This document shows positions 1 through 47,499 of a DNA stretch of 47,499 nt, one piece after another. Numbering within the stretch: position 1 is the stretch's first letter; every line of letters begins with the position of its first letter. Made by a program: the position numbers and the translations under genes. Source of the stretch: a virus. The notes below the pieces were generated by a model. The model saw only the letters and a list, made by a program, of their open reading frames with translations, was not told where the DNA came from and did not search any database. The stretch lies in IMG/VR virus record IMGVR_UViG_3300005096_000101, positions 1-47,499 of that record; one strand, 5' to 3'.

Positions 1-23
1 AAAAAAAAAAAAAAAAAAAAAAA
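1..23. repeat. Terminal A23 homopolymer (left end)
   Basis: The window opens with 23 consecutive A residues. The right end also finishes with exactly 23 A on the same strand, so the two tracts are a direct repeat. If they are one tract read twice, the molecule closes to a circle of about 47,476 bp. 3' dA-tailing of a linear molecule would give T, not A, at this end, so tailing alone does not explain both ends. Confidence 0.9.
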
Positions 24-127
24 GAACACTGTAGAGCAGAAGTGTCAAATCAAGCCCGATAAGGCTTTGTCAACGGATAACATAGCCATACTCTTAGCTG
101 GGTATTGCTCAGAACGAAAAAACACGC

Positions 128-333
128 ATATACCCCCATTTGACCAAATCTATGAAATCAGGTGTATTCTAGGGGTTATAGACGGGTTTTTCAGGTGTAG
201 CATTGAAATGTAAGGGTTTTTTGGCGTTTGGTAATTTTCCGACCGCCAAATTTAACGCTATGGCGCAAAACGTCTTCCGGCGCATGGTATTATGTAAAAA
301 CTTTAAACCCGTGCCACGGACCGGCATTTGCCC
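128..333 (+). repeat. Left arm of diverged inverted (terminal) repeat
   Basis: Read on the plus strand, this segment matches the reverse complement of 47181-47385. From ATATACCCC (128-136) to GCATGGTA (282-289) the arms align with no gap over 162 positions, with 104 identities by hand count. Conserved blocks are ATATACCCC, ACCAAATCTAT (143-153), AGGTGTA (160-166 and 193-199), GTTATAGA (175-182), TAAGG (211-215) and AAATTTA (248-254). A further block, ATTTGCCC (326-333), is offset by one base. No gene lies in 24-403. The block pattern with repeated AGGTGTA suggests protein-binding sites, for example an origin or genome-end function; that is inference. Confidence 0.85.
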
Positions 334-347
334 GCACAAACGAAAAT

Positions 348-379
348 AGCCCGATAGGGTGTTTATTTCCTACCGGGCT
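348..379 (-). terminator. Rho-independent-like terminator of left-end leftward operon
   Basis: An 11-position stem (348-358 with 369-379, ten pairs and one A-C mismatch) encloses a 10-nt loop. On the minus strand it is followed by ATTTTCGTTTG, a moderately T-rich run. It lies about 25 nt beyond the stop of the last leftward gene (404-559), where an operon terminator would be expected. The T tract is imperfect, so efficiency is uncertain. Confidence 0.6.
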
Positions 380-403
380 ATTGAGCCGTATTGATTAACT
401 GAT

Positions 404-559
404 TTATTCTGCCAGATTGACCATGAAATAATCAAAAGCATCGATTTGGCGGTCGAATGTTTTTCCGCGACCATCGGCAAAGGAAACACAAAAGCCATTG
501 CCGTTGCGTAACTTTTCGATGAATGAGTCGCCCGACTTGCATACAATCATTTTCCACAT
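404..559 (-). CDS. Small hypothetical protein (51 aa)
   Basis: A 51-residue ORF starts at ATG 559 behind an AAAAGGAC ribosome site and ends at TAA 404-406. The protein begins MWKMIVCKSGDSF and has a central GFCVSFADGRGKTF stretch followed by an aromatic-rich tail (DAFDYFMVNLAE), which suggests a small beta-rich fold. I do not recognise the family. It is the last gene of the left-end leftward operon, between a strong hairpin (587-612) in its leader and the terminator at 348-379. Confidence 0.65.
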   Translation of the reverse strand: MWKMIVCKSGDSFIEKLRNGNGFCVSFADGRGKTFDRQIDAFDYFMVNLAE

Positions 560-586
560 GTCCTTTTACCTTGGTTGAAATTATTC

Positions 587-612
587 GCCGGGGGTAAAAC
601 CGCACCCCCGGC
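587..612 (-). promoter_or_regulatory. Leader stem-loop H1
   Basis: A perfect 9-bp stem (587-595 with 604-612, GCCGGGGGT/ACCCCCGGC) has an 8-nt loop. It sits between the stop of the 626-1111 gene and the ribosome site of the 404-559 gene. On the minus strand it is followed by GAATAATTTC, not a U tract, so it is unlikely to be a minus-strand terminator. It belongs to a set of hairpins that precede leftward genes. Confidence 0.7.
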
Positions 613-625
613 TTGTTTTTGTGTT

Positions 626-1111
626 TTAAAGGCCAAAGTCAGCCAAGTCAATTGAATTCTGAACTTCTTTCCTTGTGGCGATTGCCTTTTCTGCTTGAGT
701 CGTAAAGTCCGGGTTCCGTTCAATCAACTTGTCAAGAATTGTGTTCCGTGCATCCATTTCAAGCGCGGTAAAGACGCTATACTTTTTGCCTTGTGCAATT
801 AAATTTGCCTTGAGAACGTCACGGGCAATTATCCGCGCTTCCTTAGTCACGTTATCGACTTGTGCGACTGGCGTTCTGCCGAGAATACCATTGTACAAAT
901 CATCACGCATTTTTTCGGCATGGGCGATTTTATCGGCAATCGTGGGGAACAATTCATTTGAACCGATTGCATCGTTAAGCAACCGTTGCACACCCTTAGC
1001 AATCAAATGTTCAATCGCCGCTTGTGGCAGTTTCGTTGCATCAACAACCACTTTACCTTCTTTACGGATATTCGCCACATATTCAGTCTTTTCTATTTCA
1101 AATTTAAACAT
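626..1111 (-). CDS. Phage protein, paralogue of the 38640-39143 product (161 aa)
   Basis: The start is set at ATG 1111 because it follows AGAAAAGGAAATAAG; the longer reading from 1174 would run through a hairpin and has no ribosome site. The C-terminal half shares a pattern with the protein at 38640-39143: KEAR-IA, then KAN with A-G, then FT, then an I-P-A segment, ending in DLADFGL against LEGLDLG. The N-terminal LPQAAIEHLIAKGVQRLLNDA resembles small conserved proteins of proteobacterial phages whose function is unknown to me. Being duplicated in an early region suggests a nucleic-acid or replication role, which is inference. Confidence 0.75.
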   Translation of the reverse strand: MFKFEIEKTEYVANIRKEGKVVVDATKLPQAAIEHLIAKGVQRLLNDAIGSNELFPTIADKIAHAEKMRDDLYNGILGRTPVAQVDNVTKEARIIARDVLKANLIAQGKKYSVFTALEMDARNTILDKLIERNPDFTTQAEKAIATRKEVQNSIDLADFGL

Positions 1112-1147
1112 CTTATTTCCTTTTCTCATTTTGGCAAAATTGCCTAG

Positions 1148-1174
1148 TTGCGCACGAACCGACTCCATGCGCAA
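1148..1174 (-). promoter_or_regulatory. Leader stem-loop H7
   Basis: TTGCGCA at 1148-1154 pairs perfectly with TGCGCAA at 1168-1174, leaving a 13-nt loop. A second small palindrome (GGCAAAATTGCC, 1133-1144) lies between it and the ribosome site of the 626-1111 gene. The arrangement (hairpin, linker, AAGGA-type site, ATG) matches the other leader hairpins of the leftward genes. Confidence 0.6.
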
Positions 1175-1187
1175 TCTGTCAATTTTA

Positions 1188-1451
1188 TTACTTCAAAATT
1201 ATAGTTACCCTTTTTCTGCCACTGTCTAAAAATTCTACAACTTCAATTCCCGCAATTTCATTAAAGAAATTTAATAAATCTTCATCTGATTTATTTATTA
1301 ATCTTAATGGTGCCCGCAATCGTTGCCCGCCAACTTGGAAAATTACGTGCATTGGCCATCCATCATCGGCAATGATTTTAAAATCAATAAAATCAGTCTT
1401 AATCGTTTCACTTTGATTTGTGGTGATTTTTGTAGTGATATATTTTGTCAT
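1188..1451 (-). CDS. Hypothetical protein (87 aa)
   Basis: An 87-residue ORF starts at ATG 1451 with AAGGAATTGAGAAA immediately upstream. The protein alternates hydrophobic and polar residues (FIDFKIIADDGWPMHVIFQV, then RAPLRLINKSDEDLLNFFNEIAG), which suggests a small alpha/beta fold, and it ends in a basic strand RKRVTIILK. No family is recognised. Its leader carries stem-loop H2 and a small GGGA/TCCC hairpin, an arrangement repeated before the 1996-2139 gene. Confidence 0.65.
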   Translation of the reverse strand: MTKYITTKITTNQSETIKTDFIDFKIIADDGWPMHVIFQVGGQRLRAPLRLINKSDEDLLNFFNEIAGIEVVEFLDSGRKRVTIILK

Positions 1452-1470
1452 TTTCTCAATTCCTTATTCC

Positions 1471-1518
1471 GGGACTATTCCCTAATTGCCGACTGATTTA
1501 ACACCACCAATCGGCAAT
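1471..1518 (-). promoter_or_regulatory. Leader stem-loops H2 plus mini-hairpin
   Basis: ATTGCCGA (1485-1492) pairs perfectly with TCGGCAAT (1511-1518) around an 18-nt loop. A small GGGA/TCCC hairpin (1471-1474 with 1479-1482) follows on the minus strand, then the AAGGA ribosome site and ATG 1451. The same two-hairpin layout, including GGGAATxxTCCCG and TTGAGAAAATG, recurs at 2158-2199. Confidence 0.65.
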
Positions 1519-1528
1519 CCGTGAAGAG

Positions 1529-1708
1529 CTACCAGTCTTCCTGCATAAAGATAGGACCAATTACTGCCATACCTTCAAATTCTTTACCTTCTATTTTTGC
1601 ATCACGATTTTGTATAAATTTTTGAGCCTTCTTTCGTTTATTAAACGGTCCAAAGAAAGTACAAAATTTATTTTCATACCAAGCTATGACCATAAAACGT
1701 TTTTGCAT
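1529..1708 (-). CDS. Small basic hypothetical protein (59 aa)
   Basis: A 59-residue ORF runs from ATG 1708 (after AAAAGGAATATAAA) to TAG 1529-1531. It begins MQKRFMVIAWYENKFCTFFG, followed by a basic segment NKRKKAQKFIQNR and an acidic end MQEDW. It resembles small DNA- or protein-binding early phage proteins in size and charge only; no domain is recognised. It is co-directional with its neighbours and spaced for one operon. Confidence 0.65.
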   Translation of the reverse strand: MQKRFMVIAWYENKFCTFFGPFNKRKKAQKFIQNRDAKIEGKEFEGMAVIGPIFMQEDW

Positions 1709-1721
1709 TTTATATTCCTTT

Positions 1722-1802
1722 TCAGTTTGCCAATGCTACGCTAATCGCGTCTTGAATTTCTTCGACTGTTTCCGCTTCAATTTGTTCAATAAGGTGTAAC
1801 AT
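1722..1802 (-). CDS. 26-residue acidic peptide
   Basis: A 26-codon ORF starts at ATG 1802, preceded by GAAAGGAG with good spacing, the strongest ribosome site in this cluster. The sequence MLHLIEQIEAETVEEIQDAI is predicted to form one amphipathic acidic helix. It fits the gap between its neighbours (1708 and 1819) exactly, which supports a real gene. Function is unknown; a short acidic helix could act as an inhibitor or adaptor of a host protein. Confidence 0.55.
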   Translation of the reverse strand: MLHLIEQIEAETVEEIQDAISVALAN

Positions 1803-1818
1803 TTTCGCTCCTTTCAAT

Positions 1819-1992
1819 TTAGGCATTAATTACGTCTAAAACCTTTTGCCCTATTTTAATCGTTGCTTCAATACATTCTTGCGGCGCTTCTTTATTAACT
1901 TGGTCTTTAATGCCCAATATAAGACAATTGATCAAAATTTCCACGTCGTATAGGGACAGTTCAAGTGTTACGAATTTTTCATCTTTACTCAT
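1819..1992 (-). CDS. Small hypothetical protein (57 aa)
   Basis: A 57-residue ORF starts at ATG 1992 behind AAAAGGATTGAAAA. The N-terminus MSKDEKFVTLELSLYDVEIL is followed by a helical segment with three cysteines across the protein. It has the same MSK(D/E) start as the adjacent 47-residue product and the same GATTGA-AAAATG start context, which suggests local duplication of the translation-start module. No family is recognised. Confidence 0.65.
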   Translation of the reverse strand: MSKDEKFVTLELSLYDVEILINCLILGIKDQVNKEAPQECIEATIKIGQKVLDVINA

Positions 1993-1995
1993 TTT

Positions 1996-2139
1996 TCAAT
2001 CCTTTTCTATAGTGGTTTCTAAAGATAATTTATCAATTGCCACATTTATTGCTTTAACAAAATCTTTGTTATGTTTCCAATAATTTTTCATAGCTTTTAA
2101 ATCTGATAATGTTTCGTGTAAAACATTTTCTTTACTCAT
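1996..2139 (-). CDS. Small hypothetical protein (47 aa)
   Basis: A 47-residue ORF runs from ATG 2139 (after AAGGATTGAGAAA) to TGA 1996-1998. It is largely helical and charged (MSKENVLHETLSDLKAMKNY, then NKDFVKAINVAIDKLSLE). Its end, IEKD, is encoded by the ribosome-site sequence of the next gene. The leader carries stem-loop H3. No function can be assigned. Confidence 0.65.
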   Translation of the reverse strand: MSKENVLHETLSDLKAMKNYWKHNKDFVKAINVAIDKLSLETTIEKD

Positions 2140-2157
2140 TTTCTCAATCCTTTTTTC

Positions 2158-2199
2158 GGGATAATTCCCACAAGGGCTAGCAAATTGAGTCCGCTAGCC
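2158..2199 (-). promoter_or_regulatory. Leader stem-loops H3 plus mini-hairpin
   Basis: GGCTAGC (2175-2181) pairs with GCTAGCC (2193-2199) over an 11-nt loop. A GGGA/TCCC mini-hairpin (2158-2161 with 2166-2169) follows on the minus strand and then the AAGGA site for ATG 2139. It is closely similar in layout and in the mini-hairpin sequence to the element at 1471-1518, although the large stems differ completely in sequence. Confidence 0.65.
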
Positions 2200-2214
2200 T
2201 AAGCGCGAGTTACC

Positions 2215-2595
2215 TTAAATTACACTTTCACCATATGAAAAGCCAATATCAAGTTTTACGTCCAAAAGAAGTTCGTAAAATTCTTTTAATTCAGTCGCAA
2301 GTTTATAATCTTCAAACTTTCTTTTAAACAATTTAACAAGCGATTTATCTTGATAAAATCCTTTTCCTTTTTGGTTATAACTAACCGAATGATGCACATG
2401 AATATGATAAAGTTTCATTCCCGCCGTTCCATTTTTTACCCGGTCGCGGCATTGCTTCCGTTCCCCCATTATACATACCCCATTGACGATTGCAACCCCT
2501 AATTCTAACTGATCTTTCCCTTCCTTTCCATTTTCCCAGCTAATTCCCGTGCATTTTATTGATTTAATGCAGTTAATAGAGAAGGGGAGGCGCAA
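2215..2595 (-). CDS. Hypothetical protein, start uncertain (up to 126 aa)
   Basis: The frame is open from TTG 2595 to TAA 2215. No good ribosome site precedes the TTG; internal ATG codons at residue 43 (2469, after GGGGTATGTATA) or residue 60 are alternatives. The central part carries HIHVHHS (residues 63-69), a possible metal-binding cluster, followed by a basic, helical C-terminus (KSLVKLFKRKFEDYKLATEL). It is the first leftward gene next to the divergent region. No family is recognised. Confidence 0.45.
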   Translation of the reverse strand: MRLPFSINCIKSIKCTGISWENGKEGKDQLELGVAIVNGVCIMGERKQCRDRVKNGTAGMKLYHIHVHHSVSYNQKGKGFYQDKSLVKLFKRKFEDYKLATELKEFYELLLDVKLDIGFSYGESVI

Positions 2596-2987
2596 TTTTT
2601 AAAAAATTTTACAATTTTCCTTCATAATCTTCATCGTTGTTGGGGGAATGTCTACCTGGTGTAGGGTATAATTGCGCGCAAATGACTGTAATTGCAACCC
2701 TATGCTGCAAGAATTTCTCTCGTATATGTCAAATCTGCAACTTAGACTTCGCTGGTACCGGGGGCCGCACACCCACACCCACCCCCTTTCGATATTTTTA
2801 TGCAGTTTTTTACTATATACGTATAAAATAGCTGGGAAAGAAAAATAATATTTTGAAAAATTGTGGAAATTAGGCCGAAAGTATGGCCAGAAAGGGCTGT
2901 GAATAGTAAATATTTAGCAGCAATGTATGGGCATTTTGGCGCATTTTCCCTCTTGCCACTCTCTATATACTGTGCTACAGGGAGAAT
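2596..2987. other. Divergent intergenic region
   Basis: About 390 bp separate the leftward early genes from the rightward structural block, so promoters for both directions are expected here. A perfect TATAAT lies on the plus strand at 2667-2672 but has no matching -35 at 16-18 bp. A TTGACA is read on the minus strand at 2727-2732 without a good -10. There is a C-rich tract at about 2766-2788 and an AT-rich part at 2810-2870. CTGGTGTAGG near 2656 resembles the AGGTGTA units of the end repeats. I could not assign a promoter with confidence. Confidence 0.5.
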
Positions 2988-3587
2988 ATGGAACTTTCCC
3001 AACTACCGACCATACTACAGTCGCCGAAAACAATCGGGCGTAAAGAAAAGGCAATAGAAGTACTGTCTATTCGCCCCCTCATCGGGGAAGACCTGGACAA
3101 GTTTCTTGAAGAACAGGGAACTAAACCAGTCCCTATTAAAGCTCTCCGCCAAAAACACCACGCACTTGCTCGCGCACTTGCTAGCGGAATGGATGATAAT
3201 AAAGCCGGACTCATTACTGGCTACAATGCTTCTTACGTTTCTATTCTGAAATCCGATCCCACATTTAAAAATCTTGTTTACCTGTACCAAAAAGAACAGG
3301 ATGATATTTTTGCGGATATGAACCAAAAACTCGCAAATGTTTCTATGGATGCACTTTCTGAGTTATCTGATCGTCTCGAAGATACTCCAGATGATTTTTC
3401 CGTCGCACAGCTTATGGATATTGTAGTTAAAACTGCAGACCGCTCCGGTAATGGCCCACAAACTTCACAAACAGTAAACGTAAACTTTGGTATTGCCGAT
3501 CGTCTTCAAGCAGCCCGTGAACGTTCAATCCTTGCAGACTGTGAAGTAATCGACATAACCCCTAATGAAAGTTTAGAAGATGAGTAA
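2988..3587 (+). CDS. terS: Terminase small subunit (199 aa)
   Basis: It starts at ATG 2988 after CAGGGAGAAT. A basic segment (KALRQKHHALARALASGMD, around residues 52-70) leads into a helix-turn-helix-like ALASGMDDNKAGLITGYNAS and then KSDPTFKNLVYLYQ, a layout typical of podovirus and siphovirus small terminases that bind the packaging start site. A coiled-coil-like DIFADMNQKLANVSMDALSE region and an acidic C-terminus follow. It is first in the rightward block with the large terminase three genes downstream, which supports the call. Its stop overlaps the next start. Confidence 0.75.
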   Translation: MELSQLPTILQSPKTIGRKEKAIEVLSIRPLIGEDLDKFLEEQGTKPVPIKALRQKHHALARALASGMDDNKAGLITGYNASYVSILKSDPTFKNLVYLYQKEQDDIFADMNQKLANVSMDALSELSDRLEDTPDDFSVAQLMDIVVKTADRSGNGPQTSQTVNVNFGIADRLQAARERSILADCEVIDITPNESLEDE

Positions 3588-3819
3588 TAGAACTGTTCCT
3601 GCAGTTAAAATTGTAGTTGAAACTCCCGATGATGCCGGTGATTTTTCCCCGTGTCGAGGATTTATTCTCCCATCCACAGGCGCTATAACTGTAGACACTA
3701 AAGGCGGAAGTTCAAATGTTACAATTCCAAGTCTAGCTGGTGGTATAATCCACCCTATCGAACTTATTCGTATCTACGCTACAGGAACTGACGCCAGTTC
3801 AGTCATTCTGGTGTATTAA
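3580..3819 (+). CDS. Small head-region protein (79 aa)
   Basis: A beta-rich 79-residue protein overlaps terS by 8 nt. It has the pattern FILPSTGAITVDTKGGSSNV, then PSLAGGIIHPIELIRIYATG with a hydrophobic end (SVILVY). Small proteins of this style sit in the terminase/portal region of many proteobacterial phages and are of unknown or decoration-type function. The position between terminase genes suggests a head accessory role, which is inference. Confidence 0.7.
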   Translation: MSNRTVPAVKIVVETPDDAGDFSPCRGFILPSTGAITVDTKGGSSNVTIPSLAGGIIHPIELIRIYATGTDASSVILVY

Positions 3820-3821
3820 AA

Positions 3822-4151
3822 ATGGCTGAACATTCTCTCGTAAACATGAAAAGATCGAAGACTAAAAAATCTGAAGATACTTCTAAACCTTTTGAAGAGC
3901 CAGATTTTCCCTATGGTCTTACTCTCTATCTCGGGGATGAAGAACTTTCAAAACTTGGCCTCAGTGAAACTCCAAAAATCGGACAAGAATTTCAAGTAGC
4001 TGGCCTTGGCAAAGTAATATCAATAAATGAAAGTGCTGATGAAAATTCTTCTTCAAAATCAGTAACAATTCAACTCACAGATCTTTCTTTAACTGGGGAC
4101 AAAGTAGCAAAACCTGCCGATAAACTTTTTGGAGACGCTACCAGTGAATGA
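3822..4151 (+). CDS. Putative capsid staple protein (109 aa)
   Basis: The core FPYGLTLYLGDEELSKLGL, followed by P-IGQEFQVAGLGKVISI and the SVTIQLTDLSL strand, resembles the family annotated as capsid staple proteins in podoviruses (a P-YGL--L-d--L-kLGl pattern, then a beta-rich part ending in QLTDL). The protein ends KPADKLFGDATSE. The ADKLFG peptide also forms the C-terminus of the scaffold protein (10452-11108), suggesting a shared contact on the capsid. Its stop overlaps the GTG start of terL. Confidence 0.6.
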   Translation: MAEHSLVNMKRSKTKKSEDTSKPFEEPDFPYGLTLYLGDEELSKLGLSETPKIGQEFQVAGLGKVISINESADENSSSKSVTIQLTDLSLTGDKVAKPADKLFGDATSE

Positions 4152-5649
4152 CGATCTCATCATCGAGTGCGCATCTTACGTTAACAAACCTTATCAGTTT
4201 GTAATGTTTGCTTTTCCTTGGGGAGAAGCTGGAAGTGAACTCGCCGATAAGACCGGTCCGGAAAAATGGCAGAAAGAACTCCTGGTCCAACTGGGAAACA
4301 AACTCATAACAATAACACAGGCAATTAAACTCGCCCGTACTTCCGGGCATGGAGTTGGTAAATCTGCCCTCGTTGCCTGGATTATGATTTGGGCGATGGC
4401 TACATTCGAAGATACAAAAGGCGTCGTTACAGCTAATACAGAAAACCAACTTAAAACTAAAACCTGGGCCGAACTTGCTAAATGGCATCGCCTGTCTATT
4501 TGTAAATCTCTTTTTAAAATAACCGCCACTAAATATTATTCTGTCGATCCTGACCATGAAAATACGTGGAAAATCGACATGGTTCCCTGGAGCGAAAAGA
4601 ACACTGAGGCATTTGCTGGTCTTCACAATCAGGGCAAACGCCTTATAGTTATTTTCGATGAAGGTTCCGGCATTCCCGATATTATTTGGGAAGTTACTGA
4701 AGGCGCTCTTACAGACGATAATACTCAAATCATCTGGGCAGTGTTCGGAAACCCTACCCGTAATTCAGGCCGTTTCCGTGAGTGTTTTGATCGTGGGAAA
4801 TTTGCCAAACGCTGGGATCACTACCGTATTGACTCCCGTGAAGTATCCTTTACCAATAAGGAACAAATCCAGGAGTGGATAGATGACTATGGGGAAGACC
4901 ACGATTTCATCCGTGTTCGTGTCCGTGGAATTTTCCCTCGTGTAGATGCTCAATCTTTCATTGCATGGGACTTGGCTAAAGAAGCTGTATACCGTGAAGT
5001 TGAACACCAACCGCATGCTTCAGTCGTTCTTGGCGTAGATGTTGGGCGCTTCGGAACTGATCCTTCAGTCATCTACCCCCGTTGCGGACGTGACGCATCT
5101 TCTCGCCAGCCACAGTCTTATCTCAATGTCTCTATTGTTGAACTCGCCAAACATGTTACAATTGCAGCCTCAGTCTATAATGCTATATATGTATTCGTAG
5201 ACGCTGGCGGCGTGGGCGGGGGTCTAGTCGATATCTTGCGGGCCGGTGGGTTGCCTGTAATTGAAGTTGATTTCGGCTCTCGCCCAGATAATACAAACAC
5301 CTACACACGTGGAGTTAAATACGCCAATAAACGTGCTGAAATTTGGGGTGAAATGCGAGACTGGCTCAAGACCGGTTCTATCATTGAAAAAATTCCCGGA
5401 CGTGAATTCACTTTAGTGGATGAACTCTCCGGTCCAAACTATGATATTCAAAAAAGAACTGAAGCAATAATTCTCGAAGGCAAACGGGATATGCACAGGC
5501 GAGGCATTCCTTCACCAAACATGGCAGATGCACTCGCAACAACTTTTGCTTTTCCTGATTACATCCCGCCTCTCGCAAATCAAGCATTCCTCCAACCAAC
5601 TGTCGCTAAAGACTACGATCCTTTCTCAATGGAAAATATTTACTCATGA
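4144..5649 (+). CDS. terL: Terminase large subunit, packaging ATPase/nuclease (501 aa)
   Basis: GTG 4144 is chosen as start because GGAG lies 9 nt upstream at 4131-4134; the upstream TTG at 4129 would overlap that site. Residue numbers are from the GTG. ATPase motifs are ARTSGHGVGKS (Walker A, about 64-74) and LIVIFDEGSG (Walker B, D172/E173). The RNase H-like nuclease begins at VLGVDVGRFGTD (D299), with a second acidic motif FVDAGGVGGG and a C-terminal NMADALATTFAF. The motor translocates DNA into proheads through the portal at 5900 and cuts concatemers. Length is normal for the family. Confidence 0.93.
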   Translation: MNDDLIIECASYVNKPYQFVMFAFPWGEAGSELADKTGPEKWQKELLVQLGNKLITITQAIKLARTSGHGVGKSALVAWIMIWAMATFEDTKGVVTANTENQLKTKTWAELAKWHRLSICKSLFKITATKYYSVDPDHENTWKIDMVPWSEKNTEAFAGLHNQGKRLIVIFDEGSGIPDIIWEVTEGALTDDNTQIIWAVFGNPTRNSGRFRECFDRGKFAKRWDHYRIDSREVSFTNKEQIQEWIDDYGEDHDFIRVRVRGIFPRVDAQSFIAWDLAKEAVYREVEHQPHASVVLGVDVGRFGTDPSVIYPRCGRDASSRQPQSYLNVSIVELAKHVTIAASVYNAIYVFVDAGGVGGGLVDILRAGGLPVIEVDFGSRPDNTNTYTRGVKYANKRAEIWGEMRDWLKTGSIIEKIPGREFTLVDELSGPNYDIQKRTEAIILEGKRDMHRRGIPSPNMADALATTFAFPDYIPPLANQAFLQPTVAKDYDPFSMENIYS

Positions 5650-5900
5650 CCAGTCTTTTTAAAAAACCTAAAATCAAAGAACCTAAAGTTGTTCCTGACG
5701 CAGTTGATCCCCAATCTGTAACACCTAGAGCCGCTGTAAATCCTTCCACTACAGCCGTTGCTTCTAGCACTTCTACAGGCGCTCAGGCTGCTTCACGTAC
5801 AGGCGGCTTTACTTCTTTCATTTCCACAGGCTCCACCGGTCTTAAACGAAAAGGCCGCACAGCTAAGAAAACTCTTTTAGGCGGTGGAACAGTTTCTTAA
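5646..5900 (+). CDS. Small Ser/Thr/Ala-rich basic protein (84 aa)
   Basis: It overlaps terL by ATGA and abuts the portal start. The first 20 residues are Lys/Pro rich (MTSLFKKPKIKEPK), the middle is low-complexity Ser/Thr/Ala, and the end is basic (GLKRKGRTAKK), so it is likely unstructured. Comparable small low-complexity proteins lie between terminase and portal in many podoviruses. Function is unknown; a packaging or head accessory role is only suggested by position. Confidence 0.7.
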   Translation: MTSLFKKPKIKEPKVVPDAVDPQSVTPRAAVNPSTTAVASSTSTGAQAASRTGGFTSFISTGSTGLKRKGRTAKKTLLGGGTVS

Positions 5901-7558
5901 TGGAAATTTCTTTAGAAATATCTCAAAAGATTAAACAAGCTGTATTTTCTCTTGTTGAAGATCGTAAACGGTGGGAACCACACTGGGAAGACCTTGCCCG
6001 CATGTATCTTCCCCGTCGATATACCTGGCTTACAACTGCAAAAGTTACTAACGGGCTTGAGCGTAATAATCGTATTCTCAATCCTACCGGAACTTTCGCC
6101 GCCCGCACTCTTGCTTCTGGTATGAATAATGGGATTACCTCTCCAGCTCGCCCGTGGTTAAACCTCGGCGCAACTGGGTTAAAACTAAGCGATCACCCCG
6201 AACTCGCAGTACACCTACAAGAAGAAGAAGAAATTCTTTATTCAATTTTCGCAGATAGTAATTTTTACAATTCTATTGCAGTCGTCTACCTCGATATCGT
6301 TATCTTCGGCACAGCCGCTATGCTTATTTACGAGGATAACATATCTACAATACGCTGCTATAATTCCCCCCTCGGCGAATTTTACGTTGCTCAGTCCAAC
6401 CGTCTACAAGTTAATTTATTCGCACGTAAATTCATGCGCACTGTAACACAAATTGTAGAACAATGGGGAATTGAAAATGTTTCTGAAAATATAAAAAGAG
6501 CTTACACTGCTCATAAAGGTTCTCAAAATACATCTTATAAAATTGTCCATCTTATCGAGCCTAATAAAACTGGTGATGGTCTTGTCCCTAAGAGTTTTAA
6601 ATTTAGAGAAATTTATTACGAAGAAGGCGCGAAAAGTGGGCTCATTCTTTCAGCCAAAGGTTTTAATGAACTCCCCGGCATCTTCCCTCGGTGGGAAACA
6701 ATCGGTAATGAGTCTTATGGTTCTTCCCCCGGTATGGACAATTATCCTGACGTAGTACAACTTCAAGCTGAGACTAAAAATAAAGCCCAAGGACTGGACA
6801 AAATGATCCGACCGCCTATGGTCGCTGATATTCAACTTCAGAATAAACCCACTGCACTTGTACCTAATGGTATTACTTTCGTCAGCGGTATTAATTCTAT
6901 CGGCATGAAACCTATTCACGAACTTCGCCTTCCAGTGGCGGAAATTTCTCAAGATATTAAAACAATCGAACTTCGTATTAAACAAGGTTTTCATAATGAC
7001 CTATTCCGTTTAATTTCAGAACTCGACACTGTACGCTCCGCTACAGAAATCGATGGAATTAAAGAAGAAAAACTTGTACTTCTCGGCCCCGTTCTTCAGC
7101 GTTTTGAAACAGAAGCATTAGACGTAGCTGTTAAGCGTATAAGAAACATTGCTAAACGTAGAGGTATTATTCCAGAGCTTCCCGAACAATACCGCAACGT
7201 TGAAATTGAAATTTCCTATAATTCAATTCTTTCCGTCGCGCAAAAAGCATTCAATGCAATTCCAACTGAACGCTTTTTACAGCTCGTAGGTCAGGTTGTT
7301 CCACTATACCCTGCAGCTTTAAACGTTCCAAACATAGATAACATTCTTCGCAACTATGGTAATTCAATCGGCATTGCTGCTGATGAACTTAATACTCGAG
7401 ATGAAACAGAGGCCGCTAATCAACAAAATCAAGAACTAACCGACCTTAGAGAAACAGCTGCAACAGGTGGTGATCTTGTAAATTCAGCTCAGCAACTTTC
7501 ACAAACTGAAGTTGGTGGTGGCGCTAACGCACTTGAACTCCTTTTAGGTGGTGGATGA
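5900..7558 (+). CDS. Portal (head-tail connector) protein, T7 gp8-like (552 aa)
   Basis: The N-terminus (KIKQAVFSLVEDRKRWEPHW, then LARMYLPRRY) and the segment RTLASGMNNGITSPARPWLNL match the T7-type head-to-tail connector family, whose usual length is about 530-560 aa. A YLDIVIFGTAAMLIYED stretch and SPGMDNYPDVVQLQAETKNK, typical of the portal stem and crown, follow. The last 50 residues are Gln/Asn/Gly rich. It forms the dodecameric ring through which DNA enters and leaves and on which the adaptor (12884-13570) docks. Confidence 0.92.
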   Translation: MEISLEISQKIKQAVFSLVEDRKRWEPHWEDLARMYLPRRYTWLTTAKVTNGLERNNRILNPTGTFAARTLASGMNNGITSPARPWLNLGATGLKLSDHPELAVHLQEEEEILYSIFADSNFYNSIAVVYLDIVIFGTAAMLIYEDNISTIRCYNSPLGEFYVAQSNRLQVNLFARKFMRTVTQIVEQWGIENVSENIKRAYTAHKGSQNTSYKIVHLIEPNKTGDGLVPKSFKFREIYYEEGAKSGLILSAKGFNELPGIFPRWETIGNESYGSSPGMDNYPDVVQLQAETKNKAQGLDKMIRPPMVADIQLQNKPTALVPNGITFVSGINSIGMKPIHELRLPVAEISQDIKTIELRIKQGFHNDLFRLISELDTVRSATEIDGIKEEKLVLLGPVLQRFETEALDVAVKRIRNIAKRRGIIPELPEQYRNVEIEISYNSILSVAQKAFNAIPTERFLQLVGQVVPLYPAALNVPNIDNILRNYGNSIGIAADELNTRDETEAANQQNQELTDLRETAATGGDLVNSAQQLSQTEVGGGANALELLLGGG

Positions 7559-8895
7559 TGATTGGAATAGGATTAGATATTTCTTTAGGTTCAGGAAATT
7601 TAGTTTCTACCGCTGCAATCGAGTTTGCAGTTCTAGCCTCTGTTACTGAAACATCCGCTGATACAAACAAATCAGCCATGCAGGGTGTTGAGACTGACGG
7701 AACGTTCTTTTTCACCGATGCTGATACAACAACAAACCCCACTACAGTTAGCGTTTGGAATGCCTCATTGGTTTTGCAATCTTCTCGCAATACCAGCCTT
7801 GATTTTGCCAGTCATTCGCAGGCGAATGGTCTTTGGGTTGATACTGCTAACAACAAGCTCTATGTCGGTGCGAATAACTTTCCGACAACTCCGTCACTGG
7901 GTTGGGTTTTGGAGTATAACTACCACCCAACAACACGGGCATTAACCTTTGTTGCAGCGCATGAAACAAGCAATGGAACGATTGGTGATGGATTTTGTGA
8001 GGGTGGGGCGGGTCTTGGCCTTCATTATTATGCTGTCTACCATGATCAACCGGTTATCAGAAAATTCCTCCTATCCGATTGGTCGTTCGTAAAAGAATAT
8101 CCGCTTGGCACAATTCAGAACGATCAAACTACTAATTTGTACCAGGGCGGCTCGTGGAATGACGGTGTTATCTATGCTAATACCCATGGCTCTATGGATG
8201 CCACAAACTCAATCTCACCTAATGGCAGAACGGACGCTTACTGGTTGGATACTGCGCAGGATAAATTCATAACTGTTGGACAGAAAATCAACCCGCCTGT
8301 TGATGGCAATCAAGGTCTTGCCTTTAATGGCACAGAGCTTTTGTTCGCTGAACGTGTCGGCAATAACCCGGCACTCTCAGGCAATATTCTCCACGCGTCT
8401 TACACCACACAACAGCAAAAAGCGACCGGGCCGAATTTCATTGGTGGGGTAACAGTTGCGCAGTTTTCAGGCACGGAATTTCGGGCTGCAAGCCTAACCG
8501 CACCAGCCGGATCAAACCGGATTGCTCTGATACTGGCGAGTTATGAAACGTCGACACCTTCGGCTGCAATCAACTACCTCAAAGCTGACTGGCCGAATGG
8601 ATTGCTTCGCCCGCTGCATGATGCGGTTAATCCCGCAAATAATGTTGCACATACCCGATCATCAATCTGGTTTGCGATGGAAAAAGATATTCCCTCTGGA
8701 CCAGACACTTTGAGCATCACACTGGCAACAGCCTTGGCGACTGGATGGCAGGGGCAAATATCAGTCCTGTTTTTTGAGAACGTTGACCAGTACGCCGATC
8801 CACAATCACTGGCGAGTACCTTGCTGGCAACTGGATCCGTCACCACGCTGGGTGACAATGAAACTCTCGTTAATCTTCTGGTGAATGGAGCTTAG
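7555..8895 (+). CDS. Putative virion surface/appendage protein, horizontally acquired (446 aa)
   Basis: It starts at ATG 7555, overlapping the portal stop. The first 15-20 codons are AT-rich like their neighbours, but from about 7620 the codon use turns clearly G+C-richer and stays so to 9825. Repeated short segments (ANGLWVDTANNKLYVG, NQGLAFNGTELLFAE, WNDGVIYANTHG) resemble beta-propeller blades; the C-terminal third looks like a separate beta-sandwich. No catalytic motif is seen. Its place between portal and scaffold fits a head fibre, decoration or receptor-related protein. Mosaic exchange is inferred. Confidence 0.65.
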   Translation: MMIGIGLDISLGSGNLVSTAAIEFAVLASVTETSADTNKSAMQGVETDGTFFFTDADTTTNPTTVSVWNASLVLQSSRNTSLDFASHSQANGLWVDTANNKLYVGANNFPTTPSLGWVLEYNYHPTTRALTFVAAHETSNGTIGDGFCEGGAGLGLHYYAVYHDQPVIRKFLLSDWSFVKEYPLGTIQNDQTTNLYQGGSWNDGVIYANTHGSMDATNSISPNGRTDAYWLDTAQDKFITVGQKINPPVDGNQGLAFNGTELLFAERVGNNPALSGNILHASYTTQQQKATGPNFIGGVTVAQFSGTEFRAASLTAPAGSNRIALILASYETSTPSAAINYLKADWPNGLLRPLHDAVNPANNVAHTRSSIWFAMEKDIPSGPDTLSITLATALATGWQGQISVLFFENVDQYADPQSLASTLLATGSVTTLGDNETLVNLLVNGA

Positions 8896-8898
8896 ATC

Positions 8899-9825
8899 AT
8901 GACAACATTTTCCAATCAGCAGATTGTATTAACCGAAGCCCGGAACGCTAATTTTGAGCATTATTGCGCAATGAAGAATGCTGAACTGGCCGGGACATAC
9001 GCGCTGAACTGGACACCGACAACAACCAATCTGGCGCATAATGTCGGAATGTCTTTACGCAAGAACGGGGCAACACCAACTCCTGCATGGTCTCCCGATC
9101 AACTGGCGGGCGTGTTCGGCTGGTGGGATGCGAGTGATACATCAACAATTACCCACGATGCAGCAACCTCAGCCACACAAGGCTTAGTGAGTGAGATACA
9201 AAACAAGCTTGGTTTAACCGGTGAGATGCACTTTACGCAATCGACCAGTGCTAACAAACTGGAAACCGGCAACACGTCTCAGAATGTTAACGGTTTGAAT
9301 ACGCTTTATTCAACCGGTGCACCAAGGTTGATGGTTGCAAATATCGAAAACCACGATATGACACGCTCACATTATCATGTCGTTATTGCCCGCAAAGACA
9401 CGCAATCCAGCACTGGTTCGAGCGTCAGAACGGTTATTGCTGGGGCGGGCCAGCAATTAGAGTTTGGTACGCGCATTCCCAGTACAAGCGAAAAACCGTT
9501 CTTGTGGGCAACGGGTGCTACTATTGAGAACGCAACCGCTGATTGGACAGTCGGTGATACAGATGTGTTCTCGGTACAAAGAAACTATGGCACAAGCGCT
9601 TCCGTCCATCGTGGACAATCTCAAATCATTACAACAACGCAAGCATCAATTATATCCGGTACCTTTTCGCAGATTGTTATATTCGGAGACAACGTTAATA
9701 CAGATCGTCCGTTTAAAGGTGCATTCTGTGAAAGTTTTATAGGATTTGGAGCATTAACTGCTGGTGATCTGACAAATATTACAACGTATGCAAACGCGAA
9801 ATGGGGCACACCAGCGCCTGTGTAA
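8899..9825 (+). CDS. Putative lectin-like virion protein (308 aa)
   Basis: It follows the previous gene by 3 nt and shares its G+C-rich codon style. The segment LAGVFGWWDASDTSTITHD, then VSEIQNKLG and NGLNTLYSTGAPRL, resembles the LamG/concanavalin-like domains found in appendage proteins of proteobacterial phages and prophages. The C-terminus (GAFCESFIGFGALTAGDLTN, then TYANAKW) fits the last strands and helix of that fold. It probably binds glycans on the host surface or decorates the head; the specific role is not shown by the sequence. Confidence 0.65.
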   Translation: MTTFSNQQIVLTEARNANFEHYCAMKNAELAGTYALNWTPTTTNLAHNVGMSLRKNGATPTPAWSPDQLAGVFGWWDASDTSTITHDAATSATQGLVSEIQNKLGLTGEMHFTQSTSANKLETGNTSQNVNGLNTLYSTGAPRLMVANIENHDMTRSHYHVVIARKDTQSSTGSSVRTVIAGAGQQLEFGTRIPSTSEKPFLWATGATIENATADWTVGDTDVFSVQRNYGTSASVHRGQSQIITTTQASIISGTFSQIVIFGDNVNTDRPFKGAFCESFIGFGALTAGDLTNITTYANAKWGTPAPV

Positions 9826-9841
9826 AAGAAAGAAACTACCT

Positions 9842-10174
9842 ATGACAGAAATTTTTCAAAAAGTGGATACTAAATTATATATTATAGCCGTAATTTCTGT
9901 TTTCAGTATTCTTACAGCTGTAGGAATTAATATAAAATTAGCTTCCGCCGAAAGTGTTGAAAGAAATTCTCTTGCTATTACTACAAATAAAAAAGCCACT
10001 GAAAGAAATCGAGAAAAATATTCACGTATTCGCGCTGAACTTTATTCCGTTAAACAAAAACAAGCAGTTAGTGAAAACAATATAAAATTCATTAAAGATG
10101 ATCTCAAAGATATAAAATCTTCGCAGACTAAAATTTTAGAATTACTCGGGCGTTTTGTCCAACCCACTCCTTAA
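9842..10174 (+). CDS. Membrane-anchored coiled-coil protein (110 aa)
   Basis: The start is placed at ATG 9842 after AAAGAAAGAAACTACCT rather than the in-frame codon at 9788, which lies inside the previous gene. One hydrophobic helix (LYIIAVISVFSILTAVGI, residues 12-29) is followed by a long charged coiled coil (about 40-100) and FVQPTP. The topology is N-in/C-out and resembles inner-membrane spanins, but the gene sits in the head block, away from the lysis cassette at 27-28.5 kb, so a lysis role is uncertain. Base composition returns to the AT-rich phage norm. Confidence 0.7.
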   Translation: MTEIFQKVDTKLYIIAVISVFSILTAVGINIKLASAESVERNSLAITTNKKATERNREKYSRIRAELYSVKQKQAVSENNIKFIKDDLKDIKSSQTKILELLGRFVQPTP

Positions 10175-10183
10175 AGGCACATT

Positions 10184-10459
10184 ATGACTGATAACAAAGA
10201 AAAAATAAAAAAACAAAAGTTTGAAAAACAACTTCGTGATGAAGCTGTTTCTGCTTTGCTTGCGACAGATCGAGGCCGTGCTTATGTTTGGTGGTTACTC
10301 GAAATTGGGAAAATAGGCATAGTACCTTTTACCGGAAACGCATTAACAGGTTCATTTATGTCCGGCGAGTTAAATGTCGGCGAACAAATCAGGGCACATC
10401 TTATTGAAGCCGATCCTGACGGCTATATAACTCTATTAAAGGAAAGACAAAATGTTTGA
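10184..10459 (+). CDS. Bbp19-like phage protein (91 aa)
   Basis: The pattern DRGRAYVWWLLEIGKIG, then FTGNALTGSFMSGELNVGEQ and a final EADPDGYITLLKE, matches the small conserved Bbp19-type proteins of BPP-1-like phages (RGR-fvW-LLE, FtGN, G-RNvG). The family lies just upstream of the scaffold gene, as here. The biochemical function is not known; a head-assembly link is inferred from conserved position. Its stop overlaps the scaffold start by 8 nt. Confidence 0.75.
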   Translation: MTDNKEKIKKQKFEKQLRDEAVSALLATDRGRAYVWWLLEIGKIGIVPFTGNALTGSFMSGELNVGEQIRAHLIEADPDGYITLLKERQNV

Positions 10460-11108
10460 GAATTTTTTCAATCTTCCAATTTGTTTTGAAGGCGAAGGCG
10501 AAGGCAAAGAAGAACTACCCACTGGTGAAGAACCTAAATCCACTTCTGAGGAAAAACCTCCAGAAGAAAAGAAAACTGAAGAAGAAAAGTCTTCCTTAGT
10601 TAATGAAGATAAAGACAAAGAAAAAGAAGAAACTGACTTTGTTCCATTAACTGCTGATGATCTTAAATTCACTACGGAAGAAGGGCAAGAAGTTAATGAA
10701 GAACTCGTAACAGAGTTTCTTACCATTTATAATTCTGCCGATCTTGACGCTAATGGGAAAGCCCAAGCACTGATTGATCTGCAAAACAAAGTAATGACTG
10801 AAGCGTCTCACCAGATGGCAGAAGAATTTACTAAAACACAGGAGCAATGGCGACAAGAAGTTATTGATGATAAAGATATTGGCGGCGATGCGCTCGACGG
10901 AAATATTACAAAATCATCTCAGCTTCTTGACAAGTACGGAAGTGATGAACTTCGCCAAATGCTTGATATGACTGGGTTAGGAAATAATATACACATGGTT
11001 AAGTTTTTTGTTAACCTGAGTAAGGATTTTTCCGAAGGTGATCTTGTAGAAGGCTCACCGCCTAAACCTGGTGGAGACCTCTCAACTGCCGATAAACTTT
11101 TCGGCTAA
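10452..11108 (+). CDS. Scaffolding protein (218 aa)
   Basis: A strongly acidic, Glu/Lys-rich, low-complexity N-terminal half (residues 13-65) precedes a helical region (LTADDLKFTTEEGQEVNEEL and on) and a C-terminal LSTADKLFG. Acidic, helical and located immediately upstream of the major capsid gene are the usual features of podovirus scaffolds, whose C-terminus binds the coat protein. The end ADKLFG is shared, including the same DNA (GCCGATAAACTTTT), with the staple-like protein ending at 4151. Confidence 0.8.
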   Translation: MFENFFNLPICFEGEGEGKEELPTGEEPKSTSEEKPPEEKKTEEEKSSLVNEDKDKEKEETDFVPLTADDLKFTTEEGQEVNEELVTEFLTIYNSADLDANGKAQALIDLQNKVMTEASHQMAEEFTKTQEQWRQEVIDDKDIGGDALDGNITKSSQLLDKYGSDELRQMLDMTGLGNNIHMVKFFVNLSKDFSEGDLVEGSPPKPGGDLSTADKLFG

Positions 11109-11126
11109 CTTTTAAGGAAATTAGAA

Positions 11127-12125
11127 ATGGCTACAAAATCTATTATCCATCCTAATATGCTTGACATTCTTAATATGTCAGACCCGGATGGAAAAATTGC
11201 ATCTATTGCAGAAATCTTGAACGAAACAAATGACGTTCTTGATGATATGGTTTGGATGGAAGGTAATCTTCCTACTGGGCATAAATCAACAGTACGTAAA
11301 GGTATTCCAGCAGGAACATGGCGTAAAATGTACGGCGGCGTTCAGCCAACTAAATCAACTGCAGTTGCAGTAACCGATACAACCGGTATGCTTGAAGCTT
11401 ATGCTGAAATTGATAAAGCATTAGCTGATCTTAACGGTAATACTAACGAGTATCGTTTGCAGCAAGAACGCGCTCATATCGAAGGAATGGGGCAACAGCT
11501 TGCAACTGCTCTTTTTTACGGTGATGAAACAGTTAATCCAGAACAATTTACTGGACTATCCCCTCGTTATAATTCCCTAACTGGCGCAGAGAATTCTGAC
11601 AACGTTATTGGTGCCGGTGGTTCCGGTTCCGACAATGCTTCAATCTGGCTTATTTGTTGGGGACATACTACTGTTACCGGCATTTATCCTAAAGGCTCTA
11701 AAGTCGGCTTGCAGCATGAAAACAAAGGTCAAGTTACTATCGAAAATATCGATGGTGCTGGCGGACGTATGGAAGCTTATCGTTCTCATTACCGGCACGA
11801 TGTTGGCTTGGCCCTTCTTGACTGGCGATTTGTTGTTCGTATCTGTAATATTGATAAGTCAAATCTTACAGCCGATGCAGCAACTGGTGCTAACCTTCCC
11901 GAACTTATGTTTGAAGCAACGGAACTTTTGCCAAATATGAACGGGCGCTGTTCCTGGTATATGTCTCGTGACGTACGTACAAAAGTCCGTCAACAGGCTA
12001 CTTCTGGAACAAAGTCTTCAACACTGTCTATTGAAAATGTTGGCGGAAAACGTATTATGTTTTCTCATGACGTTCCTATGGCTCGGGTTGACGCATTGTC
12101 CGCTGATGAAGCTGCAGTAACCTAA
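11127..12125 (+). CDS. Major capsid protein, Bbp17-like (332 aa)
   Basis: The ORF follows the scaffold and has a strong start context (TTAAGGAAATTAGAAATG). The segment NETNDVLDDMVWMEGNLPTG, then KGIPAGTWRKMYGGVQPTKS, and later LYFYGDE-like ALFYGDETVNPEQFTGLSPR, are typical of the coat proteins of BPP-1-like podoviruses. The flanking Bbp19-like protein, scaffold and Bbp16-like cement protein give the same order as BPP-1. The fold is presumably HK97-type; that is inferred from the family. Confidence 0.88.
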   Translation: MATKSIIHPNMLDILNMSDPDGKIASIAEILNETNDVLDDMVWMEGNLPTGHKSTVRKGIPAGTWRKMYGGVQPTKSTAVAVTDTTGMLEAYAEIDKALADLNGNTNEYRLQQERAHIEGMGQQLATALFYGDETVNPEQFTGLSPRYNSLTGAENSDNVIGAGGSGSDNASIWLICWGHTTVTGIYPKGSKVGLQHENKGQVTIENIDGAGGRMEAYRSHYRHDVGLALLDWRFVVRICNIDKSNLTADAATGANLPELMFEATELLPNMNGRCSWYMSRDVRTKVRQQATSGTKSSTLSIENVGGKRIMFSHDVPMARVDALSADEAAVT

Positions 12126-12153
12126 TCAGAACTCTTGAAAGGAGTATTACAAA

Positions 12154-12606
12154 ATGATTATGGACAAACTTTCTGAGTTTTGCGATAGCACTGCTCTTAA
12201 TACCGGCGCAGCCGGAAAATACTTGATTGGTGATGTTATCAATCTCGAGGCTGGCCGTGATATCGGCTCTGGTCAAACTGCTTGGCTTGTCGTTCAAGTA
12301 GATACTACAGTAACTTCTGGTGGTGCTGCTACATTGGAGTTGTCACTCTCTTCCGATGCACAAGCAGCTATTGCTGTTGATGGTACAGAAACAACTCATA
12401 TGACTGTGGGAACTTTTGCCATCGCAGAAATGACTGCCGGATCGGTTTTAGCTGTCATCGCTATCCCTCGTGAAGGGAAAGTTTATGAACAGTACATCGG
12501 CGTTGTTCAAACAACCGCAGTTGCTGCATTCACTGCCGGTGCAATCAGTGCGTTTATTACTGAAGACCCTTCAGTCTGGCGCGCATATCCTGATGGAGCA
12601 AACTAA
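12154..12606 (+). CDS. Bbp16-like capsid cement protein (150 aa)
   Basis: It starts at ATG 12154 behind GAAAGGAGTATTACAAA. VINLEAGRDIGSGQTAWLVV, followed by QVDTTVTSGGAATLELSLSS and a C-terminal FITEDPS, matches the Bbp16 cement family (D-G-GRDIG-G, QVD--f-s-GaAT). In BPP-1 this protein forms jelly-roll dimers on the capsid outside and stabilises it. Its place straight after the coat gene agrees. Confidence 0.82.
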   Translation: MIMDKLSEFCDSTALNTGAAGKYLIGDVINLEAGRDIGSGQTAWLVVQVDTTVTSGGAATLELSLSSDAQAAIAVDGTETTHMTVGTFAIAEMTAGSVLAVIAIPREGKVYEQYIGVVQTTAVAAFTAGAISAFITEDPSVWRAYPDGAN

Positions 12607-12608
12607 AA

Positions 12609-12872
12609 ATGGTTAGAGTTATCTTAAAGCGTCCTTTTTATAGCAGCGCTGGTATCCTTTATCCTGTTGATAAAGAACTCGGAGTGGAAATTCCGGATAC
12701 TGAAACCCTTCCAAAAGATCACAAAAAGGCAGATACTATTGCAGCACGTTTGCAAGATGTTAAAACTAATCCTGAACTTTTGGAAGAACCAAAAACCTTA
12801 ACTGAAGTTACAGAGAGCTTGGAAGAAAAAGTTCCTCATCCGGCTGCAGTTAAAGGCAACGGCAAGAAATAA
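12609..12872 (+). CDS. Small head-tail region protein (87 aa)
   Basis: It starts 2 nt after the cement stop. The N-terminus VRVILKRPFYSSAGILYPVD is a beta-type segment; the rest is charged and helical, with a Lys-rich end (VKGNGKK). Small proteins starting with a K-P-F-y-s--g-ly-P pattern occur between cement and adaptor genes in related phages, but no role is known to me. Confidence 0.7.
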   Translation: MVRVILKRPFYSSAGILYPVDKELGVEIPDTETLPKDHKKADTIAARLQDVKTNPELLEEPKTLTEVTESLEEKVPHPAAVKGNGKK

Positions 12873-12883
12873 GGAAATAGGCA

Positions 12884-13570
12884 ATGGCACAGGATTTAGT
12901 TACATTATACAATCTAGCACTCGGCCTCGCCGGGATAAATAAACGTGTGTCATTGCCTACTGAAACTTCTCCAGAAGCTCAAGCATGTGAATTATGGTAT
13001 CCTACAATTCGGGATGTAGTTCTTTCAGCTGCTTTTTGGCCGGATGCAAAAGCTTCTAAATATCTTGCCATAGAAGCTCAACGAACATCTACTGCTAACT
13101 GGGTTGATGGTGATCCAGAACCTGGTTGGCAGTATTCTTATAAACGTCCAGCTGATTGTCTCTACCCACGATATCAAGCTGATTTCAGTAAATTCGTTTC
13201 TGGTAGAACTTCTACTGGTGAACCTGTTATTTATTCTGGAACTGAAAATACAATTTTAGTCTATACCCGCAAGCTAGAAAACCCACAAGATTTTGATGCA
13301 AATTTATTTTTAACAATGGCTTATGCACTGGCTTCTGCTATCGCTATGCCATTACACTCTAAACTTACTTTTGTAAAATTTGCAACCGATAAAGCAGACC
13401 AAGCCATTCTGTCTGCACGAGAAGCAGCCGCTAATATGCAGGAGTTAAGATTTGAAACTATGCCTGATGTACTTGCAGCCCGTGGTTATGAAGGTGAAAT
13501 TTCCAGGGATGTTTATTTATTCCCTTACGGCCCATTAGTTTCATCTATTGGAGGTGCTGGTGTCCAATGA
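12884..13570 (+). CDS. Tail adaptor protein, T7 gp11-like (228 aa)
   Basis: The sequence begins LVTLYNLALGLAGINKRVSL followed by ACELWYPTIRDVVLSAAFWP, the (A/C)--wY---rd-vL---pW/F-pA signature of podovirus tubular tail protein A. YSYKRPADCLYPRY and the later SAREAAANMQELR are also characteristic. Length is near T7 gp11 (about 196 aa) and related adaptors. It forms the dodecameric ring between portal and nozzle. It overlaps the nozzle gene by 11 nt. Confidence 0.85.
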   Translation: MAQDLVTLYNLALGLAGINKRVSLPTETSPEAQACELWYPTIRDVVLSAAFWPDAKASKYLAIEAQRTSTANWVDGDPEPGWQYSYKRPADCLYPRYQADFSKFVSGRTSTGEPVIYSGTENTILVYTRKLENPQDFDANLFLTMAYALASAIAMPLHSKLTFVKFATDKADQAILSAREAAANMQELRFETMPDVLAARGYEGEISRDVYLFPYGPLVSSIGGAGVQ

Positions 13571-16373
13571 TGTAATACAATACGCCTATGTTGCAGGTGA
13601 AATTAGTCCTAGTTACTTAGGCAGAACTGATTATGAAAACTATGATCTAGCAGTAGAACGCGCTCAAAATTTCTTTATCAATTATCGTGGCGGTGCTACT
13701 TCTCGTGCTGGTTCTGAATTTGGAGACTACATTCTCCATGACGATAAACCAGTTCGTCAATTTGAATTTTCTTTTTCTACCACTGGGGCTAATGTTTACA
13801 ATCTTTTGTTCGGCGATTTTTATGTCCGTTTTATTCAAGAAAATGCTTATATCCTTGAAGACCCTAAATCATTAACTGCAATTACAAATGCTTCTCCTGG
13901 AGTATTTACTTCTACCGGACATTTATTCGTAAATGGAGACTGGGTAAAATTAACCAATCTCTCAGTAATGACAGACCTACAAACGCGAACCCTTGTTGTA
14001 AAAAATGTCACTACAAATACATTTACCCTTGAAGATGTATTCGGCACAGACATAAATACTTCTACTTTCGGAACCTATGTTTCTGGTGCTAGTGTCAGTC
14101 GTGTTTACACATTAACTACTCCTTACGCTGCGGCAGATTTAGAGGCTTTGAAAAAAGATCAGCTTCGTGATACAATCCGTCTAACCCACAGTGATTACAC
14201 GACTAGAAATCTAAACCGTCTTACGGCTAATTCTTGGACAATCACTGAAGAAATTTTCGAAAACACAGTTACTAAACCGGCAATATCAACCGCTACGGCT
14301 TCTGCCACTGGGACTGCCGGTGTAGTATATGCAATTACTGCCGTTGATTTTTCTGGTGTGGAAAGCCTCGTTGGTGGTAAATTCTTTGTAAAAAACATTG
14401 TAAACTTTCCGGCTACAGTAGGTTCTGTGGAATTAACTTGGCCAGCAATATCTACCGCGAATTTCTACAAAGTCTATCGCTCAATAGTTCTTCCTGATTT
14501 AACTAAAGCTACGCTTAATGCTGGGATGCAACTCGGCTACGTCGGTTCAATCTTTGGAAATGAATTTACTGATAACAACATTATTCCAGATTTTGGTTTA
14601 ACTCCGCCCACAGGAAACAATCCGTTCGCCAACGGAAAAATTGTAAATATCCAAGTCACATCTATAGGCACTGGTTACACAGATGCCAGTACAGTTTCTG
14701 TTTCTGGCGGTACAGGTTTTGTAGGCTATCCGATTGTAAATTCTGCGGGGCAAATTACAGCCGTAGTTGTAGAAAATGGCGGTAAAGATTATACAACCTC
14801 AAGTGTTGTTACTTTCTCTATTGGATCAGGTGCGGTAGGTGCAGTAACTGTATCTTTAGCTTCCGGCAACAATCCTTCTGTTTCAGTAATCTACCAACAA
14901 CGTCAAGTATACGCTGCCACATTAAATCAATATCTTACTCTTTTCGGCAGTAAAACTAATCAATTTTCCAATTTCGATCATGCAGATGTTGTTCTCGATA
15001 GTGACTCGTATGAGCATACTATTGATAGTGATACTGTAATGCCTATTCGGCACCTAGTCCCTACTCGCGGCGGTCTAATCGTAATGGCTGAAAAAGCTAT
15101 TTGGAAATTTACATCTTCCGAAGGGGCTGTTATAACTCCTTCAAACGCATTTGCTGATCCTCAATCTTTTGTAGGTGCGGCTAATCTAACACCTTTACAA
15201 ATAGATACTGATATTCTCTATCTTGAAAACAAAAACCTCGTTGTACGCTTGCTTGCTTATAATGATTTTTCAAAACTCTTTAAAGGTGAAGATCGTTCAC
15301 TTCTTGCAAACCATCTATTTCCTGAAGATGAAAGAATTACAAGTTGGACCTACGCCGATACACCTAATAAACTTGTTTATGCTGTACGTTCTGATGGCGT
15401 TCTTCTTTGTTTCACTGTAGTAAAAGAACAAAATGTTTATGCCTGGACACCTAGCACAACGCAGGGTAAATACACTGATGTAATTTCAATCGAAGAAAAT
15501 TCTCGCGATGTAGTTTACCAAATTGTTGAGCGTGAAATTCGTGGACAAACTAAAAAGTATTTCGAAAGAATACCTTCTCGTCTTTTTCTTACTGTAGATG
15601 ATATTTGGTGTCTTGATGCTGCGCTTGATCTTGGCCATACTTATGGAGTAAGTGATCTTTCTGTTGAAGCTATTACAGGAGATAGTATTAAATTTACAAC
15701 TACTACTCCCGCTTTTACTTCTTCCGACATAGGAAGTATTATACGCTCAGGTGGTGGTAAAGCTGTTGTAATTTCTTACACTTCTACAACTGAAGTAATT
15801 TGTCGTATCCTCCGGCCTATAACTAAGTTGAAACCAGAAGTTCCTACAATACCTGCTGTAATTCCTTCAGGCCAATGGACAATAGATGTTCCAATTTCTT
15901 CTGTCTCTGGCCTTCACCACCTCGAGGGTAAGACTGTCGGTGTTCTTGTAGATGGCAATGTTATTCCTGACCAAGTAGTTATTGACGGTGTGGTTACTTT
16001 TCCCTCCGGAGTTACTGGAACTAATGTAGTTGTTGGACTTCGCTTTACCTGCATTCTTCGGACACTTCCTCCAACTTCTCCCAACTCAGTAATTGAAGGC
16101 AGGCGTATAAGCGCTAAAGGTGTTTCAGTACGCTATGATCAAAGTAGAGGAATAAAGGTTGGCGCAGATTTAAATACTTTATTCCCCATTAAAGATCGTA
16201 CTGATGAATTTCTTGGGGAACCTACTTTACTTAAAGATAAAGTAGAGTACATGATAGTTCCTACTGGCTTTGAAGATAATGGTCAAGTGTATTTTGTGCA
16301 AGATGATCCGCTTCCAGCTACAATTCTTGGTCACGTTATGAGATTGGATGTAGGTGATGATCCAGGTAACTAA
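13560..16373 (+). CDS. Tail nozzle protein, T7 gp12-like (937 aa)
   Basis: GTG 13560 is preferred because GGAGG lies at 13549-13553; a TTG at 13548 would overlap it. IQYAYVAGEISPSYLGRTDY, then VERAQNFFINYRGGATSRAG, is the conserved opening of podovirus nozzle proteins (tubular protein B). Further conserved parts are VRQFEFSFSTTGANVYNLLF and IRHLVPTRGGLIVMAEKAIW. The central stretch with repeated G-G-GT-Y motifs is an inserted beta domain, making it longer than T7 gp12 (about 790 aa). It forms the hexameric tail tip closed before DNA ejection. Confidence 0.88.
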   Translation: MSNDVIQYAYVAGEISPSYLGRTDYENYDLAVERAQNFFINYRGGATSRAGSEFGDYILHDDKPVRQFEFSFSTTGANVYNLLFGDFYVRFIQENAYILEDPKSLTAITNASPGVFTSTGHLFVNGDWVKLTNLSVMTDLQTRTLVVKNVTTNTFTLEDVFGTDINTSTFGTYVSGASVSRVYTLTTPYAAADLEALKKDQLRDTIRLTHSDYTTRNLNRLTANSWTITEEIFENTVTKPAISTATASATGTAGVVYAITAVDFSGVESLVGGKFFVKNIVNFPATVGSVELTWPAISTANFYKVYRSIVLPDLTKATLNAGMQLGYVGSIFGNEFTDNNIIPDFGLTPPTGNNPFANGKIVNIQVTSIGTGYTDASTVSVSGGTGFVGYPIVNSAGQITAVVVENGGKDYTTSSVVTFSIGSGAVGAVTVSLASGNNPSVSVIYQQRQVYAATLNQYLTLFGSKTNQFSNFDHADVVLDSDSYEHTIDSDTVMPIRHLVPTRGGLIVMAEKAIWKFTSSEGAVITPSNAFADPQSFVGAANLTPLQIDTDILYLENKNLVVRLLAYNDFSKLFKGEDRSLLANHLFPEDERITSWTYADTPNKLVYAVRSDGVLLCFTVVKEQNVYAWTPSTTQGKYTDVISIEENSRDVVYQIVEREIRGQTKKYFERIPSRLFLTVDDIWCLDAALDLGHTYGVSDLSVEAITGDSIKFTTTTPAFTSSDIGSIIRSGGGKAVVISYTSTTEVICRILRPITKLKPEVPTIPAVIPSGQWTIDVPISSVSGLHHLEGKTVGVLVDGNVIPDQVVIDGVVTFPSGVTGTNVVVGLRFTCILRTLPPTSPNSVIEGRRISAKGVSVRYDQSRGIKVGADLNTLFPIKDRTDEFLGEPTLLKDKVEYMIVPTGFEDNGQVYFVQDDPLPATILGHVMRLDVGDDPGN

Positions 16374-16773
16374 AATAGAAACGTTAGAAGATTTATCTAA
16401 AATGGAATTTTCTGCTTATAGTTTCATGGAGCTTGAGGATAAACTCTTTGACGTACCTTTACTCGAACACCTTTCTTCAGTTATGTATAAAGCAACTTTA
16501 AACAATTCCCCAATTATGTTTTTGGGAATTATTTCTACAAACTTTTTATCAAAGCCTCCTGAAGTTTGGATACTTACTTCAAAAACACTCGAAAGAAATC
16601 CAATTCTTTTAAAACAATTTGCAAAACTCTTTAAACTATTTCTTTTAAAATACCCTCGCTTAATGATCCGCGTAGATAAAGCTTTTGAAAGTGGTCAAAG
16701 TTTCGCTAAATTCTTCCGTTTCAAAGAAACTTATAAAGACGGTAAATATATAATTTACGAGGTAAAACAATAA
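16357..16773 (+). CDS. T7 gp13-position protein, GNAT-like (138 aa)
   Basis: ATG 16357 is used; an in-frame GTG sits at 16354. The gene overlaps the nozzle stop. The pattern (an N-terminal beta/alpha part, IMFLGIISTNFLSKPPEVWIL, then a helix FAKLFKLFLLKYPRLMIRV and an ending FRFKETYKDGKYIIYEV) resembles the small acetyltransferase-like proteins that take the gene 13 position in T7-type phages. No acetyl-CoA loop (R/Q-x-x-G-x-G/A) is visible, so enzymatic activity is doubtful. Confidence 0.65.
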   Translation: MIQVTKIETLEDLSKMEFSAYSFMELEDKLFDVPLLEHLSSVMYKATLNNSPIMFLGIISTNFLSKPPEVWILTSKTLERNPILLKQFAKLFKLFLLKYPRLMIRVDKAFESGQSFAKFFRFKETYKDGKYIIYEVKQ

Positions 16774-17318
16774 TGGCTGTATTAGGTGCATTAGGTGCGG
16801 CAGGTGCTGCTGGTGGCGGATCATTCTTTTCTGTTGGTTCTTTACTTTCAACTGTCGGTACAGTTTTGGGTGGAATTGCTGAAAGTCAAAGTGCAAGCTT
16901 TCAGGCTGCTATAGCAAATCAAAGTGCTCAGATAGCTTCTGATAATGCAGAAAAAGCAATTGTTAAAGCTGAACAAGATCAAAAAGATCAAGACATAGAA
17001 AATGCTGCTTTAATTGCAGAACAAACAGCATTACAAGGCGGCACTGGTATTGTCAGTGAATTTGGTTCCTTCTCTCTAGCTCGCAAGAGCGCTAAGAAAC
17101 TTGCCCGAAAAGATGCTAAAAATATTAGAGACTTTGGCAAGCAGACTTCTGAAAACTTTAGACAAGATGAAGCTAACCAACGTAACACTGCAACACTCGC
17201 AAAACGTAGATCAAAGTCTGCTCTTGTTTCTACATTCTTTTCAGCAACTAAATCAATCCTCGGTGGATCAAAATCTTCCGGTAATAGTAGAATATCTGCA
17301 CGGAGGTTAGCATTCTAA
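16773..17318 (+). CDS. Internal virion protein, gp14-like (181 aa)
   Basis: It has a TAATG overlap with the previous gene. A Gly/Ala-rich hydrophobic N-terminus (LGALGAAGAAGGGSFFSVGS, then LLSTVGTVLGGIAE) precedes an Ala/Gln-rich helical region and a basic C-terminus. This is the layout of the smallest ejection protein of T7-like phages, which inserts in the outer membrane as the first part of the DNA channel. The two larger ejection proteins follow directly. Confidence 0.78.
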   Translation: MAVLGALGAAGAAGGGSFFSVGSLLSTVGTVLGGIAESQSASFQAAIANQSAQIASDNAEKAIVKAEQDQKDQDIENAALIAEQTALQGGTGIVSEFGSFSLARKSAKKLARKDAKNIRDFGKQTSENFRQDEANQRNTATLAKRRSKSALVSTFFSATKSILGGSKSSGNSRISARRLAF

Positions 17319-20188
17319 TGGCTGATAGAGTAACATCAAAAGTAAAAACTCCATTCGTACCTAAGAAAAATGTAGCTATTGCTGGAGTAACTCCCGACGC
17401 ATTTGGAGCAGGAATTGGACGAGCTGTTGAAGGTCTTGGAAAAGTTGTCCAACTTCAAGAAAAACAATCTCAAGCCGCTATTGATAAAGGAAAGAAATTT
17501 AAAGCACTTCAAGCCTTTAATGACTTTCAAAGAAACTTTGATACTGAACGTTCAGAGTTTGAAAGAGAAGCTGAAGCTGACGGTTCTGATTACCTCGAAG
17601 GTGTTCAGAAAATCTATAACAATAATTTACAGAAATTACAAAAAACTGTAACATCTCTTGATGGTGGTCGAGGAGATATATCTAATGATATTAACCTCCG
17701 TGCTGATGAAACACTAAACGTAGTTAAAAGTAACGCGCTTAAACAACAACGTGCTCGTCAAGACGCTAACGAACTCCGTGGGATTGATGATCAAGTACGA
17801 GCTGCGCGTAAAAGAATTTTTGAACAAGGCGGCAATACCGCACAAGAACTGCAAAGTGTTTTTGATTTAATAAATAATTCTTCACTTCCGGCTGAAGCTA
17901 AACGTCAGGCTACACTTGAAGCGGATAAATCACTCAAAAAAATTGATTACAAACAGAAGAAAACTCTTGAACGTAGAGTTGAAAAAAATTTTTCTAGACG
18001 ATCTTTAGTAGATAAAATTGTAGGTGTTGAAAGTAATGGAAATGCTTCAGCTAAAAATCCTAATTCTTCTGCGTTAGGTCTGGGCCAATTTACTAAAAGT
18101 ACGTGGCTTGCTTTAGTTTCTAAAAAACTTCCTGGACTTGTTAAAGGAATGGACCCTGGACAAATATTAAATCTTCGCCGAGACCCGAAACTTTCTCGTT
18201 TAATGATTAAGGCATTGGCTGAAGATAATGCAATTATTTTAAATAAAGCTGGTATTTCTGTAAATGATGGAACTCTTTACCTTGCTCATTTCCTCGGCCC
18301 TGGCGGGGCTGTTAAAGCAGTTAAATCAAATCCAGCTGCTTCTGCACTATCCGTTCTTGGTTCTAAAGTAATAAATGCAAATCCTTTCTTGAAAGGTAAA
18401 AACATTTCCCAGGTTGTGGATTGGGCATTTAAGAAAATGAACGGGAAAGATACCTTCAATCCTTCAACACTCGATAGCGATCCTGTTTACAAAAATTTAA
18501 CTCTTAATGAACGCCTCGCAATTCAGCGTGATATAGACGTTGAACTTAGTCGTTCTGACGCAGCTTCTGCAAAAGCTTTCACTGCGCGTGAACAATCAAT
18601 TAGTTCAGCTATTAGCCAAAGTATAGCTGAAAAAGACCCTGATGTACGCTCACAATTTCAACGTGCGATCGACTCAGGATTTTTACAAAACGGAAAATTA
18701 ATCCGCACACTTAATACTCAAATTACAAAAGCAGAAAAAGATACTGTAAATTACGCCGCAGCACAAAAATCAAAAGAGCGTGGCCCATCTGCATTTGTTG
18801 GGAGTGATGGAAATAAGTCCGCAAATCTTCTTTTTAACGAAAGTGGTACTCGCGAAGGTATAGCAAATCTTTCGGAAGAAGCGGCTGCATTTTTAACTTC
18901 TGAAGTTCGGCAGATTGGAATTATTTCATCCGATGCTAGAAGTCAATTAATTAATATGCTTCGCGCAGGTAAACAAGATGAAAGTATATTTGCACTTCAA
19001 ACTTTAACAAGTTTAGAAAATGCTAATCCAAGAGCTTTTAAAGCTGCATTTCCTGAAGATGTAAAATCAGATGTTAATTTCTTTAACGATGCTTCTAGTA
19101 TTTTAACCCCTGAACAAATGTTTACGCAACTTCGTGGCGGAGATAATACTCAGCGATCTGCTGCAAAAGCAGTATCTGATATTGTAGATAAAGAATTGGT
19201 TGATCTTCATACTAACGGTCTTGACACTGAAGAAATTCTTTCTGGAATTAATAGTAAATTCTTTGGAGATGCTGCACCACTTAATAATGATCTTGTCAAT
19301 CAAGAAGTTTTTGTACAAGCTTTTGATACTCGATATAAAATTGAACGTGTGAAACCCAACACCACGCAACAGCAAGCTATTGACAGAACTTATAAAGCCC
19401 TCTCTAACGAATGGTCAACTACTAAAGTCGGCGGAACTGAACGTACTATTCGCTATGCACCTGAAACTCTTTTCCCGGAAACTCTCGGCGGGACTAAAGA
19501 CTGGATGAATGAAGAAGGGCGCAGACAGCTTGGCCTTACTAAAGACAATACTTCTACATTCCTACTTCAAACAGATAAACAAACTGTTGGGGAACTTGAT
19601 CGTTGGAGAAAAAATCCCAGTGGTCCTCGACCATCTTATTCTACAGTTATAATTGATGAAGGTGGTGTGGTAAAAATTGGTAAGCGTATTTCATTCGAAT
19701 GGACTCCCGAATTGCAACAACGTGCTGATATTGAACTTTCTAAAGCTGTAGTAGAGGAACAAGATAAAACGCAAGTAGAACGTGTTCGGAGAGCCTTGCA
19801 AATTCAAAAATTAACTGGTGAACCTCTTAATGATCAAGCTGTAAATGATCTTCGTGATCTTGAAGCTCGTGGCAGAAAAGTTGATGATGAGTCTTTGGGC
19901 GTTAATGATAATCCATTATCTGCCCGTGAAAGATTTACGATCAAACCTGCGCCATTAGCAGAAGATGAAGTTCCTGGATTTGATGAATTTGGTAGTGTAG
20001 ATACTCCTGAACCAGATATTGCAACACAGCCTCAAGCGATTATAAACCCACTTTCCAACTTTGATCGTTTCGGTCAGTTTGATCCTTCCGGTAGAGGACC
20101 ACAGTCACCAGAAATTAATCCTCCAAAACCTGAACCTAAGAAACGTAACCGCCCTAAACGTACTAACCCCCGTGGAGCTAATAACTAA
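17318..20188 (+). CDS. Internal virion protein with lytic transglycosylase domain (956 aa)
   Basis: It overlaps its neighbours by TAATG. After a helical N-terminal region, residues about 226-375 form a lytic transglycosylase (SLT-like) domain: VDKIVGVESNGNASAKNPNS with the catalytic Glu in GVES, then ALGLGQFTKSTW and YLAHFLGPGGA. The rest is mostly helical, with a Pro-rich end (NPPKPEPKKRNRPKR). It would open the peptidoglycan locally during DNA ejection, the role of T7 gp16, but here the enzyme is in the middle-sized ejection protein. Confidence 0.87.
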   Translation: MADRVTSKVKTPFVPKKNVAIAGVTPDAFGAGIGRAVEGLGKVVQLQEKQSQAAIDKGKKFKALQAFNDFQRNFDTERSEFEREAEADGSDYLEGVQKIYNNNLQKLQKTVTSLDGGRGDISNDINLRADETLNVVKSNALKQQRARQDANELRGIDDQVRAARKRIFEQGGNTAQELQSVFDLINNSSLPAEAKRQATLEADKSLKKIDYKQKKTLERRVEKNFSRRSLVDKIVGVESNGNASAKNPNSSALGLGQFTKSTWLALVSKKLPGLVKGMDPGQILNLRRDPKLSRLMIKALAEDNAIILNKAGISVNDGTLYLAHFLGPGGAVKAVKSNPAASALSVLGSKVINANPFLKGKNISQVVDWAFKKMNGKDTFNPSTLDSDPVYKNLTLNERLAIQRDIDVELSRSDAASAKAFTAREQSISSAISQSIAEKDPDVRSQFQRAIDSGFLQNGKLIRTLNTQITKAEKDTVNYAAAQKSKERGPSAFVGSDGNKSANLLFNESGTREGIANLSEEAAAFLTSEVRQIGIISSDARSQLINMLRAGKQDESIFALQTLTSLENANPRAFKAAFPEDVKSDVNFFNDASSILTPEQMFTQLRGGDNTQRSAAKAVSDIVDKELVDLHTNGLDTEEILSGINSKFFGDAAPLNNDLVNQEVFVQAFDTRYKIERVKPNTTQQQAIDRTYKALSNEWSTTKVGGTERTIRYAPETLFPETLGGTKDWMNEEGRRQLGLTKDNTSTFLLQTDKQTVGELDRWRKNPSGPRPSYSTVIIDEGGVVKIGKRISFEWTPELQQRADIELSKAVVEEQDKTQVERVRRALQIQKLTGEPLNDQAVNDLRDLEARGRKVDDESLGVNDNPLSARERFTIKPAPLAEDEVPGFDEFGSVDTPEPDIATQPQAIINPLSNFDRFGQFDPSGRGPQSPEINPPKPEPKKRNRPKRTNPRGANN

Positions 20189-23100
20189 TGCCACATTCTA
20201 AAGTAAAAACTGATCCTAGAGACACTGGCTTTCGTACTTTTGCAGAACCGCCAGTAGCGCCTGCAGCAGAGCCTTCCCTCCCTACTGTTGCAGGCGCAGC
20301 ATTTCGTATGGAAAATCCAGAAATAAATGCAATTGAAATATTAACTAAACCTACTTTTCAAGATGATCCTGAATTTTTAATTTTTGATGCATTTTCTAAA
20401 GGCCCGTTAAAAAGTTTAGAAGATAGAAAACTTTTAGCTGGTGCAAGGTCGCAAGCTGAATTTGATTTTAAAACAGCTAAAATACAAAAACAACGTGAAG
20501 ATCGTAGAATACTTACAGCTTCTGGAGGAACTGGTTTAGTTTTATCTATGGGAGCCGGTGCAATTTCTTTTACTTCATTAGTTCCCTTGGGAGTTGCTGG
20601 AACTTTTCTAAAAGGCGCTGCTAAGGGCGCAACACTTACTGCTGTTTCTGTAGCTGCTGGAGAAATCCCCCTCGCTATTGCTCAAGAAACTCGCACTAAT
20701 GAAGAAATTTTTACGGGAATTGCTGCCGGGGCCATCCTTGGTGGTATTATGGGTGGTGCAGTTGGTTCAATGAATAAGAGAGCCTTTAGAAAAGCAGCTT
20801 ATGATATGGCTGTGAAAACGGATGACACACCCATACCTACAACTGGTGTGCAAGGTTCTTCTGTTTTTGTAGATACAATTACACCAGTTACAGAAAGATA
20901 TAAATTTCGCCAAGCAGATGGGCAAATGATAGAATTTTTTCCTCAAAAACTCCTAGTAGTAACACAGGATAGTATAGCACTTCTAGCCAAACAAATTAAA
21001 GGAAAGATAACTCAAGCAAAATTAGAAGCATATGCTAAACAAAATGGCTTCGACAGTATCCATGTTGATGATTTTGAAAATCTTTTCGACACACCTGCTA
21101 AGAATTTTGATGGTACTCCGATAAAAACTCTAGATGAAGCTGGAAATGAAGTTGATAAACTTGTAGCAAAAGTTCCAGAACAACTCGGAAAGAAGGATCG
21201 ACCCAAAACTGGTCTAACTGTTCTTGACGAAAAAATCATTAAAAAAGTTTCTGACGATATTCCTGATGCACCCTACCCAGATTTTGGTACTGGTGTCGGA
21301 AGAATTGCACAAGAGTTTGAAGCACCTGGACAAATTGTAGGTGCTGGCGCACAATCTGCCATTGCACCTTCTGCCGGTGGTTTGAAGAAAACTCTTCTTG
21401 GCACACAAACTGCCGTTCAGTATTTAATAAAAACTTCACCTGTAGCACGAACAATTGATCAAATAATTTCACCAATTGCTCAGCGGGGGATGGCACAACT
21501 ATCTGATGCAGGACTTAGATTAGAAAAAAATATTCTTAATATTGCTACTTCACGAGGCGGCACAGTTGAAAATCGTGTTAAAGAGTGGTATGCGCCTGTA
21601 GTAGATGCCATCGAAGAACTAAACTTAAACTACGCTAATTACCTGTATGATGGAAAAATTCCTTTTGGAGGTACTGGTATTCGTGGAGTTATTAAAGGTC
21701 AATTAAGTAATAGTAAACTTTCTCGCCAGGAATTCCTTGATGAAATTACAAAAGCTATGCGTAATGGCGATAAAGTAGAAGGGGGTGGACCAGCCGCAAC
21801 ACACATAGAAGCTACTGCTAGAGTATTCCGAGAAAAAGTTTACAACCCTATGCTCGAAGAAGCTAAAAAGGTTGGCATTTTCCCCGCCGAGCTTGAAGAT
21901 ATTTTTGATGTTTCTTATGTAAACCGTGTGTATAATAAAAAAGCAATTAAAGCTAATGAAGATGGATTTATAAAACTACTCGCAGATCACTATGAGCAGG
22001 CTCTCAACGACCAGGCTAATCGAGAACTCGCAACTCTTGCTAAACGTTCTACTGATTTAGAATTTTTCATTTCTGATACAAAACTAACCCCAAAAGAAAT
22101 AGAAACATTCAAGGTTAAATTTGAAGAAGAACTTAAAAAAGTAACTGATGATGCGCCTAAAGAACTCTTAGACTTAGAAGATGAAATTACGTATCTTCGA
22201 TCGCAGGCAAAGATAGCTCCTGACGCACAGTCTAAGAAAGACTTTTCTGCTCGTGCAAAAGAACTGGCTACTAATGAAAAATTAAAAGAAACTAAAAAGA
22301 CTCGAGCAGGATTGCGTAAACGTTTACGGAACTTTAATAAAAATAGATTTATCCTCGAAGAAAAACAGCTTAAAAAATTCGACACTATTGACAAGATAGA
22401 GGAATTAAGTCTATCCTCACTGCAACGTGGAGTTCGCCAAGGACAGCGCCTTCTTTCTAAACTTGATCGAGTTAGTGAAGAACGCTTAGGCGGGGAAGTA
22501 ACTCGTATTAAAAATATGTTTGCGGCTACAGTTTCTACTTTCGATCGTGGAGAAGCTAGACTTGCTAAACTTTCTGCTGATGAAATTGGCGGAGATTTTG
22601 GTAAAATTATAAATGCAGAAATTCTTCAAGAAAATCGTATGATTAAACTCGATGAAATTCTTGACGCATTAGATGCTGCTGAAGGTAAGTTTGTAAATCG
22701 TGAAGGTCTTAAACAAGTACTCGAAGATGGGCTTAATGTAACACTAGAGAAAATTGTAGCTATTAACGCCCGTAGAGCTTTACGTGCGGAACGTCTAGCT
22801 AAACAGGCAGAGAAACTTTCACCTACTCGCATCGCGGATGAAATTGGCCTAAGAAAAACCAAACTTGCAGGGCAAGTAGAAAAATTAAACGAAAAATTAA
22901 CTGCTCGTGGAGCAGATGAAGTAGACATTCCAGCCGGTAGATTTAATTTTCGAGATGCTGCTATAAAAGCTGGACGAGAAACTACAGACATTATACTTAA
23001 AAATCCTTTACGTCTTTCAGCTGTTGATGTTATTCAGGCGAAACGTGGCGCAGAACTTACTCGTTCTTTATCCATTGCTAGTAAAATTCTATCTGATGCA

Positions 23101-24636
23101 GGGTTTCTTGAGGATAACGCTCTTGATCTTATGAAAACTTATGTTCGTACACTTTCGGCTGACATAGAAATTACTAAGAAATTTGGCGATGCTAACGGCG
23201 CACAGTTAATTGATGATATTAAACTAGAAAAGCTTGCCAATTCTGAACGGCTTCGGGCAGAAGGTGGACTAGATGCACAAAAACTAATTGATCAAAGTAA
23301 TGCTGCATTCAATCAAATAATTGAAGACCTTGATGTTGTTATTAGTCGTGCCCGACACACACGGGGAATACCTGACGACGCAGAAAGTGCAGCATTTCGT
23401 ATAGCAAAAGTTGCGTCTAATGCTAGTGTGCTTCGATATATGGGGATGGTATTGCCCTCCAGTATTCCTGATATCAGTAGACCAATACAAAAACATGGTT
23501 TACAGAATGTTATTGGTAATGGATTAGTTCCTCTTTTAACTAATTTTAAACAATTTGTTGCAAGTGCCCGAGAATTACGATTGGCTGGTGGTGCTTTAGA
23601 CGTATATCTTCACACAACAGCTTTAGCTCGATTTGATGTATTTGATGAAATTGCTGGTAGTACTGGTTTTGAACGTGCCCTTGATTACGGCACAGGTAAA
23701 ATGGGTATTATTGCTATGTTTGATTATTGGAATGTAGCAATGAAAAAATTTACTGCTGTTTTAGATAATGCCAAACTTGTTGACTCCATTGACCTTGTAA
23801 CTAACGGTAAAGGTACTAGAGCTGAACTTGATGAGGCTATTGAATTTTTAGCTTCCTCTGGAATTGACTCAACAATGATATCTCGTATGTGGGAAGAAAT
23901 AACTACCGCAAAAGGTGGAAGTAAAATTAATAATATCTGGCTTCCCAATACAGAAGAATGGGCCGATAAAGAATTAGTAACTGCTTATAGAGCTGCGCTT
24001 GTGGGCAACGTTGATAATACAATTGTTACTCCAGGTTTTGAACGCCCAAACATTGTTGATAAATCAATCGCACATAAACTTCTTTTTCAGTTTAAATCTT
24101 TTGCTTTATCCTCAACTACAAAAACATTAATAGCAGGTCTTCAACAACGTGATGCAAATCATATAATGGGGTCTATAATTTCTGTCGGCTTTGGAGTTCT
24201 TTCTTATTATATTTGGGCTATGAGTATTGGCGGAGAAACTCAGCGGAAAATGGAAAATGCTTCATGGGAAGAACTGTTTGAAGAAGGATACAACCGTTCA
24301 GGTATTGGTGGTGTTACTGATATCGGAAGACAAATTGCAGGTAAGGTTCCATTACTTACACAACCAGATAGTCCAGTTAGTCCACTTCTTCCAACTCCAT
24401 TTTCTTCTCGTAGTGGTGGTAGTGGGGATTTATTTACAACATTACTCGGACCTTCTTTCGATCTAGGTTCAACTTTAAGTAAAGTTATAACAGGGTTAAA
24501 TGAACCTACTGCTTCAACAGTGCATAAATTTAGAACACTTCTTCCATTGCAAAATCATTTCGCACTTCGTCGAGGATTTACACAAACAGAAGAAGCAACA
24601 CGAAAAATATTCGGCATTCCTGATAGGAGAAACTAA
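20188..24636 (+). CDS. Large internal (ejection) virion protein (1482 aa)
   Basis: This is the longest gene. Residues about 110-200 are Gly/Ala-rich and hydrophobic (TGLVLSMGAGAISFTSLVPL and following, then GIAAGAILGGIMGGAVGSM), suited to membrane insertion. The middle is helical and charged, with long coiled-coil segments (about 600-960). The C-terminus holds HKLLFQFKSFALSSTTKTL and IISVGFGVLSYYIW, a pattern common to giant ejection proteins of podoviruses. No enzymatic domain is seen. It presumably forms the periplasm-spanning part of the DNA channel with the two preceding proteins. Confidence 0.82.
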   Translation: MPHSKVKTDPRDTGFRTFAEPPVAPAAEPSLPTVAGAAFRMENPEINAIEILTKPTFQDDPEFLIFDAFSKGPLKSLEDRKLLAGARSQAEFDFKTAKIQKQREDRRILTASGGTGLVLSMGAGAISFTSLVPLGVAGTFLKGAAKGATLTAVSVAAGEIPLAIAQETRTNEEIFTGIAAGAILGGIMGGAVGSMNKRAFRKAAYDMAVKTDDTPIPTTGVQGSSVFVDTITPVTERYKFRQADGQMIEFFPQKLLVVTQDSIALLAKQIKGKITQAKLEAYAKQNGFDSIHVDDFENLFDTPAKNFDGTPIKTLDEAGNEVDKLVAKVPEQLGKKDRPKTGLTVLDEKIIKKVSDDIPDAPYPDFGTGVGRIAQEFEAPGQIVGAGAQSAIAPSAGGLKKTLLGTQTAVQYLIKTSPVARTIDQIISPIAQRGMAQLSDAGLRLEKNILNIATSRGGTVENRVKEWYAPVVDAIEELNLNYANYLYDGKIPFGGTGIRGVIKGQLSNSKLSRQEFLDEITKAMRNGDKVEGGGPAATHIEATARVFREKVYNPMLEEAKKVGIFPAELEDIFDVSYVNRVYNKKAIKANEDGFIKLLADHYEQALNDQANRELATLAKRSTDLEFFISDTKLTPKEIETFKVKFEEELKKVTDDAPKELLDLEDEITYLRSQAKIAPDAQSKKDFSARAKELATNEKLKETKKTRAGLRKRLRNFNKNRFILEEKQLKKFDTIDKIEELSLSSLQRGVRQGQRLLSKLDRVSEERLGGEVTRIKNMFAATVSTFDRGEARLAKLSADEIGGDFGKIINAEILQENRMIKLDEILDALDAAEGKFVNREGLKQVLEDGLNVTLEKIVAINARRALRAERLAKQAEKLSPTRIADEIGLRKTKLAGQVEKLNEKLTARGADEVDIPAGRFNFRDAAIKAGRETTDIILKNPLRLSAVDVIQAKRGAELTRSLSIASKILSDAGFLEDNALDLMKTYVRTLSADIEITKKFGDANGAQLIDDIKLEKLANSERLRAEGGLDAQKLIDQSNAAFNQIIEDLDVVISRARHTRGIPDDAESAAFRIAKVASNASVLRYMGMVLPSSIPDISRPIQKHGLQNVIGNGLVPLLTNFKQFVASARELRLAGGALDVYLHTTALARFDVFDEIAGSTGFERALDYGTGKMGIIAMFDYWNVAMKKFTAVLDNAKLVDSIDLVTNGKGTRAELDEAIEFLASSGIDSTMISRMWEEITTAKGGSKINNIWLPNTEEWADKELVTAYRAALVGNVDNTIVTPGFERPNIVDKSIAHKLLFQFKSFALSSTTKTLIAGLQQRDANHIMGSIISVGFGVLSYYIWAMSIGGETQRKMENASWEELFEEGYNRSGIGGVTDIGRQIAGKVPLLTQPDSPVSPLLPTPFSSRSGGSGDLFTTLLGPSFDLGSTLSKVITGLNEPTASTVHKFRTLLPLQNHFALRRGFTQTEEATRKIFGIPDRRN

Positions 24637-26399
24637 TGACTATTACAACCACTACTCGTAAAGCAACTGGAACAGGAAATGGAGTTGTTACAAATTTTCC
24701 CCATTCCTTTTTTGTAAAACAATCCGATGACCTTGAAGTTTATCTCTATGATATAACTTTAGATACTTCCACTCTTTTAGCTTCAAGTCTATATACTGTT
24801 AATGGAGTTGGAAACAATTCTGGAAGTGTGGATTATCCACTTACTGGTTCTCCCATTACTTCTAATTTTAAAATAATTACAATTAGAGTTGTAGAATATA
24901 TTCAAAATTTGGATGCAAATAATCAAGATGGAATTTTACTTGAAAATGTGGAAATTCAACTTGATGATGTTGTAATGCAAATTCAACAAGTGGCTGATAA
25001 ACCAGATGGTCCGCTTAATCCTGTTGCCAATGCTATTGCAGTTTTTGACGCGGCGGGTAATCTTATTAATGGTATTGATATTGCAGATGTTAATAATGCT
25101 GCTAATAGTGCTACTGCCGCAGCTCTTTCAGAAACAAATGCCGCAGCAAGTTATGATGCTTTTGATGATAGGTATTTAGGAGATAAAACTGCCGATCCAA
25201 CATTAGATAACGACGGGAATGCGCTTTTAACTGGTGCATTGTATTTTAATTCAACCGTAGATGAAATGCGTATCTGGAACGGTGCGGCTTGGATCGCCAC
25301 ATTTACCACTATCAGTGGGGCGCTTGTAGCTGCAAATAATTTAGCTGATTTAACAAATGTTCCAACAGCACAAACTAATTTACAAGTGTATTCAAAAACA
25401 GCTAGTGACACTCGCTATAATCCGGCGGCCTCTTTAGCTAGAAATCTAATAATCAACGGCGATTTTCAAGTATGGCAACGTGGAACTAGTTTTAATACTG
25501 GTAGTACTCGTATATATACATGCGATAGATGGTCATATTTACGTGCTGGTGCTGCTGCACATACAGTTTCTCAATCAACTGATGTACCAACAGTTGTTCA
25601 AAGTGGGCACAAATCTGTTTATTCTTTTTTAATAGATTGCACTACAGCGGCTACTACGTTAGCCTCCACAGATTTTACTATCCTTATACAAATACTTGAA
25701 GGTTATGATTTTGTAAATATAGCAGAAAAAGAATTTACTTTAAGCTTTTGGGTTAAGGCAACTAAAATTGGTACATACTGTGTAGCGTTTAGAAATAATG
25801 GTGTGGATAAAACTTATGTGGCTGAATATACTGTAGATGTAACAAATACTTGGGAGAAGAAAACTATAACAGTTTCTGCATCGCCAAGTACTGGAACGTG
25901 GGATTATACAGATGGTATTGGCTTGCAAGTAACTTTTACCTTAGCGGCTGGTACTTCAATCCACACAACACCAGACGCATGGAATACAGGCAGTTTCTTA
26001 GCGACTGTAAACCAAATAAATGCAACAGATAGCATTAGTAATGACTTTCGCTTATCTCAAGTACAAATAGTAGAAGGGGCTATAGCTACTGATTTTGACA
26101 ATGGCGGTAAATTTGCCGATGTTCTGGCTATATGTCAGCGATATTATACAACTAGGTCAGTAAACTTTGCCTCAGATATTATAAGTGGTTCAGTTTATGG
26201 CATTGATATTGCGCATATACAGAATATGCGCGTAATACCGGCGTTGGTTTTTTCAAATAATGTAGTAAATGGTTTTCCTCTTGCTGACCCCTCTGTATCT
26301 AACAGTACAAAAGAAAAGTTTTTAGCTTCTTCTACGGCAAGCTCCAGCGTGACTAATGGAGCTTTTAGTTTTACCTATACAGCAGATGCGGAGTTATAA
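24636..26399 (+). CDS. Tail fibre protein with T7-type N-terminus (587 aa)
   Basis: Residues 1-120 match the T7-type tail fibre attachment domain (ATGTGNGVVTNFPHSFFVKQ, then a Y-VNG-G beta layout and GILLENVEIQLDDVVMQIQQ). A linker with coiled-coil and collagen-like features leads to a glycan-binding type module beginning LARNLIINGDFQVWQRGTSF (residues about 267-420), a domain often used in phage adhesins. Residues 520-587 are probably an exchangeable tip. It binds the nozzle/adaptor by its N-terminus and the host surface by its C-terminus. Confidence 0.85.
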   Translation: MTITTTTRKATGTGNGVVTNFPHSFFVKQSDDLEVYLYDITLDTSTLLASSLYTVNGVGNNSGSVDYPLTGSPITSNFKIITIRVVEYIQNLDANNQDGILLENVEIQLDDVVMQIQQVADKPDGPLNPVANAIAVFDAAGNLINGIDIADVNNAANSATAAALSETNAAASYDAFDDRYLGDKTADPTLDNDGNALLTGALYFNSTVDEMRIWNGAAWIATFTTISGALVAANNLADLTNVPTAQTNLQVYSKTASDTRYNPAASLARNLIINGDFQVWQRGTSFNTGSTRIYTCDRWSYLRAGAAAHTVSQSTDVPTVVQSGHKSVYSFLIDCTTAATTLASTDFTILIQILEGYDFVNIAEKEFTLSFWVKATKIGTYCVAFRNNGVDKTYVAEYTVDVTNTWEKKTITVSASPSTGTWDYTDGIGLQVTFTLAAGTSIHTTPDAWNTGSFLATVNQINATDSISNDFRLSQVQIVEGAIATDFDNGGKFADVLAICQRYYTTRSVNFASDIISGSVYGIDIAHIQNMRVIPALVFSNNVVNGFPLADPSVSNSTKEKFLASSTASSSVTNGAFSFTYTADAEL

Positions 26400-26400
26400 G

Positions 26401-27360
26401 ATGAAAATTGATATAACTGGATTCGTCAAGATTGGCGACATGTTAAGTGGCGGTGGCTTAGCTGCAACTAGCGATGATGATATAGGTACAACTGGATATG
26501 TTTCCAGCCCTCAAGGGTGGGCAGGGGTTATCTTTCCTGCACCGACAAAAGTCGAAAAGGTAGTTGTTACATCCGCAGGTAACGGTTTTGATGCCTCTGG
26601 TTTGACAACAAGTATAACCCTAAATCTTCGCGCTAAGACGGGAGCTGCACCTATAAGCAGAACTGACGGCACTGTTCTGGCGACGCAGGCGTTCACCGAC
26701 CAGAATGTGCAATATACAAAAAGTCTTACCTCAAATGATGTTACAACAGAGTGGGATCATGTGTGGGTTGATGTTCAGACTGGTTCATGGTCCGTAATTG
26801 CTGAAATTGAAGTGTACGAGCCTGATGTTGCTTCAGCGCCAGAGCCATTGTCATCAACCAATATAACGATTATGCAAAAGTCTTGCGATGATGGGTTCAT
26901 GTTACCTCAAACTGTCATCTACGTTCCGGGATTTTATATGACATTCAATGCCCCTGTTGCTGGTGTGGCTATGGTGGATTTCGTTATAAATCTGACACAT
27001 AAAGGTGATTTGCTACCTACGCCCTTCCTCGGTGCTGTTGGTATTGGCGCAGAGCTTTTTTATAAATACTCTACTGACTTTTCAACGCTTGAGGCCTCCC
27101 CTTGGGTAGGGTTTCCAATCTCCCAAACAAACGGTATTAATATTGATGATAGAGACCCGGCACACTATGCAAATGTTAGCTTGAATTCTTCGCTTCAGAT
27201 CAACCCTGGGTTCTACAAGTTTGGGATAAGGATGAGTGGGCACACAACCGGCACTACGCAAGACTTTATTGTCGGGATACTTGCTGAAAGTGGCAAAGGA
27301 TTAAACGGGTTTAGAATTACTTATATTCCTGGCGCAGATTTTTTTAATATGAATATATAA
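26401..27360 (+). CDS. Second tail fibre/adhesin subunit (319 aa)
   Basis: ATG 26401 follows the fibre stop by 1 nt with GGAG at 26391-26394; the longer frame from 26356 lies inside the fibre. Residues 1-140 (KIGDMLSGGGLAATSDDDIG, VSSPQGWAGVIFPAPTKVEK, then SWSVIAEIEVYEPD) look like a discoidin-type galactose-binding beta-sandwich; the remainder is another beta-rich domain. Base composition is richer in G+C than the flanking genes, suggesting exchange. It is probably the receptor-binding tip or a fibre partner. Confidence 0.7.
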   Translation: MKIDITGFVKIGDMLSGGGLAATSDDDIGTTGYVSSPQGWAGVIFPAPTKVEKVVVTSAGNGFDASGLTTSITLNLRAKTGAAPISRTDGTVLATQAFTDQNVQYTKSLTSNDVTTEWDHVWVDVQTGSWSVIAEIEVYEPDVASAPEPLSSTNITIMQKSCDDGFMLPQTVIYVPGFYMTFNAPVAGVAMVDFVINLTHKGDLLPTPFLGAVGIGAELFYKYSTDFSTLEASPWVGFPISQTNGINIDDRDPAHYANVSLNSSLQINPGFYKFGIRMSGHTTGTTQDFIVGILAESGKGLNGFRITYIPGADFFNMNI

Positions 27361-27370
27361 GGAGTTTATT

Positions 27371-28036
27371 ATGAAAGGTATTATTTGGCATTGGACTGGG
27401 GGTTCACATAATGTAGGAAAGAAAGATAAAAAACATTATCATGAAATTATAGCTGGTAATGGTGTAAGTGTTTTAGGAGATTGGCCTATAAGTGCTAATG
27501 AAAAAATTGTTAAAGGTCAAGGATATGCCGCACATACTTTTAATAGCAATACAGGTTTTATAGGACTGGCTATTGCTTGTATGGCAGGTGCAACTAAACG
27601 CCCATTAACTTACGGTAAATATCCTCCAACGAAAAAACAAGTTGATGAACTTATAATTTCTACAGCGCATTATTGTAGAGTGTATAACATTCCTGTTTCT
27701 CGTACAACTACACTTTCTCATGCTGAAGTGCAAACAAATCTTGGAATTAAACAACGAGGTAAATGGGATATTATTGCCCTTCCTTGGCTGAAAAAGAAAG
27801 GCGCGCTTGCTGTAGGTGATTATCTTCGGGCACGAGTAAAAACAGAAATTAAAAGGCAACAACTAAATGAAGAAAAACAAACTACAGTAAATACTACTAG
27901 TACCCCCAAAAAGAGAAAGAAACTACCAATACTTGAGGCAGTAATTGTAGCCTTCCTTGGAACAATTACTTTCTTTTTCGAAAAATTAATTGAACTTTTA
28001 CAAGGAGTTTATAATGAAATTCTCAACATATTTTAA
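27371..28036 (+). CDS. Endolysin: N-acetylmuramoyl-L-alanine amidase with C-terminal membrane helix (221 aa)
   Basis: It starts behind AAGGAGTTTATT. The amidase_2/PGRP fold is shown by IIWHWTGG (zinc His7), the YAAHTFNSNTGFIGLAIAC core (51-70), SHAE (His117) and KWD (Asp133). It would cut the bond between muramic acid and L-alanine. A Lys/Thr-rich linker (160-185) leads to a hydrophobic segment (about 186-205, PILEAVIVAFLGTITFFFEK) near the C-terminus, unusual for a soluble endolysin and suggesting membrane tethering. The gene overlaps the holin-like gene by 23 nt. Confidence 0.85.
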   Translation: MKGIIWHWTGGSHNVGKKDKKHYHEIIAGNGVSVLGDWPISANEKIVKGQGYAAHTFNSNTGFIGLAIACMAGATKRPLTYGKYPPTKKQVDELIISTAHYCRVYNIPVSRTTTLSHAEVQTNLGIKQRGKWDIIALPWLKKKGALAVGDYLRARVKTEIKRQQLNEEKQTTVNTTSTPKKRKKLPILEAVIVAFLGTITFFFEKLIELLQGVYNEILNIF

Positions 28037-28208
28037 AGGCAACCGTACATTAATCATTGCAAGAACTATTATGTTATTGGGTCTATTACAGCAATATGGT
28101 CCAAACATGTTTCCCACTGAATACCTTGGTTTAATCATGTTTAGTATAGCGTTGCTTATGGAGCTTATGCGCTGGATTACAACCACGCCTGTGAGGAAAA
28201 ATGTTTAA
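28014..28208 (+). CDS. Holin-like small membrane protein (64 aa)
   Basis: ATG 28014 is preferred over 27990 because it follows CAAGGAGTTTATA, the same start context as the amidase. Residues 13-30 and 39-58 are hydrophobic (LIIARTIMLLGLLQQYG and YLGLIMFSIALLMEL), with a basic start and a basic end (TTPVRKNV). Two membrane segments, short length and position between endolysin and spanins fit a holin. No sequence family is recognised, so this is a contextual call. Confidence 0.65.
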   Translation: MKFSTYFKGNRTLIIARTIMLLGLLQQYGPNMFPTEYLGLIMFSIALLMELMRWITTTPVRKNV

Positions 28209-28416
28209 CTTATTGTTACCTATTGGCAAATTACTTTATGGCATTATCAGCCCATTTATAGGACCGCTAATAGCCTACTGGAAAGGAAGACGTGATGCAC
28301 GAAGGGATATGGAGTTGGAAGCACTCAAAGAAGAAGATAGGCTTATTAAAGAGGCCAATGATGCTGGGCGCGATGTTGATCCTGGCCGGTTGCGTGACAA
28401 GTATTTCAGGGACTAA
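28201..28416 (+). CDS. Inner-membrane spanin-like protein (71 aa)
   Basis: A hydrophobic N-terminal segment (LLLPIGKLLYGIISPFIGPL, residues 4-23) is followed by YWKGRRDARRDMELEALKEE, a charged helix, and RLRDKYFRD. Small proteins with the WKGRRDA start and R-RD-YF-type end are found beside a nested lipoprotein in alphaproteobacterial phages. It would pair with the lipoprotein encoded in another frame at 28358 to disrupt the outer membrane. It is shorter than classical Rz (about 150 aa). Confidence 0.6.
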   Translation: MFNLLLPIGKLLYGIISPFIGPLIAYWKGRRDARRDMELEALKEEDRLIKEANDAGRDVDPGRLRDKYFRD

Positions 28417-28528
28417 TAAAGTTGCTTGTAGAGTATTTGAACCTATCCGCGCTAGTGATAAAGATACCGCAATAACTAAACGCCAAGTAATTGTGCATAA
28501 TGCTAAGTGGGATAAGTTGTGTGATTAG
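28358..28528 (+). CDS. Outer-membrane spanin-like lipoprotein, Rz1 type (56 aa)
   Basis: The start is placed at ATG 28358 (or 28361) after AAAGAGG; a longer frame from 28292 has no such site. The sequence MMLGAMLILAGC gives a lipobox LAGC with Cys12 as the acylated residue after signal peptidase II cleavage. The end NAKWDKLCD resembles short o-spanins of proteobacterial phages (HNAxW-LC). It overlaps the preceding spanin-like gene in a different frame, the usual nested arrangement. Its stop overlaps the convergent helicase stop. Confidence 0.72.
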   Translation: MMLGAMLILAGCVTSISGTNKVACRVFEPIRASDKDTAITKRQVIVHNAKWDKLCD

Positions 28529-29727
28529 AACTTTTTACCTACAGGCTCGTAACAAATACCAACTCCAGGTACAACTTTTTTTCTAAGGTGTTTACCTGTA
28601 ATTAATAATTCTATAAATTTTGGAATTTCCATTGTAGGAATTTTAGTAGCCAGAAACCGAACAAGCATATATTCGGGGACTGGCTGCTTTTTATTTTGTA
28701 GCCAGGCTTCCAGTATAAAGTGTTCTGTCTCTGCCATAACCGTTGCACGACCACCACTTGCCATCGCCTTGAATAGATCGGGCATCGCCGCCTCCGCTTC
28801 TAATAGCCATGCAAAAGCCCTACGGTAGTCGCCTATGGTAATTACAAGATCATCATTACGGGAAGCACTTGCAACCATGCAAAGCTTTAGAAGGTGCGCC
28901 GACCGCCTTGTGTTATAGTGTTGTAATTTAGGATGAATAGGGTTAGGCGCATTGCCGCCAAGGTGCCATGGTCCGAATGCACTTTTAGCTTCTATACTAA
29001 ACTCCATTTCCCCATACATATTTGAAACAGTTTGTAAATCTTTAACCAGTTCTTTATTCAGTTCTTTTTTCTTTTCTTTCTTTGCAAAAATATCTACAAT
29101 GTTTATTTCACCGGAGTATATTAAAAGCGTTCTAGAAAGAAAACCTTCTTCCCAAGCGTGTTCAGGTAATGATTTTACAAAGTAAGTTGGCACTCCGCCA
29201 GAGAAAATATTTATTTGAGTGTGTGGAATTTCATAATGTAAATCCTTTCCGCGCCTACGCTGTGTATACTTATGGCAATCATACAGGTTTGTTAAATTTA
29301 CCATAAAAGCTTTATCATATTCTTGTAATAAATCTCCAAGTTCATTGACAGATATTAAAAGAGAATTATAAGTAATTGTACTGGGAGTTACTTGTGGCTT
29401 TATTAAAGTTTTTTGACTATCGTGAAGTTCATCAATCAAACTAGCTGAAGTCATAGACATTGCACTCACATACGCCTTATCTAATTCTTCCCAATATTCA
29501 CGTACCTTAACTGTCATAAGAGTTTTACCTACCCCAGGCGGTGCCACTGTCACAACATATAAATTCGGATACAGTATACCGATAGCATTATCAACCCAAA
29601 CTTTTCTTTCAAGCGCTCCTGCAATAATAGAAATACCGGCCCATTTCTGGAACAGTTTAGGAGAAGCAGATAAGGATACCGATTGGATAAAACTATCTAT
29701 CCAATCTTCTTTTATTCGTTTGTTCAT
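28525..29727 (-). CDS. Putative replicative helicase ATPase, DUF3987-like (400 aa)
   Basis: The N-terminal part (FQKWAGISIIAGALERKVWV, then YPNLYVVTVAPPGVGKTLMT) has Walker A APPGVGKT at residues 62-69. A NELGDLL motif (about 127-133) takes the Walker B/sensor place, followed by FSGGVPTYF. This layout is that of the DUF3987/RepA-like hexameric helicases found in phage replication operons. A helical C-terminal domain ends in CYEPVGKKF. It overlaps the polymerase stop by ATGA, so the two are translationally coupled and likely act together at the fork. Confidence 0.75.
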   Translation of the reverse strand: MNKRIKEDWIDSFIQSVSLSASPKLFQKWAGISIIAGALERKVWVDNAIGILYPNLYVVTVAPPGVGKTLMTVKVREYWEELDKAYVSAMSMTSASLIDELHDSQKTLIKPQVTPSTITYNSLLISVNELGDLLQEYDKAFMVNLTNLYDCHKYTQRRRGKDLHYEIPHTQINIFSGGVPTYFVKSLPEHAWEEGFLSRTLLIYSGEINIVDIFAKKEKKKELNKELVKDLQTVSNMYGEMEFSIEAKSAFGPWHLGGNAPNPIHPKLQHYNTRRSAHLLKLCMVASASRNDDLVITIGDYRRAFAWLLEAEAAMPDLFKAMASGGRATVMAETEHFILEAWLQNKKQPVPEYMLVRFLATKIPTMEIPKFIELLITGKHLRKKVVPGVGICYEPVGKKF

Positions 29728-31289
29728 AAAATGCCTGAGAGAGAGAAAGAATTTTTATTAGAAACTTTAATATATTCTGGAGTTGTTCTTGTATCTTTTC
29801 CTTTCCAAGGTATAAGTCCGTGCAAATTTCCTGAAGGCTTACCATCTGTATACTCAACGTTTCCCCAATTCCAGCCGATCTTTGCTTCTACAGGTACAAT
29901 AAATTCTCTGCCATCTTTAAGTAGCATTGGTACTCGAAGTGCTTCAATTGCCCAGGGAATTACTTCGTCTTCTTCTTCCTCTTTGTATTCGAAAAGAATA
30001 TTATCATGCACCTGAGCAAGAAGACAAACTCTATGTTCTTTCCACAGTTGCAAAATTCCTGTGTTAATTTCATCGCCAGTCATTGATTGTGGCTGGTAGG
30101 CAACTGCTTCACGAATAACCTTAGCATCAGTTGCTCGGCCAAAGAAAAATCTTCTACGGTTAAAGAAGGGAGTTTGTAAAAAATGTAAATGTTTAAGATC
30201 ATACTTTACACTTTCATGATAAGCTGAGATACAAGGAAAAGTTTCAAAGTATGCTACTTGAAAATCCTTAATAGGTTGTACAGGCAGTTTTGTATGCATT
30301 GCCATTGTATGAGGCTGACCAATATAATTAGTTCCATGCCCTAGTTTCTTTGCCATATCTCTGTAAGTAAAATCTCTATAAAAAATCTGATCAGCAATAG
30401 TACGATCTAATTTTCTATCCCCCGTCCATGGTAAATCTTTCCAAGCCATTTTACAGACATAAGTATGAAGATCGCCAGACTCACAAGCATCTAAATAGGA
30501 ACTTGCAAATTCTTCGCCGTATGAGTCAAGAAATAATTCTCTACAAATTGCGCCAACATTTCTTGAGTCTGCTTGTTCGAGATCAAGATTGGCATACTTA
30601 TACCCCGAACGGGCACGAAAACAAGAACGTAAACTTCGTGCAATATTTTGTGCATTAGAACCTGTTTCGTATTCTGTTTCAGCGGAAGATAACCGTCCTG
30701 TATTTGTTCCTGCTATATTATAAGAGGAACTGAAACAACCATCTTTATCTAATGGGGTTTCAAGAAACTGTCTTTGCTTTTCGTAATCACGGAGGAAAAG
30801 TAAATGATTACAAATAGGCTCTGCATAATAATATTGTGTAAGTTTTTCTAATGCTTCTCTATCAGCAGTTCTACCGTATTTACCTGTACTTTTTGAACGG
30901 TTTTTTATTTCTGGAAGACCCAGTACATCATAGAATAGAGAACATAATTGTTTAGAACTACGCCAATTAATTTTAATCCCCAAACCTTGTTCAATAATAT
31001 CTGTAAGATTTTTAGAAAGAAATTCTATTTTCTTTTTGTTATCAGCAAGCACTTCATTCCACTTATGCCGATCAACTAACAATCCTCGAAGTTGCATTTC
31101 AAGAATTGGAGCTTGAAGGTCCAGAGAAAATTGATAAGTATTCATAGATATCTCATCAGTATTTTTCTGTAATCCTTCAAGCACTTCAAGCGTAACACAA
31201 CAGTCAAGCCCATTGTACACCCAATCAGTTTCATTATCTGATAGGTTAGTCATGACTGCAATGTCAGTAGTGTTTATTATTTTTACCAC
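29724..31289 (-). CDS. Family A DNA polymerase, polymerase part (521 aa)
   Basis: The start is GTG 31289, preceded by AGGA with 9-nt spacing. Motif A is LDLEQADSR (Asp236), motif B RDMAKKLGHGTNY (Arg310, Lys314, His318, Tyr322) and motif C QVHDN (His428-Asp429-Asn430). The position equivalent to E. coli Phe762 is His, and the motif C Glu is Asn; both differ from the usual residues. Residues 25-29 (YNGLD) form an Exo III motif (Y-x3-D), but Exo I and II are absent: they are in the gene at 32308-33324. The enzyme is therefore a split polymerase. Confidence 0.9.
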   Translation of the reverse strand: MVKIINTTDIAVMTNLSDNETDWVYNGLDCCVTLEVLEGLQKNTDEISMNTYQFSLDLQAPILEMQLRGLLVDRHKWNEVLADNKKKIEFLSKNLTDIIEQGLGIKINWRSSKQLCSLFYDVLGLPEIKNRSKSTGKYGRTADREALEKLTQYYYAEPICNHLLFLRDYEKQRQFLETPLDKDGCFSSSYNIAGTNTGRLSSAETEYETGSNAQNIARSLRSCFRARSGYKYANLDLEQADSRNVGAICRELFLDSYGEEFASSYLDACESGDLHTYVCKMAWKDLPWTGDRKLDRTIADQIFYRDFTYRDMAKKLGHGTNYIGQPHTMAMHTKLPVQPIKDFQVAYFETFPCISAYHESVKYDLKHLHFLQTPFFNRRRFFFGRATDAKVIREAVAYQPQSMTGDEINTGILQLWKEHRVCLLAQVHDNILFEYKEEEEDEVIPWAIEALRVPMLLKDGREFIVPVEAKIGWNWGNVEYTDGKPSGNLHGLIPWKGKDTRTTPEYIKVSNKNSFSLSGIL

Positions 31290-31300
31290 AGAAATTAATC

Positions 31301-31663
31301 CTAGGGGTTTACGAAGGTTGTAGGCAAACCAATACCCTGCATGTAGGCAATTTCTCTCTGAACGCCGATTGATTTTTCCCAGTTACCGAAAGTAAGAACA
31401 ATCATTTCATGTGAAGCAATCATCATAGCTTTATTATACTCCCACCAAAAAGAAGCGTCTGTTGGTAGGTTATACTTTATCGCCATTTCATGACAATGTA
31501 CAATAGATGAGTATAATCCCAAATCAATTTGAGAAGTTTCAGTATAAGAACGTGCAGCAAGTCGACGTTTAAATTCACTCGCAACAAAACGCTCTACTGT
31601 TTCAAAATTAATGTTAACAGTGGTAGGGCTTTCATCTGAGTAAGGGCTAGCGATGTATATCAT
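31301..31663 (-). CDS. DUF1937 / nucleoside 2-deoxyribosyltransferase-like protein (120 aa)
   Basis: MIYIASPYSDESPTTVNINF, then YNKAMMIASHEMIVLTFGNW, then EKSIGVQREIAYMQGIGLP, follows the Rossmann-like pattern of DUF1937 and nucleoside deoxyribosyltransferase relatives (ASPYs, D/E--a--a--vv, S-Gv--Ei-yA---G-P). A nucleotide-metabolism role is probable; the substrate is unknown. It is one of four small genes lying between the exonuclease and polymerase halves. Its start overlaps the previous stop (TGAAATG). Confidence 0.72.
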   Translation of the reverse strand: MIYIASPYSDESPTTVNINFETVERFVASEFKRRLAARSYTETSQIDLGLYSSIVHCHEMAIKYNLPTDASFWWEYNKAMMIASHEMIVLTFGNWEKSIGVQREIAYMQGIGLPTTFVNP

Positions 31664-31664
31664 T

Positions 31665-31889
31665 TCAGTCTTCCTTTTCCATAAATGTAGTAATTATATC
31701 AATTTGTTTTTCTATAATATTTATTTGTCTGTTTACCGTGCTTATAAGTTTATCACGTTGTACAGCTGCTCGTAGTAATTCTTGATTGCCTTCGCGTAAA
31801 CGATCAATAATTTTTTGCTGAGTTTCTACTTGTTCTTCTAAATTTACTTTATACGGGTTTGTTTTATAAGTATCTTTATAGTCTTCCAT
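31665..31889 (-). CDS. Small coiled-coil protein ending KED (74 aa)
   Basis: It starts at ATG 31889 behind AAAAGGAAAACTGAA. The sequence is almost entirely heptad-like helix (NLEEQVETQQKIIDRLREGN, then LISTVNRQINIIEKQIDIIT). The last residues MEKED come from the ribosome site of the next gene (GGAAAAGGAAGACTGAAATG). The segment around NQELLRAAVQRDKL resembles ENDKLFKAEIQRNE of the neighbouring frameshifted gene, so the two may be paralogues. Function is unknown. Confidence 0.65.
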   Translation of the reverse strand: MEDYKDTYKTNPYKVNLEEQVETQQKIIDRLREGNQELLRAAVQRDKLISTVNRQINIIEKQIDIITTFMEKED

Positions 31890-31904
31890 TTCAGTTTTCC
31901 TTTT

Positions 31905-32109
31905 CTAAAGACGCGTAACAAGTCTATTGATAGTATCTGCGTTTGTAAATACAATCTTTAAACATTCATTTCGTTGAATTTCAGCTTTAAAAAGTTTATC
32001 ATTTTCTTTTAGTAACTCAGAGTTTTTCTTACTAAGTTCTACTACTTGTTCTTTTAAAAGAGTATTTTCTTCTAATAGATTTTTTTTTAAGTAAATTATC
32101 TTTTACCAT
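31905..32109 (-). pseudogene. Coiled-coil gene with +1 frame break at an A9 run
   Basis: ATG 32109 follows AAGGAAGATTAAA. After MVKDNLL the frame meets a run of nine A (T9 on the plus strand, 32090-32098) and ends soon after. Removing one A opens a clean frame to TAG 31905-31907, giving about 67 residues of coiled coil (NLLEENTLLKEQVVELSKKN and on, ending NRLVTRL). The reading is continuous, with good codon use. It may be a homopolymer sequencing error, transcriptional slippage on the A run, a phase-variable gene or a recent mutation. Confidence 0.6.
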
Positions 32110-32110
32110 T

Positions 32111-32308
32111 TTAATCTTCCTTCACTAAAAAATGTTCAAGTTTTTCTTTACTTTTTGCACTACTTAAAATTTGATTTACATAAAGCATAGAATTTAAATC
32201 CCAAGTTTCTTTATCTTCCTTTTTTCTTCTATCATATATTTGCACGTCAATAGTTTTGGCTGACATAAACCATTTAACTGCTACAAAATTATGATTAGAA
32301 TTATCCAT
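32111..32308 (-). CDS. Small hypothetical protein (65 aa)
   Basis: ATG 32308 overlaps the stop of the exonuclease gene (TAATG) and is preceded by AAAAAGGAAGAC, so it is preferred over the in-frame codon at 32353. The protein MDNSNHNFVAVKWFMSAKTI is followed by VQIYDRRKKEDKETW and a helical end LEHFLVKED. It is probably beta-alpha with a basic patch. It ends in KED like its neighbours, because the ribosome site of the next gene encodes those residues. No family is recognised. Confidence 0.65.
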   Translation of the reverse strand: MDNSNHNFVAVKWFMSAKTIDVQIYDRRKKEDKETWDLNSMLYVNQILSSAKSKEKLEHFLVKED

Positions 32309-33324
32309 TAGTCTTCCTTTTTCCGTGTAGATTTTGTTCTCATAAATTTCCAACTTGCCTCATTAGTATGAATGCTTGCCAGAAACCCTAAGCTCTTTTT
32401 CATCTCGGGTTGTTGTGCGTGTTGCAGCAGCATAGTATCATTAGCCATATAAGGAACTGTGATCCCATATTTTTCCCATAGAAACCGTACATCATATAAA
32501 AAATTCTGCCCAACAACAGCTTTATCCAGCCCGCACATTCGCCTGACAAATTTCCATGCCTTTAATTCTTCTTCAAGTGTTTTCCAATAGTTTTTTCTTA
32601 CAGCCGTCCGCGAGTAAAAAGGTACCACCAAGGCCACAGAAGTAGAAGGAGCAAAGCCAATGCAAGTAATCTGTTCTTGAGCTGTCTCAATGTCGATGGA
32701 AAGTACTTGAGAATGTCTGATATAATTTTCATAGAATATCTCCAAGTCTTTTAAAGTTGGTTCAAGCCATATGTTTCTCTCAGGTCTAATGACTTCTGGA
32801 AAGTAAGACTGGCGAAGTGCCTTACAACAATCAGCTATTACTATCGGGCGCATTGTCCAGTCCCGTAGTACTGCAAGCATATTATTTATAGGGATAACTT
32901 TGTGTTTGGTGTAAAGACTTTCAGTAGGAATACCTCGGCAAGAAGCTATCATGCCTGTACCTATTGTTGCCCACGCAGAAGCTGGTCCTACCGCAATAAT
33001 AAGATTAGGGTTTAATTCACGTATACGAACTTGCAGCGCTTCAACAAAAACATAGTATTCTTTCTTAATATACTTTCCCCGCTTTAATGCCGGTATCCCT
33101 TTAATACTTTCAGTTCTTTTTCCAAATAAATTTTTCTCAATACTAAGTGTAGGTTTAACCTGAAAAGGAAACACACAATCAATAGCGCACTCATCCATAA
33201 CTATTCCAGATTGGGAAAGAATACCTTTAAGAGTATAACCAGCACTACCGGCAAACGGACCCCATTCACCTGTATCGCTGTTACGATTAAAAGACTCAGC
33301 AAGAAGAAGAATTTTATTTTTCAT
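32308..33324 (-). CDS. UDG-like domain plus N-terminal part of a 3'-5' exonuclease (split family A polymerase) (338 aa)
   Basis: Residues 1-175 resemble the uracil-DNA glycosylase fold (LLLAESFNR, then GPFAGSAGYTLKGILSQSGI, NPNLIIAVGPASAWATIG), but the GEAPG and C-terminal HP-type active-site motifs are degenerate, so glycosylase activity is doubtful. Residues 206-325 are a DnaQ-like exonuclease: Exo I SIDIETA (Asp211, Glu213) and Exo II VGQNFLYDVRFL (Asn274, Asp278), then NDTMLL and KSLGFLASIHTNEASWK. Exo III is missing and lies at the start of the polymerase gene. UDG-like domains at the N-terminus of family A polymerases are known in some phages such as SPO1. Confidence 0.82.
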   Translation of the reverse strand: MKNKILLLAESFNRNSDTGEWGPFAGSAGYTLKGILSQSGIVMDECAIDCVFPFQVKPTLSIEKNLFGKRTESIKGIPALKRGKYIKKEYYVFVEALQVRIRELNPNLIIAVGPASAWATIGTGMIASCRGIPTESLYTKHKVIPINNMLAVLRDWTMRPIVIADCCKALRQSYFPEVIRPERNIWLEPTLKDLEIFYENYIRHSQVLSIDIETAQEQITCIGFAPSTSVALVVPFYSRTAVRKNYWKTLEEELKAWKFVRRMCGLDKAVVGQNFLYDVRFLWEKYGITVPYMANDTMLLQHAQQPEMKKSLGFLASIHTNEASWKFMRTKSTRKKED

Positions 33325-33521
33325 TGAATGAATTTTTCTTCCGGCAATGATTTTAATTCATCTACAATTGTTTCTAAAATTTCTACTGCATTATACTTTG
33401 GAAGAATTATAACCATAGTTTGCCCAGTATCTTCTAAAACTTCATTCGAATATTTTTCTACTTCCTCTTTAAATTGATCACTCATTTTTGTAATAACGCA
33501 TTCATGCCATCTTAATTTCAT
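33321..33521 (-). CDS. Small hypothetical protein (66 aa)
   Basis: It starts at ATG 33521 after CACAGGAGTTTATTAAA, overlapping the stop of the 46-residue gene before it (ATGA), and overlaps the next gene by 4 nt. The sequence is acidic and helical in the middle (DQFKEEVEKYSNEVLEDTGQ), then MVIILPKYNAVEILETIVDE, compatible with a small alpha/beta protein. No family is recognised. Confidence 0.68.
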   Translation of the reverse strand: MKLRWHECVITKMSDQFKEEVEKYSNEVLEDTGQTMVIILPKYNAVEILETIVDELKSLPEEKFIQ

Positions 33522-33658
33522 TTTAATAAACTCCTGTGAAAATCATTTGCATTAGAAAGATACTCGAAAGTTTGGGAACAAGCTCCGTTATCTTCCCACC
33601 ATGACACACGAAAATACTCAATACCCTTACAAAAGAAGTTGTCCCTGATTATCTTCAT
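33518..33658 (-). CDS. Small hypothetical protein (46 aa)
   Basis: A 46-codon ORF starts inside the end of the methyltransferase gene (ATG 33658, 32-nt overlap) with CAGGAAAATTATT in front, and ends in an ATGA overlap with the next start. The sequence MKIIRDNFFCKGIEYFRVSW continues with an aromatic, beta-rich part (WEDNGACSQTFEYLSNA) and a basic end. The tight coupling at both sides supports expression. Function is unknown. Confidence 0.6.
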   Translation of the reverse strand: MKIIRDNFFCKGIEYFRVSWWEDNGACSQTFEYLSNANDFHRSLLK

Positions 33659-34940
33659 AATAATTTTCCTGAGCTTTTTCGAAAAGTTCTTCATCAATTT
33701 CTAAACCAAGCACAGACTTTGCGCCTAGTTCTTCCGTGACTTTAACTGCGTTTGCACTTCCGCAAGTAGGGTCGAGCATGATCGTTTCTCCATCGACAAG
33801 CATAGACAAGAAGTGACCCAGCATTTCGGTTGGCTTTTCCGACATATGGACTCGGCGAGATGTAGCACCTGAAAAGGAGTTAGCTTTTGCTCTAACAATT
33901 TTTCTATCTCCGCGAGTGCAGAAGAAAGCTGTTTCATAAGTTTGTCTCGGACCTCTGTTGGGGTCTGGTAGTATACCAGTGTTACAAGATTTGTGCCAGA
34001 CTAATGGCATGTATAAAACTCGCCAGCCCATTTGTTCAAGAACTTCTTTGGTATCTTCATAGTATTTCATACTGAACCAAAAGATCATATGAGCAGAGTC
34101 TGCGATTAAATCTTTCCCTACCATGTAATCAATACCGTGGATTAAGTTCCAATATATTTCTTCATCATCTGCGTACGCACCATGTGTTTGTACAGCTGTG
34201 CCTTGTGTAATATTATCAGCGCCAATTCCATAGGGAAAGTCGCAGTGAAGTAAATTAAACTTTGGGCCTGAATATGTTTTAATAAAATTTAAAAAATCAA
34301 TGTTGAGTAGGGGTACAGAATTAACTGTAACCTCATTGTTAATAATCTTTTCTTCCTGTTGTGTTTCAATAATTTCTTTTGCAGGAAGCACTACAAGATT
34401 TTCAAGTTCACTATCTTTACGCCTAGCGTTAGCTCTCTCGGTTAAGCCTTTGGCTACAGAATATTTTTGTGCCTCAATTACTTTTACATTTCCTTCTGCA
34501 ATCTCTTTAGCTATACCTAATTTTTGCGTGATGCCCGTTCGACTTTCGCCAAGTTCTTCGGCTGTATCTCCATGAGACCAATCTTCATTTACAGTTAATT
34601 TAATTTCATGGTATCGTGCAACGGCTGCAACTTCTTCTTGCCATGAAATATTTTCGCGCTTAATGTTTTCTTCCAGTTCTAAAAGAACAAGTTCATCGTC
34701 TGAAAGATCATCAACAAATTGTACTGGAACGTGGGTCCAGCCTAGCATTTTTACTGCTTCAAACCTACGCTCACCAGTAATTAATTGTCCATCTTTTTTA
34801 ACAATAAGCGGGTGGATCAGTCCTAGATTTTTAATAGATAAAGCCAGCTCTTCAATTTTAATTAATTGTTTCCGCTGGCGTGATGGTCGATCTACAAAAA
34901 TACTTTGAGTAGGATAGGAAGTGAATGTACCTGATGTCAT
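33627..34940 (-). CDS. ParB-like nuclease domain fused to DNA methyltransferase (437 aa)
   Basis: Residues 10-170 are a ParB/Srx-type domain (SFIF-VDRPSRQ start, then GQLITGERRFEAVKMLGWTH with the GERR motif, and a helical DNA-binding part ARYHEIKLTVNEDWSHGDTA). Residues about 215-435 are an adenine/cytosine-N methyltransferase: DFPYGIG (234-240, a DPPY-type motif with Phe) precedes the AdoMet motif LDPTCGSANAV, the beta-class order. It may modify phage DNA against host restriction or control early genes. Leader hairpin H4 lies before it. Confidence 0.87.
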   Translation of the reverse strand: MTSGTFTSYPTQSIFVDRPSRQRKQLIKIEELALSIKNLGLIHPLIVKKDGQLITGERRFEAVKMLGWTHVPVQFVDDLSDDELVLLELEENIKRENISWQEEVAAVARYHEIKLTVNEDWSHGDTAEELGESRTGITQKLGIAKEIAEGNVKVIEAQKYSVAKGLTERANARRKDSELENLVVLPAKEIIETQQEEKIINNEVTVNSVPLLNIDFLNFIKTYSGPKFNLLHCDFPYGIGADNITQGTAVQTHGAYADDEEIYWNLIHGIDYMVGKDLIADSAHMIFWFSMKYYEDTKEVLEQMGWRVLYMPLVWHKSCNTGILPDPNRGPRQTYETAFFCTRGDRKIVRAKANSFSGATSRRVHMSEKPTEMLGHFLSMLVDGETIMLDPTCGSANAVKVTEELGAKSVLGLEIDEELFEKAQENYYEDNQGQLLL

Positions 34941-34960
34941 ATTAAATCCTTAGAGTAGTT

Positions 34961-34985
34961 GGGTGGTTCTCTCCACTTGCCACCC
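34961..34985 (-). promoter_or_regulatory. Leader stem-loop H4 (covaries with H5)
   Basis: GGGTGG (34961-34966) pairs with CCACCC (34980-34985) around a 13-nt loop. Plus-strand flank AGTTGGG and loop TTCTCTCCACTTG are very like H5 (AGTTGGG and TTCTGCACACCTG), while the stem has changed on both sides. It lies between the SSB-like gene and the methyltransferase start in an otherwise gene-free 90 nt. Followed on the minus strand by AACTACTC and AAGGA, so it is not a terminator. Confidence 0.75.
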
Positions 34986-35030
34986 TTCAAGCTGAGAAGG
35001 CGCATTAGACCTAGGAGAAATTAGCAGAAG

Positions 35031-35492
35031 TTATTCGATTGGCGCTGTGGATTTAATTCTTGGCCAAATGTTTTCTGGGTTATCTTTTTCAGGATACCAG
35101 TCAATTGTAACCAAAAATTGTACACCGACCGAAGCAGCAAAAGCTTCTTTAAAAGAAATTCCTTCTGGAAGAAGCAGTGTTTTTTGAAGGAACATTTTCA
35201 AATTATATTCCGTACGTTTGAAAGCTGCTTCGCCATCTGTTGATTTATCAAACATAAAAACATTTTCAACAAACGCTGCTTTTATATCTCCAAAGGCTTG
35301 GAGTTCATCTGGATCAACGTCTTCAGTTGGAGCGATAAGTTTAACGGGGACAGCAACCTTATCCCAATTACCGCCACCAACTTCTGCAAGTGTTGGATGT
35401 TTAGACACAGCTCCAATGTAAGTTCCTCGCGGAACCAGTGGAGGTTTCTCAATTTCGTCGAGATTTTTATCAAGTCCTTGTGTAAAATCCAT
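35031..35492 (-). CDS. Putative single-stranded DNA-binding protein (153 aa)
   Basis: It follows the RecA-like ATPase by 6 nt in the same operon. The composition is that of a small OB-fold-like protein: PRGTYIGAVSKHPTLAEVGG, then a beta-rich core with ENVFMFDKSTDGEAAFKRTE, and a C-terminal VGVQFLVTIDWYPEKDNPEN. Proteins of this size and pattern accompany Sak4-type ATPases in phage replication operons and are predicted SSBs. No acidic SSB-type tail is present. The call depends largely on context. Confidence 0.6.
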   Translation of the reverse strand: MDFTQGLDKNLDEIEKPPLVPRGTYIGAVSKHPTLAEVGGGNWDKVAVPVKLIAPTEDVDPDELQAFGDIKAAFVENVFMFDKSTDGEAAFKRTEYNLKMFLQKTLLLPEGISFKEAFAASVGVQFLVTIDWYPEKDNPENIWPRIKSTAPIE

Positions 35493-35498
35493 TGTGGA

Positions 35499-36284
35499 TT
35501 AACCTTTCTTTAATTGCTCAAAGAGCGTTGCTAATCCAGTACCAAGGGGTAGAGTTGCATCAAGTTTGAAGGGTACTGGAGACTTCAAATCAATGTTTGG
35601 GGTAGGGATTGTGCGAATGGTGCGGGTTACATTTTGTCCCATGCCTTTACTTTCGGCAAGGATAAGGGTGTTGAAATAAGCGGGTATGATTGGGCCTAGT
35701 GCCTTCCCTATGGCGTTCGCAAAACCTTTAGTCGTACCGTCCGGTAATTCTGTCAAGCGTACATGTGCATTGATTATAACATTACACTTAAACGCATCCG
35801 AGGTTAGCATGGCAAGAATATTTTCAAGAGACTGTTGCGCCTGAAAAAATACTTGGCGCTTATCTTTGGCCATAGGGTTCATGCCATCAGCCCAGGCGTA
35901 ACAAGCACGAGAGAAAGAGGAAAGACTATCAAGAACAAATACTGTTTTCTCTCCCCATTCACAAGGTTCAGTATCATCTGACCACTTAGTCATAAGCTTA
36001 CAGGCTTCGACATAAGCCTTTGGTCCGCCCTGAATTTTTGGCCCCATAGCGCCTGCAACATATTTATCACGAATAGTTTCATAGTCAACAGAAGACAATA
36101 ACTGTGGGCATTCTTTATTTATAAATGCTACAAGTACATCAAGCCCGTTATCCATATCAAGTATACGAAGTTCATAACCTGCTGCGACAAGAGAAGTAAG
36201 TGCGCCAGTTTTACCCGTACCGCTATTGCCCATGAACATGAGCTTGACGAATTTAGAACTGGAATGCTCAGATAGTTTAGTCAT
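35499..36284 (-). CDS. RecA-like (Sak4-type) recombination ATPase (261 aa)
   Basis: KLMFMGNSGTGKTGALTSLV has Walker A GNSGTGKT (19-26), followed by LRILDMDNGLDVLV, and Walker B in TVFVLDSLSSFS. The short RecA core without N- or C-terminal extensions, the neighbouring SSB-like gene, exonuclease and DnaA-like genes fit the Sak4 group of single-strand annealing/recombination ATPases. It overlaps the DnaA-like gene (ATGA). It probably supports replication-linked recombination with the Cas4-like nuclease. Confidence 0.82.
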   Translation of the reverse strand: MTKLSEHSSSKFVKLMFMGNSGTGKTGALTSLVAAGYELRILDMDNGLDVLVAFINKECPQLLSSVDYETIRDKYVAGAMGPKIQGGPKAYVEACKLMTKWSDDTEPCEWGEKTVFVLDSLSSFSRACYAWADGMNPMAKDKRQVFFQAQQSLENILAMLTSDAFKCNVIINAHVRLTELPDGTTKGFANAIGKALGPIIPAYFNTLILAESKGMGQNVTRTIRTIPTPNIDLKSPVPFKLDATLPLGTGLATLFEQLKKG

Positions 36285-36601
36285 TCTATTTCTCCTAGAC
36301 TGTCTTCAATAGAACTTATCATATTGTCGAAGGTAATATTAGAGCGTAAGTCTTCCACTTTTCTACAAGTGTGCGCAACCGTTGTTCTATCTCGTCCAAA
36401 AAATTTTCCAACATCTGTTAAAGAATATCCATAATAAGTATTAGTAAGATACATACAAATTTGACGAGTAAAACATACTTTAGCAGTGCCTCTTGAAGTA
36501 GAAAAAATTAAATGAACATGTATTTCTTGTTCTGCACAAATGCAATCAATTAAATCTAAAATTTTACTTGGACAAGTTTCTGGTATTTCATAAACAAACA
36601 T
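36281..36601 (-). CDS. DnaA domain IV (origin-binding) protein (106 aa)
   Basis: ATG 36601 is chosen because GGATAGGAGATAAG, which includes the previous stop, provides the ribosome site; a longer frame from 36721 lies inside the nuclease gene. The last 70 residues match the DnaA C-terminal DNA-binding domain: FTRQICMYLTNTYYGYSLTD, then VGKFFGRDRTTVAHTCRKVE (64-83), close to the DnaA signature GGRDHTTVLHA-RK. No AAA+ domain is present. It could recognise DnaA boxes in the phage or host origin, either to recruit replication proteins or to compete with host DnaA. Confidence 0.85.
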   Translation of the reverse strand: MFVYEIPETCPSKILDLIDCICAEQEIHVHLIFSTSRGTAKVCFTRQICMYLTNTYYGYSLTDVGKFFGRDRTTVAHTCRKVEDLRSNITFDNMISSIEDSLGEIE

Positions 36602-36602
36602 C

Positions 36603-37538
36603 TTATCTCCTATCCAGCGGCGACCATGAAGGTTGCTGGTGAAACTTGGCTTTGAGAAATTGTTGTCTAACTGCTTCATTCTTTTGACAAACAGTACGGA
36701 ATTCACAACCGCCATAATCACTGCAAGAAGTAGTATTCATTGGGAAAAAGTTTTTCCGTGTTGCTTCTTGTGCAAGACGTATCCAGTAGACTGTTGACTC
36801 TTTCCATTCTTCGAGCTGCTCATTTGTACGAGAGGTAAAACCTCTAGTAAATCTACTGAACCCAACGGCAATTTGAACAGCGTCGATAACAACGCCTTTA
36901 ATTGGAAGTTTAAACATGATTTGACCGGCATAAGTATATCCTGACATTTGTACATCTGGATTAAATTGTTCGAAATAATAAGAACCTATTGTTGTTTTTG
37001 TGGTTTTTTGGTCTTGAATATAATAATCTCCATTGTAATTTACGAGCCTATCTAAGTGCCCACAGTAAAGAATATCTTTTTCAAATTCAATAGTGAAAGA
37101 ATATTCCACAGCTGGTTTACCGTCTGGGAGAATAACAACTTCCATTGTATCCTCTTTAAACTCTTCCAAATACCAAACGATAGTACGGATTAAATTTTCC
37201 CTAGATTTGAGTGGATCACTTGACATCCAAGGATAGCTGACTTCATTTCCATCCTTATCCTTGCGTACCCAAGTTGACTCAAGGGCTTCTTCAACGACGA
37301 GATACTGGGCTTCGTCATGCGAATATCCAGCTGCTTTATGTTTGTAGTAGTGTTCAAGTGCGGTTGCGTACCAACCACCAAGCAGTAGATGCGGGGATTT
37401 ATCAAACGGAGTCCATCCTTGTATGATTTTGTAAAAATATTTTCGAAGGCATGTTTGGACCAGTGTAACTGACGTTCCATCCCATGCGAATTGAACACCG
37501 TTTTTAAAAGAGGTATTTGTTTCTATTGGATTTAGCAT
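36603..37538 (-). CDS. PD-(D/E)XK nuclease, Cas4/RecB-like, with probable Fe-S cluster (311 aa)
   Basis: The nuclease core is CGHLDRLVN (Asp163) and YIQDQKTTK (Asp176, Lys178), followed by a QMSGYTYA motif (about 197-204). Four cysteines, Cys30 near the N-terminus and Cys272, Cys278, Cys284 at the C-terminus (SCSDYGGCEFRTVC), are placed as in Cas4/AddB-type iron-sulfur nucleases. A 5'-3' resection role with the RecA-like ATPase is likely. The start overlaps the preceding stop (TAATG). Confidence 0.85.
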   Translation of the reverse strand: MLNPIETNTSFKNGVQFAWDGTSVTLVQTCLRKYFYKIIQGWTPFDKSPHLLLGGWYATALEHYYKHKAAGYSHDEAQYLVVEEALESTWVRKDKDGNEVSYPWMSSDPLKSRENLIRTIVWYLEEFKEDTMEVVILPDGKPAVEYSFTIEFEKDILYCGHLDRLVNYNGDYYIQDQKTTKTTIGSYYFEQFNPDVQMSGYTYAGQIMFKLPIKGVVIDAVQIAVGFSRFTRGFTSRTNEQLEEWKESTVYWIRLAQEATRKNFFPMNTTSCSDYGGCEFRTVCQKNEAVRQQFLKAKFHQQPSWSPLDRR

Positions 37539-37759
37539 TAAAGGTCCAATCCGAGTGCGTCGAGGTCAAGAGTACCAACAATTTTTGCATCTGCTTCTTG
37601 TTTCTTTTGGGCTGCTGTTTTAGGTTTTGTTGATCCGGCTTTCATATTTCCTGCATCGAATTGATGGCGCATAGAACGAAACTGCATAATGATTGCTTGT
37701 TTGTTTTCTTGCGTAAGTTTAAGTGGATCAGTGCGGAAAATTTCTTGCATAGTTGACAT
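37538..37759 (-). CDS. Small helical protein ending LDLDALGLDL (73 aa)
   Basis: A basic helical N-terminal half (DPLKLTQENKQAIIMQFRSM, then RHQFDAG) is joined by a Lys/Ala-rich linker to the end LDLDALGLDL. Small phage proteins with an LT-e----iv---R--r--F pattern and such a tail are common in replication operons. The tail is shared with other early proteins here (626-1111, 44356-44652, 45901-46194). Its function is unknown, but a partner-binding tail on a DNA-binding head is plausible. Confidence 0.7.
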   Translation of the reverse strand: MSTMQEIFRTDPLKLTQENKQAIIMQFRSMRHQFDAGNMKAGSTKPKTAAQKKQEADAKIVGTLDLDALGLDL

Positions 37760-37761
37760 GA

Positions 37762-37968
37762 TTAAATATCCCCGATAAGGCTCATAGGCTTGCCATGTTT
37801 TCGATTTTGCTCAAGTTCAATATCACGGATGAGTTTAGCGACAAGCTCACGGATAACTACACTTGCACCGAGGGCTGGATAAAATTCTTTAAGCCGTTCG
37901 AAATGGCCTTCATAAAGATTGAGTGTGTGTTTTTGAAGAAGGGGTTTTTCAGTCTTTGGAAACATCAT
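37762..37968 (-). CDS. Ribbon-helix-helix-like DNA-binding protein (68 aa)
   Basis: KHTLNLYEGHFERLKEFYPA, then LGASVVIRELVAKLIRDIEL, gives a short strand and two helices in the ribbon-helix-helix layout, at a size typical of phage Arc/MetJ-like regulators. The first two codons are both ATG. It overlaps the preceding stop by 4 nt. Autoregulation of the replication operon is plausible but not shown. Confidence 0.62.
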   Translation of the reverse strand: MMFPKTEKPLLQKHTLNLYEGHFERLKEFYPALGASVVIRELVAKLIRDIELEQNRKHGKPMSLIGDI

Positions 37969-38165
37969 TTACTACCTTTTTTAATAATGAACAAAATTCT
38001 CTCAGGCGAACTTGGATCGGGGGAGAAAGAGAGTGAAGAAAAAGTTGGGTCTTCTTTTTTCCTTCTAGCATACAATCGCTGACGAAGTAGTTTTACATTA
38101 TTTGTTTCTACCGCCAATCCATGCTCACTGTAAAGCGCATCATAAAGAAGTTCGAGGATGTTCAT
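37965..38165 (-). CDS. Small conserved phage protein (66 aa)
   Basis: LELLYDALYSEHGLAVETNN, then LRQRLYARRKKEDPTFSSLS and an ending ERILFIIKKGSK, matches a small protein often found beside Sak4/Cas4-type replication genes, with an LY-AR motif and a C-terminal hydrophobic-Lys strand. No biochemical role is known to me. It is coupled to both neighbours by 4-nt overlaps. Confidence 0.68.
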   Translation of the reverse strand: MNILELLYDALYSEHGLAVETNNVKLLRQRLYARRKKEDPTFSSLSFSPDPSSPERILFIIKKGSK

Positions 38166-38503
38166 GCAGCTGAATTATCTTGAGGATGATTTACTGTTTC
38201 GCCAAGTTCTTCTTCACTAAGATACTGCAATTCCAACATTGGATTTGTTGCATTATCGTTATTAAGCATTACAGCCTTAGCGTCTTTAATGCGATAGAAA
38301 AACAAATCAGCTGCTATTTCTTTTGCAACGTATCCAATATGTAAATCACTATCAAATACCATAATGGCATTAGAGTCGTTGGGATTTGTAGGTTCTGCAA
38401 TTAAATTAAATTCATGCCCAGGAGATAAAGTTCTTAAATGCTCCATAACTTCTCTTCCTCTATGATAAGCACCGCGAAGAATAAAATAAACTGTTTCTGA
38501 CAT
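38162..38503 (-). CDS. HIRAN domain protein (113 aa)
   Basis: ATG 38503 follows CAAAGGAATTTCCCACA; the longer frame from 38605 passes through leader hairpin H5. EFNLIAEPTNPNDSNAIMVF, then DSDLHIGYVAKEIAADLFF, is the HIRAN signature (L-rEP-NpyDpnAI-V, -iGYv-k-iA). In HLTF and related proteins HIRAN binds 3' DNA ends at stalled forks. As a stand-alone domain it may bind primer ends for the replisome. The leader holds hairpin H5. Confidence 0.82.
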   Translation of the reverse strand: MSETVYFILRGAYHRGREVMEHLRTLSPGHEFNLIAEPTNPNDSNAIMVFDSDLHIGYVAKEIAADLFFYRIKDAKAVMLNNDNATNPMLELQYLSEEELGETVNHPQDNSAA

Positions 38504-38529
38504 TGTGGGAAATTCCTTTGAAAATAGTT

Positions 38530-38556
38530 GGGAAGGTTCTGCACACCTGCCTTCCC
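38530..38556 (-). promoter_or_regulatory. Leader stem-loop H5 (covaries with H4)
   Basis: GGGAAGG (38530-38536) pairs with CCTTCCC (38550-38556) around a 13-nt loop. Loop and AGTTGGG flank resemble H4, with stem positions changed on both sides so that pairing is kept. A second potential stem (AAAATGTTT with AAACATTTT) lies just upstream at about 38574-38613. The 136 nt between 38503 and 38640 carry no gene. Confidence 0.75.
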
Positions 38557-38639
38557 GGTCAGGCCATAAAGAGAAAATGTTTTCGAACGCAGGGAGGATC
38601 GCCAAACATTTTCACTTCGTGCAAATTTACTGGATAAAG

Positions 38640-39143
38640 TTAGCCGAGATCCAGGCCTTCCAAAGCATCACTGACAACTTTGTTCTGTTCTTCAACACGC
38701 TTTTTAGCTGATTTAAGAATTTCAGGTTTTTCAGCAATAGAAGCAACAGCAATAGCAAGCTTTTCTTTACCTTCTGGAGTAGAAGTAAACTCTTTAATGC
38801 TTCGGCCAGTTGCAGCAAAGTTAGCTTTGATAGCTGACAATGCAATGCGCCGTGCTTCTTTTTCGATTGGATCGAGTTTGGTGCGTCCAGTTCCACCGGC
38901 TGTAAAGACATACGTAGCGGCGTAGTCTTTGACTTCTTTGGTAACAGTTTTCATTGCGGTTTCGTCACCAGCTTCGGCTGCTTCAATAGCCTTTTTTACT
39001 TTCGGCGACATGTTGTTACGAACACCTTCGGTCCAGGTTTGATTGAGAACTTTTGCTTCAATAGCTGAAAGCACATGTCCTTCGTCATATGGCTGTGGGA
39101 TGGTGTATGTGTTTTTTTGAATGGTAATATCTTTACTGTCCAT
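38640..39143 (-). CDS. First gene of the replication operon; paralogue of 626-1111 product (167 aa)
   Basis: It starts at ATG 39143 after AAAGGATATCCTAAAA, downstream of the near-consensus promoter at 39188-39216. The C-terminal half (DPIEKEARRIALSAIKANFA, then ATGRSIKEFT) parallels the protein at 626-1111, and the end LEGLDLG is like that of other early proteins here. The fold appears helical; the family is a conserved phage protein of unknown function. First place in a strong operon suggests an abundant product, perhaps a DNA-coating protein, which is inference. Confidence 0.72.
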   Translation of the reverse strand: MDSKDITIQKNTYTIPQPYDEGHVLSAIEAKVLNQTWTEGVRNNMSPKVKKAIEAAEAGDETAMKTVTKEVKDYAATYVFTAGGTGRTKLDPIEKEARRIALSAIKANFAATGRSIKEFTSTPEGKEKLAIAVASIAEKPEILKSAKKRVEEQNKVVSDALEGLDLG

Positions 39144-39187
39144 TTTTAGGATATCCTTTGTTTAAATGGGGTTGCATTTGCACGTAA

Positions 39188-39216
39188 ATAATAGCAAATT
39201 ATGGGGGTATTGTCAA
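39188..39216 (-). promoter_or_regulatory. Near-consensus sigma70 promoter for the replication operon
   Basis: On the minus strand the -35 is a perfect TTGACA (39211-39216), the spacer is exactly 17 bp and the -10 is TATTAT (39188-39193, five of six). It lies about 45 nt before ATG 39143. This is the best host-type promoter in the window and would drive the leftward genes from 39.1 kb towards 28.5 kb. Confidence 0.85.
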
Positions 39217-39230
39217 GGTATTTATTGTAC

Positions 39231-39267
39231 TGGTATGGGGAAGTTATACATCAACACACCCATACCA
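39231..39267 (-). terminator. Hairpin between the early and replication operons
   Basis: A 9-bp stem (TGGTATGGG, 39231-39239, with CCCATACCA, 39259-39267) has a 19-nt loop. It lies between the stop of the MazG-like gene (39280) and the promoter at 39188-39216. On the minus strand the next bases are GTACAATAAAT, so a U tract is lacking. It could slow read-through from the upstream operon or be an operator next to the -35; I cannot decide. Confidence 0.45.
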
Positions 39268-39279
39268 AGTTTTGTGTTT

Positions 39280-39555
39280 TTAATCTTTTTGATTAAATTT
39301 CTCTGGAGTAATCCCCAAAACCTGATCGCCTTCTATAGCAATTCTACATGCCATAGCAGCTGTTTGTACAGCTTCATCATATACGTCATCCCAGCCAGTA
39401 GTTTTCTTTTCCCGAATGTGTAATAAAGCTTTTGCAACCTCTCCAGTTTCTTCCATTAATGCTGCAAGTGTGGGATTTGGTTGTGGAAATTTTTCTACAG
39501 CTTTAAAAACTTCATTATATACTGCAACTAAGAATTCATCTACATCATATATCAT
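39280..39555 (-). CDS. MazG-like nucleotide pyrophosphohydrolase (91 aa)
   Basis: TLAALMEETGEVAKALLHIR has the E-E-x-x-E metal-binding helix, and WDDVYDEAVQTAAMACRIAI supplies the second acidic helix (D-x-x-D-E) of the all-alpha NTP pyrophosphohydrolase family. Length is close to single-domain MazG proteins. It would hydrolyse (d)NTPs or signalling nucleotides and is common among phage early genes. It is the last gene before the replication operon promoter. Confidence 0.75.
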   Translation of the reverse strand: MIYDVDEFLVAVYNEVFKAVEKFPQPNPTLAALMEETGEVAKALLHIREKKTTGWDDVYDEAVQTAAMACRIAIEGDQVLGITPEKFNQKD

Positions 39556-39556
39556 T

Positions 39557-39757
39557 TTAATTTCCTTTCAACTTGTTTAAATCAATTTTCAATCGTTCAA
39601 TTTCAGCGTCTTGAATGCGTATGCGGGCTATCATCGACAAGTATGTTTCATCAGAATAATTTTCTGACATACCTTTGGGTGATGACTGCATTTGCATTGT
39701 TGCACATAGAAATATGCGATCAATTTCCTTATCGCTAATAGGCTCTATGTTAGTCAT
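39557..39757 (-). CDS. Small hypothetical protein (66 aa)
   Basis: The ATG overlaps the previous gene end in the 8-nt sequence ATGACTAA, with AGAGGTAATTCC before it. The protein starts MTNIEPISDKEIDRIFLCAT and ends in a basic coiled-coil-like helix (RIRIQDAEIERLKIDLNKLK). No family is recognised; size and helix suggest a small adaptor or DNA-associated protein. Confidence 0.65.
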   Translation of the reverse strand: MTNIEPISDKEIDRIFLCATMQMQSSPKGMSENYSDETYLSMIARIRIQDAEIERLKIDLNKLKGN

Positions 39758-40055
39758 TGGAATTACCTCTTTGAAGGATTTCTTCTTTTATAGATTTCGC
39801 CGTTAATGCGCGGACTTTACATCGCGTTTCGGCGTCACTATCGTCTGCATAAAGCACGGCTGATCTTTCTAGTTTGGTTTGCTGTTGACGAGCAATTTCA
39901 GCACACGCCTCCCTTTCGGTCTCCGTCCCTTCCCGGCGGGCTTGAGCTATGACTTTGATAAAGTCGTGTTTAGTTGCGCCGCTCTTTGTTATTCTTTCCA
40001 TAAACAATTCACCAGCGGCCACATCCGCTTCAGTTGGTTCATGTATATTAGTCAT
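39750..40055 (-). CDS. Conserved small phage protein (101 aa)
   Basis: It starts in an ATGACTAA overlap with the helicase end, behind GGAGAAACAG. The sequence TEADVAAGELFMERITKSGA, then REACAEIARQQQTKLERSAV, and AKSIKEEILQRG at the end, follows a pattern found in many phage and prophage small proteins (E-eR-aCA-iA, then a terminal I---I--R). Function is unknown. Confidence 0.68.
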   Translation of the reverse strand: MTNIHEPTEADVAAGELFMERITKSGATKHDFIKVIAQARREGTETEREACAEIARQQQTKLERSAVLYADDSDAETRCKVRALTAKSIKEEILQRGNSND

Positions 40056-41544
40056 CTGTTTCTCCTAATCTATCTTGGCTGAAGAAATTCTCAGATTGTA
40101 CAAAATATAATTTATTTTGTGCGCGGGTTTTAATAACATAGTTGAGGTTTTTTTCTTGACTTTTATCTAAGTCGAGTAAGAATTGATCGAGATAGTAAAC
40201 TGTATCAAATTCTAATCCTTTCGCTTTGTGCCCGGTCATAAGTTTTACCATACCATTTGCAGTCATGATATGGTTTAAGTATTCAATAGCTGCACCAAGA
40301 TTAATTCCTTCGCGTACAAAGATGCGAAGACATTCGGCTTGATCATATATTCTTGCCTTGCTTTTAGACCGGGAACGTTTCAGTGCTTTTTCTTCCCAAC
40401 CATTTACTGCACGAAAACAATCTTCCTGAGGAAGGTCTTTACTGCCGAAGGATGTTAAGATTTTAAGCAACATTTTTGTAATATCATTACCGTAAAGTTC
40501 AGGCGCTACTCCGTCTTTCAGTAATGCAATTGCCATACGGAAAAGTGGAGCGTTGTTGCGGCAAATTATTACAGTGTTTTCATTAAGATGTGAACTGTCC
40601 CATTGGCCAAGGTGTTCAACTGAACCGGGTTTTGCCTGCTCCCAGGCAACCATATTTGGTGCATGGTTTTTTACACTTTCAATGATATTTACTGGACATC
40701 GGAAAGAGACATTAAGATTAAGAGAATGCATTTCAAACTCTTGTCTCATCTTTTCCATTGAGTTCTCATGTGCGCCACGGAAACCATAGATGGCTTGGCA
40801 CTTATCCCCAACTGCAATGAGTCTGCGCTTGGCAATCTTCTTTAACATTTGATGATTTAGAGAAGATAAATCTTGTGCCTCGTCAACCATAACAAGAGGA
40901 TACTGAGGAAAACTTGCATTAAAGCAGGTCGGCAGGAGGATTTGATCATCGAAATCAATCTTGCCATCGAGTGCTTGATGAAGTGATATACAACTGGCTC
41001 TTGTTATAATTTCCCAGGCAAGATCGGATGGGGTATACTCAAGATGATCGTAAAATTCTTCATCGTTCATTAAAATAATTTGCGGTAAAGTTTTATCTTC
41101 AAGCTTTTGAAGCAAAATAAAATCATCAGGAATATACCCGCAAGATTTTCCAAATGCAACTGTTTTAATCATTTCTGCAAAAAACTCATAAGCTTCTTTT
41201 TGTTGTTTATCGGGAAGTACATCAACAATTTCTTTTACAATTTTATAATTCTTTCCCCCACTGACGTAGAGATTTTTCCCGATAGTACTATTCCAAGTAC
41301 GGTGGCCAATAGCGTTGAGTGTACTGGCGTTGCACATCGAAGAAAGTTTTGATTGCATTTCGACTGCAATGCGTTTGTTGAAGGCAAGAACGAGAATGGG
41401 AATTTTATTCAGTTCGTTCGCAATCATTACAAGGGTAGTTGTTTTAGCTGCGCCAGCGTACGCATTGATTATAAGATTGCGATCATCGTTCGCTGCAAAA
41501 TCGATGATTGATTGTTGCTCAGGTGTTGGTGGGAAAGAGGTCAT
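40048..41544 (-). CDS. UvrD/Rep-type superfamily 1 DNA helicase (498 aa)
   Basis: Motif I AYAGAAKTT (28-36), motif Ia LAFNKRIAVEM, motif II MVDEAQDL (Asp221, Glu222), motif III VGDKCQAIYGFRGA, motif IV FRCPVNI, motif V LMTGHKAKGLEFD and motif VI VIKTRAQNKLYFV are all present in order. It is shorter than UvrD (about 720 aa) because the accessory 2B domain is reduced. It probably unwinds DNA 3'-5' in phage replication or recombination. The start overlaps the preceding zinc-ribbon gene by 26 nt. Confidence 0.88.
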   Translation of the reverse strand: MTSFPPTPEQQSIIDFAANDDRNLIINAYAGAAKTTTLVMIANELNKIPILVLAFNKRIAVEMQSKLSSMCNASTLNAIGHRTWNSTIGKNLYVSGGKNYKIVKEIVDVLPDKQQKEAYEFFAEMIKTVAFGKSCGYIPDDFILLQKLEDKTLPQIILMNDEEFYDHLEYTPSDLAWEIITRASCISLHQALDGKIDFDDQILLPTCFNASFPQYPLVMVDEAQDLSSLNHQMLKKIAKRRLIAVGDKCQAIYGFRGAHENSMEKMRQEFEMHSLNLNVSFRCPVNIIESVKNHAPNMVAWEQAKPGSVEHLGQWDSSHLNENTVIICRNNAPLFRMAIALLKDGVAPELYGNDITKMLLKILTSFGSKDLPQEDCFRAVNGWEEKALKRSRSKSKARIYDQAECLRIFVREGINLGAAIEYLNHIMTANGMVKLMTGHKAKGLEFDTVYYLDQFLLDLDKSQEKNLNYVIKTRAQNKLYFVQSENFFSQDRLGETDD

Positions 41545-41977
41545 TAAAACTGTCCTTTTTAAATTTAGTTACTTGATCTGTTTTCTTTTGATATTCTTCT
41601 AAAGAACTGCAATTTTTTAAAAGACCAATAAGTTCATGAACATAATTATAGTAATTTTTTACATGATTATACCGGGATTGTTTTCTTTTTATAAATCCTT
41701 TCCAGGCTTCTTCTTTAGTTGGATAGGCATATTTCTTTTTTCCTTCGTTTAAGATAAATTTATCTCCATCAGGATGTGCAATTTTAACACCCTGTGGAGT
41801 AATTTTTGTTACCTTATATTTATCAAGATAAATTAACGGGGTTTTTCTTCCGCTAGCATCAAAGTATCTGTAATATTCATGAATTACATCGCCTGTATAG
41901 CCGCAAGCACAAGACACTGATCTTCCATGAAGAATGTGTAGAATATTTCCACAATTTTTACAAATATAATTAGTCAT
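41519..41977 (-). CDS. Zinc-ribbon hypothetical protein (152 aa)
   Basis: The start is set at ATG 41977, which overlaps the previous stop in ATGACTAA and follows GAGGAAAATA. YICKNCGNILHILHGRSVSC, then ACGY, provides two pairs of cysteines (CxxC and CxC) for a zinc ribbon. The middle is beta-rich (PLIYLDKYKVTKITPQGVKI) and the C-terminus helical and basic. A nucleic-acid role is suggested by the ribbon and by overlap with the helicase gene. No family is recognised. Confidence 0.68.
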   Translation of the reverse strand: MTNYICKNCGNILHILHGRSVSCACGYTGDVIHEYYRYFDASGRKTPLIYLDKYKVTKITPQGVKIAHPDGDKFILNEGKKKYAYPTKEEAWKGFIKRKQSRYNHVKNYYNYVHELIGLLKNCSSLEEYQKKTDQVTKFKKDSFNDLFPTNT

Positions 41978-42323
41978 TATTTTCCTCATCTAAAATTGCA
42001 TCAAGCAAATTATCAGTTATTACCAGACATAAAAAATCTGATACAAATTTACCAACAGTAATTTCTCGTTTAGCGGCTTCTTCTTTATACCTATCCATAA
42101 TGATTTCAGGAATATAAATCAAAGCCCTGTTCATACTCCGTGGTTGGCTTTTTGCCTGTGAAATAATTACATTGATAGTTTTGTAAGTATATTTATATTT
42201 TTTTGTCAGTGCACTAGTTGGCATTCCATTATTATAATCATTCACAATTCTTTTATATTTTATATATAATTCTTTGGAAATAGGCCTTGATTTTCTTCTC
42301 CGATCTCTTTTATCTTCTGCCAT
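41970..42323 (-). CDS. Helix-turn-helix DNA-binding protein (117 aa)
   Basis: A basic N-terminus (EDKRDRRRKSRPISKELYIK) leads into a resolvase/transposase-like helix-turn-helix (VNDYNNGMPTSALTKKYKYT, then YKTINVIISQA). The C-terminal half (NRALIYIPEIIMDRYKEEAA, then KREITVGKFVSDFL) looks like a second, ribbon-helix-helix-type element. It is probably a regulator of the early operon. The end is acidic (DEENND). Confidence 0.7.
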   Translation of the reverse strand: MAEDKRDRRRKSRPISKELYIKYKRIVNDYNNGMPTSALTKKYKYTYKTINVIISQAKSQPRSMNRALIYIPEIIMDRYKEEAAKREITVGKFVSDFLCLVITDNLLDAILDEENND

Positions 42324-42324
42324 T

Positions 42325-43569
42325 TTAAGCCAAACATTTTGCAGCTAGTTCATCCAAAAGAAAGGTTTGAAACTCGCGTGTCTCGTCATAGAGATTTTCT
42401 CGAATATGGAAATATTCTTCAAGCAGTGTTGATGCAAGTTCAATATCAGTTTGCTGGTCAATACACTGAGAATTTAAAATTATTTTCTGCTGCGAGCAGT
42501 CAGCAAGTGCAATTATTCGGTTGTCAGAAAATTGCCCGCCTTGAATTTCAAATGGAATATTATATCCAGTAGCGGTTAATGAAGATAGAATATGATTAAT
42601 ACGAATAAGTTGTTCTGTAGTAATTCCTCCAGGTTTATAATTTCTTCCCCGGACATCTTTCCCAAACATTTCAATTTTAAATCGTCTGCAAATCATTGCC
42701 GCAAAATTTTCTTCAAGACAAATACAGCCAATACTTTCTTCTGAACTGAGTAAGGCCTTTATTCCTGAAGTTACAATTTTGCCATCGTATTTTCGCAGTT
42801 CTTCTTCCCAAGAGGGAGAAAGTGGAGCGGTTCGTAGATACATTTGGTATTGTTCATAATGACCTGTTTGAATTATTTGTTTAATCAGGCGTACATCAGA
42901 AATACTGCCAAGAATTCTTGAAATAACAGAGACAGCTTTCCAGCTGTCGGCTTTTCGTGACTCATTTATTTCAAAATGAGGAGAATTATAAGAATACTTA
43001 TGATTGCCTAAAATTTCTGAACACCAAATTCCTTTGTAATAAAGTTTGGGAATAGTATTTGGAAGAAGAATTTGCCCGTAAAGAGTTTCATCAAGAACCA
43101 TAAGGTTTTCACAGAAATATTCTTTCCAGTCTTTAAGCATATTTCCCACGTTATTAGTTTGTTCAATGAAAATATTTGTATAACCTTTTTGGCCGGAAGG
43201 ACTAAGAACATTTGTTTCGAAAGAAAACTCTGGTTCATCAAGAGCATTGCAATAAAGTTCTCGCACAACGTCTTGAATTTGCCAAGTTGGACCAGTGTCA
43301 GTGGTTATAGAAGTTTTTTCTCCATCAACATAAATCACTTCAAAGGATTTCTCGCGAAAATCTTCCTTTTTTGTGGATACTCTTATTTCCTTTTCGCCGG
43401 AAAAAATATAAAAATCAATATTGTTTCGCAAAAGATATGCAATTGAATATGTAAAACCACTGCCAAACATTCCAATAGTGGCATCATCTCCTCGTTTTGT
43501 AGAGGCTCCAAGAAGGGAAATTGCACGTGGGTCGAGTTGGCCTTCATTTGTAAACTGAATAAATTTCAT
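42325..43569 (-). CDS. GHKL-type ATPase with metalloprotease-like C-terminus (414 aa)
   Basis: The N-terminus (LDPRAISLLGASTKRGDDAT, then IGMFGSGFTYSIAYLLRNNI) matches GHKL ATPase motifs (a G-FGSG type ATP-lid region), followed by VVRELYCNALDEPEF, resembling the E-x-x-x-N box. The C-terminus (IELASTLLEEYFHIRENLYD, then TREFQTFLLDELAA) looks like the helix of HExxH peptidases but reads EEYFH, lacking the first His. The N and C parts together occur in uncharacterised phage ATPases. A role in takeover or anti-defence is possible; nothing in the sequence proves one. Confidence 0.7.
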   Translation of the reverse strand: MKFIQFTNEGQLDPRAISLLGASTKRGDDATIGMFGSGFTYSIAYLLRNNIDFYIFSGEKEIRVSTKKEDFREKSFEVIYVDGEKTSITTDTGPTWQIQDVVRELYCNALDEPEFSFETNVLSPSGQKGYTNIFIEQTNNVGNMLKDWKEYFCENLMVLDETLYGQILLPNTIPKLYYKGIWCSEILGNHKYSYNSPHFEINESRKADSWKAVSVISRILGSISDVRLIKQIIQTGHYEQYQMYLRTAPLSPSWEEELRKYDGKIVTSGIKALLSSEESIGCICLEENFAAMICRRFKIEMFGKDVRGRNYKPGGITTEQLIRINHILSSLTATGYNIPFEIQGGQFSDNRIIALADCSQQKIILNSQCIDQQTDIELASTLLEEYFHIRENLYDETREFQTFLLDELAAKCLA

Positions 43570-43580
43570 TACGGGTTCCT

Positions 43581-43961
43581 TTAGTATGTCATATCGTTAA
43601 GTGGGACGGCGCTGCCTGAGACTTCTTTTATTTCTACTATGAGGCAAGAAGCACCTTCACTTTCGTAAGCTTTTGTCATTATTTTTATTATTTGTTCTAC
43701 AGTTTCCGGCTCAAATTTTTCGATAGAAATTTGCCAATCATTTTTAATGGATAAGATTTTTAAAATAACTTGAGCAGCTGTTTCAATTTTTTTAAATCCC
43801 TGATTGTCTAATGGTGTACCTGAGGGAAGATGAAAAATTAACCATTTATTTTTGTGAAGATATAATGCAAATTCCCGATTTACCCAACCATTAAAATAAT
43901 CAACAACACCGTAGTGTAGGACTTGGAATTTTTTATATTCAAAAGTTTCTAGGATATCCAT
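43581..43961 (-). CDS. Tandem paralogue A (126 aa)
   Basis: It is related to the adjacent product at 43973-44356: both share MDI at the start, W-I-HLP-G-L-GF in the middle, a VL-I segment then NDWQI, and both end in PLN(D/G)MTY. It starts after GAAAGGAAAGAAA. The fold is probably beta-rich then helical. No family is recognised; duplication suggests a dosage need or diversification against different host targets. Confidence 0.7.
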   Translation of the reverse strand: MDILETFEYKKFQVLHYGVVDYFNGWVNREFALYLHKNKWLIFHLPSGTPLDNQGFKKIETAAQVILKILSIKNDWQISIEKFEPETVEQIIKIMTKAYESEGASCLIVEIKEVSGSAVPLNDMTY

Positions 43962-43972
43962 TTTCTTTCCTT

Positions 43973-44356
43973 TCAGTATGTCATTCCATTAAGAGGAGTT
44001 GGACATTTATTATTTTTATTTGGAGTTGTATTTAAAGACAGTCCCCCCAATCTTTTTTCATAAACTTCACGAAATTTATTATCTTCTTCTTGGGTTAAAA
44101 TATCCAAATCAATTTGCCAGTCGTTTCTGAGCGTGCAAATTTCCAATACAGTTTCCATCGCATGGAGTATATTAAGAAAACCATGTGTGGAAAGTCTAAC
44201 ACCTGTAGGTAAATGAACAATTGTCCAGGTATTATTATCAGGATTAAAACAAATGCCGAAACAATTGTATACATATCCATGTATTTTTGTTGTTTTATTT
44301 TTAAACTTGCTAAATCCATCAAATTCAGTTTCTTCAAATTGATCCATAATATCCAT
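43973..44356 (-). CDS. Tandem paralogue B (127 aa)
   Basis: The second member of the pair starts in a TAATG overlap with the upstream stop. WTIVHLPTGVRLSTHGFLNI, followed by METVLEICTLRNDWQIDLDI, aligns with WLIFHLPSGTPLDNQGFKKI and VILKILSIKNDWQISIEKF of paralogue A. The C-terminus is a Lys/Asn/Pro linker ending PLNGMTY. Function is unknown. Confidence 0.7.
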   Translation of the reverse strand: MDIMDQFEETEFDGFSKFKNKTTKIHGYVYNCFGICFNPDNNTWTIVHLPTGVRLSTHGFLNILHAMETVLEICTLRNDWQIDLDILTQEEDNKFREVYEKRLGGLSLNTTPNKNNKCPTPLNGMTY

Positions 44357-44652
44357 TATTTTATTCCTAAATCAAGGTCAGTTATATCTAAATAGGGAAT
44401 TCCTTTTGGTAGTGGAATTCTTTTTATAGGCGGCTCAATTATTTTTTCCGGAGCCGGAGCGGTGTTAATGGCTTCGACAGTTTCTTCTAAAGTATCACAG
44501 ATAGCAAAAACTGTACGGGGGTAGATATGTGATACAGCATATTTTTTACACGGAAGTTGAAAAATACAAAAACCCTGAGAAACATAACGATTGTTTTGTG
44601 CCTCAAGAACTTCTTTTCGAAAGTCGAAGAAAGGAGAATGAAGGATTGCCAT
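44356..44652 (-). CDS. Hypothetical protein with LDLG tail (98 aa)
   Basis: It starts at ATG 44652. The core GFCIFQLPCKKYAVSHIYPR, then TVFAICDTLEETVEAI, has the same beta-then-helix order as the two paralogues downstream, though identity is low. A Pro-rich linker (APAPEKIIEPPIKRIPLPKG) precedes the tail TDLDLGIK, one of several D-L-x-x-G type tails in early proteins here. No family is recognised. Confidence 0.66.
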   Translation of the reverse strand: MAILHSPFFDFRKEVLEAQNNRYVSQGFCIFQLPCKKYAVSHIYPRTVFAICDTLEETVEAINTAPAPEKIIEPPIKRIPLPKGIPYLDITDLDLGIK

Positions 44653-44654
44653 GT

Positions 44655-44930
44655 TTAAACAGCTGTTTTTCTTAGTAAATTAGCTTGTTTTTCTAAGAGA
44701 TAAGCTAAACTTTCGTACTCCCATTTAGTTACATTATATATATTTATATAAATCTTATCTCCAACAGCGTTTGCATATTTTTCCAAATCATCAGCTGTTC
44801 TTAACATTTGGGCACTCATTTCTTCATTAGATTTGAGTGTTTCTAAAATATTAGCAGTAGCATTTTTAAGTGCTGCTTTTGCTTTGCGGGTTTTTACCAT
44901 TTCAGGAGTTTCTGGAATATGGTTGGTCAT
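44655..44930 (-). CDS. Small helical hypothetical protein (91 aa)
   Basis: It starts ATG 44930, overlapping the previous stop (ATGA), and begins MTNHIPETPEMVKTRKAKAA. Nearly the whole protein is helical with Ala/Leu/Glu heptads (NILETLKSNEEMSAQMLRTA, then YLLEKQANLLRKTAV), suggesting oligomerisation. No family is recognised. Confidence 0.65.
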   Translation of the reverse strand: MTNHIPETPEMVKTRKAKAALKNATANILETLKSNEEMSAQMLRTADDLEKYANAVGDKIYINIYNVTKWEYESLAYLLEKQANLLRKTAV

Positions 44931-45130
44931 GACTGTTCCTTTAAAATTTGTTTGCCAAGGGGAGTGATTTTATACACAGGAGTTATTGTTGGAGAAAATT
45001 TGAGGAAGATAAAACCACGAATAGACAAACCCCGTGCTCGCCTGTGATCATTTTTATTTCTGATTTCATGCCACTTTAAAGGGTTTTTCTCTAGCATAAT
45101 TTTTTGTTCCGGGGAGATGTATTTATTCAT
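44927..45130 (-). CDS. Small basic winged-helix-like protein (67 aa)
   Basis: It starts in an 8-nt ATGAATAA overlap. The sequence KWHEIRNKNDHRRARGLSIR is strongly basic and followed by GFIFLKFSPTITPVYKITPL and GKQILKE, an end typical of winged-helix wings (Y-iT-lGk--L). A DNA-binding role is likely, but the domain is short and unconfirmed. Confidence 0.62.
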   Translation of the reverse strand: MNKYISPEQKIMLEKNPLKWHEIRNKNDHRRARGLSIRGFIFLKFSPTITPVYKITPLGKQILKEQS

Positions 45131-45455
45131 TTGATTTTCCTGTTATTAGTTTAATTTCATTCCCGTCTGCATCTTCGACAGTGCAGTTTGGAACACGGAT
45201 GGAATATAATACTGATAAGCCTTCTACTTTAAGCACAACCTCATCGTAAGGTGTTGTAGGAGAATATCCTGGGAGATCGGCGTAAAGTTCTTTGTTGATC
45301 TTGCGCAGTAGTGTGCGGAAATAATACATTCGCCGTATCCATATTTTTGCTTGGCGCTCGGACGAGAATTTTATTCTTGCTTCTTGCCTTTCGCCTATGG
45401 AAATTAATACTTTTTCAATGTCGGAGTAGGCTTGAATGTTTTTAGGAAGGCTCAT
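45123..45455 (-). CDS. Hypothetical protein (110 aa)
   Basis: It begins MSLPKNIQAYSDIEKVLISI, followed by a basic helical part (RIKFSSERQAKIWIRRMYYF, then RTLLRKINKEL) and a beta-rich C-terminus (PYDEVVLKVEGLSVLYSIRV). The basic helix with repeated Arg suggests nucleic-acid contact. The start overlaps the previous stop (ATGA) and the end overlaps the next start. No family is recognised. Confidence 0.66.
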   Translation of the reverse strand: MSLPKNIQAYSDIEKVLISIGERQEARIKFSSERQAKIWIRRMYYFRTLLRKINKELYADLPGYSPTTPYDEVVLKVEGLSVLYSIRVPNCTVEDADGNEIKLITGKSNE

Positions 45456-45904
45456 TTAGAAGGTTCCATAATTTTTAAAATATTTTCCAAAGAAATATTT
45501 CTGGTTTTTAAAGATTTACACAGGGCAATAAAAGGAATGGTACTGATTAAATACTCTAAAGAAGAAGTATTTTCGATATAATGTAATTTATCATACATAT
45601 AATCAAGATCATTACCTACAGTCATTATTGCCATTTCTCCACGCAACATACCTAACATAGCTTCACCAGCTAATACTTCTTCATGTTGTAATTTATAGGC
45701 AAGTTTTCTTATTGTTTTTCTGTGTTTAAGCAGAAAAAGTATGGAATTTATAACATAAGTATTACTCATATTTTTTATTAATATTTTTTCTTCCTTTTTA
45801 GTAACCCAGTATGTCGTACTTGGCGGTGCTGGTTTCTTTAATTGTTTAAGCAATCCTGCGATTATAAGCGTTTGATATGAGGGAATTTTTGAAAGTTTTT
45901 TCAC
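45452..45904 (-). CDS. Basic helical hypothetical protein, GTG start (150 aa)
   Basis: The start is GTG 45904, overlapping the previous stop (GTGA), with GAGGAATTTGGACT upstream. It begins MKKLSKIPSYQTLIIAGLLK, is lysine-rich to residue 75, then mostly helical (YKLQHEEVLAGEAMLGMLRG). No domain or catalytic motif is visible and no family is recognised. Confidence 0.65.
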   Translation of the reverse strand: MKKLSKIPSYQTLIIAGLLKQLKKPAPPSTTYWVTKKEEKILIKNMSNTYVINSILFLLKHRKTIRKLAYKLQHEEVLAGEAMLGMLRGEMAIMTVGNDLDYMYDKLHYIENTSSLEYLISTIPFIALCKSLKTRNISLENILKIMEPSK

Positions 45905-46194
45905 AGTCCAAATTCCTCCAAATCAATTTCCATTATGTCTGCTGGGAGTGGGACAGTGCTGCGAGAAGGCTTGTTCTCAAGCAGCCATTCATTAATCATA
46001 GATTGTGTTGGTCGAGCTTCTGTATTTATACAGGGAATTTGATTTTTAACTTGTGCGCGAAGAGTAATTTTTGCACGAAGCACTCGAAAGAGAATATTCA
46101 TTCCAGCTTCACTGTTGGGAATGGTTACTGAATATCCATTTAAATCAAGTTCGAGTGAGTCTTGATCATGGGAAAGTCCGATTGCGTATTTCAT
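45901..46194 (-). CDS. Hypothetical protein with IDLEEFGL tail (97 aa)
   Basis: It starts at ATG 46194 after AAGGATTTTCTC. The N-terminal half (LELDLNGYSVTIPNSEAGMN, then ILFRVLRAKI) is a compact beta-helix unit; the second half is a linker with WLLENKPSRSTVPLPADIM and the tail IDLEEFGL. A conserved tail after PLP is also seen in the 44356-44652 product. No family is recognised. Confidence 0.66.
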   Translation of the reverse strand: MKYAIGLSHDQDSLELDLNGYSVTIPNSEAGMNILFRVLRAKITLRAQVKNQIPCINTEARPTQSMINEWLLENKPSRSTVPLPADIMEIDLEEFGL

Positions 46195-46205
46195 GAGAAA
46201 ATCCT

Positions 46206-46580
46206 TTATATAATCAATCTTCCACGAGAAAGTTTAATTACCTTGTTTTCTGCAATTGTAATGAGTTTAAAAGTATTCTCAAGTTTTTTATTCTTTATGT
46301 AATTTTGCCATATAGAAATTTCTTTTTCTACTGTATAGATTTCTATAGGATAATTAAAAACAAAATTAAAACGCAATAATTCATCGGCTAAATTATTAAT
46401 ATAAAAATAATTTATATATTTAAATCCAGTTGTTTCACCTTCTCGATAGTCGCGAAAGATTTTACCATTTACTATAAGTAAATAGGCACGAAGAGATACA
46501 GGTTTTACTGGTGTAAATTGTGTTCTTTCTAGTATATAACTACGGTACTGACACTGAATTAATTCAATATTTATTTTCAT
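46206..46580 (-). CDS. Hypothetical protein (124 aa)
   Basis: It overlaps the upstream membrane peptide gene (ATGA). The sequence is rich in Ile, Asn and aromatic residues (MKINIELIQCQYRSYILERT, then SLRAYLLIVNGKIFRDYREG) and ends in a basic strand IKLSRGRLII. It appears beta-rich. AT-rich codon use fits the phage. No family is recognised. Confidence 0.64.
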   Translation of the reverse strand: MKINIELIQCQYRSYILERTQFTPVKPVSLRAYLLIVNGKIFRDYREGETTGFKYINYFYINNLADELLRFNFVFNYPIEIYTVEKEISIWQNYIKNKKLENTFKLITIAENKVIKLSRGRLII

Positions 46581-46681
46581 GAGAAAATTACCAATGCTAT
46601 GATGTAAAGAACTGAAAGGGAGAAAGTAACAGAAGATACGATGAGCGCTACTCTCGCACTGTGTATGAAATTCCTTTTCAT
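46577..46681 (-). CDS. 34-residue single-span membrane peptide
   Basis: A 34-codon ORF begins at ATG 46681 behind TTAGGAGGAAAAA, one of the strongest ribosome sites in the window, and overlaps the next start by ATGA. After a basic start (MKRNFIHSARVAL) comes one hydrophobic helix (residues 12-33, ALIVSSVTFSLSVLYIIALV). It would insert N-in in the inner membrane. Early expression of a small membrane peptide suggests superinfection exclusion or host membrane interference, as inference. Confidence 0.65.
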   Translation of the reverse strand: MKRNFIHSARVALIVSSVTFSLSVLYIIALVIFS

Positions 46682-46690
46682 TTTTTCCTC

Positions 46691-46915
46691 CTAAAAAGTT
46701 TCTTCTTGTATTAAATCAATTAATTCATTTAACAACATTGTAAATTTTTCTGAATTTTCTATTGTAGTGTCGTATTTAATAGCATCTGTTAGCCAAGTTT
46801 TTAAATAATTTGCTTGATAATCATCAAGAAATTCAGTTTTTACAATTACTGTTAGCCAGCTATCATACAAACTAATTAATTCTACATTAGTAGGTTTCTG
46901 CATTTTTTCCTCCAA
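46691..46915 (-). CDS. Acidic hypothetical protein (74 aa), first gene of right-end early operon
   Basis: ATG 46915 follows TTTTGGAGGAAAAA. The protein is helical and acidic (NVELISLYDSWLTVIVKTEF, then ENSEKFTMLLNELIDLIQEE). Small acidic early proteins often bind host proteins; no family is recognised. It lies downstream of the tRNA-like gene and hairpin H6 and is probably transcribed from the promoter at 47074-47102. Confidence 0.66.
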   Translation of the reverse strand: MEEKMQKPTNVELISLYDSWLTVIVKTEFLDDYQANYLKTWLTDAIKYDTTIENSEKFTMLLNELIDLIQEETF

Positions 46916-46951
46916 AATTAATTTTAGACTAAGATATTTACTGAGAATGGT

Positions 46952-46982
46952 GGGGATGCTAGACTAGCCTGCTAGCATCCCC
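46952..46982 (-). promoter_or_regulatory. Leader stem-loop H6, next to the tRNA 3' end
   Basis: GGGGATGCTAG (46952-46962) pairs perfectly with CTAGCATCCCC (46972-46982): 11 bp with a 9-nt loop. It starts 2 nt beyond the 3' end of the tRNA-like gene. On the minus strand the following bases are ACCATTCTCAG, not a U tract, so it may be a processing or stability element for the tRNA and the downstream mRNA rather than a terminator. Confidence 0.75.
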
Positions 46983-46984
46983 GG

Positions 46985-47057
46985 TTTGATTAGAGGGATT
47001 TGAACCCACTACATTTCGATTAATAGTCGAATGCTCTACCAAATGAGCTATAATCAA
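46985..47057 (-). tRNA. tRNA-like gene, anticodon ATT (Asn AAU)
   Basis: The minus strand folds as a 73-nt cloverleaf: acceptor TTGATTA/TAATCAA (7 bp), D arm GCTC/GAGC with loop ATTTGGTA, anticodon stem TTCGA/TCGAA with loop CTATTAA, a 5-nt variable loop, and T arm with loop TTCAAAT. The anticodon reads ATT. Oddities are A34, a T-T mismatch in the T stem, a U1-A72 first pair, discriminator A73, and no encoded CCA (CCG follows). It may decode AAU in this AT-rich phage, or be a decoy or degenerate tRNA. Confidence 0.8.
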
Positions 47058-47073
47058 TTGAACGTATGCGTGT

Positions 47074-47102
47074 GTTATAGCACGAATTTGATGGAATGTA
47101 AA
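47074..47102 (-). promoter_or_regulatory. Sigma70-type promoter for tRNA and right-end early operon
   Basis: On the minus strand TTTACA (47097-47102, five of six to consensus), a 17-bp spacer and TATAAC (47074-47079, five of six) lie about 17 nt before the tRNA 5' end. It would transcribe the tRNA and the small genes from 46.9 kb leftwards. Confidence 0.75.
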
Positions 47103-47476
47103 GGAAAATGATTGACTGCATGTATGGGTTTAAGCAGATTAAGGAAATTGTATGTTTTCCGGTTAAAATCAATTGCATGGGGGCAAATCGTTTGCCATGG
47201 CGGGTTTCTAAACTTTTCCATCCTACCATGCGTCAAACGGTTCCCGGCATTGTGCGGGTAAATTTGAAGGTCGATTTTTTGACGGAACCGAAACGATCCT
47301 TATTCCTCAACTGTACACCTCAAATACCCATCTATAACACCTGATTTACACCTCATTCTATAGATTTGGTGATTTAGGGGTATATAGTCGTATTCTGGAT
47401 CACAGCCTTACGTTAGCTGTATGGTAGATTAGAGGGGCTGTCCGTTCGCAACAACCATACCGTGCTAATTCTTTCT
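47103..47476. other. Gene-free right terminal region
   Basis: I see no convincing gene here. It holds the right arm of the inverted repeat (47181-47385), ACACCT repeats, and an outer hairpin in which GTATGGT (47419-47425) can pair with ACCATAC (47454-47460). An open plus-strand frame at 47108-47344 overlaps the conserved repeat and lacks a ribosome site. Confidence 0.6.
47181..47385 (-). repeat. Right arm of diverged inverted (terminal) repeat
   Basis: The reverse complement of this segment matches 128-333. Block offsets from the outer edge are the same in both arms: ACCAAATCTAT +15, AGGTGTA +32 and +65, GTTATAGA +47, TAAGG +83, AAATTTA +120, GCATGGTA +154. This arm has an additional near-copy, CAGGTGTT, between the two AGGTGTA units. 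The edge is 114 nt from the right end, against 127 nt on the left. Confidence 0.85.
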
Positions 47477-47499
47477 AAAAAAAAAAAAAAAAAAAAAAA
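47477..47499. repeat. Terminal A23 homopolymer (right end)
   Basis: The window ends with 23 A, the same strand and the same count as the left end. See the left tract for interpretation: a circle joined in an A tract, a natural direct terminal repeat, or assembly break points in one longer homopolymer. Confidence 0.9.

Follow-up and report, generated by a model that had tools for sequence, protein, structure and literature searches.

The combined results from these sequence comparisons suggest that an A-tract flanked by two long inverted arms, which meets at the join of the virus record IMGVR_UViG_3300005096_000101 (47,499 bases, the whole stretch analysed and hereafter the window), probably acts as replication origin for a mobile replication module of phages, an iteron-type origin with inverted arrays placed around the A-tract. 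The core of this module consists of a family-A polymerase, a PD-(D/E)XK nuclease, and a DUF3987 MCM-like ATPase, usually accompanied by a Sak4-like ATPase and a ParB-methyltransferase. An origin is favoured because the element is present with the replication module and absent with the packaging module alone, and because its arms are phage-specific yet symmetric. We found no description of the element in the open-access literature.

Both ends of the window carry exactly 23 A on the plus strand, as the sequence-only reading had stated, and each tract is followed inward by an arm of an inverted repeat (Table 1). The alignment of the right arm with the reverse complement of the left arm reached a score of 97, whereas none of 500 dinucleotide shuffles scored above 30, and the best ungapped diagonal between the arms gave 104 identities over 160 bases, with 65 on the runner-up diagonal. 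Overall, the arms are ~65% identical to each other, and under laxer scoring their similarity extends to about positions 53 to 429. When the circularised genome was scanned in segments of 900 bp, the arms of the A-tract gave the top inverted repeat (97), followed by one scoring 31, being the sole inverted repeat with a score of at least 40. Each arm contains four exact 11-bp iterons (AGGTGT type) that line up with those of the opposite arm; they start at 160, 171, 182, and 193 on the plus strand and at 47353, 47342, 47331, and 47320 on the minus strand. The diverged inverted copies that the sequence-only reading had noticed at both ends are real, and its coordinates for them agree with ours within 3 bases; the AGGTGTA units that it mentioned correspond to the four exact iterons of each arm, and its view that the retained blocks resemble binding sites is supported to the extent that an inverted structure with such blocks exists. 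Once joined and folded as single-stranded DNA, the window arms performed far better than shuffled sequences, with 188 of 217 pairs formed from arm to arm. When the iteron array of the window was searched for exactly, no close relative turned up. The sole match to an arm pattern, in contig L002, which has no polymerase, was taken as chance.

Table 1. Positions in the window of the A-tract element, the replication module, and the flanking protein with its paralogue.
Feature	Position	Strand	Remark
Central A-tract, half at contig start	1..23	+	Same tract as 47477-47499
Inner box CCATAC	86..91	+	62 bp right of tract
Right arm of inverted repeat	128..336	+	Score 97 vs shuffle maximum 30
Right-arm iterons, four 11-bp: AGGTGTATTCT/AGGGGTTATAG/ACGGGTTTTTC/AGGTGTAGCAT	160..203	+	Direct reading
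Fast-evolving flanking gene, 182 aa, mostly helical; candidate element-binding protein	626..1174	-	Flanks element in relatives
DUF3987 protein, candidate replicative helicase	28525..29727	-	P-loop ATPase, C-terminal winged helix, modelled MCM-like
Family-A DNA polymerase domain	29724..31289	-	Pfam PF00476, E 2e-29; in 13/13 other element genomes
Separate ORF, polymerase-family part N-terminal to the polymerase domain (probably exonuclease)	32308..33324	-	phrog_17
ParB_N + N6_N4 methyltransferase protein	33627..34940	-	Replication module
Sak4-like AAA protein	35499..36284	-	Replication module
PD-(D/E)XK nuclease	36603..37538	-	In 13/13 other element genomes
Slower-evolving paralogue of flanking protein, within replication module	38640..39143	-	
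UvrD-type superfamily-1 helicase	40048..41544	-	Replication module
Left arm of inverted repeat	47178..47385	-	Score 97 vs shuffle maximum 30
Left-arm iterons, four 11-bp: AGGTGTAAATC/AGGTGTTATAG/ATGGGTATTTG/AGGTGTACAGT	47310..47353	-	Inverted, in register with 160-203
Inner box GTATGG	47419..47424	+	58 bp left of tract
Inner box CCATAC	47455..47460	+	22 bp left of tract
Central A-tract, second copy at contig end	47477..47499	+	

We compared the window with relatives collected via terminase and small-terminase proteins, picking loci with an internal A-run and inverted arms by score thresholds. In these relatives, a run of A8 to A22 and its inverted arms lie inside the contig, mostly about 2.0 to 2.5 kb upstream of the large terminase gene. 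The element was assembled through in L022, L032, L035, G005, G008, G013, and others, and it spans the circular join in G003, G014, and G021. The ends of G021 overlap exactly over 127 bases with the A-run inside the overlap, those of G014 and G003 have overlaps containing the A-run that differ by one or two A, the G017 contig begins within the A-run, and G016 shows an exact 23-base end overlap located outside the A-run (for G004, G017, G018, G020, and G022, the contig ends alone were read). We regard the window ends as a contig cut at a homopolymer because relatives carry the element internally or over the circular join; the simplest account of the sequences would be a circular contig cut within the A-run, A23 being the 23-base overlap, in which case the true A-run may exceed 23.

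The sequence-only reading had taken these sequences for genome ends and had offered an origin, an end or packaging element, or the relic of a linear replicon as options. Of these, an origin is the best explanation here, while genome ends and a linear relic are unsupported since the same element is internal or crosses circular joins in relatives. The reading had also considered such a structure unexpected for a podovirus with a family-A polymerase; the element recurs, however, in phages with a replication module of this polymerase type. Relatives with one arm only, which it had named as evidence that would count against it, do not describe the majority of the relatives, with arm symmetry at chance in 3 of 14 genomes. 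An assembly artefact, or a truly linear genome bearing inverted terminal repeats, would agree with the location of both arms at contig ends and with the near-exact fold-backs seen at the ends of some related contigs. Either is barely credible, as the arms, at ~65% identity, do not resemble chimeric fold-backs, many independent contigs carry the element internally, and these readings are already refuted for the relatives. Neither of the hallmarks of the phi29/PRD1 type was found: inverted repeats do not lie at exact physical ends, given the internal or join-spanning element of the relatives, and the polymerase belongs to family A (PF00476) and not to the family B that protein-primed replication expects. 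Roseophage SIO1 resembles the window in having inverted repeats near its deposited contig ends, once presumed replicative; later authors considered that the ends had probably been misplaced (PMC6775973).

To relate the element to gene content, we used 14 genomes picked by polymerase, with the centre defined by the longest A/T run and the arm score unused. The longest A/T run (9 to 23) was the centre of the genome-wide best inverted repeat in 9 of the 14 genomes; in G007 it centred the second-best one, the best being a fold-back at the contig end, for a total of 10 of 14. The chance probability of this outcome is about 1e-14, the window, which prompted the search, being among the ten. Seven control phages showed no run above 8 and no comparable inverted repeat. 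Microcystis phage Mel-JY34, Manatee Spring phage, and Desulfofustis phage have the element and replication genes in common with the window, and none of the window packaging proteins was found in them at E 1e-3. Similarly, G021 carries the replication module and the element, yet different terminase and capsid genes. Caulobacter phage Kuura (OQ067476) has the same replication module as the window and shares its small terminase, differing in terminase large subunit and capsid; its element, an A12 run with GGGCAGTT repeats on the left and inverted ACTGCCC on the right, is weak, with little overall arm symmetry (25).

In contrast, AF, Flu_PA14_4, UFJF_PfDIW6, and epsilon15 share the terminase, portal, and capsid of the window, do not share its replication genes, and have no element. 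IMG loci whose TerL is less than 50% identical all lacked the element, as did L045 (TerL 54%, in a contig without polymerase). Among 58 bacterial-genome loci with the window's terminase, 56 had no element and 2 scored positive: L202 has both the boxes and the flanking protein and truly belongs to the group, and L225 (A9 run, uneven repeats, no flanking protein found) was not counted. No element was detectable in PaMx33, GTE2, and Tiera, whose polymerase similarity is remote. Scanning genomes with an alignment of TerS was unsuccessful. Only three window proteins, namely the polymerase, the nuclease, and the DUF3987 protein, occur in all 13 other element genomes. Linkage to the replication module, as in iteron origins, was found, with packaging genes alone going without the element, and the linkage to terminase genes expected for a packaging site was not.

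On these comparisons, the element is conserved in its architecture and not in its sequence. The order outward from the centre is the A-run (A9 to A23), then boxes in the window's clade, and then the inverted arms of phased repeats. All 10 genomes of this clade have 3 to 6 GTATGG/CCATAC boxes within 400 bp of the tract (0.35 to 0.5 expected), and the boxes are absent or sporadic in Kuura, Mel-JY34, Manatee Spring phage, and Desulfofustis phage. Two features of iteron origins were observed: phased short direct repeats, with four 11-bp repeats in each window arm and repeat lags that pool at 10 to 14 bp (z up to 10.7), and an adjacent A/T-rich stretch, the A9 to A23 tract being the longest A/T run in each of the 14 genomes. 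The A residues lie on the late-gene strand throughout this set, Desulfofustis phage excepted. In 14 of 14 genomes, the left arm matched its own right arm better than it matched the arms of the other 13 phages, and cross-matches between phages stayed at chance level (about 20). The margin was narrow in G014, G016, G002, and Kuura (own scores 25 to 29), and this weak symmetry counts against an origin. In a larger set of 34 entries, partly chosen by arm score and with G013 and L101 representing one genome, the own-arm match exceeded all others in 29, while G014, G002, and Kuura were not above chance.

The terminase, portal, and major capsid genes of the window are of the epsilon15 type. Late genes run rightward from the join and early genes leftward, apart from a few leftward genes that separate the join from the terminase genes. 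The early half encodes the family-A polymerase, the DUF3987 protein, the Sak4-like ATPase, the PD-(D/E)XK nuclease, the ParB_N-methyltransferase, and a superfamily-1 helicase. DUF3987 was predicted to be a replicative helicase family (PMC5862659). We used an AlphaFold model of the window protein (pLDDT 80), which has a C-terminal winged helix by secondary-structure order and matched MCM helicases with E 2.5e-11 and TM-scores of 0.4 to 0.5; at these TM-scores, membership in the AAA+ superfamily is more firmly supported than membership in MCM itself.

The flanking protein is encoded 0.25 to 0.75 kb from the A-run, and its relatives adjoin the run in other clade members and in Manatee Spring phage, with the exception of G021, where the relative lies 1.7 kb away. 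It matched no database family, and its AF2 model (pLDDT 77) gave no significant PDB match and no recognised fold; sequence-profile PDB matches to pentatricopeptide designs were dropped as low-complexity. A profile search of public contigs with this protein failed because the family is too diverged. Two proteins are candidates for binding the repeats: this flanking protein and the DUF3987 protein with its winged helix.

The main alternative is that the palindrome serves packaging or end processing, either as the site where concatemers are cut or through a hairpin by which a direct terminal repeat is duplicated, a mechanism proposed for T7. In its favour, the terminase genes follow the element at a distance of a few kb downstream, and the folding of the joined arms described above would suit this reading. 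Kuura has an exact direct terminal repeat of 606 bp beginning 55 bp from the A-run, which places the left virion end 55 bp right of the run (PhageTerm result; PMC9959647). Given this proximity, the element may take part in end formation, or an end site may adjoin an origin. As a general explanation packaging is nonetheless unlikely: Mel-JY34, Manatee Spring phage, Desulfofustis phage, and G021 carry the element despite different terminase and capsid genes, many phages with the window's terminase go without it, and the contigs of relatives circularise through the element, although collapsed terminal repeats would look alike. The element tracks replication genes rather than terminase genes, which argues against packaging as its main role, and not against any part in packaging.

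The position of the element at the meeting point of the outward-transcribed early and late blocks could also indicate a two-sided control of transcription, in which the repeats would be operators and the boxes would be phage promoters of both blocks. We consider this quite improbable. Sites resembling sigma-70 promoters were not clearly enriched (5 versus 2.7 ± 1.7 and 2 versus 3.6 ± 1.9), there is no divergent promoter pair because the genes on either side of the tract share their direction (in the window, in Kuura, and in Mel-JY34 in its orientation), and this reading gives no account of the long symmetric arms. A centromere-like partition site of the type of plasmid R1 parC, which has arrays of 11-bp repeats, would account for two arrays of phased 11-bp repeats in a genome encoding a protein with a ParB_N domain. 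This reading is highly improbable, given that the ParB_N domain is fused to a methyltransferase in this protein, which was undetected in Kuura, that the scanned window proteins, with part of the small flanking ORFs among them, yielded no partner of the ParA/ParM type and no motor or adaptor partition genes, and that the arrays of R1 are direct and those of the window inverted.

Iteron origins, such as the phage lambda ori, P4 ori1/crr, and plasmid origins, combine short phased repeats beside an A/T-rich stretch with a tie to replication genes, and the window element shares the repeat arrays, the adjacent A/T-rich stretch, and the replication-gene linkage. It differs from them in that the arrays mirror each other as two inverted arms on either side of a pure A-tract, the element is outside the replication genes, the repeat sequence varies by phage, and no initiator of the O/DnaA type was found. 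The oriS and oriL of herpes simplex virus have inverted initiator sites around an A/T-rich centre, a likeness that is an analogy only, this being a eukaryotic virus with short boxes and unrelated proteins. Another comparison is with MCM-like helicases of SCCmec elements and of phages, cited in PMC5862659, in which a bacterial mobile element replicates by an MCM-like ATPase; there, the DUF3987 domain lies within primase-containing proteins, whereas in the window it forms a protein of 400 aa next to a family-A polymerase.

If the element is an origin, a phage-encoded protein would bind the repeats of both arms, the A-tract region would be the place of DNA opening, and two helicases would be loaded in outward-facing orientation, such that forks would leave both ways along the outward-transcribed late and early blocks. 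GC skew lent this no support, showing no consistent switch at the tract and following the gene strand. More tentatively, and with considerable doubt, the element may represent a phage origin family in which a pair of MCM-like helicases faces outward at a mirror-symmetric site and the arms co-vary phage by phage as a private signal.

Together, these results name one specific candidate origin for a phage group that is widespread and largely uncultured. Looking for the longest A-run at the centre of a genome's top inverted repeat also flags a candidate in deposited genomes, Mel-JY34 among them, and a weaker one in the cultured phage Kuura. For records of metagenomic phages, they indicate that homopolymer contig ends can pass for genome termini. 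Arms that differ between phages and match within each phage would exemplify an origin whose specificity diverges while its symmetry is retained.

In the window, the left arm of the A-run element is adjoined on its outer side by a tRNA-Asn gene. Two products encoded elsewhere in the window, one of them within the replication module and the other beside the element, are paralogues of each other. The two parts of the polymerase family are encoded by two ORFs with small ORFs in between; one annotated polymerase gene contains the matches to both parts in Mel-JY34, the Manatee Spring phage and PaMx33.

Features of the window and of related contigs.
Feature	Position	Strand	Score
tRNA-Asn gene, anticodon att	46983-47057	-	67 bits
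Family-A polymerase ORF	29724-31289	-	
ORF for preceding part of polymerase family	32308-33324	-	
Paralogue, conserved, in replication module; fold unknown	38640-39143	-	
Paralogue, fast-evolving, adjoining element; fold unknown	626-1174	-	
Near-exact inverted repeats, contig ends of relatives G004 and G007	L089:501-1585; L090:7172-8000; L094:9665-10000		

The near-exact inverted repeats at the ends of G004 and G007 contigs are probably assembly fold-backs. In another relative, G022, the contig ends (L164:1-40 and L165) consist of extended stretches of C or G that lie some 190 bp away from the A-run, in what seems to be a difficult region for sequencing or assembly. EBPR podovirus 3 (L170), a partial genome according to its deposit, has its ends between the early and late blocks, the expected place of the element.

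In MW202489, a hypothetical gene annotated over the A-run and arms (L171:38502-38783) is a doubtful call, and the OXA-58 beta-lactamase label of a nearby 59-aa ORF (39992-40171) is very probably wrong.

Follow-up and report, generated by a model that had tools for sequence, protein, structure and literature searches.

The family A DNA polymerase (PolA) gene of the window, by which we mean the whole 47,499-nt stretch of viral DNA analysed, very probably specifies an enzyme of two chains that share a composite exonuclease site, the gene having been parted by one lasting break. In family A polymerases, a single chain normally provides the whole proofreading site. In the window phage, one gene product (the exo chain) would contribute Exo I and Exo II, whose residues bind metal, and the other (the pol chain) would supply the Tyr and Asp of Exo III together with the polymerase domain, so that the 3'-5' proofreading site would be composite and would work only in the assembled heterodimer. 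We propose that the two chains would assemble physically into one family A enzyme endowed with 3'-5' exonuclease activity, into which the exo chain would also bring a degenerate UDG-like domain. Most likely, the two-chain state is obligate and this polymerase is the replicase of the window phage. The features concerned are the following.

32308-33324, minus strand: exo chain, an N-terminal UDG-like domain and the first part of a DEDDy 3'-5' exonuclease domain (open reading frame, profile, AlphaFold model and fold match)
32794-33324, minus strand: UDG-like domain (about residues 1-177), family-4 UDG fold with the motif His lost (N148); fold match to 1ui0
32686-32694, minus strand: Exo I motif D-I-E (D211 and E213, in DIET)
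32491-32508, minus strand: Exo II motif QNFLYD (N274 and D278)
32347-32352, minus strand: W325-K326, the last part in common with unsplit homologues, the break lying in the loop that follows; W in 145/146 and K in 146/146 relatives, WK also in the unsplit sequences
29724-31289, minus strand: pol chain, Exo III and the polymerase domain of a family A polymerase, 521 aa from a GTG start (31289 to 29724); PF00476 (DNA_pol_A), E 2e-29
31203-31217, minus strand: Exo III motif Y-N-G-L-D (Y25 and D29), on the pol chain
30561-30584, minus strand: polymerase motif A, DLEQADSR; D236 in 146/146 relatives
30318-30362, minus strand: polymerase motif B, R...K..GHGTNY.G; R310 and K314 in 146/146
30000-30014, minus strand: polymerase motif C, QVHDN; H428 in 145/146, D429 in 146/146
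28525-29727, minus strand: downstream primase/DUF3987-like gene whose start overlaps the pol stop; PF13148, E 1.7e-7; phrog_14296 ('DNA primase'), E 1.5e-43

The exo gene runs from an ATG at 33324 to 32308 and encodes 338 aa ending in ...FLASIHTNEASWKFMRTKSTRKKED*, which is where the initial annotation had it stop; the UDG-like domain, Exo I and Exo II ascribed to it were likewise found, the motifs reading DIET and QNFLYD. The pol gene had been said to begin about 24 residues before YNGLD and then to carry motifs A, B and C. The number is exactly 24, because the Y of YNGLD is residue 25 of the GTG frame, and the three motifs were read in the frame with the catalytic Asp and the motif B Arg/Lys of a family A DNA polymerase. 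The break thus falls between Exo II and Exo III as first described, with Exo I and Exo II on the exo chain and Exo III on the pol chain. The halves match adjacent, non-overlapping parts of the PHROG DNA polymerase family phrog_17, namely 543-788 (E 4.6e-17) and 802-1246 (E 5.1e-44).

All of the DEDDy motifs (Exo I DxE, Exo II Nx3D and Exo III Yx3D) are therefore present, spread over two chains, and no single polypeptide carries the full set, since Exo III sits on the pol chain. A full exonuclease domain within one chain was looked for and was absent: the AlphaFold model of the window exo chain (pLDDT 90.1), taken alone, aligned by fold match with residues 324-485 of the Klenow fragment only. 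The Exo III residues of Klenow are Tyr497 and Asp501. The Klenow fragment (1kfs) has the fold of the exo and pol parts together, but it is a single chain with all of the exonuclease residues. When the zero-gap relative L010 was modelled as a read-through, the model (pLDDT 94.0, pTM 0.91, the only segment below 50 being the junction at 313-319) matched the whole Klenow fragment, 324-928, with Z 30.9 over 547 aligned residues, although the read-through imposes the proximity of the halves and the alignment included unsplit homologues. Residues 1-177 of the window exo chain matched 1ui0 with Z 16.6 (151 aligned), and a profile search reached family-4 UDGs of the PDB with E values down to 2e-18.

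The residues of the putative composite site are almost invariant. D211, E213, N274 and Y25 were found in 146/146 relatives and D278 and D29 in 145/146, the sole exception at D29 (L018) being a start-choice artefact from the intein of that locus. By comparison, the motif His of the UDG-like domain, presumably a catalytic-type residue of family-4 UDGs, is retained in 121/146 of the same proteins and is N148 in the window. This conservation on both chains, together with the fold matching, argues for the earlier claim that active proofreading would depend on the two chains together, although the conservation could partly mirror a structural, not a catalytic, need. One alternative is that the two chains have no active site in common, the pol chain polymerising without exonuclease function and the exo chain acting separately as a UDG-like or nuclease-like accessory protein. 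The drift of the UDG motif residues in the window and several relatives speaks for it. Against it, the Exo III Y and D on the pol chain vary no more than the polymerase residues do, and the Exo III helix is missing from the exo chain, whose Klenow alignment ends at 485. We consider this alternative unlikely.

The break lay in the same loop in 146/146 non-redundant relatives with both halves complete, and is for that reason more than chance. In this split clade, the exo tail extends 8-20 aa past W325 and the pol head 20-36 aa ahead of Y25 (n=146), as compared with 18-24 aa from WK to the Exo III Y in the unsplit loop (clean pattern reads). The chain ends have conserved sequence of their own, a W-K-x-M-R...KKED tail and an M-K-I-I-x-T head. 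The initial annotation had called for a search for unsplit homologues and for the border, and the border proved to be this same loop. The unsplit forms make up a sister group of UDG-exo-pol polymerases with the same domain order in one chain (Microcystis phage Mel-JY34, ctMlz233 and most of L169-L248); 85 of its loci were classified, and a break at this junction was seen in 0/83 that span it. Both of the annotated records, Mel-JY34 and ctMlz233, have a methyltransferase gene upstream of pol. In an unrooted tree with the junction columns removed, the split forms occupied one side of a single branch (100% SH-aLRT). This single branch and the 146/146 relatives are the grounds on which the split, described earlier as stable and not a frameshift, is so judged.

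Relatives were collected with split-clade queries, the best 80 loci being taken per scan, so that members that are unsplit or have re-fused may be under-represented. Completeness or length filters removed 33/284 two-half loci, and loci with one half only were left out of the counts. L069 and L126 were dropped (one contig with the halves on opposite strands and 191 inverted 30-mers, likely a chimera), as were L004 and L005 (broken elsewhere) and L007 (the window itself). L018 was omitted from the tree on which gap collapses were counted and from the subset tree with SH-aLRT, because its intein mis-set its pol start. A search of genome contigs returned four small MAG contigs, of which L165 and L166 have both halves complete; a DNA-level search of window positions 29000-34000 against phages gave no match, nor did the exo chain in plasmids.

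It might be argued that the two-gene state is ancestral and that the one-gene polymerases are products of fusion, given that the tree is unrooted and that one branch parts the two states. However, the break falls inside a domain, in a loop, and the phage homologues PaMx35 and Tlacuache are one-chain family A polymerases. The family A polymerases of E. coli and T7 are also of one chain, as PolA usually is. Because the break is inside a domain and family A polymerases elsewhere are one chain, one fission is simpler, and we regard an ancestral two-gene state as very unlikely; fission is the parsimonious reading, short of proven since the root of the tree was not inferred. By fission, the gene would have broken once, in the Exo II-Exo III loop, in the common ancestor of what is now a large clade of phages, and would never have rejoined.

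The exo and pol genes of the window are separated by 1,018 nt. The end of the exo gene and this gap hold the following.

32310-32321, minus strand: SD-like stretch AAAAGGAAGACT within the exo gene at its 3' end, where it encodes KKED-stop; its position suits the following gene, whose start overlaps the exo stop (TAATG)
32111-32308, minus strand: cargo frame of 65 aa, no family; read from a TTG as 80 aa, the frame also gave no family above the cut-off
31905-32109, minus strand: coiled-coil-like cargo frame of about 67 aa, broken at an A9 run (32080-32088)
31665-31889, minus strand: coiled-coil-like cargo frame of 74 aa, no family above the cut-off
31301-31663, minus strand: 120-aa DUF1937 gene (nucleoside 2-deoxyribosyltransferase-like), the nearest gene upstream of pol; PF09152, E 3.4e-9; phrog_355, E 1.3e-5

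Of the four small genes said to fill the break, three (65, 74 and 120 aa) are thus intact and the fourth has a broken frame. The initial annotation was right in giving each half its own ribosome site: AAAAGGAAG stands shortly before the TAATG in which the exo stop and the following start overlap, and AGGA precedes the GTG of pol. Five SD-like matches with at most one mismatch were counted, against 0.62 expected, and an SD core was present in the last 21 nt of the exo gene in 124/146 relatives, compared with 28/146 at a control offset. Each half would have a translation start of its own, and the SD embedded in the exo gene end would usually provide the coupling. Among relatives, the gap measured -4 to 1,924 nt and contained normal protein genes of varying kind; DUF1937 was in the gap in 51 loci by a strict count, in 57/85 with six boundary cases added by eye, and in 72/146 on a rerun with another cut-off, the counts differing with method and cut-off. 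Small cargo genes, often DUF1937, would enter and leave the gap over time. Zero-gap, ATGA-overlap and TAATG-overlap forms occur, and in L010, L049 and L063 the halves are close and in frame with a stop still between them.

These gap forms bear on another possibility, that the halves become joined into one full-length polymerase through removal of an intervening intron or split intein. The available text of a paper on OM43 phages notes that group I introns are frequent in phage polymerase genes and proposes one for the split PolA of those phages (PMC10580990), and inteins do occur in this polymerase family (L018, and intein-like sequences in L233-L237). Yet an Rfam scan of the window gave nothing but a tRNA and no intron family (an unknown class of intron could escape Rfam), the overlapping and zero-gap relatives leave no space for an intron, the gap is filled by varied normal protein genes, and the chain ends are devoid of recognisable intein blocks. 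We therefore rejected such joining as highly improbable. A decaying or misassembled gene, for which the A9-broken frame might speak, has a negligible probability and was rejected, given that both frames are fully open and that the 146/146 relatives with the same break include the cultured Caulobacter phage Kuura.

T4-like phages have a split gp43, which is of family B. Split phage PolAs are already known, and those checked are cut elsewhere. Pseudomonas phage LUZ24 (NC_010325) has a 'DNA polymerase exonuclease subunit' and a 'DNA polymerase part II' as separate genes with others between, and its polymerase part is interrupted further (gp34, gp36). All of Exo I, II and III (YCLQD) were read by eye on its exonuclease subunit, gp25 (169 aa), so that the active site is not shared between chains; the window exo chain, which has no Exo III, is not such a complete domain on its own gene. 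In OM43 phage MEP401 (OP830906), PolA is likewise carried by two ORFs, which flank a small one, according to the available text of PMC10580990. The MEP401 break, however, is before motif A within the polymerase domain, with the exonuclease whole in ORF13 (gp13/gp15, read by eye), and VS-ABTNL-3, L239, L241 and L247 are broken in the same region; the window gene is cut between Exo II and Exo III instead. In jumbo phages, the accessible part of PMC7824862 describes a DNA polymerase III alpha core split in two proteins that are proposed to reconstitute one enzyme, but that polymerase is of family C and is cut in the catalytic module, whereas the window enzyme is of family A and is cut in the proofreading site. 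No paper describing a PolA cut at this Exo II-Exo III position was recognised in the available portions of the open-access literature, and the accessible sections of PMC7544198, PMC8599892 and PMC12926913 describe none.

A large and mostly uncultured phage clade thus keeps a polymerase whose editing site would come from two chains. If this is true, editing could be separated from synthesis by omitting one protein, which would provide a test system for communication between exonuclease and polymerase domains and a way to test whether phages tune their mutation rate. In our sample, the fission looks irreversible: at least 13 collapses of the gap map to the tree, and no re-fusion was seen among the matches listed. 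One could envision that the split, far from being a frozen accident, has been retained for regulation, with fidelity tuned by the chain ratio, the gap a protected cargo slot, and re-fusion selected against. Such tuning would be possible because editing would exist only with the exo chain docked, the lone pol chain being an exonuclease-free, error-prone polymerase; the slot between two essential half-genes would shelter nucleotide-metabolism cargo (DUF1937, MazG, DUF7768), and re-fusion would be disfavoured even with a mere stop codon between the halves. We hold this to be unlikely.

The two-chain polymerase has one cultured representative among the matches listed, phage Kuura (OQ067476), which has the same layout and break (Kuura_029 and Kuura_026, 34% identity in each half) and two small gap genes unrelated to those of the window. 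The available text of its isolation paper (PMC9959647) names a DNA polymerase and does not mention a split. A Pfam search of the window exo half returned no match, and the Kuura exo half is annotated as a 'hypothetical protein', which shows that annotation overlooks replication proteins.

The two-gene family A DNA polymerase, with its proofreading residues on two chains, is real, stable and clade-wide, and we infer that the two chains assemble and are active. In the window, the two half-genes are separated by 1,018 nt, and the gap includes a small ORF with a broken frame.

33324-32308, minus strand: exo chain gene, 338 aa, encoding one portion of the family A DNA polymerase
31905-32109, minus strand: small coiled-coil-like ORF of about 67 aa, frame broken at the A9 run 32080-32088
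31289-29724, minus strand: pol chain gene, 521 aa, GTG start, encoding the other portion of the polymerase

The two halves match neighbouring, non-overlapping segments of one PHROG polymerase profile (543-788 for exo, 802-1246 for pol). The exo chain contains a UDG-like domain, Exo I (D211, E213) and Exo II (N274, D278), and the pol chain contains Exo III (Y25, D29) and motifs A, B and C. The initial annotation, which described a polymerase split between Exo II and Exo III with four small genes in the break, was correct overall, except that only three of the gap ORFs are intact; these include a DUF1937 gene (PF09152, E 3.4e-9). The broken frame of the fourth may reflect sequencing error, decay or programmed slippage. 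A DUF3987/primase-like gene follows pol and overlaps it. A fusion of a ParB-N domain with an N6/N4 DNA methyltransferase is encoded at 33627-34940 (minus strand), and relatives have homologues of it upstream of their exo half; a tRNA-Asn gene (46983-47057, minus strand) is located near the contig end.

Several hundred homologous loci were collected from uncultured viral contigs and species genomes. Both halves lay on one strand in 153 of the 168 loci of a first set, in different ORFs in 150 (among them L005, whose break is at another site, and L007, which is the window) and in one ORF in three (L002, L003 and L004, the last broken further on). A further set contained both halves in 135 of 143 loci, all 135 of them split. 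The pooled set, including the window, comprised 284 loci, of which 251 were complete, and 146 remained once redundancy at 90% identity was removed. All 146 are interrupted in one and the same loop, 8-20 residues past W325, the last landmark common to unsplit homologues, and 20-36 residues ahead of the Exo III Tyr. Unsplit homologues have 18-24 residues between these landmarks, as counted in rows that gave a clean reading of the pattern, and the split chains are therefore about 15 residues longer in most cases. One contig with the halves on opposite strands (L069/L126) and many inverted 30-mers is probably an assembly chimera. The only cultured phage found with the same split is Caulobacter phage Kuura, whose exo half is annotated as hypothetical. 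At E <= 1e-5, the window exo half has matches in six phage records.

D211, E213 and N274 of the exo chain are each present in 146/146 loci and D278 in 145/146; in the pol chain, Y25 is present in 146/146 and D29 in 145/146. L018 is the only locus counted without D29, yet its YNGLD is intact; the start was mis-set because its pol chain carries an intein.

6336-8789 of L018: pol chain ORF, 818 aa, with an intein-like insert

This insert starts with CVRPTAEALTPFG and ends with VTGN ahead of TNLQN. The UDG-domain His of the same proteins, by comparison, is kept in 121/146 and lost in the window. This difference, judged from conservation, suggests that the proofreading residues of both chains are under strong selection and that UDG activity is dispensable.

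Structure models were judged by confidence, secondary structure and fold matches. A read-through model of the split locus L010 (exo, one residue replacing the stop, and pol) had a mean pLDDT of 94.0 and a pTM of 0.91, and the only segment below 50 pLDDT was 313-319, at the junction. It matched Klenow fragment 324-928 (1kfs_A, Z 30.9, rmsd 4.0, 547 aligned). The window exo chain modelled alone (pLDDT 90.1) matched a family-4 UDG (1ui0, Z 16.6) and Klenow 324-485 (1kfs_A, Z 11.7, 153 aligned); the Klenow Exo III residues, Tyr497 and Asp501, lie past 485. The fusion imposes proximity on the halves, so the model is evidence that they complete one fold rather than evidence of binding.

A single change separated split loci from the rest in a FastTree of 85 split, 34 unsplit and 6 otherwise split rows, in another of 185 rows, and in an IQ-TREE (LG+C20, quick; 54 split and 40 other rows, junction columns removed; SH-aLRT 100). 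The trees are unrooted, and fission is preferred over fusion on the ground that PolA is generally a single chain; unsplit phage PolA examples were also found here. The gap ranges from -4 to 1,924 nt (median 494, 146 non-redundant loci). It is 10 nt or less in 17/146, a state requiring 13 changes on the tree, which argues that the gap was lost repeatedly. No re-fusion was seen in the sample, even in L010, L049 and L063, whose halves are in frame and only a short distance apart, an absence that holds for the sample because sampling favours the split clade and the best 80 loci per scan.

A sister scan seeded with unsplit phage polymerases gave, with the best 80 loci and five phage records, 85 classified loci, and none of the 83 spanning the junction was broken there. 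Several have breaks at other sites: L180 and L213 where the UDG and exo domains meet, L005 after Exo III, and L004, L239, L241 and L247 ahead of motif A. L218 is also interrupted ahead of motif A, through a frameshift, and an in-frame stop at about that position interrupts L220 and L221. The polymerase family thus breaks repeatedly, although the break of the large, stable split clade is at a single site. The unsplit polymerases of L233-L237 (1,017-1,117 aa; that of L237 is open at the contig end) carry nearly 300 additional aa at motif B, an intein-like insertion.

Among known systems, LUZ24 has exonuclease and polymerase annotated as separate genes, but its exonuclease subunit carries Exo I-III in one chain. 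In MEP401, a phage of OM43 bacteria, two ORFs encode PolA and the break lies just before motif A, a break point also seen in Vibrio phage VS-ABTNL-3. The split polymerase of jumbo phages is family C. Searches of open-access literature turned up no account of a split that separates Exo II from Exo III.

An SD core is present in the last 21 nt of 124/146 exo genes, versus 28/146 at a control position, and an ATG lies close to the exo stop in 117/146; the common exo C-terminus K(K/R)(E/D)(D/E) fits an SD core at the gene end. In the window, AAAAGGAAGACT lies just ahead of two gap starts. Sixty of 139 gap ORFs have no relative in the set; the gap proteins also include MazG and DUF7768. A DUF1937-like gene is found in the gap in 57/85 loci, or 72/146 in a rerun with another cut-off, usually directly before pol.
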